Below, in pieces: positions 1 to 64,000 of a stretch of 64,000 bases of DNA. The DNA is from Paenibacillus sp. BIHB 4019 (lineage in GTDB: Bacteria; Bacillota; Bacilli; Paenibacillales; Paenibacillaceae). The stretch spans positions 5,008,501 to 5,072,500 of the forward strand of contig NZ_CP016808.1 of NCBI RefSeq assembly GCF_002741035.1, read 5' to 3'. The notes below the pieces were generated by a model that did no database searches, was not told the origin of the DNA, and saw only the letters and a program-made list of their open reading frames with translations. How positions within the stretch are numbered: position 1 is the stretch's first letter; each line of letters begins with the position of its first letter. Both the position numbers and the translations under genes were made by a program.

Positions 1-81
1 TCGGCTGTGCTTGAAGCAGGACTTGCAGCACCGGACAGACTGCTGCAAATCGCCGATTATCTGGTGCAGAGGGATCATTAA
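1..81 (+). CDS. ispA: Polyprenyl (farnesyl) diphosphate synthase, C-terminal end
   Basis: Only the last 26 codons of an open frame enter the window, ending in the residues QRDH and a TAA stop. The position immediately before dxs, on the same strand, is where Bacillales carry the geranyl/farnesyl diphosphate synthase that makes isoprenoid chains from IPP and DMAPP. No catalytic aspartate-rich motif lies in the visible part, so the name rests on gene order rather than on sequence motifs. The dxs product feeds the same isoprenoid pathway. Confidence 0.55.
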   Translation, partial: SAVLEAGLAAPDRLLQIADYLVQRDH

Positions 82-102
82 TTCGCTCTAATGCCTTGGG
101 GA

Positions 103-132
103 TTGGGAAAAAAACAATGCCTATGTTATAAT
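103..132 (+). promoter_or_regulatory. Candidate sigma-A promoter of dxs
   Basis: A TTGGGA box at 103-108 is followed after 18 bp by a perfect TATAAT at 127-132, about 65 bp before the dxs start. This would give dxs and tlyA a promoter separate from ispA. Seen by eye only. Confidence 0.45.
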
Positions 133-196
133 AGTTTAAATATTTTGACGTCTATTGAACAGTGAAGGCTGCTGTTCGCGAAAGCGAGGAAGTACT

Positions 197-2095
197 GTGC
201 TGCTTGAACATATAAACGGGCCTCAGGATTTAAAAGGGTTATCCAAGAAAGAGCTGGAGCAGCTTGCAAGCGAAGTGCGCCAGTTTCTCATTGAGAAGCT
301 TTCCGTTACGGGTGGTCACCTTGCTTCCAATCTGGGAGTTGTGGAGCTAACGCTCGTTCTGCATTATTTATTTGACAGCCCGAATGACAAATTTGTATTT
401 GATGTAGGCCATCAATCTTATGTCCATAAAATTTTAACAGGGCGCATGGATCGCTTTGATTCGTTGCGTCAATATAAAGGCATGTGCGGGTTTGTGAAAC
501 GCGACGAAAGCGAGCACGATGTGTGGGAAGCCGGACATAGCAGCACATCGCTGTCTGCAGCAATCGGCATGGCGATGGCGCGAGATTTTAAAGGCGAAGA
601 CAATCGCGTCGTAGCTGTCATTGGCGACGGAGCCTTGACTGGCGGAATGGCCTTCGAGGCGCTTAATCACATCGGCCATGAAAAGAAGAAAATGATTGTC
701 GTGCTGAACGACAATGAGATGTCTATTGCGCCAAATGTCGGCGCGATGCATCAATATTTGGGCAAAATTCGCTCCGACCGCCATTACCAGAAAGCGAAGG
801 AAGAGCTGCAGCATTTCTTGAACAAAATTCCTGCTGTCGGCGGCAAGCTGGCCAAGACGGCAGAAAAGTTTAAAGACAGCCTGAAATATTTGCTCGTAAC
901 GGGCATTCTTTTCGAACAATTCGGTCTTACTTATTTAGGACCGGTTGACGGGCATGATATGGAGCAGCTGCTTGATATTTTCCGTCAGGCTGATTCCGTT
1001 CCAGGTCCTGTTCTTGTGCATGTCGTGACGGTGAAAGGGAAAGGCTACTCTCCTGCTGAAGCAGATTCCCATAAATGGCATGGCATCTCCCCCTACAAAA
1101 TCGAATCGGGCCAGGTCGTTAAGGCCGTAGGCTCGCCTATGTATACGCAAGTGTTTGGCGATGTGCTAATTGAGCTCGCAGAGAAGGATAAACGTATCAT
1201 TGCGGTTACACCTGCTATGCCGGGTGGATCGGGATTAATGGAATTCGCAGCGCGTTTTCCCGGCCGCATGATCGATGTAGGTATTGCCGAGCAGCATGCG
1301 GCGACGATGTCTGCGGCACTTGCAATCGAAGGAATGAAGCCGGTATTTGCCGTTTATTCCACCTTCCTGCAAAGGGCTTATGACCAGGTTGTGCATGATA
1401 TTTGCCGGCAGAACCTGAACGTTATTTTTGCTATCGACCGTGCAGGCTTTGTAGGTCCCGATGGAGAAACCCATCATGGCGTGTATGATATTCCCTTCCT
1501 GCGCCATGTGCCGAATCTGGTCTTAATGATGCCTAAGGATGAAAATGAGCTTCGCCGGATGATGAAGACGGCGGTTGATTATAATGATGGCCCGATTGCA
1601 GTCCGTTATCCGCGGATCAATGGACTCGGCGTAACGATTGATGCTGAACTTCTGCCGCTGCCTATAGGCTCATGGGAGACGGTTCGCGAAGGCGATTCAG
1701 CCGTTATTATTGCTATTGGCCCGATGCTTCAAGTAGCGGAAGAAGCAGCGGATCTGCTGAAGCGCGACGGCATGAATGTCCGCATTGTAAACGCCCGTTT
1801 TATTAAGCCGATGGATGAGAAAATGCTTCTGTCACTTGCTAATGAAGGTAAAAACATCATCGTCCTGGAAGAAGGCGCGGAGCTTGGCGGCTTGGGCAGT
1901 GCGATTCTTGAATTTTATTCGCTGCGCGGCATTTATGGTTTGCCGATTCGTATCGTTGGTATTCCGGACCAGTTTATCGAACATGGTTCCATTAAAGAAC
2001 AGCGCGCTGAAGTTGGCCTGACAGGCGAACGGATAGCAGCTGAGCTTAAAAACATGCATCCTCGCAGTAAAATGCGTGTAACCGGACAGCATTAG
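197..2095 (+). CDS. dxs: 1-deoxy-D-xylulose-5-phosphate synthase
   Basis: Thiamine diphosphate enzyme that condenses pyruvate and glyceraldehyde 3-phosphate to DXP, the first step of the MEP isoprenoid pathway in the cytoplasm. The N-terminal domain shows the TPP/Mg motif GDGALTGG. The middle pyrimidine domain shows the stretch [11 protein letters not shown] and the DRAG motif, and a transketolase C-terminal domain follows. Length from GTG 197 is 632 aa, close to the usual ~620. I chose GTG 197 (start VLLEHI) because a GCGAGGAAG ribosome site precedes it; the upstream TTG at 155 would add an atypical Arg/Cys-rich leader. It lies between ispA and tlyA, as in B. subtilis. Confidence 0.95.
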
Positions 2096-2111
2096 AAGGC
2101 TAGGTAAAAGA

Positions 2112-2942
2112 ATGACGACACCTAAAGAACGAATAGATGTGCTGCTCGTCGAGCGCGGTTTTTATGAAAGCAGGGAAAAGGCGAAGAAAGCGCTAATGGC
2201 AGGCCTTGTTCTGGTGGATAACGAACCGATAGACAAGAGCGGAATGAAAGTTGCCCGCACGGCGGATATTAAAGTAAAAGGGGCTATTCATGCCTATGTC
2301 AGTCGTGGGGGCTTAAAGCTGGAGAAGGCAATTCGCGCCTTTGAGCTGGATCTCGTTGGGCGTACGATGCTGGACATTGGTGCTTCAACAGGCGGCTTTA
2401 CAGATTGTGCTTTGCAAAATGGAGCTCAATACGTCTATGCCATTGACGTCGGCTATAATCAGCTGGACTGGTCGCTTCGCCAAGACCCACGCGTGAACGT
2501 TATGGAGCGTGTTAACTTCCGTTATATGAAGCCTGAGGAGCTGCTGGGGCCCAAGCCTACTTTTGCTACCATTGATGTTTCGTTCATCTCATTGAAGCTC
2601 ATTTTGCCTGCATTAGCAGGATTGATTGATCCGGGCTCAGGCGTGATGGCGTTGATCAAGCCGCAATTTGAGGCAGGGCGCGATAAAGTAGGGAAATCAG
2701 GTGTTATAAGAGATTCGAAGGTGCATGCAGAGGTGCTGAGCCATGTAACGCTGGCGGCTGCTGAGATGGGTTATACGCTGCGTGATCTTTCCTTTTCTCC
2801 TATTACAGGCGGAGAAGGCAATATTGAGTTTTTGGCTTACTGGATTTGGGACAACCAGCCTAATCAGCAGGTTCCCGATGATGCGGCAATTATGGAGCTC
2901 GTCAAGCAGGCGAGCAGCACCTTTTCCGCTGAAAAACAGTAG
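2112..2942 (+). CDS. tlyA: TlyA family rRNA (cytidine-2'-O)-methyltransferase
   Basis: Predicted RNA methyltransferase of the TlyA/hemolysin A family (YqxC in B. subtilis), known in actinobacteria to 2'-O-methylate 16S and 23S rRNA cytidines. An N-terminal S4 RNA-binding domain (residues ~5-65, with RIDVLLVERG) is followed by an FtsJ-like Rossmann fold with the SAM-binding loop DIGASTGGFTD near residue 90. The length of 276 aa is normal. The gene starts 16 bp after dxs and is probably cotranscribed. A terminator follows directly. The exact rRNA target here is inferred from the family. Confidence 0.9.
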   Translation: MTTPKERIDVLLVERGFYESREKAKKALMAGLVLVDNEPIDKSGMKVARTADIKVKGAIHAYVSRGGLKLEKAIRAFELDLVGRTMLDIGASTGGFTDCALQNGAQYVYAIDVGYNQLDWSLRQDPRVNVMERVNFRYMKPEELLGPKPTFATIDVSFISLKLILPALAGLIDPGSGVMALIKPQFEAGRDKVGKSGVIRDSKVHAEVLSHVTLAAAEMGYTLRDLSFSPITGGEGNIEFLAYWIWDNQPNQQVPDDAAIMELVKQASSTFSAEKQ

Positions 2943-2952
2943 CAAGCTGCGA

Positions 2953-2998
2953 GGGGAATGCCTGCATCGCTAAGGCGATCGGGTGTTCCCCTATTTTT
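2953..2998 (+). terminator. Intrinsic terminator after tlyA
   Basis: GGGGAA (2953-2958) pairs with TTCCCC (2986-2991), with an inner ATCGC/GCGAT stem, followed by a run of T. It closes the ispA-dxs-tlyA unit. Confidence 0.8.
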
Positions 2999-3133
2999 TG
3001 CTTTACAGAGTTGGGTCTTTTTTGATACACTGGACTCAACCAAACATGCGTTCGCTTTATAAACATTGACAGGAATATGCACCTTCCATCTCGAACCATT
3101 ACATATATGGATGTTTTGGATGGAGGGTTGCAT

Positions 3134-3586
3134 ATGGACAAATACGGTGACTGGTTAATTATGCTAGTTGCCTCAGCCTTGTTAATCCTGTGGTTGTTTC
3201 GATTGTTTCATCGCTGGCTTCATGAGCCAGCCTCCTTCAACCGCTTGAAGCTTGGTAAAGGTGTCCCGCTCGATCCGAATGATGAGAACATTTTGTTTCT
3301 TGAACAGAGTGGCTATCATGTCGTCTCAGGCAAACACCGAATTCCCATTCAGATTGATCTGGATGGCCAAGAACTGGACAGCCGCTTGTATATTGATTAT
3401 ATTGCAGAACTTGACGGAGAGTTATACATCGTGAAGACTGCAAGGGATCGTATGCCGATGGATTGGACGGGAAGCGGAATAAGAGACAGGCTGCTTGTAT
3501 ACGCGTTGTTGCTGCCGAAATGCCAGGGCATCCTGTTTATTAATGTGAAGGAACGCTCCATTAGAAAAGTTGTTTTTCAGTTGTAG
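3134..3586 (+). CDS. Conserved membrane-anchored protein of unknown function
   Basis: A 150-aa protein with one N-terminal transmembrane helix (about residues 7-25) and a soluble ~120-residue domain on the far side of a short basic segment. I do not recognise the family. The start at ATG 3134 is set by GGAGGG at 3122-3127; an upstream in-frame ATG at 3077 lacks a good ribosome site. It sits between tlyA and argR, with the argR ribosome site beginning about 10 bp after its stop, so it is probably transcribed together with argR. The soluble part alternates charged and hydrophobic residues and looks folded, not low-complexity. No catalytic motif is evident. Confidence 0.75.
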   Translation: MDKYGDWLIMLVASALLILWLFRLFHRWLHEPASFNRLKLGKGVPLDPNDENILFLEQSGYHVVSGKHRIPIQIDLDGQELDSRLYIDYIAELDGELYIVKTARDRMPMDWTGSGIRDRLLVYALLLPKCQGILFINVKERSIRKVVFQL

Positions 3587-3614
3587 AATAGCATGTTTGG
3601 GAGGCGCTTTATTT

Positions 3615-4067
3615 ATGAAAGGGATACGTCAATTTAAAATCAAGGAAATAATTACGAATCAGGTTGTGGAGACGCAGGAGGAGTTAGTTGAAGCGCTTCG
3701 CAATACCGGATTGCAGGTAACGCAAGCTACAGTATCACGTGATATTAAAGAGCTAATGCTCATTAAAGTTCCAGCAGAGGATGGCCGATACAGATATTCG
3801 TTGCCGCAGGAGAAACAACGGATCAATCCGATTCACAAGCTCAAGCGGGCACTGCTCGATCACTTCGTGAACATCGATTTCACAGACAATCTTGTCGTAA
3901 TGAAGTGTTTGCCGGGCACAGCCAATACGATCTGCGCGCTGCTGGACAATATGGAGTGGCAGGAAGTAATGGGAACCATTTGCGGAGATGATACGATTTT
4001 GATCATTTGCCGCACGAAGGCTCAAAGCAATGAGGTTGTAGAAAGGTTGCTGGAGCTGTTGAACTAA
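3615..4067 (+). CDS. argR: Arginine repressor ArgR/AhrC
   Basis: Arginine-sensing hexameric repressor of arginine biosynthesis and activator of catabolism. The 150-aa product has an N-terminal winged helix with the typical segment QVTQATVSRDIKEL and a C-terminal oligomerisation/arginine-binding domain with the motif PGTANTICALLDN. The start ATG 3615 has GGGAGG about 10 bp upstream; the longer frame from 3570 overlaps the previous gene. Its place directly before recN is conserved in Bacillales (ahrC-recN). Confidence 0.95.
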   Translation: MKGIRQFKIKEIITNQVVETQEELVEALRNTGLQVTQATVSRDIKELMLIKVPAEDGRYRYSLPQEKQRINPIHKLKRALLDHFVNIDFTDNLVVMKCLPGTANTICALLDNMEWQEVMGTICGDDTILIICRTKAQSNEVVERLLELLN

Positions 4068-4094
4068 CACACCAATTTTAGGAGGCATCAGTTT

Positions 4095-5807
4095 ATGTTG
4101 CGAGAGCTGTCCATTCGAAATTTAGCTGTAGTTGAGCAGGTGACGGTTTCGTTCCACCATGGCTTTCATGTTTTGACGGGGGAGACGGGAGCGGGTAAAT
4201 CCATCATTATTGACGCGCTTAGCTTAATTGTTGGAGGACGGGGCTCCGCAGATATGGTCAGGTATGGCTGTCAGAAGGCGGAAATGGATGCGATGTTTGA
4301 TTTGCCGCGGATGCATCCCGTATGGCATGTGCTGGAGAGACTAGGGGTAGAGGCATCACATGACGAGATGCTCGTCATTCGTCGTGAGCTCACTTCCCAA
4401 GGCAAAAGCAGCAGCCGAGTGAATGGACAGCTGGTTACTATGACGATGCTTCGTGAAATTGGAGAATGCTTAGTTAATATTCATGGTCAGCATGAGCATC
4501 AATCTTTACTGCGTACAGAGAGGCATTTGGAATGGCTTGACATGTTCGCAGGTGACCTGCTCATTGAGCGCAAGCAGACTTATAAAGCGGTATATAAGGA
4601 GCTGCAGCAGGCAAGAGCGGCGCTGCGCGAGCTTGAAGATTCAGCACGGCATAATGTGCAAATGCTGGACTTGTACCGTTTTCAAATCGAAGAAATTTCA
4701 AATGCCCAGCTGAAGGTTGGAGAAGATGAAAGCTTGGCTGAAGAGAAACGCAAGCTGCAATTCGCCAGCAAACGGATGGACAATGTAACCGAAGCCTATT
4801 CTTCATTGTATGGCGATGCTGGCTTGGATGCTTTAAACAAAGCGATTATTAAGCTTTCGGATATTCAGACGTATGATCCCGCTATTGTCGGGCCATTGCT
4901 GGAACAGCTCCAATCGGCCTATTATCAAGCCGAGGATGCCGCTTTTCAACTTAGAGATTACAGAGATACCATTGAATCAGATCCGGAGCAGCTTGCGACT
5001 ATCGAAGATCGTCTCGATCTCATTCATGGTTTGAAACGCAAATATGGCGAGAGCATTGAGGATATTCTCGTTTATTATAAAAGCATTGTCGTGGAACGCG
5101 ACAAGATCGAAAACCGCGACGACTATTTAGAAAAACTGCGTAATAGCGAAGCAACATTGTATAAATCAGCACTTGAACTTGCTGAGGAGCTTTCGAAGCT
5201 GCGCAATCATGCATCTACACGTTTGGCTGAGTCCATTGAGCGCGAGCTTCGTCAACTGCAAATGCCTAACACGATTTTTTCTGTACAAATGGACAGAATC
5301 AAGCAGCACGATCAAAAGGAAGCCGCTGTTGTGCTTAATAGCAATGGCTGTGACGAAGCGGTGTTTATGCTGGCTCCGAACCCTGGGGAGCCGCTTAAGC
5401 CATTGAATAAAATCGCATCAGGCGGCGAGATGTCGCGCGTTATGCTGGCTCTGAAAGCGATATTTGCTGAGCATGACCAAATTCCAGTACTCGTATTTGA
5501 CGAGGTGGATACAGGGGTTAGCGGACGTGCAGCTCAATCGATTGCGGAGAAGCTTTCCCAACTATCGCGTCGCTGCCAAATTTTTTCGATCACGCATTTA
5601 CCGCAAGTTGCTTGTATGGCTGATCACCATTATGAAATTCGCAAGCAAGTCGTTAATCAACGTACAGCGACCTCCATTAAAGAAATTATGAGCAATACCC
5701 GAATTGAGGAGCTAGCCCGCATGTTGGGCGGGGTTGAAGTGACCGAGAAGACGAGACATCATGCACAAGAAATGCTTGATTTGGCATTGCGGCAGAAAGG
5801 AGCCTAA
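4095..5807 (+). CDS. recN: DNA repair ATPase RecN
   Basis: SMC-like ATPase that acts early in double-strand break repair. The Walker A motif GETGAGKS lies at residues 29-36. A long coiled-coil middle follows (about residues 150-370), then the ABC signature SGGEMSRV and the Walker B stretch VFDEVDTGVSG near the C-terminus. The length of 570 aa is typical. GGAGG precedes ATG 4095. It follows argR by 27 bp, as in B. subtilis, and probably forms an operon with it. Confidence 0.96.
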   Translation: MLRELSIRNLAVVEQVTVSFHHGFHVLTGETGAGKSIIIDALSLIVGGRGSADMVRYGCQKAEMDAMFDLPRMHPVWHVLERLGVEASHDEMLVIRRELTSQGKSSSRVNGQLVTMTMLREIGECLVNIHGQHEHQSLLRTERHLEWLDMFAGDLLIERKQTYKAVYKELQQARAALRELEDSARHNVQMLDLYRFQIEEISNAQLKVGEDESLAEEKRKLQFASKRMDNVTEAYSSLYGDAGLDALNKAIIKLSDIQTYDPAIVGPLLEQLQSAYYQAEDAAFQLRDYRDTIESDPEQLATIEDRLDLIHGLKRKYGESIEDILVYYKSIVVERDKIENRDDYLEKLRNSEATLYKSALELAEELSKLRNHASTRLAESIERELRQLQMPNTIFSVQMDRIKQHDQKEAAVVLNSNGCDEAVFMLAPNPGEPLKPLNKIASGGEMSRVMLALKAIFAEHDQIPVLVFDEVDTGVSGRAAQSIAEKLSQLSRRCQIFSITHLPQVACMADHHYEIRKQVVNQRTATSIKEIMSNTRIEELARMLGGVEVTEKTRHHAQEMLDLALRQKGA

Positions 5808-5813
5808 TGGAGG

Positions 5814-5844
5814 GCATTAAGGGAAGTTTTTTGTGGTCATAAAA
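5814..5844 (+). promoter_or_regulatory. Candidate sigma-G-type promoter of spoIVB
   Basis: GCATTA (5814-5819) and CATAAAA (5838-5844) are 18 bp apart, resembling forespore sigma-F/G promoters. B. subtilis spoIVB is known to be transcribed in the forespore. Motif match by eye only. Confidence 0.4.
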
Positions 5845-5930
5845 CGGTGGGGGCGGGGTAACTTAAAGGTACGCCAATGGCGATTAATCCTTTATCGTCA
5901 TGCGATGGAATTACAGGGAGCGTGAAATCA

Positions 5931-7262
5931 TTGAACTCCAGCAAGAGGAAGAGATGGTTCGGTCTGGTTCTCGTGATTTTGATTTGCATGGTAGGCTTCT
6001 CCACACCGTTTCAGCACTTAGCCTCAATCCCGAATGAACTGCGTTTGTTCACTGGCCAATCGAAACGATTACAATATGGAGTTCCTGTTCATGCTCAAGT
6101 TACGGTGGACCCGCGTATGCTTCAAGTGAATGGCTCATCGACCCGGTCTTTATCAGTCAATTTGAACGAACCGCTATCCTTACATTCGCAGCAAAGCGGC
6201 GAGACGAGGATGAAAGTGAAATTATTCGGTAAAATTCCTTTCAAGACGGTGAAAGTCAACGTTGTTCCTGATTTAAAGGTCATTCCCGGTGGTCAAACCA
6301 TTGGGGTCAAGGTGAAGTCAGCCGGAATTTTAGTCGTCGGTCATCATCAAGTGACTAGTCAGAATGGCAGTAAGCAATCTCCAGGTGAACTCGCAGGATT
6401 GCGTCTAGGCGATTTAATCGTCAAGATTAATGGCCAGAAGGTTTCCGAAGTTAGGAAAGTTGCAGAGCTCGTTGATCATGCAGGCAACAATAGGAAAGCG
6501 CTTGATATTGTATATAAGCGTGGCGGCCATTTAGGTAAAACCGTTTTGAATCCTTCTTATGATGCTGAGGATCGAACGTGGCGGCTAGGGCTTTATATTC
6601 GCGACTCTGCTGCCGGTGTAGGCACGCTGACGTTTTATGCCCCTGATCAGGGCGTTTACGGCGCGCTTGGACATGTCATAACAGATATGGACACGCAAAC
6701 AGCTATTGAAGTTGGTGATGGCCAAATTCTTCAATCCAGCGTAACGTCAATTAATAAAAGCCAAAATGGCGAGCCAGGCGAAAAAAGGGCCCATTTTGTG
6801 AAGGAAAGTAAAGTGCTGGGCAATGTGGAACGAAACACTCCATTTGGTATTTTTGGCAAAATGAATGAAAATCCTACCCACAGCTATAACAGCAGTGCTA
6901 TGCCGGTTGCTTTTGCTGAGGAGGTAGCTGAAGGCCCTGCTCAAATTTATACCGTAGTAAATGGTCAAAAGGTTGAGAAATTTGATATTGAAATTGCTCA
7001 TGTTATGAAGCAGAACAGTCCGGCAACTAAAGGAATGGTTATCAAAATAACGGACAAGCGCCTGCTTGATAAAACAGGTGGCATTGTACAAGGTATGTCG
7101 GGCAGCCCCATCATTCAAAATGGCAAGCTGGTTGGAGCGGTGACCCATGTGTTCGTAAATGACCCTACATCGGGTTATGGATGTTTCATTGAATGGATGC
7201 TTCAAGATGCAGGGGTGTTATTAAAATCTACATTGCAGCAAGGCAGTCAAACAGCAGCATAA
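5931..7262 (+). CDS. spoIVB: SpoIVB serine peptidase
   Basis: Forespore-secreted S55 serine peptidase that signals across the intermembrane space to trigger pro-sigma-K processing in the mother cell. A membrane anchor (residues ~6-28) is followed by a PDZ domain with the GLRLGDLIVKING core and the S55 domain, with the catalytic His in GALGHVITD and the nucleophile in GMSGSPI. The product is 443 aa from TTG 5931, which has AGGGAG upstream and leaves a short cytoplasmic tail as in B. subtilis; ATG 5877 is an alternative adding 18 residues. It lies between recN and spo0A as in Bacillus. Sporulation-specific control is inferred. Confidence 0.94.
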   Translation: MNSSKRKRWFGLVLVILICMVGFSTPFQHLASIPNELRLFTGQSKRLQYGVPVHAQVTVDPRMLQVNGSSTRSLSVNLNEPLSLHSQQSGETRMKVKLFGKIPFKTVKVNVVPDLKVIPGGQTIGVKVKSAGILVVGHHQVTSQNGSKQSPGELAGLRLGDLIVKINGQKVSEVRKVAELVDHAGNNRKALDIVYKRGGHLGKTVLNPSYDAEDRTWRLGLYIRDSAAGVGTLTFYAPDQGVYGALGHVITDMDTQTAIEVGDGQILQSSVTSINKSQNGEPGEKRAHFVKESKVLGNVERNTPFGIFGKMNENPTHSYNSSAMPVAFAEEVAEGPAQIYTVVNGQKVEKFDIEIAHVMKQNSPATKGMVIKITDKRLLDKTGGIVQGMSGSPIIQNGKLVGAVTHVFVNDPTSGYGCFIEWMLQDAGVLLKSTLQQGSQTAA

Positions 7263-7310
7263 AAACAACCGCCAGCGGCAGGGAGCGAATACGCTGCAGG
7301 CGGTTGTTTT
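7262..7310 (+). terminator. Intrinsic terminator after spoIVB
   Basis: Perfect 12-bp stem AAAACAACCGCC (7262-7273) with GGCGGTTGTTTT (7299-7310). It separates spoIVB from spo0A transcription. Confidence 0.85.
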
Positions 7311-7329
7311 ACTTTTGTCGGACACCTTC

Positions 7330-7454
7330 TTTTGTCGAAACTCAGCGAAACAAAGCGCTAATTGTAAATAAATAATCAGTATAACGGTATTGAGAAAAAA
7401 AATAAAGAAAAATAATTTTCGACAGAAGGAATTTATATCAGCGTGTCGAAAATG
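7330..7454 (+). promoter_or_regulatory. spo0A control region: three 0A boxes and a sigma-H-like promoter
   Basis: TTTGTCGAA at 7331-7339, TTCGACA (a 0A box on the minus strand) at 7418-7424 and TGTCGAA at 7444-7450 match the Spo0A box. A sigma-H-like pair, GAAGGAATT (7425-7433) and CGAAAATG (7447-7454), lies among them. This fits the known autoregulation of spo0A by Spo0A~P together with sigma-H at sporulation onset. Confidence 0.6.
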
Positions 7455-7522
7455 TTACTCAAGACAACTAGGGGAAGGTTCAAGAGTGAAAATTGGATTA
7501 TCATTTGAGGGAGGATAATATC

Positions 7523-8335
7523 TTGCAAAAAATTGATGTATTGTTGGCAGATGACAACAGAGAATTTACTAATTTGTTATCGGAATACATATCCGATCAA
7601 AGTGATATGAATGTGAGCGGTGTAGCGTATAACGGTGAAGAAGTGCTGAGGCACTTGGAAGAATCCCGTAAAATACCGGATGTACTCATTCTTGATATTA
7701 TTATGCCTCATTTGGACGGACTAGGCGTTTTGGAGCGTTTGCGGGAAATGAACATCTCGCCAATGCCTAAAATCATTATGTTGACCGCCTTCGGTCAAGA
7801 AAATATTACACAAAAAGCAGTTCAATTGGGTGCTTCTTATTATATTCTTAAGCCATTTGATATGGATATTTTGGCTAACCGGATTCGCCAGCTGTTCGGG
7901 AATTCTTCGTACTCGGCATCATCTTCTTACAATTCGAGTTCATCAACAGTAAAATCGAATGTTGTTCCGCTTGCCAAGGGCAAAAATCTAGATGCCAATA
8001 TTACAAGCATCATTCATGAAATTGGTGTGCCTGCTCATATTAAAGGCTACCAGTATTTGCGCGAAGCCATCACAATGGTGTATAACAATATCGAAATTTT
8101 GGGTGCGATTACAAAAACGTTATATCCAGCAATCGCCGAAAAATTCAAAACGACACCATCCCGCGTCGAACGGGCAATTCGCCATGCTATTGAAGTCGCC
8201 TGGACGCGTGGCAACATCGACAGCATCAGCCACCTATTTGGCTATACCATCAATATCAGCAAGTCCAAGCCGACCAATAGCGAATTTATCGCGATGGTTG
8301 CAGACAAGCTGCGGATTGAGCATAAGGTTAGCTGA
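7523..8335 (+). CDS. spo0A: Spo0A, sporulation master response regulator, rebuilt by an inserted element
   Basis: Phosphorelay response regulator that starts sporulation. The 270-aa product has a receiver domain (residues ~1-125) with acidic pocket D10/D11 and phospho-acceptor D58 in LILDIIMP, a Ser/Asn-rich linker (~130-145), and the Spo0A DNA-binding domain with the recognition helix [20 protein letters not shown] 7523 is chosen because GGAGGAT precedes it and [12 protein letters not shown] aligns with other Spo0A starts. From codon 195 to codon 229 the DNA is shared exactly with a second copy at 30342; beyond that the sequence must belong to the inserted element. The protein is nevertheless unchanged relative to the displaced copy. 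The gene runs into the integrase gene with no visible terminator. Confidence 0.97.
8105..8208 (+). other. attL: left attachment region of the spo0A element
   Basis: This 104-bp segment is repeated without a mismatch at 30342-30445. Left of it the two copies are unrelated; right of it both continue as spo0A 3' ends with synonymous differences. It encodes residues 195-229 of Spo0A, the helix-turn-helix. The crossover must lie in this stretch, most likely near its left edge where similarity stops abruptly. Confidence 0.88.
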
Positions 8336-8384
8336 ACGTAGGCTGGGAGCGGGGTAGAGCGTGTCAAGAGCTATTGCAATTATG

Positions 8385-8430
8385 GCTATAAATATCCGAA
8401 ATAGGGTATTTTGAGCCGATAAATATCGAA
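8385..8430 (+). repeat. Putative arm-type integrase sites, left end
   Basis: Two related 16-mers, GCTATAAATATCCGAA (8385-8400) and GCCGATAAATATCGAA (8415-8430), are spaced 30 bp apart between spo0A and the integrase gene. The CGATAAATAT core recurs at the right end of the element (30205-30218 inverted, 30288-30300 direct), as expected for arm binding sites of a tyrosine recombinase. Confidence 0.5.
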
Positions 8431-8442
8431 AGTAAGCTAACT

Positions 8443-8492
8443 AATACCACTTGTTTATTGGGTTTCCAACAACCCTATAAAGGAGTGGTATT
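8443..8492 (+). promoter_or_regulatory. Hairpin overlapping the integrase ribosome binding site
   Basis: AATACCACT (8443-8451) is the exact reverse complement of AGTGGTATT (8484-8492), with a nested GGGTT/AACCC stem (8460-8464 and 8471-8475). The ribosome site AGGAG (8481-8485) is half inside the stem, and the ATG begins 4 nt after it. In a read-through transcript from spo0A this structure should limit integrase translation. It could instead be a protein-binding operator. Confidence 0.55.
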
Positions 8493-8496
8493 TCTT

Positions 8497-9471
8497 ATGA
8501 CAAACATGGAATTTCACATCGACAATTTTATGCTTTATTGCAGTTCGAAGAATCTTTCCCGTAAAACGTTGGCATCTTATGAACAAACCCTTAAGCTGTT
8601 TACGTTGTTCTTGAAGCAGAGCTTTGATATTGAAGATGTGAAGAAAGTTCAATCAGGACATATTCGCCAATACATCAAGTATTTGCGGGAGCGGGGAAAA
8701 TACACAGTTGTCAATAAAGAAGAAAGCAAGAACATCAACCATCCTGACAACAGGAGCGATTATAAGAAAGACATATCGACGACAACCATTGCTAACTACG
8801 TCCGAAACATAAAAGTGTTCTTCAACTATCTATATCATGCTGAGAGGGAAATTCCCAAAAATCCCGTAGACAGCATTAAAAACCTGAAGCCTGAAAGGAA
8901 GATGAAGAAGATTCTGACTCCTGATGAAATCAAGCGGGTATTGAAACAGTTTGATTCATCAACCTTCCACGGTTACAGGAACTACATTATTACGAAGCTG
9001 TTGCTGGATACGGGAATGCGTATTGGTGAATGCCTTTCACTATTCCCAGAACATTTCGATTTCGCTCATAAGAGCATATTAATCACGAACCCAAAGAATA
9101 AGCAGGAACGGTATGTATATTTCTCATTCAAACTGGCTAATGACATGAAGCAATGGATGAAGTACAAAGATAGATATTCAGAAAGCCCATTCTTGTTTCC
9201 AACGACCAGAGGAACGCAGCTTGAAGTCCGCAATTATGAGAGAGCATTGCGTCAGGCAGGAGAACAGGTAGGGGTGTCCATCCATCCTCACCAACTGAGG
9301 AATAACTTCGCTAAGTACTACATTCTGAATAACGGTGATTGGTTTAGTCTGTGCCGCATTCTCGGACATTCATCAGTTGAGGTAACTCAGAAGGCTTATT
9401 TGGACTTTACAGATGAAGAAATCGGGCGAAAGTATCAGAAACATAGTCCACTTGCATTCTTGGAGGTCTAA
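8497..9471 (+). CDS. Tyrosine site-specific recombinase (element integrase)
   Basis: A 324-aa phage/ICE-type integrase with an N-terminal SAM-like core-binding domain (residues ~5-130) and a catalytic domain carrying R175 in TGMRIGE, H265-x-x-R268 in HQLR, H291 in LGHSS and the nucleophile Y301 in KAYL. All five visible key residues are intact, so it may be active. ATG 8497 follows AGGAG; an upstream TTG at 8458 would start inside the hairpin. It lies 161 bp after spo0A on the same strand, beside attL, so it is the obvious enzyme for insertion into and excision from spo0A. No separate promoter is obvious, so spo0A read-through may drive it. Confidence 0.93.
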   Translation: MTNMEFHIDNFMLYCSSKNLSRKTLASYEQTLKLFTLFLKQSFDIEDVKKVQSGHIRQYIKYLRERGKYTVVNKEESKNINHPDNRSDYKKDISTTTIANYVRNIKVFFNYLYHAEREIPKNPVDSIKNLKPERKMKKILTPDEIKRVLKQFDSSTFHGYRNYIITKLLLDTGMRIGECLSLFPEHFDFAHKSILITNPKNKQERYVYFSFKLANDMKQWMKYKDRYSESPFLFPTTRGTQLEVRNYERALRQAGEQVGVSIHPHQLRNNFAKYYILNNGDWFSLCRILGHSSVEVTQKAYLDFTDEEIGRKYQKHSPLAFLEV

Positions 9472-9474
9472 GCC

Positions 9475-9942
9475 ATGACAACAAAGAAGAGTGTTTGGAC
9501 GGCTATTGAAGATGATGTTACTGCTCAAAGGCTCGTAGAACTCGCTAGGGCGCACTTTAGGCTTGCTTTGGAACACATAGGAAAAGCTTGTCCAGAACGT
9601 AGGCAAGCTATACAAGCCGAAATTGAGTGTCTGAGAGCAGAAAGAGAATTGTTGTTGACCTCCTTTGAGCAGGGAGGGCGTAAAATGAGCGAAGACTTCG
9701 AGAAATACGAACAACTCGTATGCCGCGAGGATGAATTGTGTTTTGAACTAAAGACATATCAAGAAATAATTTCAGAATTGTTGATGCTAGTTCATAAACG
9801 AGGTACTAGCGTTCTGAATTTGGAGACTGTTGAGGAAGTTATGACAACGCTATATATGGCAGAAATTGATTGTCGCACCGAACTGTTAGATACACAGCTT
9901 GAGAAAAGCATTTTATCTTACAATCTAGGTCGGGAATCATAG
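9475..9942 (+). CDS. Coiled-coil protein downstream of the integrase, unknown function
   Basis: A 155-aa charged, helical protein starting 3 bp after the integrase stop, with its ribosome site GGAGG inside the end of the integrase gene. The two are surely cotranscribed. Heptad-like Glu/Leu/Arg spacing covers most of the sequence (about residues 20-110). I recognise no family. Position suggests a helper of recombination such as a directionality factor, but excisionases are usually smaller and basic, so this is only a guess. A terminator about 130 bp further closes the unit. Confidence 0.7.
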   Translation: MTTKKSVWTAIEDDVTAQRLVELARAHFRLALEHIGKACPERRQAIQAEIECLRAERELLLTSFEQGGRKMSEDFEKYEQLVCREDELCFELKTYQEIISELLMLVHKRGTSVLNLETVEEVMTTLYMAEIDCRTELLDTQLEKSILSYNLGRES

Positions 9943-10069
9943 GGTGATCGATCGATTTTGAACGTCTCCAGTAGCTCGTCCATCTTGTGATTTTGAACTT
10001 GCTGCCGTAGTCTGTTTGTTAAATGCCCATAGGCTTTATGGATTATCGTTCAGTACATGGACTAACATC

Positions 10070-10110
10070 AAAAGAGCCTTATCAGTTGTTTCACCTGATA
10101 GGCTCTTTTA
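10070..10110 (+). terminator. Intrinsic terminator, possibly bidirectional
   Basis: AAAGAGCC (10071-10078) plus TATCAG pairs with CTGATAGGCTCTTTT (10095-10109). It ends the integrase operon. The rest of 9943-10440 shows no gene I can support. Confidence 0.75.
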
Positions 10111-10440
10111 TACGATTTATAGCACCATATATTGTAATAATCTTCTTTTGAACTCTGCTACTGTAGCTTGGTTAATGTTAGTGGTACATCTTCTATAATA
10201 AACGGCATTAAAACTTCTTTGTTGCCCATATGAGCTACAGGTGCTAGCTCTATGCCTAATGAGAATGAAGATGGATTGTTTGCTCAAGTCCTTTTGAACT
10301 GGAGGATTCATTTATAATATGAAGTAATACTAGCGATGTCAGGTTTTCGGTATATTTTTCGAAAAAAATTTTCTATAAAAAACTCAATTTTAAGCGTATA
10401 TCATTAACAAACCCAATAAAAATAAGGGAAAATCAAATAT

Positions 10441-10469
10441 TTTACAATATAAAATAAGTATGCTATACT
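10441..10469 (+). promoter_or_regulatory. Strong sigma-A-like promoter inside the element
   Basis: TTTACA (10441-10446), a 17-bp spacer and TATACT (10464-10469). It reads toward the XRE regulator and tail-protein genes, through a leader with a terminator-like hairpin. Confidence 0.65.
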
Positions 10470-10523
10470 AATTTTAGTGAAGAAGATGTTCCGTCGAATA
10501 ATTTATTTGAATAGGAAGTTAAA

Positions 10524-10553
10524 GCGGGGAGGAAACTCCTCGCTCCTTTTTTT
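10524..10553 (+). terminator. Terminator-like hairpin in the leader of the XRE/tail operon
   Basis: GCGGGGAG (10524-10531), loop GAAA, CTCCTCGC (10536-10543), then TCCTTTTTTT. It lies between the promoter at 10441 and the gene at 10589, so either transcription is attenuated here or the leader makes a short RNA of about 75 nt. Confidence 0.6.
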
Positions 10554-10588
10554 GCATTTTTATGAAAATAATATTGGAGGTTTACAGA

Positions 10589-10786
10589 ATGGAAAGAGAG
10601 TCAAGAGAGGATTACAGAATTAAACGCATTATGAAGTACATCAGATTAAGGGAATTATCAGACCTTTTAGATTGCCATCTTGCTACGGTTAGCCACTATG
10701 AGAATGGCAGATATAATTTGTCTAAAGAGAACGAAGAGAAATACAAAAATTATATTGATTCACATCAGGGGAGAAAACAGTCATGA
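10589..10786 (+). CDS. Small XRE-family helix-turn-helix regulator
   Basis: A 65-aa protein that is essentially one HTH domain: RELSDLLDCHLATVSHYENG (residues ~17-36) matches the XRE/Cro helix 2-turn-helix 3 pattern, followed by an acidic lysine-rich tail. ATG 10589 is preceded by TTGGAGG; the longer frame from 10562 has no ribosome site. The stop overlaps the start of the next gene (ATGA at 10783-10786), so translation is coupled. It may control the promoter at 10441, but no operator was identified. Confidence 0.75.
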   Translation: MERESREDYRIKRIMKYIRLRELSDLLDCHLATVSHYENGRYNLSKENEEKYKNYIDSHQGRKQS

Positions 10787-11607
10787 GTGCATGCTTAGTT
10801 ATACAAACAGGACGAACCATTATTATGGGTTCTGATTCAGCTATTTCAACAACAATTAATGGGCAGATTTATCGCATAGATGAATCAGGTGCGAAACTTT
10901 GGGAAGTGGATGATATGATCATCTTTTGTTCAGGTAACATGAAATATGCTTATCAAATCATGGACATTTTCCTTAGCCAAAAAGATAAAAGCGTATCAAA
11001 TTTAAGTCTAATTGTAAAAGAAGTTTGCTTAGACGATACAGCTATTTCACTAGAAGTATTGGTAGGCGTGGTTCAAGAGGGTTGTTCTCATTTGTATAGC
11101 ATTTCTTCATCAGATAACTTCAGAATTGAAGATCGTAAGATGGAACATACGAATGGTACTGCTATTTGGGCAGCAGGAATCAAAACGGAGGAGAGCGCTG
11201 ACAAAGCTGAACAATATCTTTTACAAGGACAAAGTATCGAAGAGGTATATCAAAATGTATATAATGATATTTCCTTTGAAGGGGTTGGTGGTAAACTGGT
11301 TATTTATCAGTTAACCAAAAGCGAATGCAAGAAATTATTACAGTCAACGATATTGGAAAAACAGGATATAAAGATTTTGACAGCGCAACTCTATCTTGAT
11401 CTTTGTACTAAAAATATGATCATCGGTGAAAGAGTATTCGGAAAACTTCTTGCTGGTACGAACCTTGAAATCGATGCATCAGACGTAAATGGTCAGAGAA
11501 CATTTACGGTGGATGGCAATGGTGTAACCATCCAAGGTGATAAGCTAACCGTCACAGGAGGGATTCCAGCGAATCAGCTTGATCCTGCTTATAAAAAAGT
11601 GAGCTAG
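10783..11607 (+). CDS. Phage tail-associated protein, N-terminal half, Ntn-hydrolase-like
   Basis: 274 aa. Residues ~1-165 faintly resemble the proteasome/HslV (Ntn-hydrolase) fold: a beta strand, then GSDSAIS and a GNMKYA segment. The C-terminal ~70 residues (FTVDGNGVTIQGDKLTVTGG) are the beta-rich repeats of siphophage minor tail proteins. The frame stops at TAG after an A6 run at 11593-11598. The next frame, shifted by -1, continues directly with tail-protein sequence, so the two were probably one protein. Catalytic activity of the N-terminal domain is unproven. No other virion genes are present. Confidence 0.65.
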   Translation: MSACLVIQTGRTIIMGSDSAISTTINGQIYRIDESGAKLWEVDDMIIFCSGNMKYAYQIMDIFLSQKDKSVSNLSLIVKEVCLDDTAISLEVLVGVVQEGCSHLYSISSSDNFRIEDRKMEHTNGTAIWAAGIKTEESADKAEQYLLQGQSIEEVYQNVYNDISFEGVGGKLVIYQLTKSECKKLLQSTILEKQDIKILTAQLYLDLCTKNMIIGERVFGKLLAGTNLEIDASDVNGQRTFTVDGNGVTIQGDKLTVTGGIPANQLDPAYKKVS

Positions 11608-12377
11608 TGCAGCTAATGAAGCCTTACAACGGCGTTACAATCGACTCAGAGAATGGTCTGTATGTTATGAAGTCGGATTCCACAATCAGAACAATGTTGA
11701 ATGCTACAGAGGGTTTCAAGTTCCAAAAGAATGCTGGAACATTATCAGCGCCAACATGGACTGACATGCTGTTTTACGATGTAAATACAGGGAACCTATT
11801 TATTGATGGTGTTGTTAACGCTAGAGATTTAAAGGTCAATGGAGCAAGCGTACTTACAGGGGATGGAAAGTTTAAATCTTCATCGCTGGAAACACTGTAT
11901 GTTGGCAAAAACGTATTTATGGCTCCTGAAGCAAGGATTTCGTGGACTCAGGTAACAGAACAGCCTAATGCAGCTCAGTTGGGTGGAGTGATGACTAATT
12001 CGCCTAAGATGACGTATATTGATGCGAATGGTGTTTATACAGGCACTGTGTCAGCTAATCAGATTAATGCAGGTAAAATTAGATCGCAATATATTGATGT
12101 AGAGGATCTGAAGGTAAATCGAATTTATAGAGAATATAATGACAGTTCAGGATATTTGCAACTATCGGAAGTTGGGGCTGCTGGGCAATCTTTTGGAGAT
12201 TTGGAACTATGGTTTAGTAATGAACGATGGTTTAGAGTCTATAACGGTGGAGGTGGAAAGGTGTACTTAGACGTACATGACACATCATTTTTAGAATCGG
12301 ATGGAACAACTACGACAGCACTAGGAAATTGGGAGTTTAAAGGAAAGGTTACAGGAGTAACAGCTACATTCGCGTAA
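11607..12377 (+). CDS. Phage minor tail/tip protein, C-terminal half
   Basis: Up to 256 aa of typical siphophage tail-tip sequence: the segment NGVTIDSENGLYV, then a stretch around RISWTQVTEQPNA and the TYIDANGVYTGTVSANQI motif found in minor structural proteins. The frame opens with GTG 11607 overlapping the TAG of the upstream gene; ATG 11616 is an alternative and neither has a good ribosome site. That fits a broken or frameshift-expressed downstream half. A hairpin at 12636 follows after about 260 bp of non-coding DNA. Confidence 0.65.
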   Translation: MQLMKPYNGVTIDSENGLYVMKSDSTIRTMLNATEGFKFQKNAGTLSAPTWTDMLFYDVNTGNLFIDGVVNARDLKVNGASVLTGDGKFKSSSLETLYVGKNVFMAPEARISWTQVTEQPNAAQLGGVMTNSPKMTYIDANGVYTGTVSANQINAGKIRSQYIDVEDLKVNRIYREYNDSSGYLQLSEVGAAGQSFGDLELWFSNERWFRVYNGGGGKVYLDVHDTSFLESDGTTTTALGNWEFKGKVTGVTATFA

Positions 12378-12635
12378 AAATTGCTGTTACTACTTAGTTG
12401 CCACTTTCAATTTAATCTTCAAAGGGTAAGATATTTTTTAGGTATTAATTGTACTCAGTGACAGGTATAGGCCAAAGATTATAGAATGGGACTTCTGCAT
12501 AAACAGTGTGAGGAGAAAAGATGCCTGGCTAAAACAGATCCAAGCGAAGGCACAATCCCATTCTGGAAAATGTCACTTATGACGTTCTAAAGGACAGTAG
12601 CATTCAAAAGTCTAAATCACCTGTTTTTGAAAAGT

Positions 12636-12672
12636 GAAATAGGTTACCAATAAATTATAGGTAGCCTATTTC
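12636..12672 (+). terminator. Hairpin, probable terminator
   Basis: GAAATAGGTTACC (12636-12648) pairs with GGTAGCCTATTTC (12660-12672), with one mismatch. The T-run is weak, so terminator strength is uncertain. It lies in the 12378-12750 gap, which otherwise shows nothing. Confidence 0.5.
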
Positions 12673-12750
12673 GTTTGTAGATTATTGAAAGAATTGATAA
12701 TCATCAAGGTTTAAGGATTCAGTGTTAAATTAATAGGAGAAGTGGAAGTT

Positions 12751-13833
12751 ATGTATAAAGAGCCAGAGAAAAAGCAGGAAAAATATGTTGGGTTCCCAAT
12801 GAAAATGAATGCATACGGGCACAAAGAGTTATTTATTGTGCAAAAAGATGAAAATGCTTTCATTTTATATTTTATTTTAGGTAAAATGACGCAAAATTAT
12901 TGGACGTGGGGAAGTTTTGAGACGACTGTTGTCACTCTTAGTAAGCAATTCTCTATCAAGAAGAAGGAAAGTGATAACAGAAAAGAAATCAAGCGTCTAT
13001 TATTAGTATTGCATGAAAAAGGATGGTTCAAGATTATGTTTGATGAACAATCATTTGAGTATGATACGTTGCTTAATATTTCAATGGTAGACTTGGATAG
13101 TCCGCAAGTAATGTCTGTTGTAGAAAGCGAAAATTTTAAGCACACAGGTTATCTCAAAGTTACACAAGAGATGTTTGACTCATGTAAATGGAATGCTAGA
13201 CATTTTAGAGGGTTAATTTACGCCGAATGGCGCATGATGCGTGGTCAAGAGAATGAGGGCAAATACCGTATTTCAGGTAGTGAGTGGCAAAAGGCAATGG
13301 GGATATCTAAACTGACTCAGATTAATCTAGTCAAGGAACTTGATGAATTGAATTTAGTTGATAAACAACGCGGTGAAATGTACATAGACGCTTGTGGCAA
13401 ACCAAAACGTGAAACAAATCTATATTCTGTGGTGTGTGACGAAGAACGCCAAGAACGTAAGCAAGAAGAGAAGCAAAATGAATATTCCTTGATAAAGCAG
13501 CACAATTTTGACGTTCATGCGGAGGTTGCTCAATTGGATGCTATAGATCCAAGATGTGAAAACACAAATGTATATAAAACAGGTAAGAAAGATTACCTTG
13601 GCAATAAAGAATATTGGATTTGGAATACGACGAAATACAAAAGCACAAAAATGCACTTGGATGCACGTTTCAATAGCTTTAAGAATGCAAGACCTGATTT
13701 ATACGCTACTGTCGTAATGGAAGGCGAGAAGTACATGAAGAAAATAAATGCTAATAAAGATTGGCAAGAAAAACAACATCAAATGAGCAGCCATCGTAAT
13801 AAAGGCTATGATCCAAGGTTTTATCTGAGTTAA
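12751..13833 (+). CDS. Winged-helix DNA-binding protein, possible replication initiator
   Basis: A 360-aa AT-rich gene. The sequence pattern (two helical/winged-helix-like blocks, about residues 50-110 and 130-215, the second including ISKLTQINLVKELDELNLVD, then a lysine-rich linker and a basic C-terminal domain) resembles RepA-type or phage-type initiator and HTH replication proteins, but I cannot name a family. ATG 12751 follows AGGAG 11 bp upstream; GTG 12742 is too close to it. Its stop overlaps the next small ORF (TAATG), and nearly 1 kb of hairpin-rich non-coding DNA follows, which would suit an origin. Confidence 0.6.
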   Translation: MYKEPEKKQEKYVGFPMKMNAYGHKELFIVQKDENAFILYFILGKMTQNYWTWGSFETTVVTLSKQFSIKKKESDNRKEIKRLLLVLHEKGWFKIMFDEQSFEYDTLLNISMVDLDSPQVMSVVESENFKHTGYLKVTQEMFDSCKWNARHFRGLIYAEWRMMRGQENEGKYRISGSEWQKAMGISKLTQINLVKELDELNLVDKQRGEMYIDACGKPKRETNLYSVVCDEERQERKQEEKQNEYSLIKQHNFDVHAEVAQLDAIDPRCENTNVYKTGKKDYLGNKEYWIWNTTKYKSTKMHLDARFNSFKNARPDLYATVVMEGEKYMKKINANKDWQEKQHQMSSHRNKGYDPRFYLS

Positions 13834-13970
13834 TGAAATTAAAAAGTTCACAAATGGAAAAAGATGAGATAGCAGGGAGACAAGCAAAAAGAGAACAGGC
13901 AGATGACTTTGCTGATATATTAGATGAAGTAATAGAATACAAAAGAGCTAAGCTAGAAGATGATCATTAG
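13833..13970 (+). CDS. Small acidic/basic helical protein coupled to the winged-helix gene
   Basis: A 45-codon frame whose ATG overlaps the stop of the preceding gene (TAATG at 13831-13835), a classic translational coupling. The product is highly charged and helical (Lys/Glu/Asp), ending in LEDDH. No family is recognised. The overlap and even charge pattern argue that it is real. Confidence 0.45.
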   Translation: MKLKSSQMEKDEIAGRQAKREQADDFADILDEVIEYKRAKLEDDH

Positions 13971-14395
13971 CCGTTCTAGTTGTTAAATAATAGTTGAAGG
14001 TAGCTTAATGCTAGCTTTCCAATTACTGATTCGAAGGACTGATGTTATGAATTTACTCTAAAATTCACAATAGAAAGATACTGTTTATTTCAGGGGCAAG
14101 CTTAAGAGTGTACGTTGCGACAAATCTAATCAGGAGAAAAAATGTTGGTAAATGAACGACTATATAACCAGTGAAGCGATTATCTTCATCTTGCGAAGAC
14201 AGCTAATTCGGTAGGTAGTAGATCAAATATATAAGTATAGATTCAGAGCAAATCTGACGAAATTTTATTTTGTAAAGTATAATTCCTAGTCATATTTGAC
14301 GTTGTTTTATAACTGTTGAAGTTTAATATTTGATCAAAATTGATGCTATTCTATACAGTATAAACCAAAGAACTTAAGAAAGAAGAAAACTTACC

Positions 14396-14497
14396 TATAA
14401 ACCCAGCGGGGCTAGTGGGTAGGTTTTTCGCTTACGCTCCCCTCTAAGACCCTGTCGCTTCGCTCCTATCGTGCCACAAGTGGCACTCTTGTTTTGA
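14396..14497 (+). other. Hairpin cluster in a 1-kb gene-free stretch, candidate origin or oriT
   Basis: Inside the gene-free interval 13971-14954 lies a GC-rich island in AT-rich DNA: an imperfect CCTA..ACCCA/TGGGTAGG hairpin ending in TTTTT, two related motifs CGCTTACGCTCC (14429-14440) and CGCTTCGCTCC (14456-14466), and a 7-bp stem GTGCCAC/GTGGCAC (14471-14486) followed by TCTTGTTTT. A terminator pair would explain part of it; the paired motifs suggest an origin of replication or transfer. Another hairpin (GGTAGC/GCTAGC) lies near 13994-14015. The rest of the interval shows nothing clear. Confidence 0.35.
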
Positions 14498-14954
14498 CAC
14501 TAATTTTCTATTATCGTTTGTAGTATGGTGATTTCGCTTGATATATTGTGTTGCTGTGTTTCAGTAATTATTCTATATTAGATTATCTACAAGGGAGAAC
14601 ATCTCCTTTGACTTTGAATACAAAACTTACTTCAGATGAATTTAGATCACTTCTCACAAAATAACAAAAATCTGAAACGTTCCATTTTAATCGAATTTTT
14701 TCTTGTTGTAAGTAATGCTGTCCCATAAAAGGACTAACTAACACCCAAATACAAATAATTTTAGTTGTTACTGCTTCTCATAAGCGTTTCGAATTGCATT
14801 AAATGAATATGAAATCAAGTTTGTTGAAAGTTTGCCAGATGAGCTATTTTTTCAAGACAAAGAATAAGATGACTCTAGTAACCTTCATTGACATTTATAT
14901 TAATTAATGATATATTTATAGGCTAACATAAATCATATTTCGGAGGTTTTGCCA

Positions 14955-15280
14955 ATGAAAACGATTAATGAAATTTTAGAGCAGTTTTTGACACAATGGA
15001 TTTAAGGTCTATGGCGTTTGTAGTAAGAATGAAACATCATAATGCGGAAGATTTTGACTTAATACATTACGCAGGAAATAGCAAAGATACTCTAACGTGT
15101 TCAGAGAGTTACAACACTGGCGAAAATGACGAAGACACTGCTGAAAGAATGGGCAAAATCGATGCCATGAGCGAATCAGAGTGTCAGCTGCTGGAACAAT
15201 ACCTTCTCAATAATCTTAGTGACTATTTGCATGAAAGCGACGAATATTACGATAACGATTATGATGAAGATACCTTATAG
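14955..15280 (+). pseudogene. Small acidic protein gene with a frameshift near its start
   Basis: GGAGG precedes ATG 14955, which reads MKTINEILEQF and then stops after 16 codons. In the -1 frame the sequence continues as FDTMDLRSMAFVV and on to an acidic C-terminus (DNDYDEDTL) at 15280. Adding one T to the T5 run at 14985-14989 would join both parts into a protein of about 108 aa. Either the gene is broken or translation restarts at ATG 14996 (94 aa). The family is not recognised. Confidence 0.55.
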
Positions 15281-15302
15281 GATTAATTAGATAACAAAAA
15301 AT

Positions 15303-15335
15303 AAAGCACCTGCTCCTACAAAGACAGGTGCTTTT
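15303..15335. terminator. Bidirectional terminator between convergent genes
   Basis: AAAGCACCTG (15303-15312) pairs with CAGGTGCTTTT (15325-15335), with A and T runs on both flanks. It serves the gene ending at 15280 and the minus-strand gene ending at 15340. Confidence 0.8.
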
Positions 15336-15339
15336 CTGT

Positions 15340-15915
15340 TTAGTTAGCATACTCTTCTAACAATTCCTTGAAGGAGCTATAGCTTTTCCTGTTTGCAACT
15401 GTCCAATACACAGGTTTTAAATGAGGAAGGTTACTTTCGCGTAGCTTAAATCTTTCTAAGCTGTCTTTTTCACGTTGCAATAAAACCTTTAGTTTTCCGA
15501 TCTCATCTTGTGGTTCAGAACGTGACGAAAAGTTATCTCGTTTTTCGTTTACATCAATACTTATTGCAATTTTTTTCCCATTACTAAGCATCAAATCCAT
15601 CATTCCTGATGCTGCACCCATAAATGGCGCATTTTCATCAATAATTTCAAGTTTGTATTCTAGCGTCATATATACCGCCGTAAGCGTGTCGGCAGAATAT
15701 GGAACCTTTGATTGCTCTTGAATTTTATCTTCCTTGCTTTCAACTACATTAAATCCAGCTTTTTCAAAAAATGCTTTAAACTCAGTGGATGCACTTGAAC
15801 GCAAATCTCTTATCATTTGACTTATTGTTTCACTTACACGTATTGATATTTCAGAAATCTGCTTCTTTAACTCCTCTGTTTCTTTTACTAACGACATCTT
15901 CTCTGCTAACGACAT
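15340..15915 (-). CDS. Coiled-coil protein of unknown function
   Basis: 191 aa on the minus strand from the ATG at 15915, set by GGGGAAA 7-8 nt upstream; the longer frame to 16200 runs through the promoter and opposite gene and is not credible. Residues ~5-45 form a coiled coil (KETEELKKQISEISIRVSET). A mixed central domain follows, and a second charged helix lies near residues 135-160. No catalytic motif is visible. It is divergent from the gene at 15994, sharing a ~75-bp intergenic region. Confidence 0.65.
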   Translation of the reverse strand: MSLAEKMSLVKETEELKKQISEISIRVSETISQMIRDLRSSASTEFKAFFEKAGFNVVESKEDKIQEQSKVPYSADTLTAVYMTLEYKLEIIDENAPFMGAASGMMDLMLSNGKKIAISIDVNEKRDNFSSRSEPQDEIGKLKVLLQREKDSLERFKLRESNLPHLKPVYWTVANRKSYSSFKELLEEYAN

Positions 15916-15993
15916 ACTAATTTCCCCTTTGCTAAATATTGATAATTTCATATTAATTATAACATGTATAATATTGAAAAGGTGGTCAGTCGG

Positions 15994-16320
15994 ATGGGAA
16001 TAAAAACACATCAGTATACTGGAATAAATAATCAAGATGCAGAATGCGGCATAGACATCATCAACAGCTCTGATAAAATAGTAATTGTGATATCGCAGCT
16101 TGTTAATGAAGCAAGCGTGACAAACAATATTGAAAATATAATAAATAGCCTTGTAACACGTTATAAGCCTGACCTTGAACGAACTTCCTTCGTTGAACAT
16201 TATCCTACAAAGAAATCTTATGATCTTGTGGGATTCACTGTGAAGAATGGTAAGGTGGTTGACGTTACATGGGATACGCTTAGAGAAATTGATCTAGTTT
16301 CGTTAGGCATTAAGAAATAG
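15994..16320 (+). CDS. Small protein of unknown function
   Basis: 108 aa from ATG 15994, preceded by AAAGGTGG (15978-15985). An upstream ATG at 15964 overlaps a TATAAT (15967-15972) that looks like the gene's own -10 box, so the shorter start is preferred. The product begins MGIKTHQYTGINNQD and has mixed alpha/beta character with no recognisable motif. It is divergently arranged with the coiled-coil gene at 15340-15915, a layout often seen for regulator/target or paired accessory genes. Confidence 0.6.
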   Translation: MGIKTHQYTGINNQDAECGIDIINSSDKIVIVISQLVNEASVTNNIENIINSLVTRYKPDLERTSFVEHYPTKKSYDLVGFTVKNGKVVDVTWDTLREIDLVSLGIKK

Positions 16321-16411
16321 TGCGCTTATTGACTTGTGATTAAAACCAGCCCTTACATTAAAATGTACCCCTTTGTAAAGGACATTTTGAAAAAATCTAG
16401 GCAACTTGATG

Positions 16412-16447
16412 AAGCTGCTGTCTGTATTTTACAGGCGACAGCTTTTT
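16412..16447 (+). terminator. Probable terminator in the 16321-16760 gap
   Basis: AAGCTG (16412-16417) pairs with CAGCTT (16439-16444), with an inner TGTA/TACA stem and a following T-run. The rest of this gap shows no gene. A motif at 16354-16373 (TGTACCCCTTTGTAAAGGAC) recalls an IS end but is unsupported. Confidence 0.5.
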
Positions 16448-16760
16448 ATAATTTTATTGCCCTCGATAATGATTGTAGTTAATGTTTCGCATTCTTTTAT
16501 ATTCATTTCATCCGTAATATCCCCTATAAGATGGACTTTTTTCAAAGTATCTATTTTATAGAGGATATTTTAAAAATACTTCAAACTCTTCAGCAGACGG
16601 TTTGTTATTAAATATACCGTCAGATTTACTGATTGTTATCGTTTTGGTTGTGCTAAACACAAACAAAATAAGCACATTCCCATCAAATCCTTAACGGAGG
16701 ATGTGAATGTACTATCTATAAAATCTGAGTTTTATGTAAGGACATGATAGCTAGTTTTCC

Positions 16761-17156
16761 TTACTCTTCTTCTAAAACGAAAAAACGATTCTTCTCATTG
16801 TTGAAATCACTGCTTTCATAGCAACTTTCACAGCATGCTATGGAATCAGCATCCATATCTTCAAGAGATAAAATGAAACTAGTTGTGGTCGATTGACAGA
16901 GAATACATGGGATTCCGTCAATATGCTTGAATTCAGCCTGACGGAGTTTTATACTTACTAAAATATCAAACATTTCTTCCTCAGAAAGAATCCTCGTCTC
17001 ATATCCATTATCTGCTCGAATCGTATTTACATATTGATTGCAACTTGGACAATTTATGTCCTCGTTATCCTTAAAACCAGGTAAAATGAATGCCTTAACC
17101 TCAAAATTACACCCACAGTCGCACGTCAGTAAGCTGTACTCTACTTCGGAATTCAT
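16761..17156 (-). CDS. Zinc-ribbon-like small protein
   Basis: 131 aa with four cysteine clusters: CDCGC near residue 13, CPSC near 36-39, CILC near 84-87 and CCESC near 107-111. Spaced CxxC pairs suggest two structural zinc sites. It follows the Abi_C gene on the same strand (17 bp gap) and has GGTGG before its ATG, so it is the third gene of the minus-strand operon 18304-16761. The function is unknown; position suggests an accessory role to the Abi_C protein. Confidence 0.6.
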   Translation of the reverse strand: MNSEVEYSLLTCDCGCNFEVKAFILPGFKDNEDINCPSCNQYVNTIRADNGYETRILSEEEMFDILVSIKLRQAEFKHIDGIPCILCQSTTTSFILSLEDMDADSIACCESCYESSDFNNEKNRFFVLEEE

Positions 17157-17173
17157 AGTTGTTCCACCTTTCC

Positions 17174-17923
17174 TTATTTAATGTGTTTTTCACTTTTTTC
17201 TTCCCATGTAGCAAACAAAAAATCAGCCATCGCACCTGCAAGGTTTACCGTAAGTTGTGCATGACGCTTGGATGGTTTTATTGTCTTCGGCTTACGTCCA
17301 TGAGCATCACCCAATTTATTACGAACAGAGCCTAAACCATGAATGACAGTAGAGCAGCCACCTAGAATTTGCTTGAAAATTTCCTCAGTATGGTTATCTG
17401 GAGCGAGATTTAGGGCTGACTGAACACCTTTGTATAACTGTGGCATCTCCCACTTTTCTTCATATTTGATTTCTTCTTTAACCATAATGAATTTGCACGT
17501 ACTTTCTAGTAGGGTGCGAGCCATTGTAATTGCACCCTCAGGGTCAGTTTCACGTCTTTCGAGTGCCTTTGACCATGCTTCCTGAATGTAGGTGGCATCA
17601 AGCTTGCCATTCAATGAATCAGTAATGATACTATCTGCTGGTGAAGATTCATCGACCTCTAGATATTCAAGTAACGATTCAAACTGTTTTGCAAGATATT
17701 CTTTACGTCCTTTGTAAGTAGGTGAGACGTCAGTTATATGCCCCCAAAATTCAGTCAGACCCCTACAGGTTATAATAAAGCGTGGTAGAAGGGTTCTAAT
17801 TCGCTCGGTTTTAATTAGTTTATCTCTGAGATCACGATACTCCAGATTGTCGAAGGGTCCGTTGGTAGCCCTAGCAATAAGTATATTCTTGATCTGTTCG
17901 ACATCTAGGAGAAGAGAATCCAT
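17174..17923 (-). CDS. Abortive-infection C-terminal (Abi_C) domain protein
   Basis: 249 aa. The C-terminal ~125 residues match the Abi_C domain pattern: EAWSKALERRETDPEGAITM, TLLESTCKFI, ILGGCSTVIHGLGSVRNKLGDAHG and a trailing NLAGAMADFL helix. The RNxxxDAHG motif is the family hallmark. The N-terminal part is helical and variable. Family knowledge links such proteins to phage exclusion and to RNase-like R-x4-6-H motifs; here RNKLGDAH fits R-x6-H, so nuclease activity is plausible but inferred. AGGAGG lies just upstream. It is flanked by an Mrr remnant and a zinc-ribbon gene on the same strand. Confidence 0.75.
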   Translation of the reverse strand: MDSLLLDVEQIKNILIARATNGPFDNLEYRDLRDKLIKTERIRTLLPRFIITCRGLTEFWGHITDVSPTYKGRKEYLAKQFESLLEYLEVDESSPADSIITDSLNGKLDATYIQEAWSKALERRETDPEGAITMARTLLESTCKFIMVKEEIKYEEKWEMPQLYKGVQSALNLAPDNHTEEIFKQILGGCSTVIHGLGSVRNKLGDAHGRKPKTIKPSKRHAQLTVNLAGAMADFLFATWEEKSEKHIK

Positions 17924-17935
17924 ACAAAACCTCCT

Positions 17936-18304
17936 TTAATTCTTCAAGCGTTGATGATCATAGCAGTATATGCGACCACTAAATCGTCTTGGATTCGATA
18001 GACAGAAGTCCTTAATTTTGTTCGTTACGGGCTTCCCGCATCTTGCACAAACGAATAAGTCATCGTCTTGTGTACGTGTAGTAGGAAGCGGTGCAGTAGC
18101 ATTTTCATCAGCCTGTTCTGGTTCCTTAACAGAGATAGTCTGTGCTGCATTAACATTCGCCATCTGCTCGATCAGAACATCTCTGTCCCACAGTTTAACG
18201 TCACGTGCTTGCTCAGTGTAGCCACTGCTTGTGATTACCCATACCTCTTGGTAACCATATACATCCTTACTCGTGTATGCTTTCTGAATAGCTTCATATC
18301 CCAT
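17936..18304 (-). pseudogene. Mrr-type restriction enzyme, C-terminal remnant with zinc motif
   Basis: 122 aa. Residues 1-45 (VWVITSSGYTEQARDVKLWDRDVLIEQM) match the end of the Mrr-like PD-(D/E)XK domain, in which the strand 'vWVitns.ft..A' and LWDRD are typical. The preceding catalytic half with the D and QxK residues is missing. The C-terminus carries CARCGKPV...CxxNPxxF...YCYDH, a zinc-finger-like tail. GGAAG precedes the ATG, so the remnant could still be translated, but it cannot cut DNA by the usual mechanism. Upstream, no lost N-terminal segment is visible. Confidence 0.6.
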
Positions 18305-18507
18305 GCTCTTCTTCCAATGTTTTTTTCTGAATGACTACCTTCTTCGTTACTCATGACAGAATATTGTTTGCATTATAATCACTCTTACCTCCTGTAAACA
18401 TCACGTTCTATCCCTAAAGTTTGAAATACTGCTATAGGTAACGCTCGAACATCGCCCCGCTCATATTGATCTCGTGGTTGATGGCTTTCTTTAGCTTCTC
18501 TTGCAAT

Positions 18508-18719
18508 TTAGTAAATGCGAAAGCCGAAACTAGCCACAAACACAACGATTATGAATATTAGGAGGATATTTAGCCATGTCCCACCGATTAATTTGCCATA
18601 CTTGCTGAAGGTGATGTTGAAGGCAAGCAAAAAGGCAAAGCCAAAAACAAGTTGCAATATAATATCTACGAATGTTGGCGATTTTTCAGGTCTTCTTGCC
18701 CATACATCTACCTCTACTC
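18508..18719 (-). pseudogene. Broken small two-helix membrane protein gene
   Basis: On the minus strand an open frame of about 65 codons encodes two hydrophobic helices (DIILQLVFGFAFLLAF and WLNILLIFIIVVFVASFGF) and ends IY-stop. It has no start codon. A frame shifted by one base offers ATG followed by GKKT-stop, so a small indel near 18700 may have broken it. The plus-strand frame over the same bases is its shadow. Confidence 0.35.
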
Positions 18720-18812
18720 AATTGGTATATGTTAGGATGTATATGAGTAATTATAACTACTTCTTTAAGTTGGTGGAAGGTGCTTGCGAATATTAATAAA
18801 TTTAGGAGATAA

Positions 18813-19229
18813 ATGTCGATGAATAGATATGGTGTGGTGGCAGTTAATGCAGTCCACTCTATGTTGAGTGGAGAAGAGGTACATCCTCTGATTGCATGGA
18901 AAAAAGCAGCAGCGGAAGCATTTGGTGAAGGGACTTGGGCTCAACGTAAAGGGTGTCCGAAAAATGCTTTTCTCGGATTATGTGAAGAAGGATTGGTACA
19001 AGGTATTAAACCAGGAAGTTATGCAGAGAGAAGTACGTCACAGAAGAACAAGAATTACGCTGTTAAGGCTGTGCAGATTCTGAGAGACAAGCCTGAGTTG
19101 GTAGATGATAAGCTTGGACTATGGAGAGAGGTTATGAATGGAGTAGAAAAGTCCCATAACTACCAAATGGATGTCGTACTTTCCCTCTGGAACAACAATT
19201 TGATTGTGGGGAATTATACTTGTAAGTAA
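18813..19229 (+). CDS. DUF6979-like conserved protein
   Basis: 138 aa. The pattern RYGVVAVNAV, then AWKKAAAEAFG, GCPKNAFLGLCEEGLVQGI, AVKAVQIL and a final MDVVLSLWNN is that of a small uncharacterised family (DUF6979, as I recall it) found as single genes in many bacteria, often among accessory genes. AGGAG lies 4 nt from ATG 18813 and 10 nt from ATG 18819, so either may be the start. The protein is soluble and helical. No enzymatic motif is visible and its function is unknown. Confidence 0.65.
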   Translation: MSMNRYGVVAVNAVHSMLSGEEVHPLIAWKKAAAEAFGEGTWAQRKGCPKNAFLGLCEEGLVQGIKPGSYAERSTSQKNKNYAVKAVQILRDKPELVDDKLGLWREVMNGVEKSHNYQMDVVLSLWNNNLIVGNYTCK

Positions 19230-19249
19230 CAACATCGGGGGTATGATTT

Positions 19250-19660
19250 ATGAAAATAGAAAGAGTGCTTGGATGGGTTTACTATCTTGGTGATGATGAA
19301 GCTCGACTTGATACGGACAAGTGTGGAAAATGGATGTATTTTTTTATAGATAAAAAGTTTGTTGCGAAAATGTGTGAGGATGCTGTTAAAGCGAATATTG
19401 TTAGTGTATCTAAACATAGCGATGATGAAAAAGGTGTTGCTTGTTTTTATTTAAACTATGATAATATCGACACGCATAAAAAAATTATAATGTACTTTAT
19501 AGAAAATGATCTTATTAGGAGAAAGAAGAACGGAAGCTTATACAATATATCATTTAAATTGGATAACCAAACCAGAGCAGGTGAATATGGAAATGAATTT
19601 AAATCTGATATAACACTATCGAAATTTGTTAATTTAAATACAGGGGAATGGTTACTATAA
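19250..19660 (+). CDS. Hypothetical protein
   Basis: 136 aa, AT-rich, with GGGGG about 10 nt before ATG 19250. It begins MKIERVLGWVYYLGDDEARL, is soluble and alpha/beta in character, and is rich in aromatic residues. I do not recognise it. It follows the DUF6979 gene by 20 bp and precedes the HNH remnant by one base, so it forms a plus-strand cluster with them. The HNH remnant and MazG-like neighbours suggest a nucleic-acid or defence setting, but nothing in the protein shows this. Confidence 0.6.
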   Translation: MKIERVLGWVYYLGDDEARLDTDKCGKWMYFFIDKKFVAKMCEDAVKANIVSVSKHSDDEKGVACFYLNYDNIDTHKKIIMYFIENDLIRRKKNGSLYNISFKLDNQTRAGEYGNEFKSDITLSKFVNLNTGEWLL

Positions 19661-19661
19661 A

Positions 19662-20052
19662 ATGCGTCTTTATGACGTAATGTCGAAAATAGGACGAATA
19701 GTAGATAATGATCAGGTACCCCGAAAACCGCTTGGAAAGTTCTCAACGTACTTAGATGCCGAAAACTTAGAACAGGTTTGTTTCTGGAGAAAAGATTGGG
19801 AACGAAACTTCTGCAATCGATCATGTTATCCCATGGTCGTATCTCTATTCGGATGACGTGTGGAACCTAGTATTGGCACACTAGTCATGTAACAGCAGTA
19901 AGTCTAATGTCATACCGAATGAGGGAATGATTCAGCGACTTGAAGATATGAGTAGGGCAATGCTTCAACTTATGAAGGAACAAGGCGAGCTTGACAAACA
20001 TGTTTCAGAACTCGAATTGGCTATCGAGAGTAACCTTTTCCGAAAGTTTTAG
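19662..20052 (+). pseudogene. HNH endonuclease, inactivated by a frameshift and a stop
   Basis: ATG 19662 opens a frame reading to FWRKDWERNFC. One base further the +1 frame continues with the HNH signature IDHVIPWSYLYSDDVWNLVLAH, hits TAG (19880-19882) where HNH proteins usually have a Lys, and then resumes SCNSSKSNVIPNEG and a coiled tail to TAG 20052. So at least one indel near 19815 and one nonsense change disrupt a gene of about 130 codons. The Asp-His of the metal site and the Asn of the second strand are still readable. Confidence 0.7.
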
Positions 20053-20079
20053 ATTGCGTGTCAAGTCTAAAAATATGGT

Positions 20080-20382
20080 ATGAGTGGTTATAGTTTAAAG
20101 AACTACAATAATCTGGTACGTGATAAGATTCCGCAGATCATCGAAGCAAGCGGCAAGCAATGCACTTTGAGGGTACTTAATGATGCTGAGTATGGGATTT
20201 CATTAAAGACAAAGATGCAAGAAGAACTTATGGAATTCCTCGAAGCAACGGACGTTAACCAGCAGTTGGAGGAACTTGCTGATCTGCTTGAAGTAGTCTA
20301 CAGCTTCACAAGGTATAAAGGCTTTACTGTGGATGAACGTGGAGGATTCTATGACAAAATCCAACTTGTGTCAGTCCACTAG
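20080..20382 (+). CDS. MazG-like/phosphoribosyl-ATP pyrophosphohydrolase-like protein
   Basis: 100 aa. YNNLVRDKIPQIIEASGK, LNDAEYGISLKTKMQEELMEF and LEELADLLEVVYSF match the all-alpha NTP pyrophosphohydrolase family (the EELxE and ELADxxEV metal-binding motifs are present). Such enzymes hydrolyse (d)NTPs to monophosphates. After KGFT the usual segment of about a dozen residues before RGGF is absent, so the protein carries a short in-frame deletion in its last helix. The ribosome site at ATG 20080 is weak. It lies between the HNH remnant and a nuclease-like gene. Confidence 0.75.
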   Translation: MSGYSLKNYNNLVRDKIPQIIEASGKQCTLRVLNDAEYGISLKTKMQEELMEFLEATDVNQQLEELADLLEVVYSFTRYKGFTVDERGGFYDKIQLVSVH

Positions 20383-20425
20383 CTATTAAAATGATATTTA
20401 GATTTTTAGTGAGGAGATATATACA

Positions 20426-21805
20426 TTGAATTCAAGTCAAATTTTTGAAATTCTGAAAGACAAAATTCCAGAATCCCATCCACTTAAGTTTCAAGTGCAT
20501 GAATATCATCTAGTGGAAAATAGATACCTTCCAGCGATAAATCCATTTGTCAGCATGCTTTGCGACACACTTGCCGCCATTGAAAAAGTAGTGCCTGACT
20601 ATTCCTTAAAAATGATTAATAGGATCGGAGAAACTGAATCTTGGTCACAGATTTATTCAAATTTAGCTGAGATTTTGGTCTTTTCTCAAGCGGTAAAAAT
20701 AGCTGATAAACAAAACGGAAATAAATACATTGAGTCAGAGCCACATTCAATAAAAAATGGAAAAAATCCAGAGTTTAGGTCAAAGGCGTTTGGCCGTAAT
20801 TACGCAATAGAAGTGAAAGCAACAGATATTATGACATATATGCATGACCGTAAAAGTAGGTATCAACTAACTTCCCACTTGCAAGAGAGAGAACTTTTGT
20901 CAAAGGAAAATCCTCTGAAGTCGAAAGTATTGACTGTCAAGGATTTCTTGGTAAGCGCAGAGGACAAATACAAAGTATATACTAGGTCGGAAGCATATCA
21001 AGATGATTTCCGTTTTCTTTTTATAGTATGGGATGATCACGCTAATGAGGTTATTGCAGCATTATTAAACCCAGCTAATGGATTATTAACTGAAAATACG
21101 TTTTGGGACAAGTCTAGCTTCGAACTAATAGATGGTGTATTTATTGTGAGACATTTACATCAGTTCAGACGATCAATTCATGGCAGAGAATTTTTAAATG
21201 ATGTGACACATGCATTTCAGATGTTAACTAGACAAGTTCCCGTAGCTTTTGTACAGAATCCAAACGGTCGTAAAATACCTAAGGAACTCATACAAGGCTT
21301 TGGTGCAGAAGAATTTGATGCATCTTCTTCTGTAGTATCAGAGTATAAGGCTACTGATTGGGTAGATTGGGGTTCTGGGCTTGCAGTGGCAGGTTTAAGT
21401 TGTGTTCCTATGGAGTACCACAAAGAAGTATTGGATGTGATGAAAGATGTGTCGGATCATCAAGGAGAAAGAAAAGAAATAGATTGTGCAAATTTTACTG
21501 TTATTAATTTAGATAGGATAGCAATTGAACATATGAAAGATAATGTTTTTGATAAAGATCAATTCCTTATACATTTGAATGAGGTAGCAGCAATATCAGT
21601 AAGAATGCAAAAAAGTGCAAGACTCATGGAACAGAAACAAATAGATGATACGGAAAAGAAAAAAAGAGAATATTTAGGAGGACTTATCGCTGATGCCAGA
21701 AAAGTTCCTAGAGAAAATGTACTAGTAAGTACCAGAAAAAAGGGTAGAAATGAACTTTGTTTTTGTGGTAGCGGATTGAAGTATAAACGTTGTTGCTTAA
21801 AATAA
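20426..21805 (+). CDS. Nuclease-like protein with C-terminal SEC-C zinc motif
   Basis: 459 aa from TTG 20426 with GAGGAG 9 nt upstream. The C-terminus NELCFCGSGLKYKRCC is a textbook SEC-C zinc motif (CxCxGxxxKxxxCC). In the N-terminal half, PEFRSKAFGRNYAIEVKATD resembles the E-x-K strand of a PD-(D/E)XK nuclease, preceded by a helix with a conserved-type Glu (NLAEILVF). The middle shows a second alpha/beta block. Proteins that pair an uncharacterised domain with SEC-C are common in defence islands. Nuclease activity is an inference from one motif. Confidence 0.6.
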   Translation: MNSSQIFEILKDKIPESHPLKFQVHEYHLVENRYLPAINPFVSMLCDTLAAIEKVVPDYSLKMINRIGETESWSQIYSNLAEILVFSQAVKIADKQNGNKYIESEPHSIKNGKNPEFRSKAFGRNYAIEVKATDIMTYMHDRKSRYQLTSHLQERELLSKENPLKSKVLTVKDFLVSAEDKYKVYTRSEAYQDDFRFLFIVWDDHANEVIAALLNPANGLLTENTFWDKSSFELIDGVFIVRHLHQFRRSIHGREFLNDVTHAFQMLTRQVPVAFVQNPNGRKIPKELIQGFGAEEFDASSSVVSEYKATDWVDWGSGLAVAGLSCVPMEYHKEVLDVMKDVSDHQGERKEIDCANFTVINLDRIAIEHMKDNVFDKDQFLIHLNEVAAISVRMQKSARLMEQKQIDDTEKKKREYLGGLIADARKVPRENVLVSTRKKGRNELCFCGSGLKYKRCCLK

Positions 21806-22009
21806 ATCAGCAGCTCATCATATTCTAGCAATTGCGCATGAAGAAAAAGTTTCAGATGGGTAATTTTGCAAAAAGCGTGGGAAAAATATGAACTAATTCA
21901 ACCCTAATATATATTTTATAAAATACCTAATTTAATATATTTTTAACAGATCAAATAAAATGTACATCGTTATTTCTTTGGAATCCATATTGAAAGAATA
22001 GAAATATTT

Positions 22010-22036
22010 AATACAGCTCTGATAAAGAGCTGTATT
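22010..22036. terminator. Hairpin between 21805 and 22098
   Basis: A perfect 11-bp stem AATACAGCTCT (22010-22020) / AGAGCTGTATT (22026-22036) with a 5-nt loop and modest A/T flanks. It is a likely terminator for the SEC-C gene. The rest of 21806-22097 holds nothing I can identify. Confidence 0.65.
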
Positions 22037-22097
22037 ATTCGGAGTAATAACTTTAGTTCTGAACTTAAAAGATAAACTGAAAAATAAGGGGTGCGTA

Positions 22098-22730
22098 ATG
22101 GAAGAAGGAACTAATGATTATAAAATAAGTTTTAAAAATATTGCGATTAATACAACCACAGTAATAGCGCTATTTACTATATTCTTCTATGTTGTGGCAT
22201 ATCGTTATGAAGCTGGTTACAAGTCTTATTTTCATATTCCAGACAAGTTAATTGAACTTAATATACTCACACTTATCAGACCCAATATACCGATTACTAC
22301 GATTCTCGTTTTAGTAGCAACTGCATTTATTATTTATATTGGGATTGTCTTTTTACTTTTTGTTCTAATAGATAAATTCATAATTAAGAAGATATTTTCA
22401 AAAAGATTAATTGAATCAAAAGACCTTCCAACTATATTGAAGTTTATGTCTTTGATTATTTTTCTTGGCGTTATTTTATCTTCATATAATACAGCCTATA
22501 ACTTTGGGAAAGATAGTGTGTTAAATATGAAAGAATATTGGGTGTATGAAGCAGGTGATATTACTTATGCAATTATTGATACATATAATGGGGGTTTTAT
22601 AAGTATTCCAATTAATATTAATGAATTTACTTTCAAAGCAGAATATAAATTTATTGATCCCGAAAGTCTTAGCAATGGTGTGTTTAAAAATGTGAAATTA
22701 CAAGAAGCATTACGTGAAAAGATACAGTAG
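22098..22730 (+). CDS. Membrane protein with three predicted helices
   Basis: 210 aa, very AT-rich. Hydrophobic helices lie near residues 18-38 (TTVIALFTIFFYVVAY), 72-98 (TTILVLVATAFIIYIGIVFLL) and 115-135 (ILKFMSLIIFLGVILSSY), followed by a ~75-residue soluble tail rich in Tyr, Ile and Glu. GGGGTG precedes ATG 22098. No family is recognised. Being a single membrane gene inside a defence-type cargo region, it could be the membrane effector of a small system, but no partner is clear. Confidence 0.6.
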   Translation: MEEGTNDYKISFKNIAINTTTVIALFTIFFYVVAYRYEAGYKSYFHIPDKLIELNILTLIRPNIPITTILVLVATAFIIYIGIVFLLFVLIDKFIIKKIFSKRLIESKDLPTILKFMSLIIFLGVILSSYNTAYNFGKDSVLNMKEYWVYEAGDITYAIIDTYNGGFISIPININEFTFKAEYKFIDPESLSNGVFKNVKLQEALREKIQ

Positions 22731-22818
22731 TCTTGTGTAAAATAAATTATTATAAAGCGATTATTTATGGTGATATAGATTCTAAAGATATAACACATAA
22801 TAAAGAGCTTACTGAAAA

Positions 22819-22948
22819 CGCGACAATTTTAGTTATCCGTAAGAATCAAGGGGATATCGACACAATAAACCCGCGAAACGGATAGTGTTTTTTATTGCAT
22901 AATGATGCACTACTAATTTGTGGAATATAGCAAAATTTATTGTCGCAA
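22819..22948. repeat. Short inverted-repeat region, origin unknown
   Basis: GCGACAAT (22818-22825) recurs inverted as ATTGTCGC about 120 bp to the right, and inside it TATCCGT/ACGGATA form a second nested pair around 22834-22883. The 22731-23352 interval has no gene I can support. The nested pairs recall a MITE-like remnant or a recombination site. Confidence 0.3.
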
Positions 22949-23219
22949 AATTCGGGTTTTCCGACATAGGCTGCTTAGAGCGAGTATTTAATCAATTTGT
23001 CCTGTATAATTAATCCTTTGAGTGGATTTATATGCATGTTGAATTGAAGAGTAAATTGAATTTCAAAAGCATGCACAACAGATGAATTATAAACCTTTAC
23101 AAGTGTTCAGTATGTACAGGAGCTGCGCTGGGGTTTGTAGGTCATATTTGCCAAGCAACAAGAGAGCGTATCATGATAACGCATCTAAGATTGTAAAGAA
23201 ATACAATACACGTCAAAAG

Positions 23220-23243
23220 CCCTCCAGAGAGAGGGTTTTTGTT
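23220..23243 (+). terminator. Intrinsic terminator
   Basis: CCCTC (23220-23224), 6-nt loop, GAGGG (23231-23235), then TTTTTGTTT. No clear gene precedes it, so it may end a small RNA or a decayed gene lying in 23040-23219. Confidence 0.6.
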
Positions 23244-23352
23244 TGGGAATATAGACATAGATAGTAGGGGGTGGTTTTCGGCAATAGAATCTAATTGGAA
23301 CTCTGTGTAGGGGGAAGCACAACAGCAGCACGAATCAACGTGAAATTATTTT

Positions 23353-24147
23353 TCAATCTAATTTTTGGCGCTCATCAAGGAGTGATTTTAGTTCTTCAGG
23401 CAATGGAGTACCATCTACTAAGCTGCTAATAAGCTTTTGAGCTTCCCATTTAGCTAATTGATTTATATCTACCCTTAAATGAATTGTGGATTTTTTTAGT
23501 AAATAGGATAGATATGACATTTGATAAAGAGTTATTTTTTCGGGAAAGACTCTACTTTCTGATGTTTTTAGTTTATTTTTATTTATGTTAATGAAGCTAT
23601 TGATAACCTCTTCGTATGTATGTGTATAGTCGTTTATCGTGACTTTATCTGTTGTTTCCAATAAAGCCATGCGGAAATCTTTGCGAGTCAATAATTTATT
23701 GAAATAAAAATGAATGGTTTTGTTGGCTTGTTCATCAGTAAGTGAAAATTTTAATTTTACCTTCGTAATAAGATGCAGAAGAAATTTTGGAACACTTTCT
23801 GGAAAACTTCTGCCTAGAAAAGCTAAGGAAGAATCGTTTTTAATAAAAGAATTATACTCTGTTTTGTTATACCGTTCTGAGAGGTGTTGTGGTACATCGA
23901 GTAAAATATCCTTCAAGTTTTTATCCATACTTTCCTTAAGCTTTATTAATAATAGTTTGCCGTCTATATCAAAAACTTCAGGTTCTTCAAGACACTCACA
24001 TACAAAAGCAGAATCGACTTTATATATTTCTGCAAGTTGCTTTAAATCTTCGAACCTTGTAGCATCAATTTTAAACATCTCAACATACTGTCTTCTAGGT
24101 GATTTCACTGGAAATCGCTTTAGAATTTCAAAATAGTCTATACTCAC
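23353..24147 (-). CDS. Hypothetical 264-aa protein of a two-gene cassette
   Basis: Minus-strand gene overlapping its upstream partner by 4 bp (ATGA), so the two are translationally coupled. The product is soluble, helical and basic at its N-terminus (EILKRFPVKSPRRQYVEMFK). A middle part, LTDEQANKTIHFYFNKLL, vaguely recalls DnaB/DnaD-type replication proteins, but this is weak. No catalytic motif is visible. It is isolated from other genes by gaps on both sides. It could be a replication-loading accessory or one half of an unknown pair. Confidence 0.55.
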   Translation of the reverse strand: MSIDYFEILKRFPVKSPRRQYVEMFKIDATRFEDLKQLAEIYKVDSAFVCECLEEPEVFDIDGKLLLIKLKESMDKNLKDILLDVPQHLSERYNKTEYNSFIKNDSSLAFLGRSFPESVPKFLLHLITKVKLKFSLTDEQANKTIHFYFNKLLTRKDFRMALLETTDKVTINDYTHTYEEVINSFININKNKLKTSESRVFPEKITLYQMSYLSYLLKKSTIHLRVDINQLAKWEAQKLISSLVDGTPLPEELKSLLDERQKLD

Positions 24148-24338
24148 GATTCATTAGCCCCTTTTTTTAGCTTTTTGTACATCTCGTCCCACTCATGCTC
24201 TCCAGCCCACTCATCGTCTTGCTTGAAAGTTTTAGATTGTGAATCAGCGTGTTCTCTGATTGCATCTTTGTGTTCCTCTATAAAATTTTCGAAGTTAGCA
24301 TTTCTTGTATCTTTGCTTTGCTGCGAATCAGTCATCAT
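24144..24338 (-). CDS. Small acidic protein, partner of the 264-aa protein
   Basis: 64 aa (start MMTDSQQSKDTRN), rich in Glu, Asp and Lys with no hydrophobic core, ending KKLKKGANES. GAGGTGAT lies just before the start; ATG 24335 is an equally good start. Its stop overlaps the start of the larger gene. A small acidic protein encoded first in a coupled pair recalls antitoxin/toxin or inhibitor/effector layouts, but neither protein matches a known toxin family. It also resembles phage replication accessory peptides in size. Confidence 0.5.
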   Translation of the reverse strand: MMTDSQQSKDTRNANFENFIEEHKDAIREHADSQSKTFKQDDEWAGEHEWDEMYKKLKKGANES

Positions 24339-24696
24339 ATCACCTCAATATTCCCAAGGGAATTAATTTCGACTTGTTGCAAATCAATAATAATATTTTT
24401 ATTCACAAAAACCAATAGCTATTTTCAATTATTTTTTCTAAGTAATCCATAATTATATTTATTTTATTTAATGTCTGTTAAATATAGCATGTTTTATAGT
24501 CAGTTATTATTTCTATTTAGAAGAAATGAAGTCATACACTAGTTAGACTATCAACTGAAGCATCATAGTAGACTATTTAAGTTCATCTGAAATAACTTAG
24601 TTATTTATCGAAGTTTTCTAACTCAATTTCTATCAATTTAATCAAATCAGAAGCTTTAATATAAGAAAAATATTTAAGAAACTTTTTTGATCTCAT

Positions 24697-24762
24697 CACG
24701 GCGAATTCATGAACCAATATTTGTTTGTATCTACTTAAATGCTTCTTCATGAATTTGCCGTG
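24697..24762. repeat. Long inverted repeat in a gene-free gap
   Basis: CACGGCGAATTCATGAA (24697-24713) pairs with TTCATGAATTTGCCGTG (24746-24762) with one mismatch, separated by 32 nt. It sits in the gene-free stretch 24339-24799, which is otherwise AT-rich and featureless. No T-run follows, so it is not a typical terminator. Confidence 0.45.
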
Positions 24763-24799
24763 GTGGATTTAGTGAATTTGTTGAATCAAATAACACATA

Positions 24800-24837
24800 A
24801 AAAAATCGCTTTGGATGCTACTCCAAAGCGATTTTTT
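24800..24837 (-). terminator. Terminator of the XRE regulator gene
   Basis: A perfect 16-bp inverted repeat AAAAAATCGCTTTGGA (24800-24815) / TCCAAAGCGATTTTTT (24822-24837). The right arm overlaps the stop codon of the minus-strand gene ending at 24836. Confidence 0.85.
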
Positions 24838-25171
24838 AAGGCTTAAATATTGTGTTAAGTATAATAATAGACTTTTTTAGCTGTTTATCATCAAGTGTTA
24901 ATAGTAATTCTATGATATCTTTTAAATTTTCTCTATTATTAACCAATTTTTTTGTATCCCTATGGTCTAAAAAAAATTCATATAATTCGACGTCCAGTGC
25001 ATCAGCAATTTTTTCTAAGCTCTTTATAGAGATATTATTCTCAGCACGTTCAATGCCACCAATATATGAAAATGCAAAACCACATTTTTCGCCAAGGGAC
25101 GTTTGGGAATATCCTTTTGCTTTACGTATTTCCCTGACTCTTTTTCCTATCTTAATTAAAGAATCCTCCAT
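24836..25171 (-). CDS. XRE-family transcriptional regulator
   Basis: 111 aa from the ATG at 25171 (MEDSLIKIGKRVREIRKAKG); GTG 25180 is an alternative. An N-terminal HTH (RKAKGYSQTSLGEKCGFAFS, then YIGGIERAENNISIKSLEKIADAL) is typical of SinR/immunity-type XRE repressors. The C-terminal ~40 residues are helical and probably dimerise. AGAGGTG precedes the start. It is divergent from the DUF4236 gene at 25328 across a ~155-bp intergenic region, where it likely binds. It may be the element's main repressor. Confidence 0.85.
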   Translation of the reverse strand: MEDSLIKIGKRVREIRKAKGYSQTSLGEKCGFAFSYIGGIERAENNISIKSLEKIADALDVELYEFFLDHRDTKKLVNNRENLKDIIELLLTLDDKQLKKSIIILNTIFKP

Positions 25172-25327
25172 TAGCCACACCTCTTAAGTAAAGTGTAGAC
25201 AAAAATTTGATAGGAGGACATAAGTCTAAAATGGTTAAAATTGATTTTAAATGATATTTATATTAGTCATTATGTTGTATAATTATTGACATGTTAATCA
25301 TCTATTACATATTAGGGGGAATTTAAA

Positions 25328-25951
25328 ATGGGATTTTTTCGTTTCAGGAAAAGCATAAACCTTGGTGGAGGAGTTAAATTAAATGCTGGTAAAAAAGGGC
25401 TAGGGATTAGTGCTGGAGTCAAAGGATTGCGTGTTAGTCATGGAGCTGACGGCAAAACAAGAGTCACTGCAAGCATGCCAGGAACAGGTATCAGCTATCA
25501 GGAAACTTTGAATAAGAAAAAGACAACTTCTAACGAACTATCCCAGAGTAATGTGAGTAATGAATACAAATTTGAACAACAGTCATACTCAGATAAAGGA
25601 AATCTTCTTTATAAGGTGTATGGAGAATATTTAGGGCTATATGACGATAGGGAATTTGATCCTCCTAATCGTGACTTAAAGTATAAGACTTGTGAGATTT
25701 TATTTTATGAAGGTGAAGTATCAGTTAATTTAAATAATGTAGCCTATGTTAGAGAATACTGCTCAATTGCAGAAATCGACTTTTCTGTGAAAGTTGAAAA
25801 GAAAGGGATTTTCTCAAGTAAGATGAAATATATTCTGCATATTATTATAAATAGAGAACCATTTGGAGATACCGTTTTGCAAGTTAGGATTCCAAATATG
25901 ATGTTTGCAGAAGATATCAAAAGAGCTATTCAAAGAAAAGTTTTCAGGTAG
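25328..25951 (+). CDS. DUF4236 domain protein
   Basis: 207 aa. The first ~55 residues (GFFRFRKSINLGGGVKLNAG, KKGLGISAGVKGLRVSHGADGK, then PGTGISYQETL) are the DUF4236 domain, a glycine-rich, beta-hairpin-like module found at the N-terminus of many uncharacterised proteins, often in mobile DNA. A Ser/Asn-rich linker follows, then a ~120-residue C-terminal domain of unknown type. AGGGGG lies upstream of ATG 25328. It is divergent from the XRE regulator. Function unknown. Confidence 0.8.
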   Translation: MGFFRFRKSINLGGGVKLNAGKKGLGISAGVKGLRVSHGADGKTRVTASMPGTGISYQETLNKKKTTSNELSQSNVSNEYKFEQQSYSDKGNLLYKVYGEYLGLYDDREFDPPNRDLKYKTCEILFYEGEVSVNLNNVAYVREYCSIAEIDFSVKVEKKGIFSSKMKYILHIIINREPFGDTVLQVRIPNMMFAEDIKRAIQRKVFR

Positions 25952-26132
25952 TAATTGAAGAATGCTATATATTGTGTTACAAGCCCTACGAACTCGTAAA
26001 CAACACATAGTTATGGTATGGCGTTGCAAGATTGAAATCAATATAAAGTAGCTCAGATGTCGATTTCTCTCAAAATGTTCTATATAGGTACCTAAGTAGT
26101 AACAAACATTTTCTATTACTTGGAGGTTGGAA

Positions 26133-26819
26133 ATGAAGCATTGTGTTAGTTGTGATAAGCGATATGAACAGGAAGTGATTTATTGCGGTTTATGTGGAAA
26201 AGAGTTAGAAGAGGTAGTAGACAACAAACAAGACTTGGCTGTAAATCCATTAAAGACATCTAATGCAATTCAAAGAAACAAGTCATCAAAAACTCTAAAA
26301 TCAATAATTGCTGTTGCTACAGTCTTGTTTTTTATAGCGATTGTATATTTCATCTTCAACAATTTCATTTCCATTGATGGACAGGCTAAAGTTGCTGTAA
26401 ACAAATATCTTTCCGCAATTAAAAATGGGGATTCTACATCAGATTTTAAAGAATATGACGTTGATGATTTTATAAATGTACTTGATTACAAATTCTTACG
26501 TGTGATTTACACGTCGAAAGCACCTGAACAATTAATTATCAATGAGGGTACTTATGATAAGTTCCACAAAGATGATTATCAGTCATTTGATGAGTGGAAA
26601 GAGAGTATGAAGAAAGATTTTAAAAGTTTTGAAGTAATATCAGAGGATGATCAAGAGATGATAATGCAATCCCTGACTGAAACCTACGATAAAGTTACGT
26701 TACTTTATGATGTGACTGTAACAAACGGTTTAGGGGAATCTGTTTATAAAAAAGCTAATTTTATTGTTAAAAATGATGAATATGACGGTAAGTTTAGAGT
26801 CAATATGATTGATTACTAA
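26133..26819 (+). CDS. Zinc-ribbon membrane protein with extracytoplasmic domain
   Basis: 228 aa from ATG 26133 (GGAGG 6 nt upstream). The N-terminus has a zinc ribbon CVSCDKRY...YCGLCGKEL. A basic linker and one transmembrane helix follow (residues ~57-78, SIIAVATVLFFIAIVYFIF), then an acidic ~145-residue outside domain. This layout (zinc ribbon, helix, NTF2-like or TcaA-like outer domain) is common in Firmicutes membrane-stress proteins. The outer domain's family is not certain. It lies between DUF4236 and a glycine-rich membrane protein. Confidence 0.65.
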   Translation: MKHCVSCDKRYEQEVIYCGLCGKELEEVVDNKQDLAVNPLKTSNAIQRNKSSKTLKSIIAVATVLFFIAIVYFIFNNFISIDGQAKVAVNKYLSAIKNGDSTSDFKEYDVDDFINVLDYKFLRVIYTSKAPEQLIINEGTYDKFHKDDYQSFDEWKESMKKDFKSFEVISEDDQEMIMQSLTETYDKVTLLYDVTVTNGLGESVYKKANFIVKNDEYDGKFRVNMIDY

Positions 26820-26889
26820 ACTGTATGTTTGCAAGAAAGATTGTGAAAGCTATTTGATGTTATTCTAAATAACGATGGAGATCAGAGAC

Positions 26890-27621
26890 ATGGAAAACAA
26901 GAAAAGTCTACTTAGTGTAGATGAAAATGCAATTCTATCAGAAGAGTTTTCGAAAGCTCCTTTAGTTCAAAAATTATCATTATTCACATGTTGGATACCA
27001 CTACTCTTAACGATTTATCTGTGGTACAAGCTTCAATTTTGGTGGGGAGTTTTAGCGCTATTAGTTTTCATTATTATGGCAGGGTCAGGATTAGTAATAG
27101 ATACAAAAGCTAAAGATAGAGTCAAGAAACAAAAAGATAAAGCTCTAGATGAAATAATAACTGCTAACGGAATAACCAACATGCAGAAATATGTAGCTGA
27201 ATACGATGATTTTGCTGTTGTAGTGGATGAATTGAAAGAACGTCTCTATTTTATAGATTATGAAATCAGAGAGTTTTCGCTTTCAGATGTCCTAGAGGTG
27301 GAAATGATTGAAGATGAAGTGCAAATCACTAAGACCTCTAGAGGTAGTCAATTAGGTGGTGCAGTAATCGGAGGGCTGATAGCTGGTGGTGTTGGTGCAG
27401 TAATTGGTGGGGTTTCAGGAACGAAGACAACTTCCAGCGACAGCGTAAAGAGAATATATATGAAATTAATAGTTGATGATACCAAAAGACCATATGTTAC
27501 TGTTAATTTTCTAAATGAAAAGAAAGAAATATCTAAAAAAGATAAAAAAGCTGAGAAGGCAATAGAGGATGCTAATCACTGGTATGGATTAATCAGCGTT
27601 TTGATTAATAGGGCTGTATAG
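26890..27621 (+). CDS. Membrane protein with glycine-rich C-terminal segment
   Basis: 243 aa from ATG 26890, with ATGGAG as ribosome site 9 nt upstream; ATG 26875 is in frame but has none. Two close helices lie near residues 28-65 (LSLFTCWIPLLLTIYL and WGVLALLVFIIMAGSG). A soluble region with IDYEIREFSLSDVLEVEMIED follows, then GGAVIGGLIAGGVGAVIGG, a glycine-zipper-like hydrophobic segment. Glycine zippers occur in membrane-inserting proteins. The family is known to me only as uncharacterised mobile-element proteins. Third gene of the 25328-27621 cluster. Confidence 0.6.
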   Translation: MENKKSLLSVDENAILSEEFSKAPLVQKLSLFTCWIPLLLTIYLWYKLQFWWGVLALLVFIIMAGSGLVIDTKAKDRVKKQKDKALDEIITANGITNMQKYVAEYDDFAVVVDELKERLYFIDYEIREFSLSDVLEVEMIEDEVQITKTSRGSQLGGAVIGGLIAGGVGAVIGGVSGTKTTSSDSVKRIYMKLIVDDTKRPYVTVNFLNEKKEISKKDKKAEKAIEDANHWYGLISVLINRAV

Positions 27622-27711
27622 GTATTTATCCAAATTGAGATTTTTATTTTAACAGACTATTGCTGACATGAAAGCTTGGATGGTACTGTCTAGGAAATAA
27701 TATTTTTACGC

Positions 27712-27773
27712 GAAAGCATCGCTAATTCTTGGGCAAGAACTGTCCTTGATTTAGTGGTGCTTTTTGTTTTTCG
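27712..27773 (+). terminator. Probable terminator after the membrane protein cluster
   Basis: AAAGCATCGCTAA (27713-27725) pairs with TTAGTGGTGCTTTTT further on, allowing G-U pairs, and is followed by T-rich sequence. Between it and 28000 an open stretch of about 45 codons without a start codon ends at 27926 and may be a gene fragment. Confidence 0.5.
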
Positions 27774-27999
27774 GAGAGGGTCAAGGATTATGAAGGGAAA
27801 TTAATTGTTACTGATGCTGATTTCCAGAACAGTGTTTACTTTCAACAGAAGGTAGAAGTATGGGGTAATGAAGAGTTGGATGATGCTTGTATGATTATAG
27901 ATTTCAATGACTCTATTTTAGAATAAATGATGGATTTCACTATATCAAGTAAAATTGCGTATTCTGTGTTATTAAGTAAATGGGGTATATAGAATCTGA

Positions 28000-28395
28000 T
28001 TGTATTATAATGATAGAATTAATATGGAAACATCAGGGGCTAGAGATTTTGGAGCAGATATTGTTGTTACTGATCGTGAGGGAATAAGGAATGTGGTACA
28101 GGCGATACGATATATTGATCCAGTGGGTATCAGCGCGATTCAAGAGGTTTTCTCTTGCATGAGGTACTACAGAGCCAAAAAAGCGATAGTCATAGCATTT
28201 GCCAAGTTTACTGAGCCATGTGAAACGTTAGCTGGAATTAAACATGTGAAGTTGTTAGACAGAAGTGACTTGGTAGCCAAGATTGACGATTTCAAACGAG
28301 ATGATATTCAGGGAGTAAGGGACAGAACTGAAACAGAGTCGCGCATTATTTTTGAATCATGGAATGAGACAAATAGTGAAATGATTATTCAATGA
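28000..28395 (+). pseudogene. Mrr-like restriction endonuclease fragment lacking the catalytic lysine
   Basis: 131 aa at most. GARDFGADIVVTDREGIRNVVQAIRY, VGISAIQEVFSCMRYYRAKKAIVIAFAKF and LLDRSDLV follow the Mrr-type PD-(D/E)XK fold closely: the metal-binding Asp (DFGAD) is present, but the QAKR motif reads QAIR, so the essential Lys is Ile. The N-terminal part of such enzymes is absent, there is no good ribosome site, and the start (TTG 28000 or ATG 28024) is unclear. It looks like a dead remnant. A second Mrr remnant lies at 17936-18304. Confidence 0.65.
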
Positions 28396-28580
28396 GTATT
28401 TTATACGAAACGTGCATACAGAAAGTTATATGAGAAATTCAACAAGGCTTAAGCTAAAGCAGACTACTATAAAACAGGTATTAATCTCTACAAAAATGAG
28501 GTGATTCAAAGCTAATTTGATTTAGAGTTAATGTTCTGTTTTTCTGAGAACAACGTAATTTAAAATAATTAGAGAATGGT

Positions 28581-30101
28581 GTGATTACATTGGAAGTTGA
28601 CTTTAGTATGAAACATAAAGCTGATCGATTCCGTGAAATACTTGAATCATTACTCAAAAACTATCAGCCTCATGATTATGCAGTATTCGTATCCAATATT
28701 CTTAATGATGTTTTTAATAAGAGTGAACAATTTGGACGGTATCCACCTCATTTTTTGTTACACTCAATTCAGTCAAACTGTATTTATCATCGTACCAATC
28801 GAAACCAGGAACTTAGCAAAAACAAACTTCAAAAGATACTAAATCATTATCGCCAATATTTTGATCCAGTTGCTATGTACTTCTTGGAAAAGGATGATGG
28901 TGTAACACCATTCTTAATAAATATGTTTAGGCAACAATTTTTTTTGCAGTGGGGTCATGGTTCTAACTCGTTGGGTCGCATGATAACATTGTTTAATTTA
29001 GGTAATTACCCTAAAAGCGAGACTTTTTTTAAAGAGAAATATGGAATGTCTTTCGATGAATGGTTACTTGCAGGAGTTGCGGTGCAGGCTTATATTTCTG
29101 TGCATAAACCACAAATTATTTCTCCACTTTACTATTTTAGCTTGGAGACGAAGATTGTTCCTGATAGTGTTATTGATTATTTTTTTAAAATTAATTCTAT
29201 ATCACCTATAGAAGTTAAAAACTATAATGAACAAGTTGAAAAGAAGGTTGGGCAATCAAACTCAGAGTTATATGATACGTATCTTCAAGGGGTATTTGTT
29301 GAAAAGCCAATGCTTCAACTGAATGATATAGAGTACCTTGTTATACATAAAGAACTATTTATGAGAAAGATTACTGAAGGTATTTTCGACATTTGTAAGA
29401 AGGAACTTCCTAGTGACTTTGGAGTTGAATTTGGAGAAAGTTTTGAGAGATACATTGAAAAATTGTTATTGAATTTTATTCCTAAATCAAAAGTTTTTAG
29501 AGAGAGCCAACTCCGCCAACACACTAGTAAAAAAGTATGTGATTTTATGATTGTATTTGAAGATTATATATATCTTATAGAATCTAAAGGAGTGGAGTTT
29601 AGCGCTTATATTTCATCAGAGAACGCTATGAAGCAAGATAACTCTACAAGGAAAATAAGTACTGGATTTGAGCAGTTGTATTCAGTTGTAGAAATGATTA
29701 ATAACGGTACTTTCACAAGCTTGATAGGGGAGAGTAAGCACAAGAAAATTATTGCATCAGTGATAACCTATAAACAAATCATTTCTGCTAATTCGGATTG
29801 GTACTATGAAAATAATATTTCTCCGAATTTAAAGAAAAATAATTCAAAAGATATTGAATTTTTTCAATATAGACCGCAAATTTTATCAATTATTGAGTTG
29901 GAACTATTACTGAAGTATTGTAAAGATTCAAATAAAAGCTATCTTGATGTTTTTGAGGAAAGGTTGGGAAATGAAAATTATGTTTTGATGGGTGAGTGGT
30001 ATAGTTTTTTGGATTTAGAAAACGATATAATACCCTTTCTAGCGGATACGCATAGAGATTATCTTGATAGATTGCTACCCGACATAAGACTGAAAAATTA
30101 A
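28581..30101 (+). CDS. Large protein with PD-(D/E)XK-like nuclease motif, possible defence gene
   Basis: 506 aa from GTG 28581 (TTG 28590 or ATG 28608 possible). The N-terminal ~230 residues are helical with no known family. In the C-terminal half, GESFERYIEKLL, then CDFMIVFEDYIYLIESKG give the E...D...ExK order of PD-(D/E)XK nucleases, spaced as in restriction-like effectors. A long tail follows. It is the last gene before the right end of the element, a common site for cargo such as anti-phage genes. I cannot assign a named system. Confidence 0.65.
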   Translation: MITLEVDFSMKHKADRFREILESLLKNYQPHDYAVFVSNILNDVFNKSEQFGRYPPHFLLHSIQSNCIYHRTNRNQELSKNKLQKILNHYRQYFDPVAMYFLEKDDGVTPFLINMFRQQFFLQWGHGSNSLGRMITLFNLGNYPKSETFFKEKYGMSFDEWLLAGVAVQAYISVHKPQIISPLYYFSLETKIVPDSVIDYFFKINSISPIEVKNYNEQVEKKVGQSNSELYDTYLQGVFVEKPMLQLNDIEYLVIHKELFMRKITEGIFDICKKELPSDFGVEFGESFERYIEKLLLNFIPKSKVFRESQLRQHTSKKVCDFMIVFEDYIYLIESKGVEFSAYISSENAMKQDNSTRKISTGFEQLYSVVEMINNGTFTSLIGESKHKKIIASVITYKQIISANSDWYYENNISPNLKKNNSKDIEFFQYRPQILSIIELELLLKYCKDSNKSYLDVFEERLGNENYVLMGEWYSFLDLENDIIPFLADTHRDYLDRLLPDIRLKN

Positions 30102-30204
30102 CACACACTTGCTTAACTGAAAACAATGGTTGAGTTGACGGAAGAGAGTTTGGGAAAAGAGCTATAGTAGTTCAGTTCATAATTCAGCTGTAAATAGTAA
30201 GAAC

Positions 30205-30300
30205 AGATATTTATCGGGTTGACACTATCTGAGTCTTGAAGTAAGGTTTGAGTAGGGATAAATGGGCTATAAATTTTCCCTAGAAAACCCGATAAACATT
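30205..30300. repeat. Putative arm-type integrase sites, right end
   Basis: AGATATTTATCGGG (30205-30218) is the inverted form and CCCGATAAACATT (30288-30300) the direct form of the CGATAAATAT motif seen near attL. They sit 30-140 bp inside attR. The remaining non-coding DNA 30102-30341 shows nothing else. Confidence 0.5.
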
Positions 30301-30341
30301 TGGATTTGTACTACTCATTCGAACATTTTGACAGCTCAATA

Positions 30342-30572
30342 GCGATTACAAAAACGTTATATCCAGCAATCGCCGAAAAATTCAAAACGACACCATCCCG
30401 CGTCGAACGGGCAATTCGCCATGCTATTGAAGTCGCCTGGACGCGCGGCAACATCGACAGCATCAGCCACCTATTTGGCTATACCATCAATATCAGCAAG
30501 TCGAAACCAACGAATAGCGAATTTATTGCGATGGTTGCAGACAAGCTGCGGATTGAGCATAAGGTGTCTTAA
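30342..30572 (+). pseudogene. spo0A: Displaced 3' end of spo0A, with attR
   Basis: The reading frame for Spo0A residues 195-270 with stop TAA. Bases 30342-30445 equal 8105-8208 exactly. Then 11 base differences follow, all synonymous (8 codons plus TGA versus TAA), so the encoded 76 residues equal the rebuilt gene. It lacks the receiver domain, the first part of the DNA-binding domain, and a ribosome site. An in-frame TTG at 30300 would add 14 unrelated residues, but nothing supports translation. It is best read as the chromosomal 3' end separated by insertion. Confidence 0.9.
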
Positions 30573-30753
30573 AAGCGCGTCGTTACTGGATTTACGCTCT
30601 TTAATTGTTTGCAAAACGGTGAATTTGCGGCTGGACCCGCTTCATCGTTCCGATAAACTTTTACGCATAGGTTGCGGTAAACCCGATTAATTCCGGATAG
30701 TACACGTAGACATATATTTCACAATAAAACACAATAATAGCTACACAGCATCG

Positions 30754-30792
30754 CGGTCACTTACGGAGCTTATTCCGTAATGTGGCCGTTTT
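30754..30792 (+). terminator. Probable original spo0A terminator
   Basis: CGGTCACTTACGGA (30754-30767) pairs with TCCGTAATGTGGCCG (30774-30788), followed by TTTT. It follows the displaced spo0A end, so the rebuilt gene at 7523 no longer has it downstream. Confidence 0.65.
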
Positions 30793-30866
30793 ATATTCAA
30801 GATCCCGTTACATATACCGATAGTATACGTATTAGCTAAAAAAGGAAATCGCTGGGGGATTAAGCA

Positions 30867-31529
30867 ATGAAAAAGAGTAACGTAGCAATGTTCGGGATTC
30901 TCATCGGTACCGCGCTTTTAACGGCATGCACGAAAGAAACGGCCCTTCCGAAGGCGAGCGAAAGTCCATCACCTAAATCTATCATGATTACCTCGCCCAA
31001 TCCGTCATTAGAGCCGACACCTTCACCTAGTCCAACAGCTACTCCTTTCGACTGGGCAACCGCTGAAGTAACAGAGGATAATGTAAGACAGGCACTAGAG
31101 GGCAATGTAGGGGCTCCATTCGCAATTCCGGTTAAGGACGAGACTTTCCGCAAATTCGTGTCTAGTTATGATGAGAAAGGTGAATACATAGAAATCACTG
31201 TTAATCCTGGAATATTTACGGATGAAAAGGACTTCGTAAAGAAAGCTGGCGGGTCATTAATCGAATACTCTAAGTTTCTCTTTGAGAATCCAGAGGTATA
31301 CGAGATAACCGTAAACGCGCTCATCAATGATGTGGCTGGCGGAGAAAATGAAGGCGTATCTATTTCGTGGAGAAGAGACGAAGCGGAACGCATTGATTAT
31401 GACATAGTATTGGAGAGCATGTTTGGGGATTACACGATACCGTATGGCCTTGCGCGTAAGTATTCGCTTCAGAAAGAGTTATACGAAGGATTAGCAGATT
31501 TTGAGCTTCCTCAATATAACAATCTATAA
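30867..31529 (+). CDS. Lipoprotein of unknown function
   Basis: 220 aa with a lipoprotein signal peptide: KKSN start, hydrophobic core, and lipobox LTAC with Cys at about residue 21. A Ser/Pro/Thr-rich spacer (residues ~30-65) precedes a ~150-residue acidic domain. GGGGG precedes ATG 30867. The domain is not recognised. The gene lies between the displaced spo0A 3' end and a second, decayed spo0A-like end at 31545, so it may have arrived with an earlier insertion at this site. Confidence 0.7.
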   Translation: MKKSNVAMFGILIGTALLTACTKETALPKASESPSPKSIMITSPNPSLEPTPSPSPTATPFDWATAEVTEDNVRQALEGNVGAPFAIPVKDETFRKFVSSYDEKGEYIEITVNPGIFTDEKDFVKKAGGSLIEYSKFLFENPEVYEITVNALINDVAGGENEGVSISWRRDEAERIDYDIVLESMFGDYTIPYGLARKYSLQKELYEGLADFELPQYNNL

Positions 31530-31544
31530 AGCGTACCCAATAGA

Positions 31545-31598
31545 GTGGTCATCGATATAATTTCAGACAAAGTGTATTTTAAGCATAAGGTTAGTTAG
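31545..31598 (+). pseudogene. Decayed third copy of the spo0A 3' end (tentative)
   Basis: Eighteen codons read VVIDIISDKVYFKHKVS-stop, against [21 protein letters not shown] in Spo0A. 35 of 54 bases match the spo0A end in the same register, including 13 consecutive bases over HKV. No further upstream similarity was found. Chance is not excluded, but the register, stop position and location 1 kb after the second copy favour a remnant. Confidence 0.45.
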
Positions 31599-31733
31599 AG
31601 CTAGATGACTCAAGAGATTAAAGCCAAATGCATTTGACTCATTAGGGCTTGTTATTGGAATGCATCCTGGCAGCTTATCGCTTCCAATCTAAAGGCTGCT
31701 AAATACTACGAATGAACCAAAGGAGATGTAATT

Positions 31734-32351
31734 ATGACTTGGACGCTGGACAGCGTGTATGCTCGTAACACAGAAGCGCCGTATACTTTTTATTTGCCTA
31801 GCCCTCAAGTGTTAAAGGGATTAGAGGTCGGGGAGTTAGTGAAATTGATCTTTTTGTCCGATGAGGAGCACGAGCAATTTATTGGCGAAAGAATGTGGGT
31901 TGAAATTGTGGAGCGAAATGAGGACAACTTTAAGGGCTTGCTCAGAAATATACCGTCTTACATAACTGAACTAAGCTATGGACAAGAAATTCAATTTACT
32001 TATGAGCATATATGCGATACGAAACTGGAAGATCCAGAAGCGAGCAAATGGAATTATTATATGGATACAAAAATTGTAATGACCCGAGATGCTCTAGAAA
32101 AGAGAAGCTTCAATCTCATGCTGAAAGATGAGCCGAATGAAGAAAATCATTTAGGCTGGATCTTTTTTAGCGGCCATGAACCTGAAGGATACAATGGGAA
32201 TCTGGAAAATTACCAAATTGTATCACTTGGAGCGGCGCTTAATATCGACGATTCTTTTTTAGCATTTGTAGATGACGAACCGTTTTCTGCTTATGAACGA
32301 GATTCTGAGACGGGCAAATTTAATAAATTGATCGATTATGATTGGGGTTGA
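31734..32351 (+). CDS. Immunity-like protein, DUF2314 plus Imm33 (DUF2185)-like
   Basis: 205 aa. The N-terminal half (FYLPSPQVLKGLEVGELVKL, GERMWVEIVE, LLRNIP) resembles DUF2314. The C-terminal half (LGWIFFSGHEPEGYNGNLEN, YQIVSLGAALNIDDSFLAFV) resembles the Imm33/DUF2185 domain, found in immunity proteins of polymorphic toxin systems and as orphans. AAAGGAG precedes ATG 31734. No toxin gene is adjacent, so it may be an orphan immunity gene or a housekeeping homologue. Domain calls are from memory of the families. Confidence 0.6.
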   Translation: MTWTLDSVYARNTEAPYTFYLPSPQVLKGLEVGELVKLIFLSDEEHEQFIGERMWVEIVERNEDNFKGLLRNIPSYITELSYGQEIQFTYEHICDTKLEDPEASKWNYYMDTKIVMTRDALEKRSFNLMLKDEPNEENHLGWIFFSGHEPEGYNGNLENYQIVSLGAALNIDDSFLAFVDDEPFSAYERDSETGKFNKLIDYDWG

Positions 32352-32429
32352 TTGACAAGCTGGATAGTTAAAATCGAACATTATTAATTAGAGAATCTGG
32401 GATTCTGATTGACCGTCTCTCTTTCAAAG

Positions 32430-33098
32430 TTAGATTTTCTCACTTAGCACAGATAAGTTATCTTGTCCATCAGGCCAATCGCTGCACCGCTCCATAAAAT
32501 CAGGCAAGGCGAGGTGGAAGCGTTCAAACGGGAGAGATAGAAATTCGATTCTTTTTCTAATACGTGCTTGTTTGGCCGGTTCATCATGATAAAACATGAA
32601 TTGATCTATATTTTTATCCAGCTTCTCTCTAAGTGTTAAAATAAAACCGATCGCGATATGGGTTTGGGCCAATTCCTGCAAATCGGCAGCAAGCGCTTCG
32701 CTTAAGCTTCGCATGTTTGGAAGCTTTAAACAATGATGAATGGAAAATGAGTCTGGCGTGTAATCTACGCGGAAGTCCTGTCCAGGCACTTGCTCCCAAA
32801 AATCGTTCCACTGCTGCAAATAGCCCGTTTCATAAAGGACATATTTAATAAACCCACATAACCATGCGGTACAGCTTGTATTGCGGCGCTGGCATCCAAC
32901 CCGATCTGAAAGATGTCGGCAGCCGCTGCAGCAGGAACCGCTATTTGAAATGCAAACTTTGCAAATATGGTCAGAACCTATCGCTTGCAGGGAGGCCATT
33001 CCAAGGTCAATGACCACTTGCTTGCTTATTTTTTGTAGTCCTTCATCAAGGATTAGCGAATTTTCTCTAGATGGTTGTTGAATGGTAAAGCCGGGCAT
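32430..33098 (-). CDS. Cysteine-rich protein of unknown function
   Basis: 222 aa, with nine cysteines in residues 46-81 (CKVC, then SCCSGC, VGC, TSC and LCGF), suggesting a metal- or cluster-binding site. The rest is helical and acidic to neutral. It is transcribed away from arsR; the intergenic region 33099-33274 holds operator-like ATATTCA repeats. A role connected to the ArsR/SulP pair is likely from context only. I do not recognise the family. Confidence 0.55.
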   Translation of the reverse strand: MPGFTIQQPSRENSLILDEGLQKISKQVVIDLGMASLQAIGSDHICKVCISNSGSCCSGCRHLSDRVGCQRRNTSCTAWLCGFIKYVLYETGYLQQWNDFWEQVPGQDFRVDYTPDSFSIHHCLKLPNMRSLSEALAADLQELAQTHIAIGFILTLREKLDKNIDQFMFYHDEPAKQARIRKRIEFLSLPFERFHLALPDFMERCSDWPDGQDNLSVLSEKI

Positions 33099-33137
33099 TC
33101 GAATCCTTTCCTCTCCTGTGAATCATTTTAAAATCAA

Positions 33138-33249
33138 ATATTCAAAAGTATGAATATATTAAGTATTATACGCGTCATGAAAATAATCAACAAGCCTACA
33201 GTTCATTATCAATCATTTCTGGATGTATGCTATGATATTCATATATTCA
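33138..33249. promoter_or_regulatory. ArsR-type operator repeats between divergent genes
   Basis: ATATTCAAAAGTATGAATAT (33138-33157) is a near-perfect 7-4-2-7 palindrome, and two further ATATTCA half-sites occur at 33235-33249. Another ATATTCA plus ATATATGAA pair lies before sulP (33736-33760). The repeats probably let the ArsR protein control all three genes. Confidence 0.5.
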
Positions 33250-33274
33250 AAAGTTTACGATTAAGGAGCAGTTT

Positions 33275-33604
33275 ATGAATCAGCACATTCAACAGTTTAA
33301 AGCCGATTTTTATAAAGCTTTGGCTCATCCGATGAGAATTCGCATCCTTGAAGTGTTAAGCGAAGGGGAAAAGAACGTAAATGAGCTGCAAAGCATTTTA
33401 GGATCAGAAGGTTCCGCCGTATCGCAGCAACTGGCTGTATTACGCAACAAAAACGTTGTCCACAGCGTGAAAGAAGGCACCTCGGTCATTTACTCCTTGC
33501 GTGATCCATTAATTAAGGATTTATTGTCGGTAACGAAACAGATTTTTGACAATCATCTTGTCGACGCTATTTCCTTGCTGGAAAATATTCGTAAAGAACC
33601 ATAA
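33275..33604 (+). CDS. ArsR-family transcriptional regulator
   Basis: 109 aa winged-helix repressor. AHPMRIRILEVLSEGEKNVNEL, then GSEGSAVSQQLAVLRNKNVV and VHSVKEGTSVIYSL are typical ArsR/SmtB sequence. There are no cysteines, so metal sensing by Cys is excluded; it may sense another signal or act through redox-independent ligands. GGAG precedes ATG 33275. It has its own terminator, then sulP follows with a similar operator. Confidence 0.85.
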   Translation: MNQHIQQFKADFYKALAHPMRIRILEVLSEGEKNVNELQSILGSEGSAVSQQLAVLRNKNVVHSVKEGTSVIYSLRDPLIKDLLSVTKQIFDNHLVDAISLLENIRKEP

Positions 33605-33607
33605 TTT

Positions 33608-33656
33608 AAAAAACAAGGGAATCCGTGAGCATCAATTAGGAAAACCTTGTTTTTTT
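33608..33656 (+). terminator. Terminator after arsR-family gene
   Basis: AAAAAACAAGG (33608-33618) pairs with CCTTGTTTTTTT (33645-33656). A gap of ~120 bp with operator-like ATATTCA motifs then leads to sulP. Confidence 0.75.
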
Positions 33657-33779
33657 GCTTTTTATAACGACTTATTCGCCTCCTTGACTGATTCGTGCGT
33701 TTGACATAAAGGGAGTACAGGAGTATCTTTTCTTTATATTCAAATAATCAAATATATGAAGAAAAGAAGGTTATGAGAA

Positions 33780-35546
33780 ATGAAGGGGAGAGGTAGATTT
33801 GATGGATATCATTTATCTGCGCTTCGCAAGGATATGGTCTCGGGTCTCATTGTCGGTATTATCGCCATTCCACTCGGAATGGCGTTTGCTATTGCTTCAG
33901 GCGTCAGGCCTGAATATGGACTATATACGACCGTAATAGCGGGCATTCTTATCTCGACTTTCGGAGGTTCAAAATTTCAGATTGGTGGACCTACGGGTGC
34001 TTTTATTCCTATTCTGTTCGCTATTGTGCTGCAATATGGGTACGAAAATTTATTGATTGCCGGTTTCCTGGCCGGCATTATGCTTGTTGCTATGGGCCTT
34101 TTTAAGCTAGGCTCATTGATTGCCTTCATACCTCGGCCTGTTACAATTGGGTTTACCGCCGGCATTGCCGTCATCATCTTCAGTGGACAATTGGCTAGCT
34201 TTTTGGGTTTGAAGGGGATCGAAAAGCATGAGGATTTTTTGTCCAATATGAAAGAAATCGGGTATCATGCTTCGACTGTAAATAGCTACAGTCTGCTGAC
34301 GGCCGGAATTTGTTTAATAATTATTTTGCTGGCTCCGAGATTTATGCCTAAGTTGCCTGGGTCATTGCTGGGGCTCGTTGTTTCGAGTGTCGTTGCAGCT
34401 TTGTTTTTCAACGGGGAGGTGGCAACGATAGGTTCTGCTTATGGAACGATTCCGAGCACGCTGCCTGCTTTTCATATACCTGACATGACGTGGGAGCGAA
34501 TAGTGAATTTGCTTAAGCCTGCTTTTATTATTGCTATGTTGGGAGGGATTGAATCGCTGCTGTCCGCTGTAGTAGCCGACGGCATGACTGGCAATCGGCA
34601 CAACAGCAATCGCGAGCTTATTGGGCAGGGAATTGCCAATATGATAACACCGTTTTTTGGGGGCATACCGGCAACGGGAGCCATTGCACGCACAGCTGCT
34701 AATATTAAAAGCGGAGCAGTTTCACCGATTTCGGGCATCGTTCATGGCTTCGTCGTTTTGCTGGTGCTAATACTGTTTGCGCCCTATGCGTCCGATATCC
34801 CGCTTGCTAGCATGGCTCCAATCTTAATGGTAGTTGCGTGGAACATGAGTGAACGAAGCGCTTTTATGCATATTTTAAAAACGAAAACGAGTGATTCCCT
34901 TTTGCTTGCCATCACTTTTATTCTCACCGTATTTACGAATCTGACAACGGCAGTTGAAGTGGGGTTGCTGATGGCTCTGCTTTTCTTTGTGAAACGTATG
35001 AGCCAATCCTTAACGGTCGAGAAGGTGCTGCCAGATCCTAACCATAAACATAAAAAAGTCAGAGCAAATATGGTATACGAAGGTCATGATTGTCCTCAAA
35101 TCAGTATATATACGATTGACGGACCTTTGTTTTTTGGGGCGGTGAATAAGTTTGAACAGGATATAAGGGATACGGTTCAACAGAGGTGTACCATTTTGCT
35201 GCTGCGTTTTGGGAAAGTGCCCATTATGGATACGACAGGAGCAGCCAATCTGATTACTATAGTCAATTCGTTCCAGAAGCTTGGAGGAATCGTACTGCTG
35301 ACAGGGGTCCAGCCGCAGCCGTTGCAAGTGCTGAAAAAAACAGGTTTATATGAGCGGATCGGGGCTCATCACTTTTTTAATCATACTGGTGAAGCGATCG
35401 GCTGTGCCTTAATCCACCTGGATTCGAATCAATGTTTGGGATGTAGGCACTTTGTATTCCGGGAATGTACCGCGCTATCCAATGTGGAAAAGCAAAGCGC
35501 AACAAATCGAAGTCTAGAACATAGTGGACATCATCCTTCTTTCTAA
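33780..35546 (+). CDS. SulP-family anion transporter with STAS domain
   Basis: 588 aa. Ten to twelve membrane helices occupy residues ~15-410, with the SulP signature GIIAIPLGMAFAIASGVRPEYGLYT near residue 30 and GGPTGAFIPI near 70. A C-terminal STAS domain (~445-555) follows, with the DTTGAANL loop. A short Cys-containing tail (CLGCRHFVFRECTALS) is unusual and may bind metal. SulP proteins carry sulfate, bicarbonate or other anions; the substrate here is unknown. ArsR-type control is suggested by the neighbour and by shared repeats. Confidence 0.9.
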   Translation: MKGRGRFDGYHLSALRKDMVSGLIVGIIAIPLGMAFAIASGVRPEYGLYTTVIAGILISTFGGSKFQIGGPTGAFIPILFAIVLQYGYENLLIAGFLAGIMLVAMGLFKLGSLIAFIPRPVTIGFTAGIAVIIFSGQLASFLGLKGIEKHEDFLSNMKEIGYHASTVNSYSLLTAGICLIIILLAPRFMPKLPGSLLGLVVSSVVAALFFNGEVATIGSAYGTIPSTLPAFHIPDMTWERIVNLLKPAFIIAMLGGIESLLSAVVADGMTGNRHNSNRELIGQGIANMITPFFGGIPATGAIARTAANIKSGAVSPISGIVHGFVVLLVLILFAPYASDIPLASMAPILMVVAWNMSERSAFMHILKTKTSDSLLLAITFILTVFTNLTTAVEVGLLMALLFFVKRMSQSLTVEKVLPDPNHKHKKVRANMVYEGHDCPQISIYTIDGPLFFGAVNKFEQDIRDTVQQRCTILLLRFGKVPIMDTTGAANLITIVNSFQKLGGIVLLTGVQPQPLQVLKKTGLYERIGAHHFFNHTGEAIGCALIHLDSNQCLGCRHFVFRECTALSNVEKQSATNRSLEHSGHHPSF

Positions 35547-35564
35547 GGAAGTGCTACAATAAAA

Positions 35565-35606
35565 AACCGCTCCTCTATTGGTTGCAGCGAACCAGTAAAG
35601 GAGCGG
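35565..35606 (-). terminator. Terminator of the FlxA-like gene
   Basis: CCGCTCCT (35570-35577) pairs with AGGAGCGG (35598-35605), with an inner TGGTT/AACCA stem. On the minus strand the stem is followed by a run of T. It may also terminate sulP. Confidence 0.7.
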
Positions 35607-35647
35607 GATTATCCATTAACCTCATGGACGTAAAAGCTGTTCAATCG

Positions 35648-36466
35648 TTATACCCGAATATCGATGGATTGCGCAGCTGCAGATGGCGGTACGTTTGCTT
35701 TGTGAGCGGAAGCTTGGGTTTCTTCCTCTGTTTGCCTATTGTTGCGTTCCCGTACCTTGTCATGATTTGCGGCCGAGCTTGCGATCACTTTGCCGCCAAC
35801 CGTTTCCGTCTCATTGACTGAAGAGCTGTCATCCGTTGTTCCCAAATCGTCAACCAGCTCTTTCATTTTTTGATCCACGGCATGGATTTGGCGAGTGGTT
35901 TTGGCCATCATTTCCCGTTTCAGCTTGAATACGGTTTGCTCGGCGTTTTCCAGCATAGCGGATTTTCCAGCGTCGTTGTGCGGATTCGATTCAATGACCA
36001 TGCGGTCAAAACGAATGCCGCTTTCCATTGTGACGTTGGAGCCTTGCAGTTTTTCGCGAACGCCGGCGAGCTTGCCGAGATGATCATAGGTCATGCTGTT
36101 TTTAACAGCCTGGTCCATATTTTTCTCAGGATTGTCCGAAGTGCTTTTTTTAGGCTGGTCGTCCTTAGAGGCGCCAATTTTAGTTTTTTCCTGAATTTCC
36201 TCCGCACGAATCTGTGAAATTTGTGCGTCAATTTGGGAAATAGAAGCGGTTAATGCTTTAACGCGTTCCATTTTCAGCTTCGTGTCTAGCTTATCATTCG
36301 TTTTGACGGATTGCATTTCTTCGTTTAATCTTGCTTTTTGCTTCATGAGTGCCTGAACTTCTTTTTCGCGAGGCGAAGCGGATGTGGTTTCTCGCGATGA
36401 AGCAGTTGAAGCGGATTTTGACCGTGATGCTGATGAGGCAGACGATATTGCAGAAATGGAAAGCAC
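35648..36466 (-). CDS. FlxA-like coiled-coil protein
   Basis: 272 aa. A Ser-rich N-terminus (SISAISSASSASRSKSAS), a coiled coil at ~residues 35-95 with EVQALMKQKARLNEEMQS, and further charged helices match the FlxA-like family, whose function is unknown and which is often found in spore formers. The frame opens at GTG 36466, but the AAAGGGGG ribosome site abuts it; an ATT codon 9 nt later is better spaced and may be the true start, as for infC-type starts. It is a single gene with its own terminator. Confidence 0.65.
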   Translation of the reverse strand: MLSISAISSASSASRSKSASTASSRETTSASPREKEVQALMKQKARLNEEMQSVKTNDKLDTKLKMERVKALTASISQIDAQISQIRAEEIQEKTKIGASKDDQPKKSTSDNPEKNMDQAVKNSMTYDHLGKLAGVREKLQGSNVTMESGIRFDRMVIESNPHNDAGKSAMLENAEQTVFKLKREMMAKTTRQIHAVDQKMKELVDDLGTTDDSSSVNETETVGGKVIASSAANHDKVRERNNRQTEEETQASAHKANVPPSAAAQSIDIRV

Positions 36467-36631
36467 CCCCTTTTATTGATTATGATGATTGCCTAATGGT
36501 TATATCGGAAATAATGGAAACGAAAATAATATATATGATGGAAAAACGAAAATTTATTATAGATTTTTACAATACAGCTATAAGCTCGTCAAGGTTTAAA
36601 CAGTATAGGGTGGATGATCGCTATACTCTGC

Positions 36632-36684
36632 AAAAAAAGCTCCCACGGGCCACTAGATGAAATGTGGCGTTCCGGCAGGAGCTT
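36632..36684 (-). terminator. Terminator after yqzF
   Basis: AAGCTCC at about 36638-36644 pairs with GGAGCTT (36678-36684). On the minus strand a TTTTTTT run follows. Confidence 0.7.
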
Positions 36685-36724
36685 GATTTGATGCAAGGGA
36701 GCAATGATTGCAGCGTTTATGCGA

Positions 36725-37018
36725 CTAAGCGGTTGGCTTTGGCGGCTTTGGACGCTTTGGACGGAAACGGGAAGCGACATAGTTGCGCTTGCGGTCGCGA
36801 AAAAAAGTCCAGCCGCCGATAAAGCCGACACCAATGGCGAACATCAGCAGGCCCAGCAGGAAGGGCAGCCATTCAAAGTTAGGCTGAATGTCATCGTAGC
36901 CGAAGGATACAAAATAGTCGTAGACAGCATTTTTCATTTTCAAAAATCCAATGCAGGCAAGTATGCCAGGAATGACGAGCAGCAAAATAGCAATCAGCCT
37001 TGCTGTAACTAGCTTCAT
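36725..37018 (-). CDS. yqzF: DUF2627 membrane protein YqzF
   Basis: 97 aa with two transmembrane helices (residues ~8-26 and ~50-72, LPFLLGLLMFAIGVGFIGGW) joined by an aromatic-rich loop, and a basic Pro/Lys-rich cytoplasmic tail. This pattern is the DUF2627 family, which in B. subtilis (YqzF) is encoded next to the bkd region downstream of spo0A, as here. Function unknown. The minus-strand orientation opposite to the lpd gene is retained. Confidence 0.8.
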   Translation of the reverse strand: MKLVTARLIAILLLVIPGILACIGFLKMKNAVYDYFVSFGYDDIQPNFEWLPFLLGLLMFAIGVGFIGGWTFFRDRKRNYVASRFRPKRPKPPKPTA

Positions 37019-37244
37019 AATCGAATAACTCCTTAATAATAGTGAGATAGGCTTGTGCTATTATGATACCCTTTTCAGGGAAAAGTGTCTATTTCCGAAA
37101 AGTTTACGATGAAAACCGCTGCTAAAAAGGTTACAATACTAATGATGCAAACAACGACGCTCTTAAATATAGCGGAAATGGTGAACTAATCAAGGACATC
37201 ATTTGATAGCATACATATGGAAATACAGGTGGAGGTTAAAATAG

Positions 37245-38672
37245 ATGGCGATAGAAGTAGATGTAGCTGTGCTGGGCGGCGGCCCGGGAGGTTATACGGC
37301 GGCAATCCGCGCGGCCCAAATGGGGAAAAGCGTAGCGATCGTCGAAGCGGACAACCTTGGCGGAACTTGCCTGCATAAAGGTTGTATTCCTAGCAAATCG
37401 CTGCTTAGAAGCGCAGAAGTATACGCCACCTTGCTGGAGTCTGATGCCTATGGCATTGAAATAGCTGACGGAGCGATCTCGCTGCAATTCGATAAAGTGC
37501 AAAGCCGCAAGGAGCAGACGGTGGAACAGCTTCATAAAGGGCTGCAGTATTTAATGAAAAAACATAGCATTCAAGTCATTAAAGGCAGAGGCCGCGTCAT
37601 CGGGCCTTCGATTTTCTCGCCTCGCAGCGGATCGCTTGCTGTTGAGCTGGCAGATGGAGAAATGGAGCAGGTCGTTTCCAAAAACCTGATTATTGCAACA
37701 GGCTCCAGACCGCGTTCTTTGCCTGGCCTAACGCCAGATAGCGAATATATTCTCACAAGCGATGACGCGCTTGCACTAGAAGAGCTTCCGGCTTCGATTC
37801 TGATCGTTGGCGGCGGTGTAATTGGCGTGGAATGGGCATCGATGATGCAGGACTTTGGCGTGCAGGTGACGCTCGTTGAAGCGGGAGCAAGGCTGCTTCC
37901 TGGCGAGGATGCCGAGGTGTCGGCTGAGCTTACGCGATTGCTCAAGCGCCGCGGCGTTCGTGTACTTACAAGCGTGCAGCTCAGCACGACTGAGCTAAGT
38001 GTGGGAGACGGGGAGGTCTCAATTCCGGCTACGACTGCGGATGGCGATGTGCTGCTAAGTGCAAGCAAGCTGCTGCTGGCCGTAGGCCGTCAAGCAAATG
38101 TGGAAGGAATCGGGCTTGAAAATACCGATATTCGCACGAAGGACGGCTTTATTCAAATCAATGAATTTGGCCAGACGAATGAGCCGCATATTTATGCGAT
38201 CGGCGATTGCATCGGCGGAGTCCAGCTTGCGCACGCAGCAGCGCATGAAGGAATTGCGGCTGTGGAGCATATGGGCGGACAGGGTCATGCGGCGATAGAG
38301 CCTCATCTCATAACCCGCTGTGTATACTCGCGTCCGGAAATTGCCTCCTACGGATTGACGGAGGATGGGGCGAGAACGAAAGGCCATGACATTAAGACGA
38401 GTAAAATCCCGTTTCAAGCGATTGCTAAAGCACTCGTGCTTGGAGATGCCGATGGCTTCGTGAAAGTGATAGCCGACCGTACAACGGGCGACATTTTGGG
38501 CGTCCATATGATAGGCCCGCATGCGACCGATCTTATTTCGGAAGCTGCGCTTGCTGGATTTCTCAATGCAACGCCTTGGGAGGTCGGGCAATTGATTCAC
38601 CCGCATCCAACGCTGTCTGAAGCGCTGGGCGAGGCGATGCTGGCGATAGACGGAAAGGCGACTGCGATGTAG
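37245..38672 (+). CDS. lpdV: Dihydrolipoyl dehydrogenase (E3) of the branched-chain keto acid complex
   Basis: 475 aa FAD enzyme that reoxidises the lipoyl group with NAD+. FAD site GGGPGGYTAA (residues ~10-19); redox pair in GGTCLHKGCIPSK; NAD site VGGGVIGVEWA; active-site base pair HPHPTLSEA near the C-terminus. A good GGAGG precedes ATG 37245. A terminator separates it from bkdAA, so E3 may be made alone as well. Not seen here are bkdR, ptb, bcd and buk, which precede lpdV in B. subtilis. Confidence 0.95.
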   Translation: MAIEVDVAVLGGGPGGYTAAIRAAQMGKSVAIVEADNLGGTCLHKGCIPSKSLLRSAEVYATLLESDAYGIEIADGAISLQFDKVQSRKEQTVEQLHKGLQYLMKKHSIQVIKGRGRVIGPSIFSPRSGSLAVELADGEMEQVVSKNLIIATGSRPRSLPGLTPDSEYILTSDDALALEELPASILIVGGGVIGVEWASMMQDFGVQVTLVEAGARLLPGEDAEVSAELTRLLKRRGVRVLTSVQLSTTELSVGDGEVSIPATTADGDVLLSASKLLLAVGRQANVEGIGLENTDIRTKDGFIQINEFGQTNEPHIYAIGDCIGGVQLAHAAAHEGIAAVEHMGGQGHAAIEPHLITRCVYSRPEIASYGLTEDGARTKGHDIKTSKIPFQAIAKALVLGDADGFVKVIADRTTGDILGVHMIGPHATDLISEAALAGFLNATPWEVGQLIHPHPTLSEALGEAMLAIDGKATAM

Positions 38673-38678
38673 CAGCTG

Positions 38679-38710
38679 CCCATGCTTGCTAAAAGCATGG
38701 GTTTTCTTTT
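38679..38710 (+). terminator. Terminator between lpdV and bkdAA
   Basis: CCCATGCTT (38679-38687) pairs with AAGCATGGG (38693-38701), followed by TTTTCTTTTT. A TATAAT at about 38726 could start bkdAA transcription again. Confidence 0.8.
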
Positions 38711-38889
38711 TCCGCAAAAAGAGGTTATAATGGGTAATATCAAGTATTAGTACCTGGTTTTAATTGTAGTCAGGCGTAGACGGTTGCCCTCGTACTTTGG
38801 CGGCAAAAGCACGTTTCGCGGTTAAATAGAAGCCGAGTATAAGCGCGTAGCTTAAACACTCTTGCATTTTTAAAGGAGGCCGAATTCTC

Positions 38890-39924
38890 ATGGGGAAATC
38901 CGGTTCAATTGAGCAGCAATCCCGTCATGCCGCAGTTGGCTTAACGGATGAGCAGGCTGTCGAAATGTATGCCATGATGCAGCTGGCGCGCAAGTTTGAT
39001 GAGCGCAATTTGCTGCTGCAGCGGGCAGGAAAAATCAACTTCCACGTATCGGGTGTGGGTCAAGAGGTGGCACAGGTTGCTGCGGCATTTGCTCTTGATC
39101 GCACAGTCGATTATTACTTGCCTTATTATCGGGATTACGGTTTTGTATTGTCCGTCGGAATGACGGTGAAAGAGCTGATGCTGTCCGTGTTTGCGAAAGC
39201 GGAAGATCCCAATAGCGGCGGCAGGCAGATGCCAGGGCATTTTGGCAGCAAAAGACTGCGTATTGTCACAGGCTCAAGTCCTGTAACGACCCAGGTTCCG
39301 CATGCTGTAGGCATTGCGCTCGCTGCAAAGATGAAGAAGCAGAAGCTCGTAAGCTTCGTAACCTTTGGAGAAGGTTCGAGCAATCAGGGCGATTTCCATG
39401 AAGGCTGCAATTTTGCAGGCGTTCATAAGCTTCCGGTCATTTTTATGTGTGAAAATAATCAATATGCAATCTCTGTTCCCGTTCACAAGCAGCTTGCAGG
39501 CCGCGTTGCGGATCGGGCGCTTGGTTATGGCTTCCCTGGCGTGCAAGTGGATGGCAATGATGCGCTGGAAGTGTTCCGCACCGTGAAGGAGGCGCGCGAG
39601 CGCGCGATTGCTGGCGAGGGGCCGACGCTTATTGAGGCGATGGTCTATCGTTTGTCTCCGCATTCGACTTCGGATAATGATCTTGCTTATCGGACGAAGG
39701 AAGAGGTCGATGAGAACCGGGCTAAGGATGGACTGCCGAAATATAGACAGTATTTGATCGACTGTGGACTCCTTACCGAGGAGAAGGATGCCGAGCTGCT
39801 TGCGGGCATTAAGAAGCAAATCGACGAAGCGACTGAATACGGCGACAAGGCAGCATTCCCAACGCCAGAATCGGTGCTTGACCATGTGTATGCAGGAGAT
39901 GCTGGGCAAGGAGGCGACATTTAG
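38890..39924 (+). CDS. bkdAA: Branched-chain keto acid dehydrogenase E1 alpha
   Basis: 344 aa TPP-dependent subunit that, with E1 beta, decarboxylates the keto acids of Leu, Ile and Val, feeding iso/anteiso fatty acid primers. The TPP-binding region FGEGSSNQGDFHEGCNFA (residues ~158-175) and ENNQYAISV are clear, as is the phosphorylation-loop-like YRLSPHSTSDND. AAAGGAGG precedes ATG 38890. Its stop overlaps the start of bkdAB by one base, so the two are coupled. Confidence 0.95.
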   Translation: MGKSGSIEQQSRHAAVGLTDEQAVEMYAMMQLARKFDERNLLLQRAGKINFHVSGVGQEVAQVAAAFALDRTVDYYLPYYRDYGFVLSVGMTVKELMLSVFAKAEDPNSGGRQMPGHFGSKRLRIVTGSSPVTTQVPHAVGIALAAKMKKQKLVSFVTFGEGSSNQGDFHEGCNFAGVHKLPVIFMCENNQYAISVPVHKQLAGRVADRALGYGFPGVQVDGNDALEVFRTVKEARERAIAGEGPTLIEAMVYRLSPHSTSDNDLAYRTKEEVDENRAKDGLPKYRQYLIDCGLLTEEKDAELLAGIKKQIDEATEYGDKAAFPTPESVLDHVYAGDAGQGGDI

Positions 39925-40907
39925 TGGCTGTTATTGAATATATTGAAGCGATTAGGCTTGGCATGAAGGAAGAGCTGGAGCGCGATGAAGACGTGTTCGT
40001 GCTTGGCGAGGATGTTGGCGTCAAGGGCGGCGTTTTTACAACGACGAAAGGTTTAATTGACCAGTTCGGAGAGCAGCGCGTAATGGATACACCCCTAGCG
40101 GAATCGGCAATTGCCGGTGTAGCTATTGGTGCAGCTATGTACGGGATGAAGCCCATTGCAGAAATGCAGTATTCGGATTTCATGTTTCCCGCAACGAATC
40201 AAATCATAAGCGAGGCGGCTAAAATCCGTTACCGCTCGAACAATGACTGGAGCTGTCCGATCGTTATTCGCGCCCCAATTGGCGGCGGGGTTTTTGGCGG
40301 GCTGTATCATTCCCAGTGTCCGGAATCGGTATTTTTCGGGACGCCCGGCTTGAAAATTGTAGCGCCCTACCGGGCTTACGATGCGAAAGGGCTGTTAAAG
40401 GCCGCTGTACGCGACCCGGACCCGGTTCTCTTTTTTGAAAATAAAAAATGCTACAAGCTGATTACCGGCGAAGTACCGGAAGACGATTATATTGTGCCGA
40501 TTGGCAAAGCTAATGTATTGCGTGAAGGCGACGATATTACCGTCATCAGCTACAGCATGCCGCTGCTGTTCGTTGAACAGGCAGCGCAGGAGCTTGCCCA
40601 GGAAGGCATCAGCACTCATATACTTGATTTGCGCACGCTGCAGCCGCTTGATCAAGAGGCTATTTTGGAGTCTGTTCGCAAGACAGGCAAGGTGTTAATC
40701 ATTCACGAGGATAATAAGACGGGCGGCGTTGGCGCCGAAGTGTCGGCTATTATTGCGGAGCAGCTGTTGTATGAGCTGGACGCTCCTATTATGCGTTTAT
40801 GCGGGCCGGACGCTCCAGCGATGCCTATTAATCCGCCTGGCGAGAAGTTTTTCCTGCTGAATAAAGAAAAAGTGAAAGAGGCTATGCGCAATTTGGCTTT
40901 GTATTAA
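39924..40907 (+). CDS. bkdAB: Branched-chain keto acid dehydrogenase E1 beta
   Basis: 327 aa. It starts at a GTG that shares its G with the bkdAA stop (TAGTG). Family sequence such as VFVLGEDVGVKGGVF near the start, RAPIGGGVFGGLYHSQ in the middle and the C-terminal transketolase domain with DLRTLQPLD are present. It completes the alpha2-beta2 E1. bkdB follows after 91 bp. Confidence 0.95.
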   Translation: MAVIEYIEAIRLGMKEELERDEDVFVLGEDVGVKGGVFTTTKGLIDQFGEQRVMDTPLAESAIAGVAIGAAMYGMKPIAEMQYSDFMFPATNQIISEAAKIRYRSNNDWSCPIVIRAPIGGGVFGGLYHSQCPESVFFGTPGLKIVAPYRAYDAKGLLKAAVRDPDPVLFFENKKCYKLITGEVPEDDYIVPIGKANVLREGDDITVISYSMPLLFVEQAAQELAQEGISTHILDLRTLQPLDQEAILESVRKTGKVLIIHEDNKTGGVGAEVSAIIAEQLLYELDAPIMRLCGPDAPAMPINPPGEKFFLLNKEKVKEAMRNLALY

Positions 40908-40998
40908 AGCTTGCACGAAGCAGTCATTTCGCTGCAATGCATTAATTTGGACGAAAGCCAGTCCACGCAGCACAAGCCTTTAGGGAGATGGATAATTG

Positions 40999-42345
40999 AT
41001 GAAATCGGTGACGGAGATTGTTATTCCGCAGCTGGCGGAATCGCTCGTATCGGCAACGATCGATAAGTGGCTTAAGCAGCCTGGCGACCACATTGACATG
41101 TATGAGCCCATTTGTGAGCTCATTACGGACAAGGTTAGCGCGGAGCTGCCTTCTACGGTATCGGGTACGATGGTTAAAATTTTGGTTGGCAACGGTGAAA
41201 CGGTTCCAGTTGGGACGCCGGTATGCCTAATCGAAACGGAAGGCGCAGCAGAAATGCAGGCTACTGGCGGGGCGCCATCGGTTTATAGTGAAGCAGCGCA
41301 AGGCGCGGGCTTGTCTACAGCTCAGCAAGGCGGTGCTCAGGAGGCGGAAGGAGACATGTCGATGCGCAATCGCTTCTCTCCAGCTGTTCAGAGGCTGGCA
41401 GCCGAGCATAATATTCGTTTGAGCGATGTTCCGGGGACTGGTCTTGGCGGTCGTATTACCCGTAAAGACGTGCTTACCTTCGTCGAATCGGGCGGAGCAG
41501 CAGGCAGCTCTGCGAGCAAAGCGAGCCCGCAAGTCGGCCGGGAGCCAAGTGTTGAGCAAGTTCGTTCAACTGGCTTGCATTTGACCGAAACGCCGCGCCT
41601 GCCAACGATTCAGCAATATGATTCTCCTGTTTCAGGGGTGCCTGGACGAGGCGAAGATTATATTGAGGTTACGCCGATTCGCGGCGCAATCGCACGTAAT
41701 ATGAAACAGAGCGTCACCGAAATTCCGCATGGATGGATGATGATTGAGGTTGATGTTACGAATCTCGTCGTGCTGCGCAACAAGGTGAAAGATGAATTTA
41801 TGAAGCGCGAGGGCATTAATTTGACCTATCTCGCTTTCGTATTGAAAGCAGTCGTAAATGCGATCAAGGAATTCCCGATTATGAACTCCATGTGGGCGGT
41901 CGATAAAATCATCGTGAAGCGCGACATTAATATTTCGCTTGCGGTAGGTACCGAGGAATCGGTTGCGACTCCCGTCATTAAAAACGCTGATCACAAAACA
42001 ATCGCGGGACTTGCGAAAGAAATCGACGACTTGGCTCGCCGTGGGCGCGAAGGGCGCTTAACGCTGGCTGACATGCAGGGCGGTACGTTTACCGTGAACA
42101 ATACGGGCTCCTTCGGCTCAATCATTACACATCCGATCATTAACTATCCACAAGCAGCCATTATGACGTTTGAATCGATTGTGAAGCGTCCGGTTGTCAT
42201 TAATGACATGCTCGCGATTCGCTCGATGGCAAACCTCTGCTTGTCGCTGGATCACCGCATTTTGGACGGCATTATTTGCGGTCGTTTTATGCAGAAGGTG
42301 AAGGAAAATCTGGAGAGCTTCAACAACGATACGAAATTGTATTAG
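40999..42345 (+). CDS. bkdB: Branched-chain keto acid dehydrogenase E2 (dihydrolipoamide acyltransferase)
   Basis: 448 aa core of the complex. An N-terminal lipoyl domain with the modified lysine K45 in ELITDKVSAEL, an Ala/Gly/Gln linker, an E1/E3-binding domain (RFSPAVQRLAAEHNIRLSDV and GRITRKDV, residues ~120-165), a second linker, then the acyltransferase domain ending with SLDHRILDG (catalytic His). ATG 40999 is chosen over TTG 40996; the ribosome site is AGGGAG. The lipoyl cofactor is supplied by lipB next door. Confidence 0.95.
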   Translation: MKSVTEIVIPQLAESLVSATIDKWLKQPGDHIDMYEPICELITDKVSAELPSTVSGTMVKILVGNGETVPVGTPVCLIETEGAAEMQATGGAPSVYSEAAQGAGLSTAQQGGAQEAEGDMSMRNRFSPAVQRLAAEHNIRLSDVPGTGLGGRITRKDVLTFVESGGAAGSSASKASPQVGREPSVEQVRSTGLHLTETPRLPTIQQYDSPVSGVPGRGEDYIEVTPIRGAIARNMKQSVTEIPHGWMMIEVDVTNLVVLRNKVKDEFMKREGINLTYLAFVLKAVVNAIKEFPIMNSMWAVDKIIVKRDINISLAVGTEESVATPVIKNADHKTIAGLAKEIDDLARRGREGRLTLADMQGGTFTVNNTGSFGSIITHPIINYPQAAIMTFESIVKRPVVINDMLAIRSMANLCLSLDHRILDGIICGRFMQKVKENLESFNNDTKLY

Positions 42346-42362
42346 AAATGAGGGACGCCGCT

Positions 42363-43109
42363 ATGACTGACTCTGCTCATGTACCTTATGGGAAGAAACC
42401 GCTTGAAGCCCGTTATATTTCCATGCTTGGCTATGCGGAGGCATGGGAGCTGCAAAAATCGATGGTGAAGCAAGTTGATCAGGAGGAGCGTCCGGAGACG
42501 CTTCTCCTTCTTCAACATCCGCCGACCTATACGCTTGGCTCAGACCGCCATCCCGAGCATTTGCTGCTGGATGAGGAGGAGCTTGCGGAGCGGGGCATTT
42601 CTGTATTTGAAATCGACCGCGGTGGGGATATTACTTATCATGGGCCTGGCCAGCTTGTCGGATATCCGCTGCTGTATTTGGATGCGGTAGGTCTCGATCT
42701 GCATGCTTATTTGCGCAACGTCGAGCAGGTCATCATTAATTGGCTGAAAGATTATGGCATTGAATCAGGCAGGAAGCCCGAGTACACCGGCGTGTGGGTA
42801 GGGGATGAGAAAATTGCGGCAATCGGTGTGAAATTTAATCGGGCGCGAAAGCGCGGCGGATTTGTGACGAGTCATGGATTTGCGCTGAATATAGAGGCGG
42901 GCATTGCGGAGAGTGGCTTTAGCGGCATTGTGCCGTGCGGCATCGAACAGTTCGGCGTCACTTCATTTAATACGCTGACGGGCCGCGAGCTGTCGGTAAG
43001 TGAAGCGGCGCAGCAGCTGCTGCCGCATTTCTGCGAAGTATTTGGTTTTGCGCAGGATGCTGTTCTAATAAGAGAACAGCATGCCGATGCCGGCAACCAA
43101 GCTGGATAA
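42363..43109 (+). CDS. lipB: Octanoyl-[acyl carrier protein] transferase LipB
   Basis: 248 aa. It transfers octanoate from ACP to lipoyl domains. RGGDITYHGPGQLVGYPL, VGVKFNR-like AIGVKFNRARK with the catalytic Lys, and the nucleophile Cys in IVPCGIEQFG are diagnostic. ATG 42363 has AGGGA 8 nt upstream; earlier in-frame starts overlap bkdB. The adjacency to the lipoyl-bearing E2 suggests functional coupling, and the 17-bp spacing suggests cotranscription. Bacillus uses LipM/LipL instead, so a LipB here is notable. Confidence 0.92.
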   Translation: MTDSAHVPYGKKPLEARYISMLGYAEAWELQKSMVKQVDQEERPETLLLLQHPPTYTLGSDRHPEHLLLDEEELAERGISVFEIDRGGDITYHGPGQLVGYPLLYLDAVGLDLHAYLRNVEQVIINWLKDYGIESGRKPEYTGVWVGDEKIAAIGVKFNRARKRGGFVTSHGFALNIEAGIAESGFSGIVPCGIEQFGVTSFNTLTGRELSVSEAAQQLLPHFCEVFGFAQDAVLIREQHADAGNQAG

Positions 43110-43166
43110 CAGCATGGCAGCAATAACCACGATGGCTACAATTCGAACATACTTGGAAGGATTCAC
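43065..43166 (-). CDS. Prli42-like small membrane protein
   Basis: 33 aa from GTG 43166, preceded by a perfect AAGGAGAT. A short basic N-terminus (NPSKYVR) and a single hydrophobic helix (IVAIVVIAAMLLSSLVAGIG) match the size and layout of the stressosome-anchoring peptide Prli42 (DUF4044-type) known from Listeria and Bacillus. The last 45 bp overlap the 3' end of lipB on the opposite strand. Stressosome anchoring is inferred from the family. Confidence 0.6.
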   Translation of the reverse strand: MNPSKYVRIVAIVVIAAMLLSSLVAGIGMLFSY

Positions 43167-43238
43167 AAGGCAGATCTCCTTTCTAAACATTTCTATAAGC
43201 CCTATTATAGTCGAAAATGACGAACGGAGGAAACGTTA

Positions 43239-44366
43239 ATGATTAATGAGCAGCGGTTAGTAGATGAATTTGTACAATTGGTGAAAATTGATAGTGAAAC
43301 GAAGCATGAGCAGCTTATAAGCGTTGAGCTTAAGAAGAAATTCGGAGAGCTGGGACTATCGCTGGAAGAGGATGATGCGGCAGCCAAAACAGGTCATGGC
43401 GCAGGTAATCTATTTGCGTTTCTGGAAGCTTCCGGTGTAGAAAATGCTCCGACTATCTTTTTTACTTCCCATATGGATACGGTAACGCCTGGTGTAGGCA
43501 TTAAACCGCAAATTGATGCAGATGGGTACATACGCAGCGATGGCACTACCATTCTTGGAGCGGACGATAAAGCGGGTCTTGCCGCGATGTTTGAGGCAAT
43601 CCGTGTGCTTAAGGAACAATCGATTCCGCATGGCCCTATCCAGTTTGTCATTACCGTAGGCGAGGAGTCGGGACTGCTCGGAGCTCGCGCGCTGGATGCG
43701 TCCAAGCTAAAGGCGAAATTCGGCTACGCGCTCGATTCAAATGGCTCAGTAGGCGAAATTGCGGTTGCTGCGCCAACACAGGCGAGAGTCACGATTGAGT
43801 TTCACGGCAAGTCGGCTCATGCTGGCGTTAACCCGGAAGCGGGAATCAGTGCGATCCAAGTGGCGGGAAAAGCGATTGCAAGAATGCCGCTCGGCCGCAT
43901 CGATAAGGAAACGACAGCGAATATTGGCTCTTTTGAAGGCGGAGGCGCAACGAATATCGTCGTTGATTATGTGAAGCTGAATGCGGAAGCGCGCAGTATT
44001 GTGCAGCATAAGCTGGATGCCCAGCTGGATGCTATGCGCGAAGCGGTAGAAAGTGCAGCAGCAGAGTTTGGCGCTAAAGGCGTGTTCAGCAGCGAGGTCA
44101 TTTACCCGTCTTATTCGTACGATGAGAGCGATGCTGTTGTGCAGCTTGCCCAAACGGCGATTAAAGCGATCGGATTGACGCCAAAAACCTTCCACTCCGG
44201 CGGCGGCAGCGATGCCAATGTGTTTAATGGCCTCGGCGTGCCGACGGTTAACCTGGCTGTTGGCTACGAGCATATTCATACGACGCAGGAACAAATTAAA
44301 GTAGCCGATCTAGTCAAAACGACGGAATTGGTCGTTGAGATTATGAAGCAGGCAGCTAAAGCTTAA
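43239..44366 (+). CDS. M20-family metallopeptidase, YqjE/peptidase T-like
   Basis: 375 aa. The zinc-site motifs of the M20 family are visible: SHMDTVTPG (first His/Asp), GADDKAG, GEESGLLGA (Glu pair), and the dimerisation/lid domain in the centre (KSAHAGVNPEAG). The final His comes in NLAVGYEHIHTTQE. It resembles the YqjE group near the bkd cluster of Bacillus. AACGGAGG precedes ATG 43239. The substrate is probably a small peptide; not proven. Confidence 0.85.
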   Translation: MINEQRLVDEFVQLVKIDSETKHEQLISVELKKKFGELGLSLEEDDAAAKTGHGAGNLFAFLEASGVENAPTIFFTSHMDTVTPGVGIKPQIDADGYIRSDGTTILGADDKAGLAAMFEAIRVLKEQSIPHGPIQFVITVGEESGLLGARALDASKLKAKFGYALDSNGSVGEIAVAAPTQARVTIEFHGKSAHAGVNPEAGISAIQVAGKAIARMPLGRIDKETTANIGSFEGGGATNIVVDYVKLNAEARSIVQHKLDAQLDAMREAVESAAAEFGAKGVFSSEVIYPSYSYDESDAVVQLAQTAIKAIGLTPKTFHSGGGSDANVFNGLGVPTVNLAVGYEHIHTTQEQIKVADLVKTTELVVEIMKQAAKA

Positions 44367-44396
44367 TAGGCCCTGCAGCATAGCAGTAGAGAAACC

Positions 44397-44449
44397 AAAC
44401 AAGCGATAGGTCAGGAAAAGAGCATTTTCCCGGACGTATCGCTTGTTTT
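44397..44449. terminator. Terminator after the M20 peptidase
   Basis: AAACAAGCGATA (44397-44408) pairs with TATCGCTTGTTTT (44437-44449). The A-run on the left may let it also serve the minus-strand mciZ. Confidence 0.75.
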
Positions 44450-44502
44450 CCATGTATTACGGCGGCAGTCTGCTGGCGCTTTTATGATTTATGGCCCACT
44501 AT

Positions 44503-44646
44503 TTAAGAGCTAGTTCGCGTCAAAAAGCTTGCTAACGGCTCAGAAGCTCCGCTTGCTGCCTTGCAGGACATGAGGCGCAGTTGATGGCGAATTTCCCATG
44601 CTTTGCCGACAAGGCGAAGATGGCTGACGCTTGTATAGGTTTTCAT
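44503..44646 (-). CDS. mciZ: MciZ, mother-cell inhibitor of FtsZ
   Basis: 47 aa. SHLRLVGKAWEIRHQLR aligns with the core VLVGKAWEIRAKL of B. subtilis MciZ, a peptide that caps FtsZ filaments in the mother cell during sporulation. In B. subtilis mciZ lies next to nudF, as here. GGAG precedes the ATG at 44646. The C-terminal ~20 residues (Ser/Ala-rich) differ from Bacillus and are a little longer. Confidence 0.7.
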   Translation of the reverse strand: MKTYTSVSHLRLVGKAWEIRHQLRLMSCKAASGASEPLASFLTRTSS

Positions 44647-44757
44647 CGTTATCCAGCTCCTTCACTATCAAAAATATTTGGATAAGGATAGGTATGCGGA
44701 TATCGGACAAGTTATGCACGTTACTTTATTCTTACACGCAAAGGGGAATATTCATTC

Positions 44758-45321
44758 ATGAATGAGGGAATTAATCGCTGGAAAGAAGAAACAACCCATA
44801 CCGAACCGATTTTTTCTGGCAGAATCATTTCGCTGCAGGTAGATACGGTCGCCTTGCCGGACGGCAGTACGGCGACAAGGGAAATCGTCAAGCATCCGGG
44901 AGCAGCGGCTGTCATCGCTCTACTAAATGGCAAGCTGCTCGTCGTTGAGCAGTACCGCAAGCCGCTGGAGAAATTTCAGATTGAGCTGCCGGCAGGCAAG
45001 CTGGATGCTGGCGAGGATCCGCTCGAGGCGGCGAGGCGCGAGTTGGAAGAGGAGACAGGCTACAAAGCGGATACGCTGCAGCTTGTGAGCGCTTTTTATA
45101 CGTCGCCAGGCTTTGCGGATGAGAAGCTGTATGTTTATTTCACGGATCAGGTCGTTTCTGGCAAGCAGCAGACGGATGAGGATGAGTTTCTGGAAGTGAT
45201 GGCGATTACGCTAGAGGAAGCAGAAGCTTATATCTCCGAAGGCCGCATCAGTGATGCCAAGACGATTATGGCCGTCTACGTGTGGAAGCTGTATTTGCTG
45301 ACAGGCAAGCTGCCCATTTAG
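44758..45321 (+). CDS. nudF: ADP-ribose pyrophosphatase (Nudix)
   Basis: 187 aa. The Nudix box reads GKLDAGEDPLEAARRELEEE followed by TGY, matching GX5EX7REUXEEXGU. Upstream, QYRKPLEKFQIELPAG is the ADPRase-type signature. It hydrolyses ADP-ribose to AMP and ribose 5-phosphate. The start ATG 44758 follows a region with GGGGAA. It lies between mciZ and spoIIM as in B. subtilis. Confidence 0.93.
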   Translation: MNEGINRWKEETTHTEPIFSGRIISLQVDTVALPDGSTATREIVKHPGAAAVIALLNGKLLVVEQYRKPLEKFQIELPAGKLDAGEDPLEAARRELEEETGYKADTLQLVSAFYTSPGFADEKLYVYFTDQVVSGKQQTDEDEFLEVMAITLEEAEAYISEGRISDAKTIMAVYVWKLYLLTGKLPI

Positions 45322-45411
45322 AAAGAGGAAGCGTATAAGCTCCTTCCCTCCCGTCATAGGTGTGCTTAAAGGAACATACACTTTATCACATGGGACAAGA
45401 GGGGGAAGGCT

Positions 45412-46056
45412 ATGCGTTCGCGAATGGGGAAGGGGCCCGCAGGGAGCCAGCTGACGCTGTATGTGTTTGTGGGCGTGCTGTTTGTCGTGGGCGTCATTTT
45501 TGGCGGGTTGATGGTAAATGCGCTCACCTTTGAGCAGCAGCAGGATTTGGCTTCGGATATGAGCCAGTATGTACAGCTTATGCATGGCGGGGCGGCTGCG
45601 GATAGCGCGGCGACATTTTGGGAGCGCGTTTTTTTTCATGGAAAATGGCTGCTGGTGCTGTGGTTCCTCGGCATTACCGTAGTCGGCATACCGCTGGTGC
45701 TAGCTATGGATTTTCTAAAAGGCGTGCTTGTCGGCTTTGCGCTCGGTACGCTCATTACACAATATTCATGGAAGGGCGTGCTGTTTTCGCTCGTCTCGAT
45801 TGCGCCGCCTAATTTAATTATTGTGCCGGCCATTTTGATGGCGAGCGCTTCGGCGCTGTCTTTTTCGATGTATGTGGTGAAAAATAGGCTGATGCGGCAA
45901 AACGGCACACTTGCCCCGCAAATGCTGAGCTTTACGACGACAGCGATGATGATGCTGATGGTTTTAATCGGTGCCGCTTTGCTTGAAGCTTACGTCTCTC
46001 CGCTGTTAATGAGCTGGGCAGCACCGATTTTAGACGCTTCCGCCGCGGCAATCTGA
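45412..46056 (+). CDS. spoIIM: Stage II sporulation protein M
   Basis: 214 aa membrane protein of the DMP peptidoglycan-degrading complex (SpoIID-SpoIIM-SpoIIP) that drives engulfment. Five hydrophobic helices are readable: ~18-38, ~78-98, ~100-120, ~125-148 and ~180-200. The segment VVGIPLVLAMDFLKGVLVGFA is typical. AGGGGG precedes ATG 45412. Its order nudF-spoIIM-fur is conserved. Mother-cell expression is inferred from B. subtilis; no promoter was identified. Confidence 0.92.
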   Translation: MRSRMGKGPAGSQLTLYVFVGVLFVVGVIFGGLMVNALTFEQQQDLASDMSQYVQLMHGGAAADSAATFWERVFFHGKWLLVLWFLGITVVGIPLVLAMDFLKGVLVGFALGTLITQYSWKGVLFSLVSIAPPNLIIVPAILMASASALSFSMYVVKNRLMRQNGTLAPQMLSFTTTAMMMLMVLIGAALLEAYVSPLLMSWAAPILDASAAAI

Positions 46057-46161
46057 TGCCCAATCCACGCCAAAATGTTTGACTTTCACAAGGGTTTGAC
46101 TCTATAATGAAAGCAAACGTTTTCTGATGTTGGCGCAGACATGTGTGGTAGGGGGGAAATC

Positions 46162-46629
46162 ATGGAAGCCCGGATTGATAAGATTAAACAACAGTTGCAG
46201 TCGCAGGGCTACAAATTAACCCCGCAGCGTGAAGCAACAGTACGTGTATTGCTTGAGAATGAGGAAGATCACTTGAGCGCCGAAGATGTGTTCATGCTTG
46301 TGAAGGACAAGGCGCCAGAAATTGGCCTTGCAACGGTGTATCGGACACTTGAGCTATTAAGCGAAATGCATGTAGTGGAGAAGCTTAATTTTGGCGACGG
46401 GGTTGCCAGATACGATCTGAGAACGGACAGCAGCAAGCATCATCATCATCATCTTATTTGCGTGCAATGCGGATCGATGGATGAGATCAAGGACGATTGG
46501 CTGCTGCCACTTGAGGAACGATTGGAAGAGGAATATGGTTTTTCGGTTCTCGACCATCGATTGGACTTCCAGGGCATTTGTCGTAAATGCAATGAGAAGA
46601 ATGCGAATGCGAAAAAAGACGAATCATAA
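46162..46629 (+). CDS. fur: Ferric uptake regulator family repressor
   Basis: 155 aa from ATG 46162 (GGGGGGAA upstream). An N-terminal winged helix (GYKLTPQREATVRVLLEN and GLATVYRTLELL) is followed by a metal-binding dimerisation domain with HHHHHLICVQCG and a second CxxC (CRKC). It represses iron uptake genes when Fe2+ is bound. Family members Zur and PerR look similar; the location after spoIIM matches Fur of Bacillus. The upstream palindrome-like AAAGCAAACG region was not resolved as a Fur box. Confidence 0.88.
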   Translation: MEARIDKIKQQLQSQGYKLTPQREATVRVLLENEEDHLSAEDVFMLVKDKAPEIGLATVYRTLELLSEMHVVEKLNFGDGVARYDLRTDSSKHHHHHLICVQCGSMDEIKDDWLLPLEERLEEEYGFSVLDHRLDFQGICRKCNEKNANAKKDES

Positions 46630-46675
46630 ACGGCTTTGCTGCCCAGTGTTTCTGGACGGCGAAGCCGTTTTGGCG
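46628..46675 (+). terminator. Terminator after fur
   Basis: AACGGCTT at ~46629-46636 pairs with AAGCCGTTTT (~46661-46670). It lies between convergent fur and the subtilase gene. Confidence 0.65.
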
Positions 46676-46725
46676 TTACATATGAGGAAAGACGTTGGGG
46701 TTCGAGTATAGTGCGGCTCTCTGGA

Positions 46726-47886
46726 TTAGGAGCTCACATTGCGAATGCGTCCGAGCCGCAGCAGGCCGGAGCCTTGCACAGTGGGCAAATAGCCTTTTAA
46801 CGGTACAGACCACTTGCGAAGAATAGTCGATACACGGGCAGAGCCTAGCTTTGGCCTTACGGACAGCAATAAAGCAGCACCGCCAGCCACATGGGGAGAC
46901 GACATGCTCGTTCCTGACATGATGGCATATTTGCCATTCAGCCAAGTAGAGACGATTTCTGTTCCCGGCGCGGCAACATCAATGCCCATTCCCCGATTGC
47001 TGTAGTCGGCGATCTGGTTGAGCCGATTGGAAGCGGCGACTGCAATCGTCTCCGGAAAGGAAGCTGGCTCGTCGATCGTCGTCGTATTTGGCCCCTCATT
47101 GCCAGCTGAGGCAGTAATGACGATGCCCTGCTTCGCTGCACGCTTGATCGCTTGGCGCAGCAAATCGCTATGCTGGCCGCTGACGATGCCAAAGCTCATA
47201 TTAATGACATTCATTTTGTTGCGAATGCACCATTCAATGGCATCTACAATGTCGGACACGTAGCCCGAGCCGTAAAGGTCCAATGCCTTCACGGCATACA
47301 GCTTTATATTGGGAGCTACGCCATACAGTCCTGTTAAGCCTCTGCCTGCCGCAATGCCGGCAACATGAGTGCCATGGCCATTATCATCGTAATAGCTTGT
47401 GCCGCCCATCGTATTGACACCGCCCGATATGCGCAGATCGGGATGCTTGGCAATGCCGGTATCAATAATGGCAAGCTTGACAGGTTTGCCAAGTGTGCGC
47501 TTCCAAGCAAGCGGCGCCTGTACTCTTTTAATATTCCAAGGCACCTTATTGGCGTCTACGGTCGTTTTTATAATGGGGAGATTTGGTTTTATGGTGCGGG
47601 TTGCCATTTGGGGAGCGGTATCATGCTTGCGGATTTTTACATCCCGCTCCATTAGCTTAACCTCAGGATGGCGGATAATATGTTTCCACGAGCTGCGCCG
47701 GTCAAGCAGAAAACCGATCATTTTGCAGCCTGGCATCGTTTTGAATGGATGAATGCCGCGCGATTCTAGCAGGCGCAAGCAGCGTTTATAGGAGCTGTGC
47801 GTGGTAAAGCTGATGAGCTGGCGTTCTGTATGTTTAGAAGGTTTATAGGCAGAACAGGAAGCGATCAGGTTATCTAATCGAGGCAT
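46726..47886 (-). CDS. Subtilisin-like serine peptidase without signal peptide
   Basis: 386 aa from the ATG at 47886 (GGAGGAG upstream). An N-terminal propeptide-like ~110 residues is followed by the S8 catalytic domain: Asp in AIIDTGIAKHPDL, His in GHGTHVAGIAAG, the oxyanion Asn in SAGNEGP, and Ser in GTSMSSPHVAGG. No signal peptide or lipobox is visible, so it may be intracellular or exported by another route. It is inserted between fur and ald on the opposite strand, not a conserved position in Bacillus. Function unknown. Confidence 0.88.
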   Translation of the reverse strand: MPRLDNLIASCSAYKPSKHTERQLISFTTHSSYKRCLRLLESRGIHPFKTMPGCKMIGFLLDRRSSWKHIIRHPEVKLMERDVKIRKHDTAPQMATRTIKPNLPIIKTTVDANKVPWNIKRVQAPLAWKRTLGKPVKLAIIDTGIAKHPDLRISGGVNTMGGTSYYDDNGHGTHVAGIAAGRGLTGLYGVAPNIKLYAVKALDLYGSGYVSDIVDAIEWCIRNKMNVINMSFGIVSGQHSDLLRQAIKRAAKQGIVITASAGNEGPNTTTIDEPASFPETIAVAASNRLNQIADYSNRGMGIDVAAPGTEIVSTWLNGKYAIMSGTSMSSPHVAGGAALLLSVRPKLGSARVSTILRKWSVPLKGYLPTVQGSGLLRLGRIRNVSS

Positions 47887-48078
47887 GATGGGCTCCTCCT
47901 CCATGTATTAGGCAGACATGAGACTACTTGTGTAGTGTATGGAGGAGGGGGAGGTGTGGACTGGGTATTCGTCCCCAAGTACATATTTTTTGCAGCAGTT
48001 GGAAATTGTATCGCTTAGGACAAGCCTTTGACGTACAATATGGCTATATCCCCATTATTTTCTTTAGGAGGTTTTTTC

Positions 48079-49194
48079 ATGATCATTGGCGTTCCCAAAG
48101 AAATAAAAACGAGTGAATACCGGGTAGCATTGACGCCAGCAGGCGTCACCATGCTTAGAGCAGCGGGACATCAAGTGCTAGTGCAGACAGGGGCAGGAGA
48201 TGGCAGCGGCTTTCAGGACGGCGATTATGCAAGCGAGGGTGCCGTAATCGTAGACTCGGCTGCTGGAGTATGGGAACGCGCAGAAATGATTATGAAAGTA
48301 AAGGAGCCTCTCCCAGAGGAATATGGATTTTTCCGCAAAGGGCAGCTTTTGTTCACCTATTTGCATCTTGCGGCTGCGCCGGAGCTGGCGAAAGCTTTAA
48401 TGGACAGCGAGGTTACTGCAATAGCTTATGAAACGATTCAGCTTCAAAATGGCAGTCTGCCGCTGCTGACGCCAATGAGCGAGGTTGCAGGACGTATGGC
48501 AGTGCAAGTTGGCGCCCAGTTTCTGGAGGCGTTTAACGGCGGCAGAGGCGTTCTCCTGGGCGGTGTGCCTGGGGTAGCACCGGGGGAGGTCGTCATTATC
48601 GGGGGCGGCATCGTCGGTACGAATGCCGCGAAGGTTGCGCTTGGCATGGGAGCAACTGTCGTGCTGCTTGAGCGCAGTCTTGATCGAATGCGTTACTTGG
48701 ATGATATTTTTGGCGGCCGCATTCAGACCGTAATGTCGAGCACGTATCATATTGCCGAGGCGGTGGCGAAGGCGGATTTGCTCATTGGCGCTGTGCTGAT
48801 TCCGGGTGCGAAGGCGCCGCATCTGGTGACGGAGGAAATGGTCAAAACGATGAAAAAAGGAGCAGTCATCGTCGATGTCGCCGTTGACCAGGGCGGCTCC
48901 ATTGCAACGGTTGACCGGGCTACTACGCATAAGGACCCCGTTTACGTCAAACATGGCGTTATCCATTATGCGGTAGCGAACATTCCGGGTGCTGTGCCGC
49001 GCACCTCGACCTTTGCGCTGACGAATGTCACCATGCCTTACGCGCTGCTGCTCGCAAATGACGGGCTGGCGGCGATAAAGCTCAGCGAGCCTCTGCAGAA
49101 AGGCGTCAATACGCATAGCGGCAAATTAACCTATGAGCAGGTAGCGGCGGCACTGGATTTGCCATTTACACCGATTCAAACCCTGCTGGCATGA
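48079..49194 (+). CDS. ald: Alanine dehydrogenase
   Basis: 371 aa. It interconverts L-alanine and pyruvate with NAD+. The N-terminal signature [17 protein letters not shown], the Rossmann motif [18 protein letters not shown] (residues ~175-192) and [10 protein letters not shown] are clear. ATG 48079 follows a strong TTAGGAGG; the longer frame from 48028 has none. Alanine dehydrogenase supports sporulation and germination metabolism in Bacillus. It is a single gene with divergent upstream DNA shared with the subtilase. Confidence 0.95.
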
Positions 49195-49274
49195 GCATAT
49201 AAGCCCCTCTCTCGTCATATGGTAAAATGGGCGGGACAATCCTGCTCGCATATATAGAGAGGGGCGAGAGGCAA

Positions 49275-49508
49275 ATGGTATTGTCTGCGCGCAAATGGTT
49301 CAGCCGCTTCGTATTTATGCTGCTGTTCATCGGTTTGTTTATCATCGCCACTGGCGGCTATGATTGGCTCGTTGATGTCGTGTCGCCAAGCAATCCTTAT
49401 GAAGTTCCGCAAGGCGAGGCCGTTAAGGCCATTTGGCATAGTACATATGAGTGGGATAATGGTAATATAGCGGATAGGCTGCGCTTTTTCTATTGGTACG
49501 GCGAATAG
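49275..49508 (+). CDS. DUF4227 (YqzK-like) membrane protein
   Basis: 77 aa with one transmembrane helix near residues 10-30 (FSRFVFMLLFIGLFIIATGG) and a ~45-residue outside tail ending WYGE. This fits DUF4227, represented by B. subtilis YqzK, which lies beside fur and xerD. AGAGGGG precedes ATG 49275. Function unknown; a spore or cell-envelope role is only suggested by conservation in spore formers. Confidence 0.7.
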   Translation: MVLSARKWFSRFVFMLLFIGLFIIATGGYDWLVDVVSPSNPYEVPQGEAVKAIWHSTYEWDNGNIADRLRFFYWYGE

Positions 49509-49600
49509 CTGGGCAGGATAAAAAGCTCGCCAAGCAGGATTTATGATCCTTGGTGTGGAAATACCGAAGTACGCTTTAATAGCGTGCAAAGGCTGGAAGC

Positions 49601-50506
49601 ATGAAAGGAAACAGGATGAAATCTTTGGTGAACTCATTTATTCGTTTTTTAAGCGTGGAACGCTCCTTGTCGAAAAATACATTGGAGTCGTACGGGCGGG
49701 ATTTGCTGTTTCTACTGGATTATATGGAAAGCCAGAATATCGAGTCAGCATCGGCTGTACAAAAGCATCATTTGGCGCATTATTTGCTGCAATTAAAGGA
49801 GGATGGGCGCAAGGCATCTACTTTATCGCGGCACATCGTGTCGATACGCGCTTTCTTTCATTATTTGCTGGTTGAAGGTTTCATTGATCGCGATCCATCC
49901 ATCTATATTGAATCGCCGAAACAGGAAACGAAGCCGCCGCAAATTTTATCGATGGAGCATACAAGTCTGCTGCTGGATACGCCGCAATGCGTGACGACTG
50001 CAGGAAAGCGGGACAAGGCGATGCTGGAGCTGCTGTATGCGACAGGCATGCGCGTGTCGGAGCTGATTTCGCTGGATGTGCCAAGCGTCAACCGGCAGCT
50101 CGGCTTTATTCAGTGTGTAGGCAGCAACCGGAAGGAGCGTATTGTTCCATTTGGAAGAAAAGCTGCGGAAGCGCTGGAAGATTATTTGGAGCATGGGCGA
50201 GTCGGGCTGCAGCGGCACGGCAAGCAGGAGGACGCGCTCTTTTTGAACCATTTGGGGACGCGGATGACGCGGCAGGGCTTCTGGAAGACAGTCAAAAAGT
50301 ATGCAAAAGAGGCCGGCATTGAAGCGGATATTACGCCGCATACGCTGCGCCATTCGTTCGCTGCCCATTTGCTGGAGAACGGTGCTGATGTGCGTACCGT
50401 ACAAGCGCTGCTAGGCCACGCCGACGTTGCTACAACCCAGAAATATTCCAAGCTGACAAAGGTGAAAATGAAAGACGTATACAACAGCGCGCATCCACGC
50501 GCTTGA
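49601..50506 (+). CDS. xerD: Tyrosine recombinase XerD
   Basis: 301 aa. It resolves chromosome dimers at dif together with XerC. A core-binding domain (residues ~10-95) precedes the catalytic domain with TGMRVSE, HTLRHSFAAHLLENG, LGHADVATTQKYS and the nucleophile Tyr. ATG 49616 (MKSLVNSF) is an equally plausible start with AAAGGAA upstream. It lies before deoB, as RipX in B. subtilis. It belongs to the same superfamily as the element integrase at 8497 but is a housekeeping gene. Confidence 0.93.
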   Translation: MKGNRMKSLVNSFIRFLSVERSLSKNTLESYGRDLLFLLDYMESQNIESASAVQKHHLAHYLLQLKEDGRKASTLSRHIVSIRAFFHYLLVEGFIDRDPSIYIESPKQETKPPQILSMEHTSLLLDTPQCVTTAGKRDKAMLELLYATGMRVSELISLDVPSVNRQLGFIQCVGSNRKERIVPFGRKAAEALEDYLEHGRVGLQRHGKQEDALFLNHLGTRMTRQGFWKTVKKYAKEAGIEADITPHTLRHSFAAHLLENGADVRTVQALLGHADVATTQKYSKLTKVKMKDVYNSAHPRA

Positions 50507-50641
50507 AAAATAGCGAAGTCAGCGGCTGCTTAAGACTAGGTCAGGCAGTGCGGATGCGCACCGAATGTTGGTGGAAAGTCAAACCTTTCACATATACACC
50601 TTGTTTTTCACCAGATATCATATCAGAAAGGTTGGGACTAC

Positions 50642-51826
50642 ATGAGTAAATTTGATCGTATTGCCGTTATTGTGCTTGATAGCGTTGGAATTGGCGAACA
50701 GCCGGATGCGGAGGCTTTCGGCGACGTTGGCTCGCATACGCTTGGGCATATCGTAGAAAGAGTAAAGGGGACAAGCCTGCCAAATTTGCGCCAGCTTGGT
50801 CTTGACCGTATTGCGCCGCTCGGCGATTGGAAGCCGGCAGATGGACAGTCTGGCGCTTACTATGGGAAAATGCAGGAGGTATCAGTTGGCAAAGATACGA
50901 TGACCGGGCATTGGGAGCTGATGGGGCTGAAGCTGACGGTCCCTTTTCAGACGTTTCCAGACGGGTTTCCGGATGAGCTGATCGCTATATTCGAGGAGCG
51001 CACAGGACGCAAGGTCATCGGCAATAAGCCGGCAAGCGGTACGGAAATTTTGGACGAGCTGGGCGCTGAGCAAATGGAGACGGGAGCATGGATCGTCTAC
51101 ACTTCTGCTGACAGCGTTTTTCAAATTGCAGCGCATGAAGGCATCATCCCGCTAGACGAACTATACCGCGCGTGCGAAATTGCGCGTGAGCTGACGATGG
51201 ATGAGCGTTATACGGTAGGCCGCGTTATCGCCAGACCCTATGAAGGGGAGCCGGGCGCGTTCAAGCGTACGCCTAACCGCCATGATTATGCAGTCAAGCC
51301 GCCGGAGCCTACGGTGCTTAATGCCCTGCAGGATGGCGGACTCGACACGATTTCCATCGGGAAAATCAATGATATTTTTGATGGAGAGGGCATTAATGCT
51401 TCTACGCCCACGAAGAGCAACGCGGATGGCATTGCCCGTACGATAGCTGCTTTGAAGGAGCCTTTTAAGGGATTGCTGTTTACGAATCTCGTTGATTTCG
51501 ATTCCTTGTACGGACATCGCAGAGACCCAGAAGGCTACGCCGCCGCACTAGAAGAGTTTGACCGCGCTTTGCCTGAGCTTACGCAAACGATTGGACCGCG
51601 CGATTTGCTGGTCATTACCGCAGATCACGGCAATGATCCCGTTCATCCGGGTACGGACCATACGCGGGAATATGTGCCGCTGCTGCTTTATAGCCCAGCA
51701 TTCAAGCAGCCTGGACAGCTAGCGTCGCGAGCAACCTTCTCCGATTTAGGAGCGACGATTGCGGACAACTTCAACGTAAAGGCTCCGCCGAACGGCACAA
51801 GCTTTCTCGAATTGCTTGAAGCTTAA
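50642..51826 (+). CDS. deoB: Phosphopentomutase
   Basis: 394 aa. It converts ribose/deoxyribose 1-phosphate to the 5-phosphate in nucleoside salvage. The alkaline phosphatase superfamily metal site appears in [13 protein letters not shown], the catalytic region in [10 protein letters not shown], and the C-terminal ADHGNDP and THTRE-like [14 protein letters not shown] precedes ATG 50642. It is followed by the purine nucleoside phosphorylase gene, the usual drm-pupG operon of Bacillus. Confidence 0.95.
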
Positions 51827-51847
51827 TTGATTCAACTAAAGCAACTG

Positions 51848-51903
51848 ATCAACGAATGAACGAATGAACGAATGAACGAATGAACGAACGAATGAATGAA
51901 CTA
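51848..51903 (+). repeat. Tandem 8-bp repeat AACGAATG between deoB and punA
   Basis: About six units of AACGAATG or close variants (AACGAACG, AATGAACT) fill the space just before the punA ribosome site. The tract is in a transcribed spacer, so unit number could alter spacing but not a protein. Slipped-strand variation is expected. Confidence 0.85.
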
Positions 51904-51923
51904 ACGACTTGGAGGCTATCCCT

Positions 51924-52748
51924 ATGAACGTAATTACAGCAGCACAAATTAAAGAAGCGGCATCCTACATTGCCGGGCGTACGGACTTGAAACCAGAGGT
52001 TGGCCTGATTATGGGCTCCGGTCTTGGAGTTTTAGGCGATCATTTGGAAAATCCAGTGACGATTGCGTACCACGATATTCCGCATTTCCCGGTATCCACA
52101 GTGGAAGGACATGCAGGAGAGCTGCTTATGGGCACCTTGTCCGGCCGTCCGGTACTATTGATGCGAGGCCGCTTTCATATGTATGAAGGCTACGGCCCAG
52201 AGCTGACGGCATTTCCGGTGCGCGTAATGAAGGCGCTTGGCGTATCAACGCTGCTTGTGACGAATGCGGCTGGCGGCGTCAACCTTGCGTTTGAATCGGG
52301 CAACCTGATGCTGATTTCTGACCACCTGAACATGACAGGCAAAAACCCGCTCATTGGCCCTAATGATAACGAGCTGGGCGTTCGTTTCCCTGATATGTCG
52401 GAGGCTTACAGCAAACGTCTGCGCGGTATTGCCCGTGAACTTGCGGCAAGCCAAGGGCTTGCACTAGCTGAGGGAGTTTACGCTGGACTGCTCGGACCGA
52501 CGTATGAAACGCCTGCGGAAATTCGCATGCTGCGCGTTTTGGGGGCAGATGCTGTCGGAATGTCGACCGTTGCGGAAGTGATTACCGCAAGACATGCGGG
52601 AATTGAAGTTCTTGGCATTTCTTGTATTACGAATATGGCTGCGGGGATTTTGGATCAACCGCTTAACCACGAAGAGGTTATGGAGACGGCAGAGCGCGTG
52701 AAATCTCAATTTTTAGACCTTGTAAAAGGTTTGGTTCCGCTCATTTAA
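51924..52748 (+). CDS. punA: Purine nucleoside phosphorylase
   Basis: 274 aa. It phosphorolyses guanosine/inosine to the base and ribose 1-phosphate, which deoB then uses. Motifs: GLIMGSGLGVLGDHL near the start (phosphate loop), FPVSTVEGHAGELLMG, RGRFHMYEGY, and the C-terminal GVYAGLLGPTYETPAE with MSTVAEVITARH. ATG 51924 has TTGGAGG upstream; the frame from 51909 runs into it. The deoB spacing with the AACGAATG repeat keeps it in the same transcript. Confidence 0.95.
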   Translation: MNVITAAQIKEAASYIAGRTDLKPEVGLIMGSGLGVLGDHLENPVTIAYHDIPHFPVSTVEGHAGELLMGTLSGRPVLLMRGRFHMYEGYGPELTAFPVRVMKALGVSTLLVTNAAGGVNLAFESGNLMLISDHLNMTGKNPLIGPNDNELGVRFPDMSEAYSKRLRGIARELAASQGLALAEGVYAGLLGPTYETPAEIRMLRVLGADAVGMSTVAEVITARHAGIEVLGISCITNMAAGILDQPLNHEEVMETAERVKSQFLDLVKGLVPLI

Positions 52749-52913
52749 AGAACAGTTTACTGCTTAAGCAGTTTAAATAAGCTAGAAATTGGTGTTATTT
52801 TGTCCGCAAACTTGTAACACAATTGTAACAATTGGCTCGACTCATTGTGACAGTATTTTAAAACGCCATCGTCGTATAATGTCCGTAATTATAGAAAAAT
52901 GGAGTGGAGTTAA

Positions 52914-53084
52914 ATGGACAAGCAATTGCTCTTGGAGATGGAGAAGTTGCGCGATAAAATGGTTGAGACGGCGCTTATCAAACAAACTTTTCTTCACCGA
53001 GAGGTACTGCGGCTAAGCCAATCGCTAGACGTTTTAATCGTGCGTGCGCAGGAAGAGCGACGGACCGTTTCCAGCCATAAATAA
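52914..53084 (+). CDS. Spo0E-like aspartyl phosphatase family protein
   Basis: 56 aa (DKQLLLEMEKLRDKMVE, then FLHREVLRLSQSLDVLI and QEERRTVSSHK). The signature SQxLDxLI after a Leu-rich helix is that of Spo0E/Spo0E-like (YnzD, YisI) proteins, two-helix phosphatases that remove phosphate from Spo0A~P and delay sporulation. Here the motif reads SQSLD where Spo0E has SQELD. GGAGTGGAG precedes ATG 52914. It is a single gene between punA and dacF, with a terminator ~130 bp later. Confidence 0.75.
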   Translation: MDKQLLLEMEKLRDKMVETALIKQTFLHREVLRLSQSLDVLIVRAQEERRTVSSHK

Positions 53085-53210
53085 ACAGAGCAAGTGGCAT
53101 GAAACATAGGTTGAGATCTGCCATATGATGCTTAGCGAAGGCGACTGTCGCAATAAAAAGGGGTAATTAGATTTAATTAACAGGTAATAGGTAATGACGT
53201 GAAAAAATTC

Positions 53211-53262
53211 AAAAACCGTTCTTGCAGGAAGCGAAAGCTTTTGCGAGGGCGGTTTTTTTTGC
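53211..53262 (+). terminator. Terminator after the Spo0E-like gene
   Basis: AAAAACCG (53211-53218) pairs with CGGTTTTT, with additional inner pairing around GCGAAAGC, and an eight-T run follows. The gap 53085-53505 otherwise holds only the dacF promoter region. Confidence 0.75.
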
Positions 53263-53505
53263 GAATATAAGCGTTTTGGAATAATTTACATAAAAACAGG
53301 CGAAACTGTGGAAGACAAGCGTAAACGGCTGAAGCCGTCCTTTGGCGGCAAAGCTTCCGTTTCGCGGGTGAAATATAAGCCCATTTATAAGTGTAAAACT
53401 TATAAATTCTTATATTTAAATATAGCCGAATTGCGGCGAATTCCCGTGAACCGAACATTTTGCGGAGTACGGGCATGCCGCAGCTTCATAGGAGGGAATC
53501 TGTTC

Positions 53506-54720
53506 TTGAAAAAACTACGGAATAAACTATGCTTATGCATCCTTGCGCTAGCTGTCTCTTTGCCAACCGCTGTATTCGCGGCAGAAGCGGCTGAGACACC
53601 GCTCATCCCATCGCTGCCGGTAGCGGAGCAGTCCGGAAGCGCGGAGCCTCATTTGGCGCCATCGGCCCGTTCTGCCATTCTTATGGATGCGGACAGTGGA
53701 ACGATTATTTACGAGAAAAACAGCCATGATCAGCTGCCTCCGGCAAGCATCACCAAAATTATGACGATGCTGCTTATTATGGAGGCGCTGGCTGACGGCA
53801 AGCTCAAGCTGACCGACAAGGTGCAGACGAGCGAATATGCGTCTTCCATGGGCGGCTCGCAAATTTTTCTGGAGCCCGGCGAGGAAATGAGCGTTGACGA
53901 CATGATTAAAGGAATTGCTCTAGCCTCTGGCAATGATGCTTCTGTTGCGATGGCTGAGAAGCTTGGCGGCACCGAGGAGCAATTCGTGGCGATGATGAAT
54001 GAGAAAGCGAAGCAGCTCGGGCTGAAGGAAACCCATTTTGCCAATTGCAACGGCCTGCCTTCAAAGGATCATTATTCGTCGGCACATGACATTGCGGTTA
54101 TGTCGCGCGAGCTGCTCAAGCATACGAATATTACGAAATACACAGGAATGTATCAGGATTATTTGCGTAAAACGTCAGAGAAGCCATTTTGGCTCGTCAA
54201 CACGAATAAGCTTGTGCGGTTCTATAGCGGTGCAGACGGCTTAAAAACCGGATTTACGAATGAAGCCAAGTTTTGCTTGTCGGCGACGGCAAGACGGGAT
54301 GGGCTTCGCATCATTGCAGTCGTAATGGGCGAGCCGAATACGAAGACACGCAATACGGAAGTGTCGCAAATGTTTGATTATGCGTTTGCCCAATATATGA
54401 CGCATCCGATTTTTAAAGAGGGCGATGCCATGGGCAGGGTGCATGTGGAGAAGGGCGTGGTGTCCGAGCTTGAGCTGGTCGCTCCCCATGCATACAGCGT
54501 GCTGCTCAAAAAAGGGGCAAACACGAGCGATATCCGCTATGAGCTGAAAATCGACGGCTCGCTTAAAGCGCCTGTTGCGATCGGCGCGCCAATCGGCAAG
54601 CTTCTCGTCTATCAGGGAGACAAGCTGCTGAAGGAATTCCCCGTTGATGCGCCGCAGACGATTGAACGGGCTGGCTGGTGGAAAATGCTGAAGCGTTCGT
54701 TTGGCGGATTGTTCGCTTAA
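53506..54720 (+). CDS. dacF: D-alanyl-D-alanine carboxypeptidase DacF
   Basis: 404 aa from TTG 53506 (GGAGGG 9 nt upstream), which places a clean signal peptide at the N-terminus (KKLRNKLCLCILALAVSLPT...AFA). The longer frame from 53308 would precede this with 66 implausible residues. Penicillin-binding protein motifs: SITK (SxxK) near residue 80, SGND (SxN), and KTGFT (KTG). The C-terminal PBP5_C domain follows. In Bacillus the spoIIA operon lies directly downstream and dacF is read in the forespore. Confidence 0.93.
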   Translation: MKKLRNKLCLCILALAVSLPTAVFAAEAAETPLIPSLPVAEQSGSAEPHLAPSARSAILMDADSGTIIYEKNSHDQLPPASITKIMTMLLIMEALADGKLKLTDKVQTSEYASSMGGSQIFLEPGEEMSVDDMIKGIALASGNDASVAMAEKLGGTEEQFVAMMNEKAKQLGLKETHFANCNGLPSKDHYSSAHDIAVMSRELLKHTNITKYTGMYQDYLRKTSEKPFWLVNTNKLVRFYSGADGLKTGFTNEAKFCLSATARRDGLRIIAVVMGEPNTKTRNTEVSQMFDYAFAQYMTHPIFKEGDAMGRVHVEKGVVSELELVAPHAYSVLLKKGANTSDIRYELKIDGSLKAPVAIGAPIGKLLVYQGDKLLKEFPVDAPQTIERAGWWKMLKRSFGGLFA

Positions 54721-54802
54721 TCCGGGTTAAACCGGATTGAACAGCGTTTATCTGGATTCATTCCGTGCGTTTTGCCAGAAAATAGCGAGCCAAAGCTGAA
54801 TA

Positions 54803-54874
54803 TTTTGTCACCTCTTAGGGCTCTGCTTCTAGTTTTGTCGCCGTGCAGGAAACGCATGCCCCGCTGGAGAAATG
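54803..54874 (+). promoter_or_regulatory. Candidate sigma-H promoter and 0A boxes before spoIIAA
   Basis: Two TTTTGTC motifs (54803 and 54833) resemble Spo0A boxes. Downstream, AGGAAAC (54847-54853) and GAGAAAT (54867-54873) are spaced 13 bp, like sigma-H sites. This fits the known control of spoIIA by Spo0A~P and sigma-H; assignment is by eye. Confidence 0.4.
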
Positions 54875-54919
54875 CTAGTTCTATCCAAATGCACAGCTTA
54901 AAGGAGATGAACAGCAATT

Positions 54920-55273
54920 ATGAATTTGCAAGCTGAACTGGAGCATTATCGCAATGTGCTTATTGTACGTCTGCGCGGAGAGCTGGATCATCATACAGCC
55001 GACGTCGTCAAGGTCAAGATGGAGGATGCGATTTTACGAGGAAGCAGCGACCACATCATTCTCAGCTTGAAGGATTTGCAATTCATGGACAGCTCGGGGC
55101 TAGGCGTCATTCTGGGCAGGTATAAGCAGGTGAAGGCAAGAGGCGGGAAAATGGTTGTCTGCGCCGTTAGTCCAAGCGTTCACCGGCTTTTTGAAATGTC
55201 GGGCTTGTTTAAAATTTTGGAGATTCATGATAATGAACGGATGGCGATTTCAAGTCTGGAGGTGGTATCGTGA
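54920..55273 (+). CDS. spoIIAA: Anti-sigma F factor antagonist SpoIIAA
   Basis: 117 aa STAS-domain protein. The phosphorylatable Ser lies in [18 protein letters not shown] near residue 57. Dephosphorylated SpoIIAA frees sigma-F from SpoIIAB in the forespore. AAAGGAG precedes ATG 54920. The stop overlaps the spoIIAB start (GTGA). Confidence 0.95.
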
Positions 55274-55716
55274 ACGGACGTAATGAAATGACATTAACCT
55301 TCAGCGCCCGCTCAGAGAACGAGGCTTTTGCCCGCGTAGCGGTGTCAGCCTTCGTCTCCCAGCTCGATCCGACGCTTGGGGAGCTGAATGATTTAAAGAC
55401 AGCAATCTCGGAAGCGGTAACCAATGCGATTATACACGGCTATGATAGCGACGCAGCCGGTAAAGTGACGATAGAGGGTTATATTGAAGGAGAAACGATC
55501 TCCTTGACGGTTATTGACCACGGACGCGGTATTGAAGATTTGGACTTGGCTCGCCAGCCGCTTTACACTTCCAAGCCGGAGCTTGAGCGCTCTGGCATGG
55601 GTTTTACGATCATGGAAAATTTTATGGACCGATTCGAGGTTGTCAGCGAGCTTGGCGGCGGTACCCGCGTCAGCATGCTGAAACGAATTGAATCGAAAAA
55701 AGCGCTATACAACTAG
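55270..55716 (+). CDS. spoIIAB: Anti-sigma F factor and kinase SpoIIAB
   Basis: 148 aa GHKL-type serine kinase. The N-box [13 protein letters not shown] and the G-box DHGRGIEDL with SGMGFTIM are present. It binds sigma-F or phosphorylates SpoIIAA. GTG 55270 overlaps the previous stop and has GGAGG 8 nt upstream; ATG 55288 could be an alternative. Middle gene of the three-gene spoIIA operon. Confidence 0.95.
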
Positions 55717-55735
55717 CGCATAGGGGTTGAACCTC

Positions 55736-56491
55736 ATGGATTCCGGGTTGAAACAAACGGCTCAGCCGTATTTGGATGATGCGGAAGTAAAGCGGCTTAT
55801 TGCGTTAAGCCAGTCTGGCGACACGTTGGCAAGGGACACGCTTGTAGGATGCAATATTCGTTTAGTATGGTCAGTAGTTCAGCGGTTCATCAACCGGGGC
55901 TATGAGCCTGACGATCTGTTTCAGATCGGCTGTATTGGCCTGCTCAAGTCGGTTGACAAATTCGACCTTTCCTATGATGTTAAATTTTCCACCTATGCCG
56001 TGCCGATGATTATCGGTGAAATCCAGCGGTTTTTGCGAGATGACGGTACGCTTAAAGTTAGCCGCTCGCTCAAGGAAACGGCGAATAAGGTGCGCAAAAT
56101 GAAAGATGAGCTTTCCAAGGTGCTGGGACGGCTGCCGACTATTAGCGAAGTAGCGGAACGGCTCGGCATTACGCCGGAGGATGTCGTATTTGCGCAGGAA
56201 GCGAATAAGCCGCCAACCTCGATTCATGAGACGGTATTTGAAAATGACGGCGATCCCATTACGCTGATGGATCAAATTGCCGATGATTCGCAGGAGCGCT
56301 GGTTCGACAAGCTTGCGCTTACCGAAGCTATCGAAGGCCTTAGCGAGCGGGAACGGCTTATCGTGTATTTGCGTTATTACCGGGACAAGACGCAATCAGA
56401 AGTCGCGAGTCGTCTAGGCATATCACAAGTACAGGTGTCGCGTCTGGAGAAAAAAATATTGCAGTCCATCAAAGATCAAATCGCCTTGTAG
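55736..56491 (+). CDS. sigF: RNA polymerase sigma-F factor
   Basis: 251 aa from ATG 55736 (GGGG upstream; TTG 55727 is less likely). Region 2 (GYEPDDLFQIGCIGLLKSVDKFD), region 3, and region 4 with the HTH (SEVASRLGISQVQVSRLEKK) are clear. It is the first forespore sigma factor and is held by SpoIIAB until engulfment begins. It follows spoIIAB by 19 bp. A terminator overlaps its end. Confidence 0.96.
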   Translation: MDSGLKQTAQPYLDDAEVKRLIALSQSGDTLARDTLVGCNIRLVWSVVQRFINRGYEPDDLFQIGCIGLLKSVDKFDLSYDVKFSTYAVPMIIGEIQRFLRDDGTLKVSRSLKETANKVRKMKDELSKVLGRLPTISEVAERLGITPEDVVFAQEANKPPTSIHETVFENDGDPITLMDQIADDSQERWFDKLALTEAIEGLSERERLIVYLRYYRDKTQSEVASRLGISQVQVSRLEKKILQSIKDQIAL

Positions 56492-56512
56492 GCGGTTTGA
56501 TCTTTTTTTTCT
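56474..56512 (+). terminator. Terminator after sigF
   Basis: GATCAAATCGCC pairs with GGCGGTTTGATC (about 56474-56502) over a 5-nt loop, then TTTTTTTT. The stem overlaps the last codons of sigF. Confidence 0.9.
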
Positions 56513-56532
56513 TGTTTTTACCTGCTGCAGCG

Positions 56533-56563
56533 TGACTATCTGATTCCTGTTTTTCTCATACTA
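56533..56563 (+). promoter_or_regulatory. Candidate sigma-G promoter of the spoVA genes
   Basis: TGACTA (56533-56538), an 18-bp spacer and CATACTA (56557-56563), a very good match to sigma-F/G -10 boxes, lie 44 bp before spoVAA. In Bacillus the spoVA operon is sigma-G-controlled. Confidence 0.55.
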
Positions 56564-56606
56564 AAAGGGAAACGAACCCAAAGTACAGATAAAGGACTGA
56601 TGACGG

Positions 56607-57257
56607 ATGGATACGATGCAGCGGCAGCCTCTCTATTTGCGTTTGCGAAAGCGGATTGGGATACGTCCTGAGAAGGAAGTGACGCTCGGGCAGGCGGCGA
56701 GGCTGCTTGGCGAGTCCGAAGAGCAGGAACGCCGATTGGGCCAGCTCGTTCTATATCGTCACAGCAAGCCAGACGGCAACCGCGTCGTCATCGATTTGCT
56801 GCAAATCGTCAGCCGGCTGCGCGAGCTTGAGCCAGGCTTGTCTATTGAAGCCTACGGCGATCCGCAGGTGCTGGTCATGATTGCGGACAAGCCGCCCAAG
56901 CCGCGAATTCCGCTGCTTATTTTTTCGTGGCTGCTGTTGTTTTTCGGCGCGGGTCTGGCAATTATGAACTTCCATACCGACGTCAGCATGAAGGAGGTCC
57001 ATATTCGGATCGTCGAGCTGATTACCGGAGAGCATAACGAGCATCCGCTGTGGTTTCAAATTCCATATTCCTTCGGCATCGGGCTGGGCATGGTGCTGTT
57101 TTTCAACCATCTGTTCCGAAAAAGGTTCAATGAAGAGCCGAACCCACTTGAGGTAGAGCTGTTCACCTACCAGGAAAATGTGAACGCCTACGTCATCGCC
57201 GACGAGATGCGCAAAAAAAATGATCGCCAAACCGCTCGGAGTGAGGACGATGCTTGA
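56607..57257 (+). CDS. spoVAA: Stage V sporulation protein AA
   Basis: 216 aa. A soluble N-terminal domain (~105 residues) with two strands precedes two transmembrane helices (~107-125 and ~150-172, FQIPYSFGIGLGMVLFFNHLF). SpoVA proteins form the channel for dipicolinic acid movement in the spore inner membrane. A ribosome site GATGACGGATG-like precedes ATG 56607. It overlaps spoVAB by 8 bp. Confidence 0.9.
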   Translation: MDTMQRQPLYLRLRKRIGIRPEKEVTLGQAARLLGESEEQERRLGQLVLYRHSKPDGNRVVIDLLQIVSRLRELEPGLSIEAYGDPQVLVMIADKPPKPRIPLLIFSWLLLFFGAGLAIMNFHTDVSMKEVHIRIVELITGEHNEHPLWFQIPYSFGIGLGMVLFFNHLFRKRFNEEPNPLEVELFTYQENVNAYVIADEMRKKNDRQTARSEDDA

Positions 57258-57678
57258 TTGGCCGATTCATGCATTTATTGTCATGCTGGGCTTATCGGGA
57301 GGGCTTGCAGTAGGCAGCGGACTGGTGGCGCTGCTAACGGTGCTGGATCTTATTCCGCGGCTTGCACAAATCGCTTATGCCTACAGCCTCTCCATTTGGT
57401 TTGAGACGGCCGTTATAAGCGGGGCGGTCTATTGGACATTCGCAGATTTTTTCGATTGGAAGCTTTCGCTTGCAGGCATTACATCACAAATGGCTGCCGG
57501 GCTGCTGAACGGCATTTTCGTCGGCTTGCTTGCGGCGGCGCTTACGGAGGTGCTGAACGTCTTCCCCATCCTCGCCAAACGCATCCATTTGTCGGACTAT
57601 TTAGTTGGCCTTGTGATGGCGATGGTGCTTGGCAAAACATTGGGATCGCTGCTGGACTGGCTTTGGTATCAATGGTAG
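57250..57678 (+). CDS. spoVAB: Stage V sporulation protein AB
   Basis: 142 aa membrane protein with four helices (for example MLGLSGGLAVGSGLVALLTVL and LLNGIFVGLLAAALTEVL). ATG 57250 is chosen because GGAGTGAGG precedes it and it overlaps spoVAA by 8 bp. No signal peptide. In Bacillus spoVAC, spoVAD and spoVAE follow; here spoVAF follows directly, so those genes are missing from this locus. Confidence 0.9.
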   Translation: MLDWPIHAFIVMLGLSGGLAVGSGLVALLTVLDLIPRLAQIAYAYSLSIWFETAVISGAVYWTFADFFDWKLSLAGITSQMAAGLLNGIFVGLLAAALTEVLNVFPILAKRIHLSDYLVGLVMAMVLGKTLGSLLDWLWYQW

Positions 57679-57737
57679 GAAAATGGCTGGGAACTAGGAT
57701 GGCTATGCTGGAGAACTGAGTGAGGTGAAGGAAGAAG

Positions 57738-59549
57738 ATGGACAAGGATCAGGAGCAGCATAATGACCAGGGGCAAGATTACAAGCACGCTAGTATTCCT
57801 GACATGATGAAGCTGGGAAATGAGCGGAGCACCGATACAGATGTGGACATCCATTCATCCGGGAAAAGAAAACGAGGCTGGCGGCAGGTGAAGGAGTACA
57901 TTCACGCCAAGCAGCTTGTTGGAGGGGAGCATCAGGAGCGGCGCGAGGAGAGTAGATACGACCAGCAGCAAAATAAGGAGGAAGGGCAGCATGGCGACGG
58001 CCAGCCGCTGCATGCCCGTTCTAAAACGCAGGGACGAGGGAAGTCGCATGGCAAAGGGCAGAGCAGCAAGCAAGGGCAGGATGGCCGCGAGGAACGAATA
58101 CCTTCTGATTTGGATGATGTGCTGGAGCGGCTGAAAAATGAGCTTGGCTACGGCACCAGCTTCGATGTTGTCGTTCGGGAAATGACCTTCGGCGAGCGGC
58201 GGGTCGCCTTCGTGTTTATGAACGGTTTGGCGAAGGATACGCTGCAAACAGAGGTGCTTAAGCGGCTGACCTATTTGCAGCCGGATGATTTGTCCTCCGA
58301 TGCGCTGCACGCCTTTCTCGATATGTATGTGCCAGCATCCCAGGTTAAGTCTGAGCAGGATTGGAACAAGCTGCTGACCGGCATTCTCTCGGGGGGAACG
58401 GCGCTGTTCATCGACAAGGAAGCGACGGCGCTGCTCATCGACGCCAAAAACTTCCCTGCCCGCTCGCCAGACGAGCCGAGCCTGGAGCGGGTTGTCAGAG
58501 GCAGCCGCGACGGTTTCGTCGAAACGTTGATGATGAATATATCGCTTGTCAGACGGAGGCTGCGTGATCCGCAGCTCAGATATGAGCTGGTGCAGATCGG
58601 CGAGCGGACGCAGACGGATGTATGTATCGCCTATATTGATGATTTGGTAGATAAGGAATTGCTTAAATCCATTAAGGAAAAAATTTCGATGGTCAAGGTT
58701 GACGGCATTCCGCTTGCCGACAAGCAGCTGGAGGAGGCAACCGTTAAACGGGGCTGGAGCCCGTTCCCGCTTGTTCGTTACTCTGAGCGTCCAGACGTAG
58801 TTGCTTCTCATTTGCTAGAAGGAGCCGTTGTCGTCTTCGTGGATACGTCGCCGAGCGTCATGATTTTGCCGACAACGTATTTCGATCTTATGCAGCATGC
58901 CGAGGAAAATCGCCAGACGCCGTTTATCGGTACCTATTTGCGCTGGGTACGGTTTATCGGCATATTCGCCTCGCTGTTCCTGCTGCCGCTCTGGCTGCTG
59001 TTCGTTATCCATCCTGAGCTTAAGCCGCAGGCGCTGGAATTTCTCGGGCCTTCGAAAACCGGCAAGCTGCCGCTGCTCGTGCAGTTTTTGCTGGCGGAGG
59101 TCGGCGTTGATCTGCTGCGCCTTGCCTCCGTGCATACGCCGACTTCGCTGGCAACGGCAATGTCGCTCGTATCGGCTATCCTCATTGGCGATATTGCGGT
59201 CCAGACAGGCATTTTCGTCAATGAGGTTATTTTGTACATGTCGGTTGCGGCTATTGGCATGTTTGCGACGCCAAGCTATGAGCTGGGCTTGGCGAACCGC
59301 ATTGTCAGACTTGTGCTCATTACGCTGGTAGCTTCCTTGCAGGTGCCGGGCTTCATCGTTGGAACGACGGTCATCTTGCTGTTTTTGTGCATGGAGCGTT
59401 CATTCAACCGCCCTTACATGTGGCCGTTCATCCCGTTCGACTTCAGGGCGATGATGAATATTATTTTCCGGACGCCCGTGCTGCAAAATCGCAAGCGGCC
59501 CAATCTGCTGCGGCCGCAGCAGCTCGATAAAATGCCTGAAACGGAGTGA
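57738..59549 (+). CDS. spoVAF: Spore germination protein of the GerA/SpoVAF family
   Basis: 603 aa. Residues 1-~125 form a hydrophilic, Gln/Lys/Glu/His-rich extension (HNDQGQDYKHASIPDMMK, later repeats of GKGQSSKQGQ). Then the GerA A-subunit-like domain begins (DDVLERLKNELGYGTSFDVV) with an N-terminal soluble part and, from ~residue 405, five hydrophobic helices (FASLFLLPLWLLFVI and onward to VPGFIVGTTVILLFL). It lies directly before lysA, as spoVAF in B. subtilis. Such proteins help germination. The extension is unlike the Bacillus protein. Confidence 0.88.
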   Translation: MDKDQEQHNDQGQDYKHASIPDMMKLGNERSTDTDVDIHSSGKRKRGWRQVKEYIHAKQLVGGEHQERREESRYDQQQNKEEGQHGDGQPLHARSKTQGRGKSHGKGQSSKQGQDGREERIPSDLDDVLERLKNELGYGTSFDVVVREMTFGERRVAFVFMNGLAKDTLQTEVLKRLTYLQPDDLSSDALHAFLDMYVPASQVKSEQDWNKLLTGILSGGTALFIDKEATALLIDAKNFPARSPDEPSLERVVRGSRDGFVETLMMNISLVRRRLRDPQLRYELVQIGERTQTDVCIAYIDDLVDKELLKSIKEKISMVKVDGIPLADKQLEEATVKRGWSPFPLVRYSERPDVVASHLLEGAVVVFVDTSPSVMILPTTYFDLMQHAEENRQTPFIGTYLRWVRFIGIFASLFLLPLWLLFVIHPELKPQALEFLGPSKTGKLPLLVQFLLAEVGVDLLRLASVHTPTSLATAMSLVSAILIGDIAVQTGIFVNEVILYMSVAAIGMFATPSYELGLANRIVRLVLITLVASLQVPGFIVGTTVILLFLCMERSFNRPYMWPFIPFDFRAMMNIIFRTPVLQNRKRPNLLRPQQLDKMPETE

Positions 59550-59665
59550 AATCGGAAAAAATGCAAATGACATGTTAAATTATCCATTACGCTTGCGGAT
59601 AGATTGCGATATACTGTTGCTATTGGTGCAAATCGAATCTATTCACGTATGGAGGAATAATAACA

Positions 59666-60997
59666 ATGTACTTGCATGGAACGAGCAAAGTTAATGCCCA
59701 GGGGCATTTGGAAATCGGCGGCTGCGATGTAACGGAGCTGGCGAAAGAATATGGTACGCCGCTATATATTGTCGATGAGGCGCTTGTGCGTAAGCGTGCG
59801 AATGAATATGTGACTGCTTTTCAAAAATCCGGCCTGCAATTCCAAGTGGCCTATGCAAGCAAAGCATTCAGCACAATGGCTATGTGTGCGCTTGCCGAGC
59901 AGGAAAACCTGTCGCTTGACGTCGTTTCCGACGGTGAGCTTCATACGGCGCTGAAAGCGGGCTTCCCGGCAGCGCGCATCCACTTTCACGGCAACAATAA
60001 ATCGCCGGATGAAATCAACATGGCGCTTGATGCAGGCATCGGCTGCTTCGTAGTAGACAATTCTATTGAGCTTAAAGTGCTTAATGCGCTGGCGAAGGAC
60101 AAAGGCTTGACAGTTAAAATTTTGCTGCGGATTACGCCGGGTGTTGAGGCGCATACGCATGACTATATTTCCACAGGCCAACAGGATTCCAAGTTCGGCT
60201 TCGACTTGACGAATGGCGCGGCTAAGCAGGCGATTAAAGAAGCGATGGAGCTGTCCAATCTGGATGTGCTTGGCGTTCATTCCCACATCGGCTCGCAAAT
60301 TTTTGAAGTAGACGGCTTCAAGATGGCTGTTGAGAAAATGTCGGCGTTTGCGATTGAAATTCGCCAAGACCTTGGCTTGACGTTCCAAGTTATCAACCTT
60401 GGCGGCGGCTTCGGCATCCGTTATGTTGACGGAGATTCCCCGCTTCCAGTTGCTCAATACGTGGCAGCGATTACGGATACGCTTATTTCCAGCTTTACAG
60501 CAGCGGATTTCCCGCTACCTGAAATTTGGGTTGAGCCAGGCCGCAGCATGGTTGGCGACGCAGGCACAACGCTTTATACCGTTGGAACGAGCAAAGAAAT
60601 TCCAGGCGTGCGCAAATATATCGCTGTAGACGGCGGCATGATGGATAACCCGCGTCCGGCGCTTTATCAATCCGTTTATGAAGCGGTGCTTGCAAATCGT
60701 GCGAACGAAGCGAATGAAGAGACTGTGACCGTAGCGGGCAAAGCTTGCGAAAGCGGCGACAAGCTCATTATTGATCTGGAATTGCCGAAAGCAAACAGCG
60801 GCGATCTGCTTGCAGTATTTTGCACAGGCGCTTATAATTATTCGATGGCGAGCAACTACAACCGTTTCCGCCGTCCAGCTGTCGTATTTGTCAAAGATGG
60901 CGCGTCTGATCTCGTCGTTCAGCGTGAATCTTTGGACAATATTGTCGGCAATGACTTGCTTCCGGCAAGACTTCGCAAAACAGCCCTTGCGAAATAA
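59666..60997 (+). CDS. lysA: Diaminopimelate decarboxylase
   Basis: 443 aa PLP enzyme that makes lysine from meso-diaminopimelate. The PLP lysine sits in VAYASKAFST; HSHIGSQIF, NLGGGFGIRY and EPGRSMVGDAGTTLY form the cofactor and substrate site; ACESGD and GAYNYSMASNYN the C-terminal part. GGAGG precedes ATG 59666. Position after spoVAF is conserved. Confidence 0.95.
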   Translation: MYLHGTSKVNAQGHLEIGGCDVTELAKEYGTPLYIVDEALVRKRANEYVTAFQKSGLQFQVAYASKAFSTMAMCALAEQENLSLDVVSDGELHTALKAGFPAARIHFHGNNKSPDEINMALDAGIGCFVVDNSIELKVLNALAKDKGLTVKILLRITPGVEAHTHDYISTGQQDSKFGFDLTNGAAKQAIKEAMELSNLDVLGVHSHIGSQIFEVDGFKMAVEKMSAFAIEIRQDLGLTFQVINLGGGFGIRYVDGDSPLPVAQYVAAITDTLISSFTAADFPLPEIWVEPGRSMVGDAGTTLYTVGTSKEIPGVRKYIAVDGGMMDNPRPALYQSVYEAVLANRANEANEETVTVAGKACESGDKLIIDLELPKANSGDLLAVFCTGAYNYSMASNYNRFRRPAVVFVKDGASDLVVQRESLDNIVGNDLLPARLRKTALAK

Positions 60998-61053
60998 GGG
61001 TTAAATTTGGTAACGTAGTCTTATTCGGATATAGAAAGGTAGATGTTTAATAG

Positions 61054-61485
61054 ATGGCAAAACAAGCGAAAATTACAATGGCAAACGGAGCAGAGGTTAT
61101 TATTGACCTTTTTGATCAAGATGCGCCTAACACAGTTGCAAACTTCGAGAAGCTTGCAAACGATGGTTTTTATAATGGTTTGACTTTCCACCGTGTAATC
61201 CCGGGCTTCGTTGCTCAAGGCGGCTGCCCTACAGGCAACGGCACTGGCGGACCTGGCTACACCATCAACTGTGAGATCAACCCGAACAAGCATGAGCGCG
61301 GTACGCTTGCAATGGCGCATGCTGGACGCAACACAGGCGGAAGCCAATTCTACATCGGCTATGCTCCACAGCCGCATTTGGATGGCGGACACACTGTATT
61401 TGGCAAAGTCGCTAAAGGCATGGAGCATGTTGACACGTTCCGCCAAGGCGAAAAAATGGAAAAAGTTGAAATCGTAACGGTTTAA
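61054..61485 (+). CDS. ppiB: Peptidyl-prolyl cis-trans isomerase (cyclophilin)
   Basis: 143 aa cytoplasmic cyclophilin. [39 protein letters not shown] and [15 protein letters not shown] cover the active site (Arg/Phe/Gln/His). There is no signal sequence. ATG 61054 has AGAAAGG upstream. It lies between lysA and the rib operon, as in Bacillus. Confidence 0.95.
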
Positions 61486-61498
61486 TCGTTGCGGAAAG

Positions 61499-61542
61499 GC
61501 CGCTTGTTTTTTCGATTCGTCGGAAAACAAGCGGTTTTTTTA
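61499..61542 (+). terminator. Terminator after ppiB
   Basis: CCGCTTGTTTT (~61500-61510) pairs with AAAACAAGCGG (~61525-61535), then TTTTTTT. Clear intrinsic terminator. Confidence 0.9.
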
Positions 61543-61682
61543 TAAAAAAGGGACAGCCTGGCTGTTAAGCTGAGAATCAGTATCGAAATTTCTTGCTTTT
61601 TCAATTTTGCGGTGGTAACATTTCATCAGAGTTACATTTTAAAAGTAAGTAACGAGTATTTAATAAAAATAATACAGTGGCT

Positions 61683-61889
61683 TTCCTTCGGGGTCGGGTG
61701 AAATTCCCAACCGGCGGTGATCAGGAGGCTGTCTAAGCGCTTTGAACGTTGAAGCGACAGATATGCTGCCTGTCAGTCCGTGACCCGTGTACATTCCATT
61801 CAGAGCGTGTGAACGCATGAGCGGTTTATATACGGCTGACCTGGTGCAATTCCGGGACCGACAGTACAGTCTGGATGGGAGAAGGAGAC
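61683..61889 (+). ncRNA. FMN riboswitch (RFN element)
   Basis: Six-stem junction RNA that binds FMN and shuts down riboflavin gene expression. The 5' conserved part CCTTCGGGGTCGGGTGAAAT, the middle CAGTCCGTGACCCG, and the 3' part TGACCTGGTGCAATTCCGGG with GACAGTACAGTCTGGATGGG are all present in the expected order. It lies 150-360 bp before ribD. Confidence 0.97.
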
Positions 61890-62005
61890 ACTTTCAAGGC
61901 GTGATTTCATGCTTATTTGCTTGCACTTTTTTTTGCTGGGCAATTAGGTCTGTTAAAATCGATTATTTGTGTACTTGAAAGCGGGTCTCTAAGATATACT
62001 CTCAT

Positions 62006-62038
62006 CTCCGTTGGCTATGTTGCTAATGGAGGTTTTTT
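62006..62038 (+). terminator. FMN riboswitch expression platform: terminator overlapping the ribD ribosome site
   Basis: CTCCGTTGGC (62006-62015) pairs with GCTAATGGAG (62022-62031) using G-U pairs, then TTTTTT. The stem includes the GGAG of the ribD ribosome site, so it can act on termination and on translation. Confidence 0.7.
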
Positions 62039-62044
62039 GCGTTC

Positions 62045-63151
62045 ATGGATATTTTGAATGACAGTTATTATATGAGCTTGGCACTGGATATGGCAGAGAA
62101 AGCGGCTGGGCAGACGGATATTAATCCCGTCGTCGGCTGCGTCGTAGTAAAGGATGGCCGGATTATCGGCCTCGGCACGCATCTCAAGCGGGGAACCGGG
62201 CATGCCGAGGTGCATGCGCTGCAAATGGCGGGAGAGGAAGCGGAAGGCGCCACCGCTTATGTGACGCTGGAGCCTTGCAGCCATTTTGGCAAGACGCCTC
62301 CTTGCTGCGAAAGGCTCATTGATGCCAAGGTCGCACGGGTAGTCGTGGCTACAACCGATCCGAATCCGCAGGTAGCTGGGCGTGGCCTTGAACGGCTGAA
62401 GGAATGCGGCATTGAGGTTGAAGTGGGCCTACTAGGAGAACGCTCCAACCAAATGAATGAGAAATTCAACAAATACATTACGACGAAGCTGCCGTTTGTC
62501 ACCCTTAAGACAGCGAGCACGCTCGACGGCAAAATCGCTTCCCGCACCGGAGACAGCAGATGGGTAACGGGCAGTGCGGCAAGGGAGCAGGTGCACACGC
62601 TGCGCCATCAGCATATGGGCATCATGGTCGGTATCGGCACCGTGCTTGCCGATGATCCCCAGCTGACGACGAGAGCGGACGTACCGGCGCTGCATCCGGT
62701 GCGTATAGTCATCGACAGCAGCCTCAAGCTGCCGCTCACCGCGCGTGTAGTGACGGATCGGACAGCAAGGACGATCGTCATTGCAACTGAGCAGGCGGAT
62801 GAAGCCAAGGCGCAGGAGCTGCTGGCAGCCGGCGTTGAGCTCATTCGGGCAGGCACTGGCAAGCAGGTAGATTTGCCGCAAGCAATGAGAAAGCTTGGCG
62901 AGCTGGAAATCGGTTCGATTTTGCTGGAAGGCGGCGGCAAGCTTAATGGCGCGATGCTGACAGCCGGACTCATCGACAAAATCATGCTTTATATGGCGCC
63001 TAAAATTATCGGCGGGGCAGCCGCTCCCGGCACCTTTGATTTTGAAGGTTTTGAGAAAATGGCACAGGCGATTGAGCTGGAGCGTATGCAGGTGGAACAA
63101 GCGGGGGCTGATATTTGCATTAGCGGCTACCCTGCCTACCGCGATGTTTAG
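62045..63151 (+). CDS. ribD: Bifunctional riboflavin deaminase/reductase RibD
   Basis: 368 aa. The N-terminal zinc deaminase domain has TGHAEVHAL and PCSHFGKTPPCC; the C-terminal reductase domain begins near residue 148 (LPFVTLKTASTLDGKIASR) and ends with ILLEGGGKLNGAML. It performs steps two and three of riboflavin synthesis. ATG 62045 has GGAGG 9-13 nt upstream, within the riboswitch platform. Confidence 0.96.
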   Translation: MDILNDSYYMSLALDMAEKAAGQTDINPVVGCVVVKDGRIIGLGTHLKRGTGHAEVHALQMAGEEAEGATAYVTLEPCSHFGKTPPCCERLIDAKVARVVVATTDPNPQVAGRGLERLKECGIEVEVGLLGERSNQMNEKFNKYITTKLPFVTLKTASTLDGKIASRTGDSRWVTGSAAREQVHTLRHQHMGIMVGIGTVLADDPQLTTRADVPALHPVRIVIDSSLKLPLTARVVTDRTARTIVIATEQADEAKAQELLAAGVELIRAGTGKQVDLPQAMRKLGELEIGSILLEGGGKLNGAMLTAGLIDKIMLYMAPKIIGGAAAPGTFDFEGFEKMAQAIELERMQVEQAGADICISGYPAYRDV

Positions 63152-63166
63152 AGAGGAGGGCTGGCC

Positions 63167-63856
63167 GTGTTTACAGGTCTGATTGAAGAAGTCGGCAAGC
63201 TGAAGCGGGTGGTCAAGCAGGGCGAGGCGATGGTAGTAACGATTGGTGCTTCCCGCGTCCTAGAAGGCGTAGCACTTGGTGACAGCATTGCGGTAAACGG
63301 CGTATGTCTGACAGTCATCTCCTTTACGGGCAGCACCTTTGATGCCGATGTGATGCCAGAAACGTACCGGCGCTCCAATCTTCACCAGCTGAAGCCCGGC
63401 GAGCAGGTCAATCTGGAGCGGGCGATGCTGGCAGGAGGGCGCTTCGGCGGTCATATGGTTCAGGGGCATATTGACGGTACAGGAACCATTGCCAAAAGGG
63501 AAACCGATGCCAATGCTGTCATATTCAGCATAAAGCTCCATGATGCGGCAACGCTTAAATATGTCATTCCTAAAGGTTCGATCGCCATTGATGGCATCAG
63601 CTTGACGGTTGTCGGGACGAATGATTCAGGCTTCTCAGTATCGGTCATCCCGCATACGCTGGGAGAAACGGCATTACTGGATAAGCGCATAGGCGATTCG
63701 GTTAATATCGAATGCGATATGATTGGCAAATATGTGGAGCATTTGCTGCATTTCAAGCCAGCACGCGAGGCTGGAGCGGCGTCCGGCAGCAAAGCCGGCA
63801 AGGCTGGCGGAGCAAAGCTGAGTGCTGCTTTTCTTAGTGAAAATGGATTTATGTAA
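63167..63856 (+). CDS. ribE: Riboflavin synthase alpha subunit
   Basis: 229 aa from GTG 63167 (AGAGGAGG upstream). Two lumazine-binding repeats are visible: MFTGLIEEVGKL...GDSIAVNGVCLTV and GHMVQGHIDGTGTI...GSIAIDGISLTV. The C-terminal tail of ~25 residues is Ala/Gly/Lys-rich and atypical. It dismutates lumazine to riboflavin. Second gene of the rib operon, 15 bp after ribD. Confidence 0.95.
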   Translation: MFTGLIEEVGKLKRVVKQGEAMVVTIGASRVLEGVALGDSIAVNGVCLTVISFTGSTFDADVMPETYRRSNLHQLKPGEQVNLERAMLAGGRFGGHMVQGHIDGTGTIAKRETDANAVIFSIKLHDAATLKYVIPKGSIAIDGISLTVVGTNDSGFSVSVIPHTLGETALLDKRIGDSVNIECDMIGKYVEHLLHFKPAREAGAASGSKAGKAGGAKLSAAFLSENGFM

Positions 63857-63906
63857 TAACGGATAAATGCTAGTTGAAGTGGTGAATGATCAGGGAGGGA
63901 AGCTTT

Positions 63907-64000
63907 ATGGGACAGCAGGATCAGCCTTTAGAGAAATCTTTGTTCAATACGATTGAGGAAGCGCTTGAGGATTTGCTGCTTGGCAAGCCCGTTATCGTTG
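63907..64000 (+). CDS. ribBA: Start of RibBA (dihydroxybutanone phosphate synthase/GTP cyclohydrolase II)
   Basis: The frame from ATG 63907 (GGGAGGG upstream) runs off the window. LFNTIEEALEDLLLGKPVIV is the usual N-terminus of the RibB domain. Third gene of the rib operon, 50 bp after ribE. Confidence 0.85.
   Translation, partial: MGQQDQPLEKSLFNTIEEALEDLLLGKPVIV

Follow-up and report, generated by a model that had tools for sequence, protein, structure and literature searches.

In Bacilli, spo0A governs the choice between growing and forming spores. Why does the end of this gene stand twice in one chromosome, with some 22 kb of AT-rich DNA between the copies? In the 64-kb stretch of DNA analysed here (the window), an original prediction made from the sequence had described a perfect 104-bp repeat around an AT-rich interior, with an intact tyrosine integrase beside the left copy, and all of this was confirmed. 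Positions 8105-8208 equal 30342-30445 to the base, with a spacing of 22,237; G+C content is 34.9% inside the 22.2 kb against 46.5% to the left and 49.6% to the right; and the integrase is an uninterrupted ORF (Table 1). Beyond the repeat the two spo0A ends differ at the 11 positions that had been claimed (8209, 8266, 8269, 8272, 8275, 8290, 8329-8332 and 8334), which fall in eight codons, with zero amino-acid changes, and in the stop (TGA versus TAA). The likeness of left and right stops immediately before 8105 and immediately after 8334, and a repeat scan reports the pair as one 224-nt direct repeat at 97%, the second-longest direct repeat within 7000-31500 having 45 nt at 71%. The Spo0A C-terminus hardly varies in any case: for the majority of the last 77 codons, 110 or more of 114 sequences encode one and the same residue. 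The all-synonymous differences therefore reflect selection on Spo0A and nothing peculiar to the window's island.

Table 1. Coordinates of features at the spo0A locus, in positions of the window; negative numbers count back from the last base of the spo0A stop codon.
Feature	Position	Strand	Basis or remark
spo0A, intact	7523..8335	+	TTG start is our choice; ORF listing begins at 7493
Left copy of spo0A 3' end	8105..8335	+	8105-8208 identical to right copy
Smallest block common to left and right copies across islands	8276..8328	+	about -59 to -7; outer bounds of attachment core
Stretch with some unusually fixed synonymous codons	8306..8327	+	weak candidate for crossover core
End repeat GGCTATAAATAT, left end	8384..8395	+	repeat search
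CCGATAAATAT, predicted integrase arm site, left end	8416..8426	+	motif occurrence
Terminator-like hairpin after spo0A	8443..8492	+	3' arm holds integrase Shine-Dalgarno, 8480-8485
Tyrosine integrase, 324 aa	8497..9471	+	intact ORF; Phage_integrase E 1.9e-31
Small ORF after integrase	9475..9942	+	relatives in 2 of 17 other islands compared
363-aa protein, function unassigned	12742..13833	+	relative in G202 island
AbiJ-like protein (Abi_C domain), predicted phage defence	17174..17923	-	domain and defence-model match
Mrr-type nuclease domain protein	28000..28395	+	domain and defence-model match
GapS1-like anti-phage protein	28581..30101	+	153 bits, below curated cut-off of 320
CCGATAAATAT, predicted arm site, right end	30207..30217	-	motif occurrence
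End repeat GGCTATAAATTT, right end	30265..30276	+	repeat search
CCGATAAACAT, predicted arm site, right end	30289..30299	+	motif occurrence
Displaced copy of spo0A 3' end (right junction)	30342..30572	+	repeat comparison
Decayed third spo0A copy, 58 nt matching -61 to -4	31537..31594	+	alignment score 48; largest of 200 shuffles 43

The explanation that we consider likely is that the interior is a site-specific integrative island, the only target of its tyrosine integrase seen here being the spo0A 3' end. It is based on the finding, in all matches examined, of integrase and spo0A side by side on one strand; on the end repeats, the unoccupied sites and the intact spo0A; and on other islands or relics at the same spo0A site. 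Gene-restoring islands are a known kind, e14 in icd being one, and three of their marks are present: the target gene is intact at one junction with a displaced fragment at the other, the integrase gene lies at one island end beside the target, and there are relatives in which the site is uninterrupted. The claim of an integrative element at the spo0A 3' end that leaves Spo0A whole is supported. In the mechanism that we propose, the integrase would exchange strands inside the last ~60 bp of spo0A, joining the host 5' part of the gene to a tail of island origin (last codons, stop and terminator), and the original spo0A end of the host would move to the island's far side. Since the island would carry a synonymous end, Spo0A would be kept while variable cargo rides along.

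We searched for relatives of the integrase in three sets of genomes. The 394 genomes of the window's family yielded 26 matches in 23 genomes (E up to 1e-60), a draw of 250 genomes from the class contributed 4 more, which belong to four other families (E up to 1e-50), and the family of genome G606, sampled at 200 genomes, contributed another 13 with 14 additional matches. Apart from the window's genome, 39 genomes from five families have relatives at 46-96% identity; counting the window's integrase as well, the totals are 40 genomes, 44 matches and 43 genes, a frameshifted gene in G265 yielding two matches. Each of the 43 genes follows closely on the codons of a Spo0A C-terminus and shares their strand, and the spacing is 148-219 nt in 42 of the 43 matches for which it could be computed (G294, whose integrase start is missing, was left out); in G580, where the match begins at residue 56, extrapolation gives 19. 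The same adjacency is seen at nine named loci above 75% identity in Paenibacillus and Gorillibacterium, and in G398, of yet another family, an integrase at 80% stands beside spo0A; spo0A was not found at a tenth named locus, a 29% match in Glaciecola. As host Spo0A of the G606 family is only ~52-57% identical to that of the window, the association of this integrase with spo0A is, on sequence grounds, probably old. At the level of protein sequence, 1243 proteins match with E up to 1e-20, and the 120 of these that were listed include many named Bacillales genera, often under the label 'integrase/recombinase XerD'.

A phage or plasmid origin of the integrase was considered and rejected, INPHARED and PLSDB having no match above 60% identity and the matches listed lying at 23-31%; one IMG/VR contig matches the integrase at 77%. 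There is no tRNA gene in the 64-kb window. A second integrase lineage, met in passing, likewise lands at the spo0A end. The statement that no described family targets spo0A in this way stands as far as full-text searches of the open-licence literature go, which turned up no account of attachment at spo0A, and falls for genomes, where a large family of this kind exists.

Unoccupied sites allow spo0A to be compared with and without an island. The nearest relative seen is G372, which has no integrase match and whose spo0A is 95% identical upstream. Its spo0A continues into DNA that matches the window from 30617 onward (76%, 956 nt) and then from 31660 onward. In G371, DNA matching the window from ~31662 begins ~0.7 kb past spo0A at 87-89% identity, and the Imm33-type gene at 31734 falls within the window DNA so matched; G172, close to G229, likewise has an unoccupied spo0A site. 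Because G372 and G371 join spo0A to the window's right-flank DNA, the comparison indicates that ~22 kb is inserted in the window lineage. The original prediction had named as contrary evidence an island-free relative with the 8209-8335 version of the spo0A end followed by the DNA from 8336 onward. G372 provides the first part: 8 of the 11 sites, and 12 nt after the stop, are as in the left copy. What follows in G372, however, is right-flank DNA. We read this left-type tail as a scar or an older replacement; since it stands in an island-free genome, the scheme of a foreign left and a native right copy is too simple.

The position of the strand exchange was approached by comparing copies, with positions numbered relative to the final base of the stop codon. 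The prediction had the element rebuild the DNA-binding end of the gene, with a 104-bp repeat that encodes the helix-turn-helix, and here it has to be corrected, since this block is not the attachment core. A crossover at this block or at -230 was rejected, as the displaced copies of sister islands start anywhere from -230 to -62, many far downstream: at -230 to -219 in five islands, at -142 in one, at ~-125 in five, at ~-93 in four and at -62 in one. The boundary of G141, ~-123, was taken from its displaced copy (residue 240 on), its left copy running into Ns, and displaced copies near -58 occur in several arrays of the second integrase type. Judged by these sequences, a crossover within the final ~60 bp of spo0A is most likely, our best guess being -50 to -8. 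An island would then contribute no more than a few terminal codons, the stop and the terminator, and the helix-turn-helix would remain that of the host.

Comparison with island-free relatives narrows this in some islands and blurs it in others. Against five such relatives, the left copy of G059 fits better at -90 to -60 (0.87-1.00 versus 0.80-0.87), and its right copy fits better past the stop (0.68-1.00 versus 0.21-0.26 at +1 to +19) and at nearly all differing sites from -18; the copies switch between -60 and -18, and those of G265 between -50 and -1 (differing sites). G202 would narrow the switch to -36 to +6, but its sole comparison genome, G240, is itself a carrier. No single crossover fits G201 against G205, where the right copy is native-like at -77 to -51 and the left copy at -42 to -12, nor the window against G372 and G371. 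These comparisons do not pin the crossover down, which counts against the explanation by a site-specific island. G201 and G210, related islands in different species, agree at 90.6% over -240 to -60, 100% over -48 to 0 and 98.7% over the next 150 nt; their integrase genes agree at only 89% despite ~99% in the DNA that precedes them, and this too counts against it. G201 and G228, 98% identical upstream and with different islands, diverge by 13-17% at -90 to -30. An island-supplied gene end agrees with G059 and with G201/G210, and is muddied by G372, G201/G205 and G265.

Divergence in 25 close species pairs, which overlap, is 0.03-0.07 at -600 to -90, 0.11-0.17 at -90 to -30, 0.013 at -30 to -15 and 0.15 at -15 to 0; an ungapped cross-genus comparison of -600 to -240 is void owing to linker indels. 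A crossover nearer the stop leaves unexplained that the shared blocks start near -60 and that close species pairs diverge most at -60 to -45, so that gene conversion between copies must be assumed, and the 104 identical upstream bases require recent conversion or transfer within the species. Among 114 sequences, codon -29 is AAG in 110 and codon -17 is GAG in 106, counter to the gene-wide preference for GAA and, upstream, for AAA, while codons -23 and -20 vary. A core at AATTTAT (-52 to -46; by eye an imperfect inverted repeat) was considered and stays a candidate.

If the crossover lay at or after the stop, spo0A would never be cut, nothing would be rebuilt, and the right piece would be a passive remnant borne by the island. 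Islands with near-identical integrases (G000, G059, G265), which by eye differ from the stop to ~+20 and agree beyond, would suit this, as would the left tail up to +12 in the island-free G372 and the left/right identity that continues beyond the stop in G229 (+26), G210, G240 and G158. However, left/right identity stops at -7 in the window and at +3/+4 in G332/G041, so that a core shared by all cannot lie beyond, and the right copy of G059 looks native from about -18; we regard this alternative as decidedly unlikely and keep to a crossover within the gene.

Between spo0A and the integrase lies the terminator-like hairpin, whose 3' arm carries AAGGAG and is followed by a T-rich run and then the integrase ATG. 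Positions 8443-8492 are within a structure of -25.4 kcal/mol (dinucleotide shuffles: mean -11.1, z -5.2). In each of the 26 leaders that were folded, 23 of them distinct over the stretch used, the hairpin covers a Shine-Dalgarno-like tract (z -1.9 to -7.1 against mononucleotide shuffles). The set is made up of 17 arrays, two further G191 copies and seven leaders from outside the family; it excludes, among others, L190, L191, L193-L197, L203, L204-L206 and the degenerate leaders of G141, G265 and G294. Its arms vary yet remain complementary, as judged by eye (AATACC/GGTATT, AAAATCAC/GTGATTTT, AACACTCC/GGGGTGTT). The hairpin went unreported in a scan for consensus terminators, its internal mismatches being the probable cause, and Rfam gave no match at the junction. 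Consensus promoters before the integrase show no excess, with 2 sites in 17 leaders against 4.6 expected from shuffles. We infer that the hairpin brought by the island terminates spo0A transcripts and masks the start of the integrase, which would leave the integrase nearly silent while integrated. Mobility might further be wired to sporulation, the integrase being made only by spo0A read-through, with excision triggered by the rise of spo0A as sporulation begins, or the lock opened by an anti-terminator in the circular form. This is possible though rather unlikely; read-through as the sole source is suggested by the missing promoter excess together with the same-strand ~150-220-nt layout with a ribosome-site terminator, kept across families of differing sequence.

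Hairpins of this type may also mark relics. An island-type hairpin stands behind spo0A in 20 of 90 genomes scored integrase-free (0.09 expected from shuffles), by a pattern written after seeing examples that recovers 18 of 25 integrase-bearing leaders; one of the 20, G294, does have an integrase remnant further on. In G329, G365, G404 and G247 the hairpin is followed by what appear, by eye, to be the first integrase codons. Native spo0A terminators may have been the source of the island hairpin, and not the reverse. A second spo0A end lies within 40 kb in 16 of 20 arrays starting at spo0A, and none within 40 kb in the remaining 4, a point against the island explanation. A hand count found more than one Spo0A-end match (E up to 1e-6) in 42 of 394 family genomes, with part of the genomes inspected and the shortest pieces escaping the count. 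On a single contig, P. macquariensis (G191) combines four spo0A ends with three such integrases; G808 has two integrases, and several integrases among relatives are broken, that of G265 by a frameshift. In the window itself, the DNA between 30573 and 31594 holds a lipoprotein-like ORF and the decayed 58-nt spo0A match, which was probably left by an earlier insertion at this site.

The island ends also share short motifs. CCGATAAAYAT has 3 copies in the 64 kb (8416, 30207 in reverse, and 30289), all at island ends, where the chance mean is 0.13, and GGCTATAAATWT is present twice, once per end. A looser motif was counted in 16 islands, giving 17 forward copies in left ends (13 of 16 islands), 17 copies in right ends (14 of 16) and 40 in about 217 kb of island interiors; 13 reverse left-end copies were set aside, since the hairpin's own TTTATTGG fits the looser pattern. 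These end motifs are predicted to be arm-type integrase sites.

The integrase is the only gene common to all 18 islands compared (339 ORFs). Besides the predicted defence genes, the window's island holds many unknown proteins, and the 22 listed relatives of the 363-aa protein, itself included, have no informative function among them. Among 125 proteins taken from other islands there are matches to PADLOC models (E up to 1e-10), the families including HerA, ShosA/ShosT, PtuA, HamB and PD-T4-6 among 25 listed of 153. No directionality factor was recognised. The islands' cargo, by these matches, varies and includes predicted phage-defence genes. The marks of a prophage (capsid, portal, terminase) were not found among 24 ORFs of the window's island scanned with Pfam or 10 scanned with PHROGs, nor were those of an ICE, with no Pfam match to relaxase or conjugation genes among the same 24; in other islands a single protein apiece matches the phage models for capsid, portal and baseplate, among 25 listed of 74 Pfam families.

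A skin-like element, timed to sporulation and excising in the mother cell to switch a sporulation gene, is brought to mind by the location at the sporulation master gene and by the co-oriented integrase directly downstream. We consider it very improbable, as the spo0A ORF is intact and not interrupted when the site is occupied, so that excision would restore nothing, and as the window's recombinase is of the tyrosine type, SpoIVCA of skin being a serine recombinase. Segmental duplication of the spo0A end by ordinary recombination around unrelated AT-rich DNA, or the assembly artefact that the original prediction had also named as contrary evidence, would account for two nearly identical copies but can be dismissed, since integrase, hairpin and displaced end recur in other assemblies and repeats stand at both ends, and with this recurrence and a single-contig genome of 7.25 Mb misassembly is very unlikely.

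The principle of these islands is known. Like the dusA-specific islands, in which the integrase is also the only gene common to all while the cargo varies, they tie an integrase family to one protein-coding gene; the dusA islands lie in the 5' end of dusA, whereas the spo0A islands lie at the 3' end of a developmental regulator and have the terminator/ribosome-site hairpin (PMC4482086). As in islands in tRNA and protein genes, a replacement end would be carried, and a displaced fragment marks the far end (Islander, PMC4383910; Integrase-On-Demand, PMC12884075); the main text of the latter does not mention spo0A. In skin, SP-beta and yin, mobile DNA in sporulation genes interrupts the gene and is then excised (PMC10747680), unlike the window, where spo0A stays intact. 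The left-end terminator T1 of Tn916 shields the element from a host promoter and extends over the start of orf24 and its ribosome site; the spo0A-island hairpin is similarly terminator-like, just inside the left end and over a ribosome site, but Tn916 integrates at many sites, whereas this hairpin follows spo0A, overlaps the integrase start and has a predicted function (PMC11658703).

What is new is the target, the breadth, the second integrase lineage at the site and the hairpin between spo0A and integrase. The gene-preserving islands at the spo0A 3' end are a real family across Bacilli, apparently unremarked, which makes spo0A a widely used landing site for mobile DNA in many spore-formers. 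With a dedicated integrase lineage and a second one landing there, the last codons and 3' region of spo0A look like a patchwork shaped by mobile DNA. The spo0A end is a predictable place to seek phage-defence cargo and a natural integration site for engineering. Spo0A C-terminal domains have been reported as enriched in Firmicutes mobile elements (PMC6907783); those counted may be displaced gene ends and not sporulation cargo.

The end of spo0A, judged from the sequence arrangement at other loci, is also used as a site, from the other side, by a second integrase lineage, which has about 29% identity to the first integrase (the 324-aa tyrosine integrase 3' of spo0A). In 10 of 10 matches among 295 genomes, the displaced spo0A end closely adjoins the start of the second-lineage integrase gene, which lies on the opposite strand and reads away from it. 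A contig from IMG/VR that is classed as viral carries a partial spo0A end followed by an integrase of the first type (L192:9620-10000), and the reverse-oriented ORF upstream resembles, by eye, the second type.

Features at spo0A loci and in the window.
Feature	Position	Remarks
Second-lineage integrase	L208:4112-5143; also L212-L221 (loci from other genomes)	strand opposite to displaced spo0A end
Lipoprotein-like ORF	window 30867-31529	between displaced spo0A end and older, decayed spo0A end
FMN riboswitch	window 61680-61890	96.8 bits

The Spo0A_C domain (PF08769) is reported to be enriched in mobile elements of Firmicutes (PMC6907783). Displaced gene ends could account for part of this enrichment.

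Close species pairs diverge two to three times as much from -90 to -30 of spo0A (bp from the last base of the stop codon) as they do further upstream in the gene, and this divergence is also raised in pairs without any current island.
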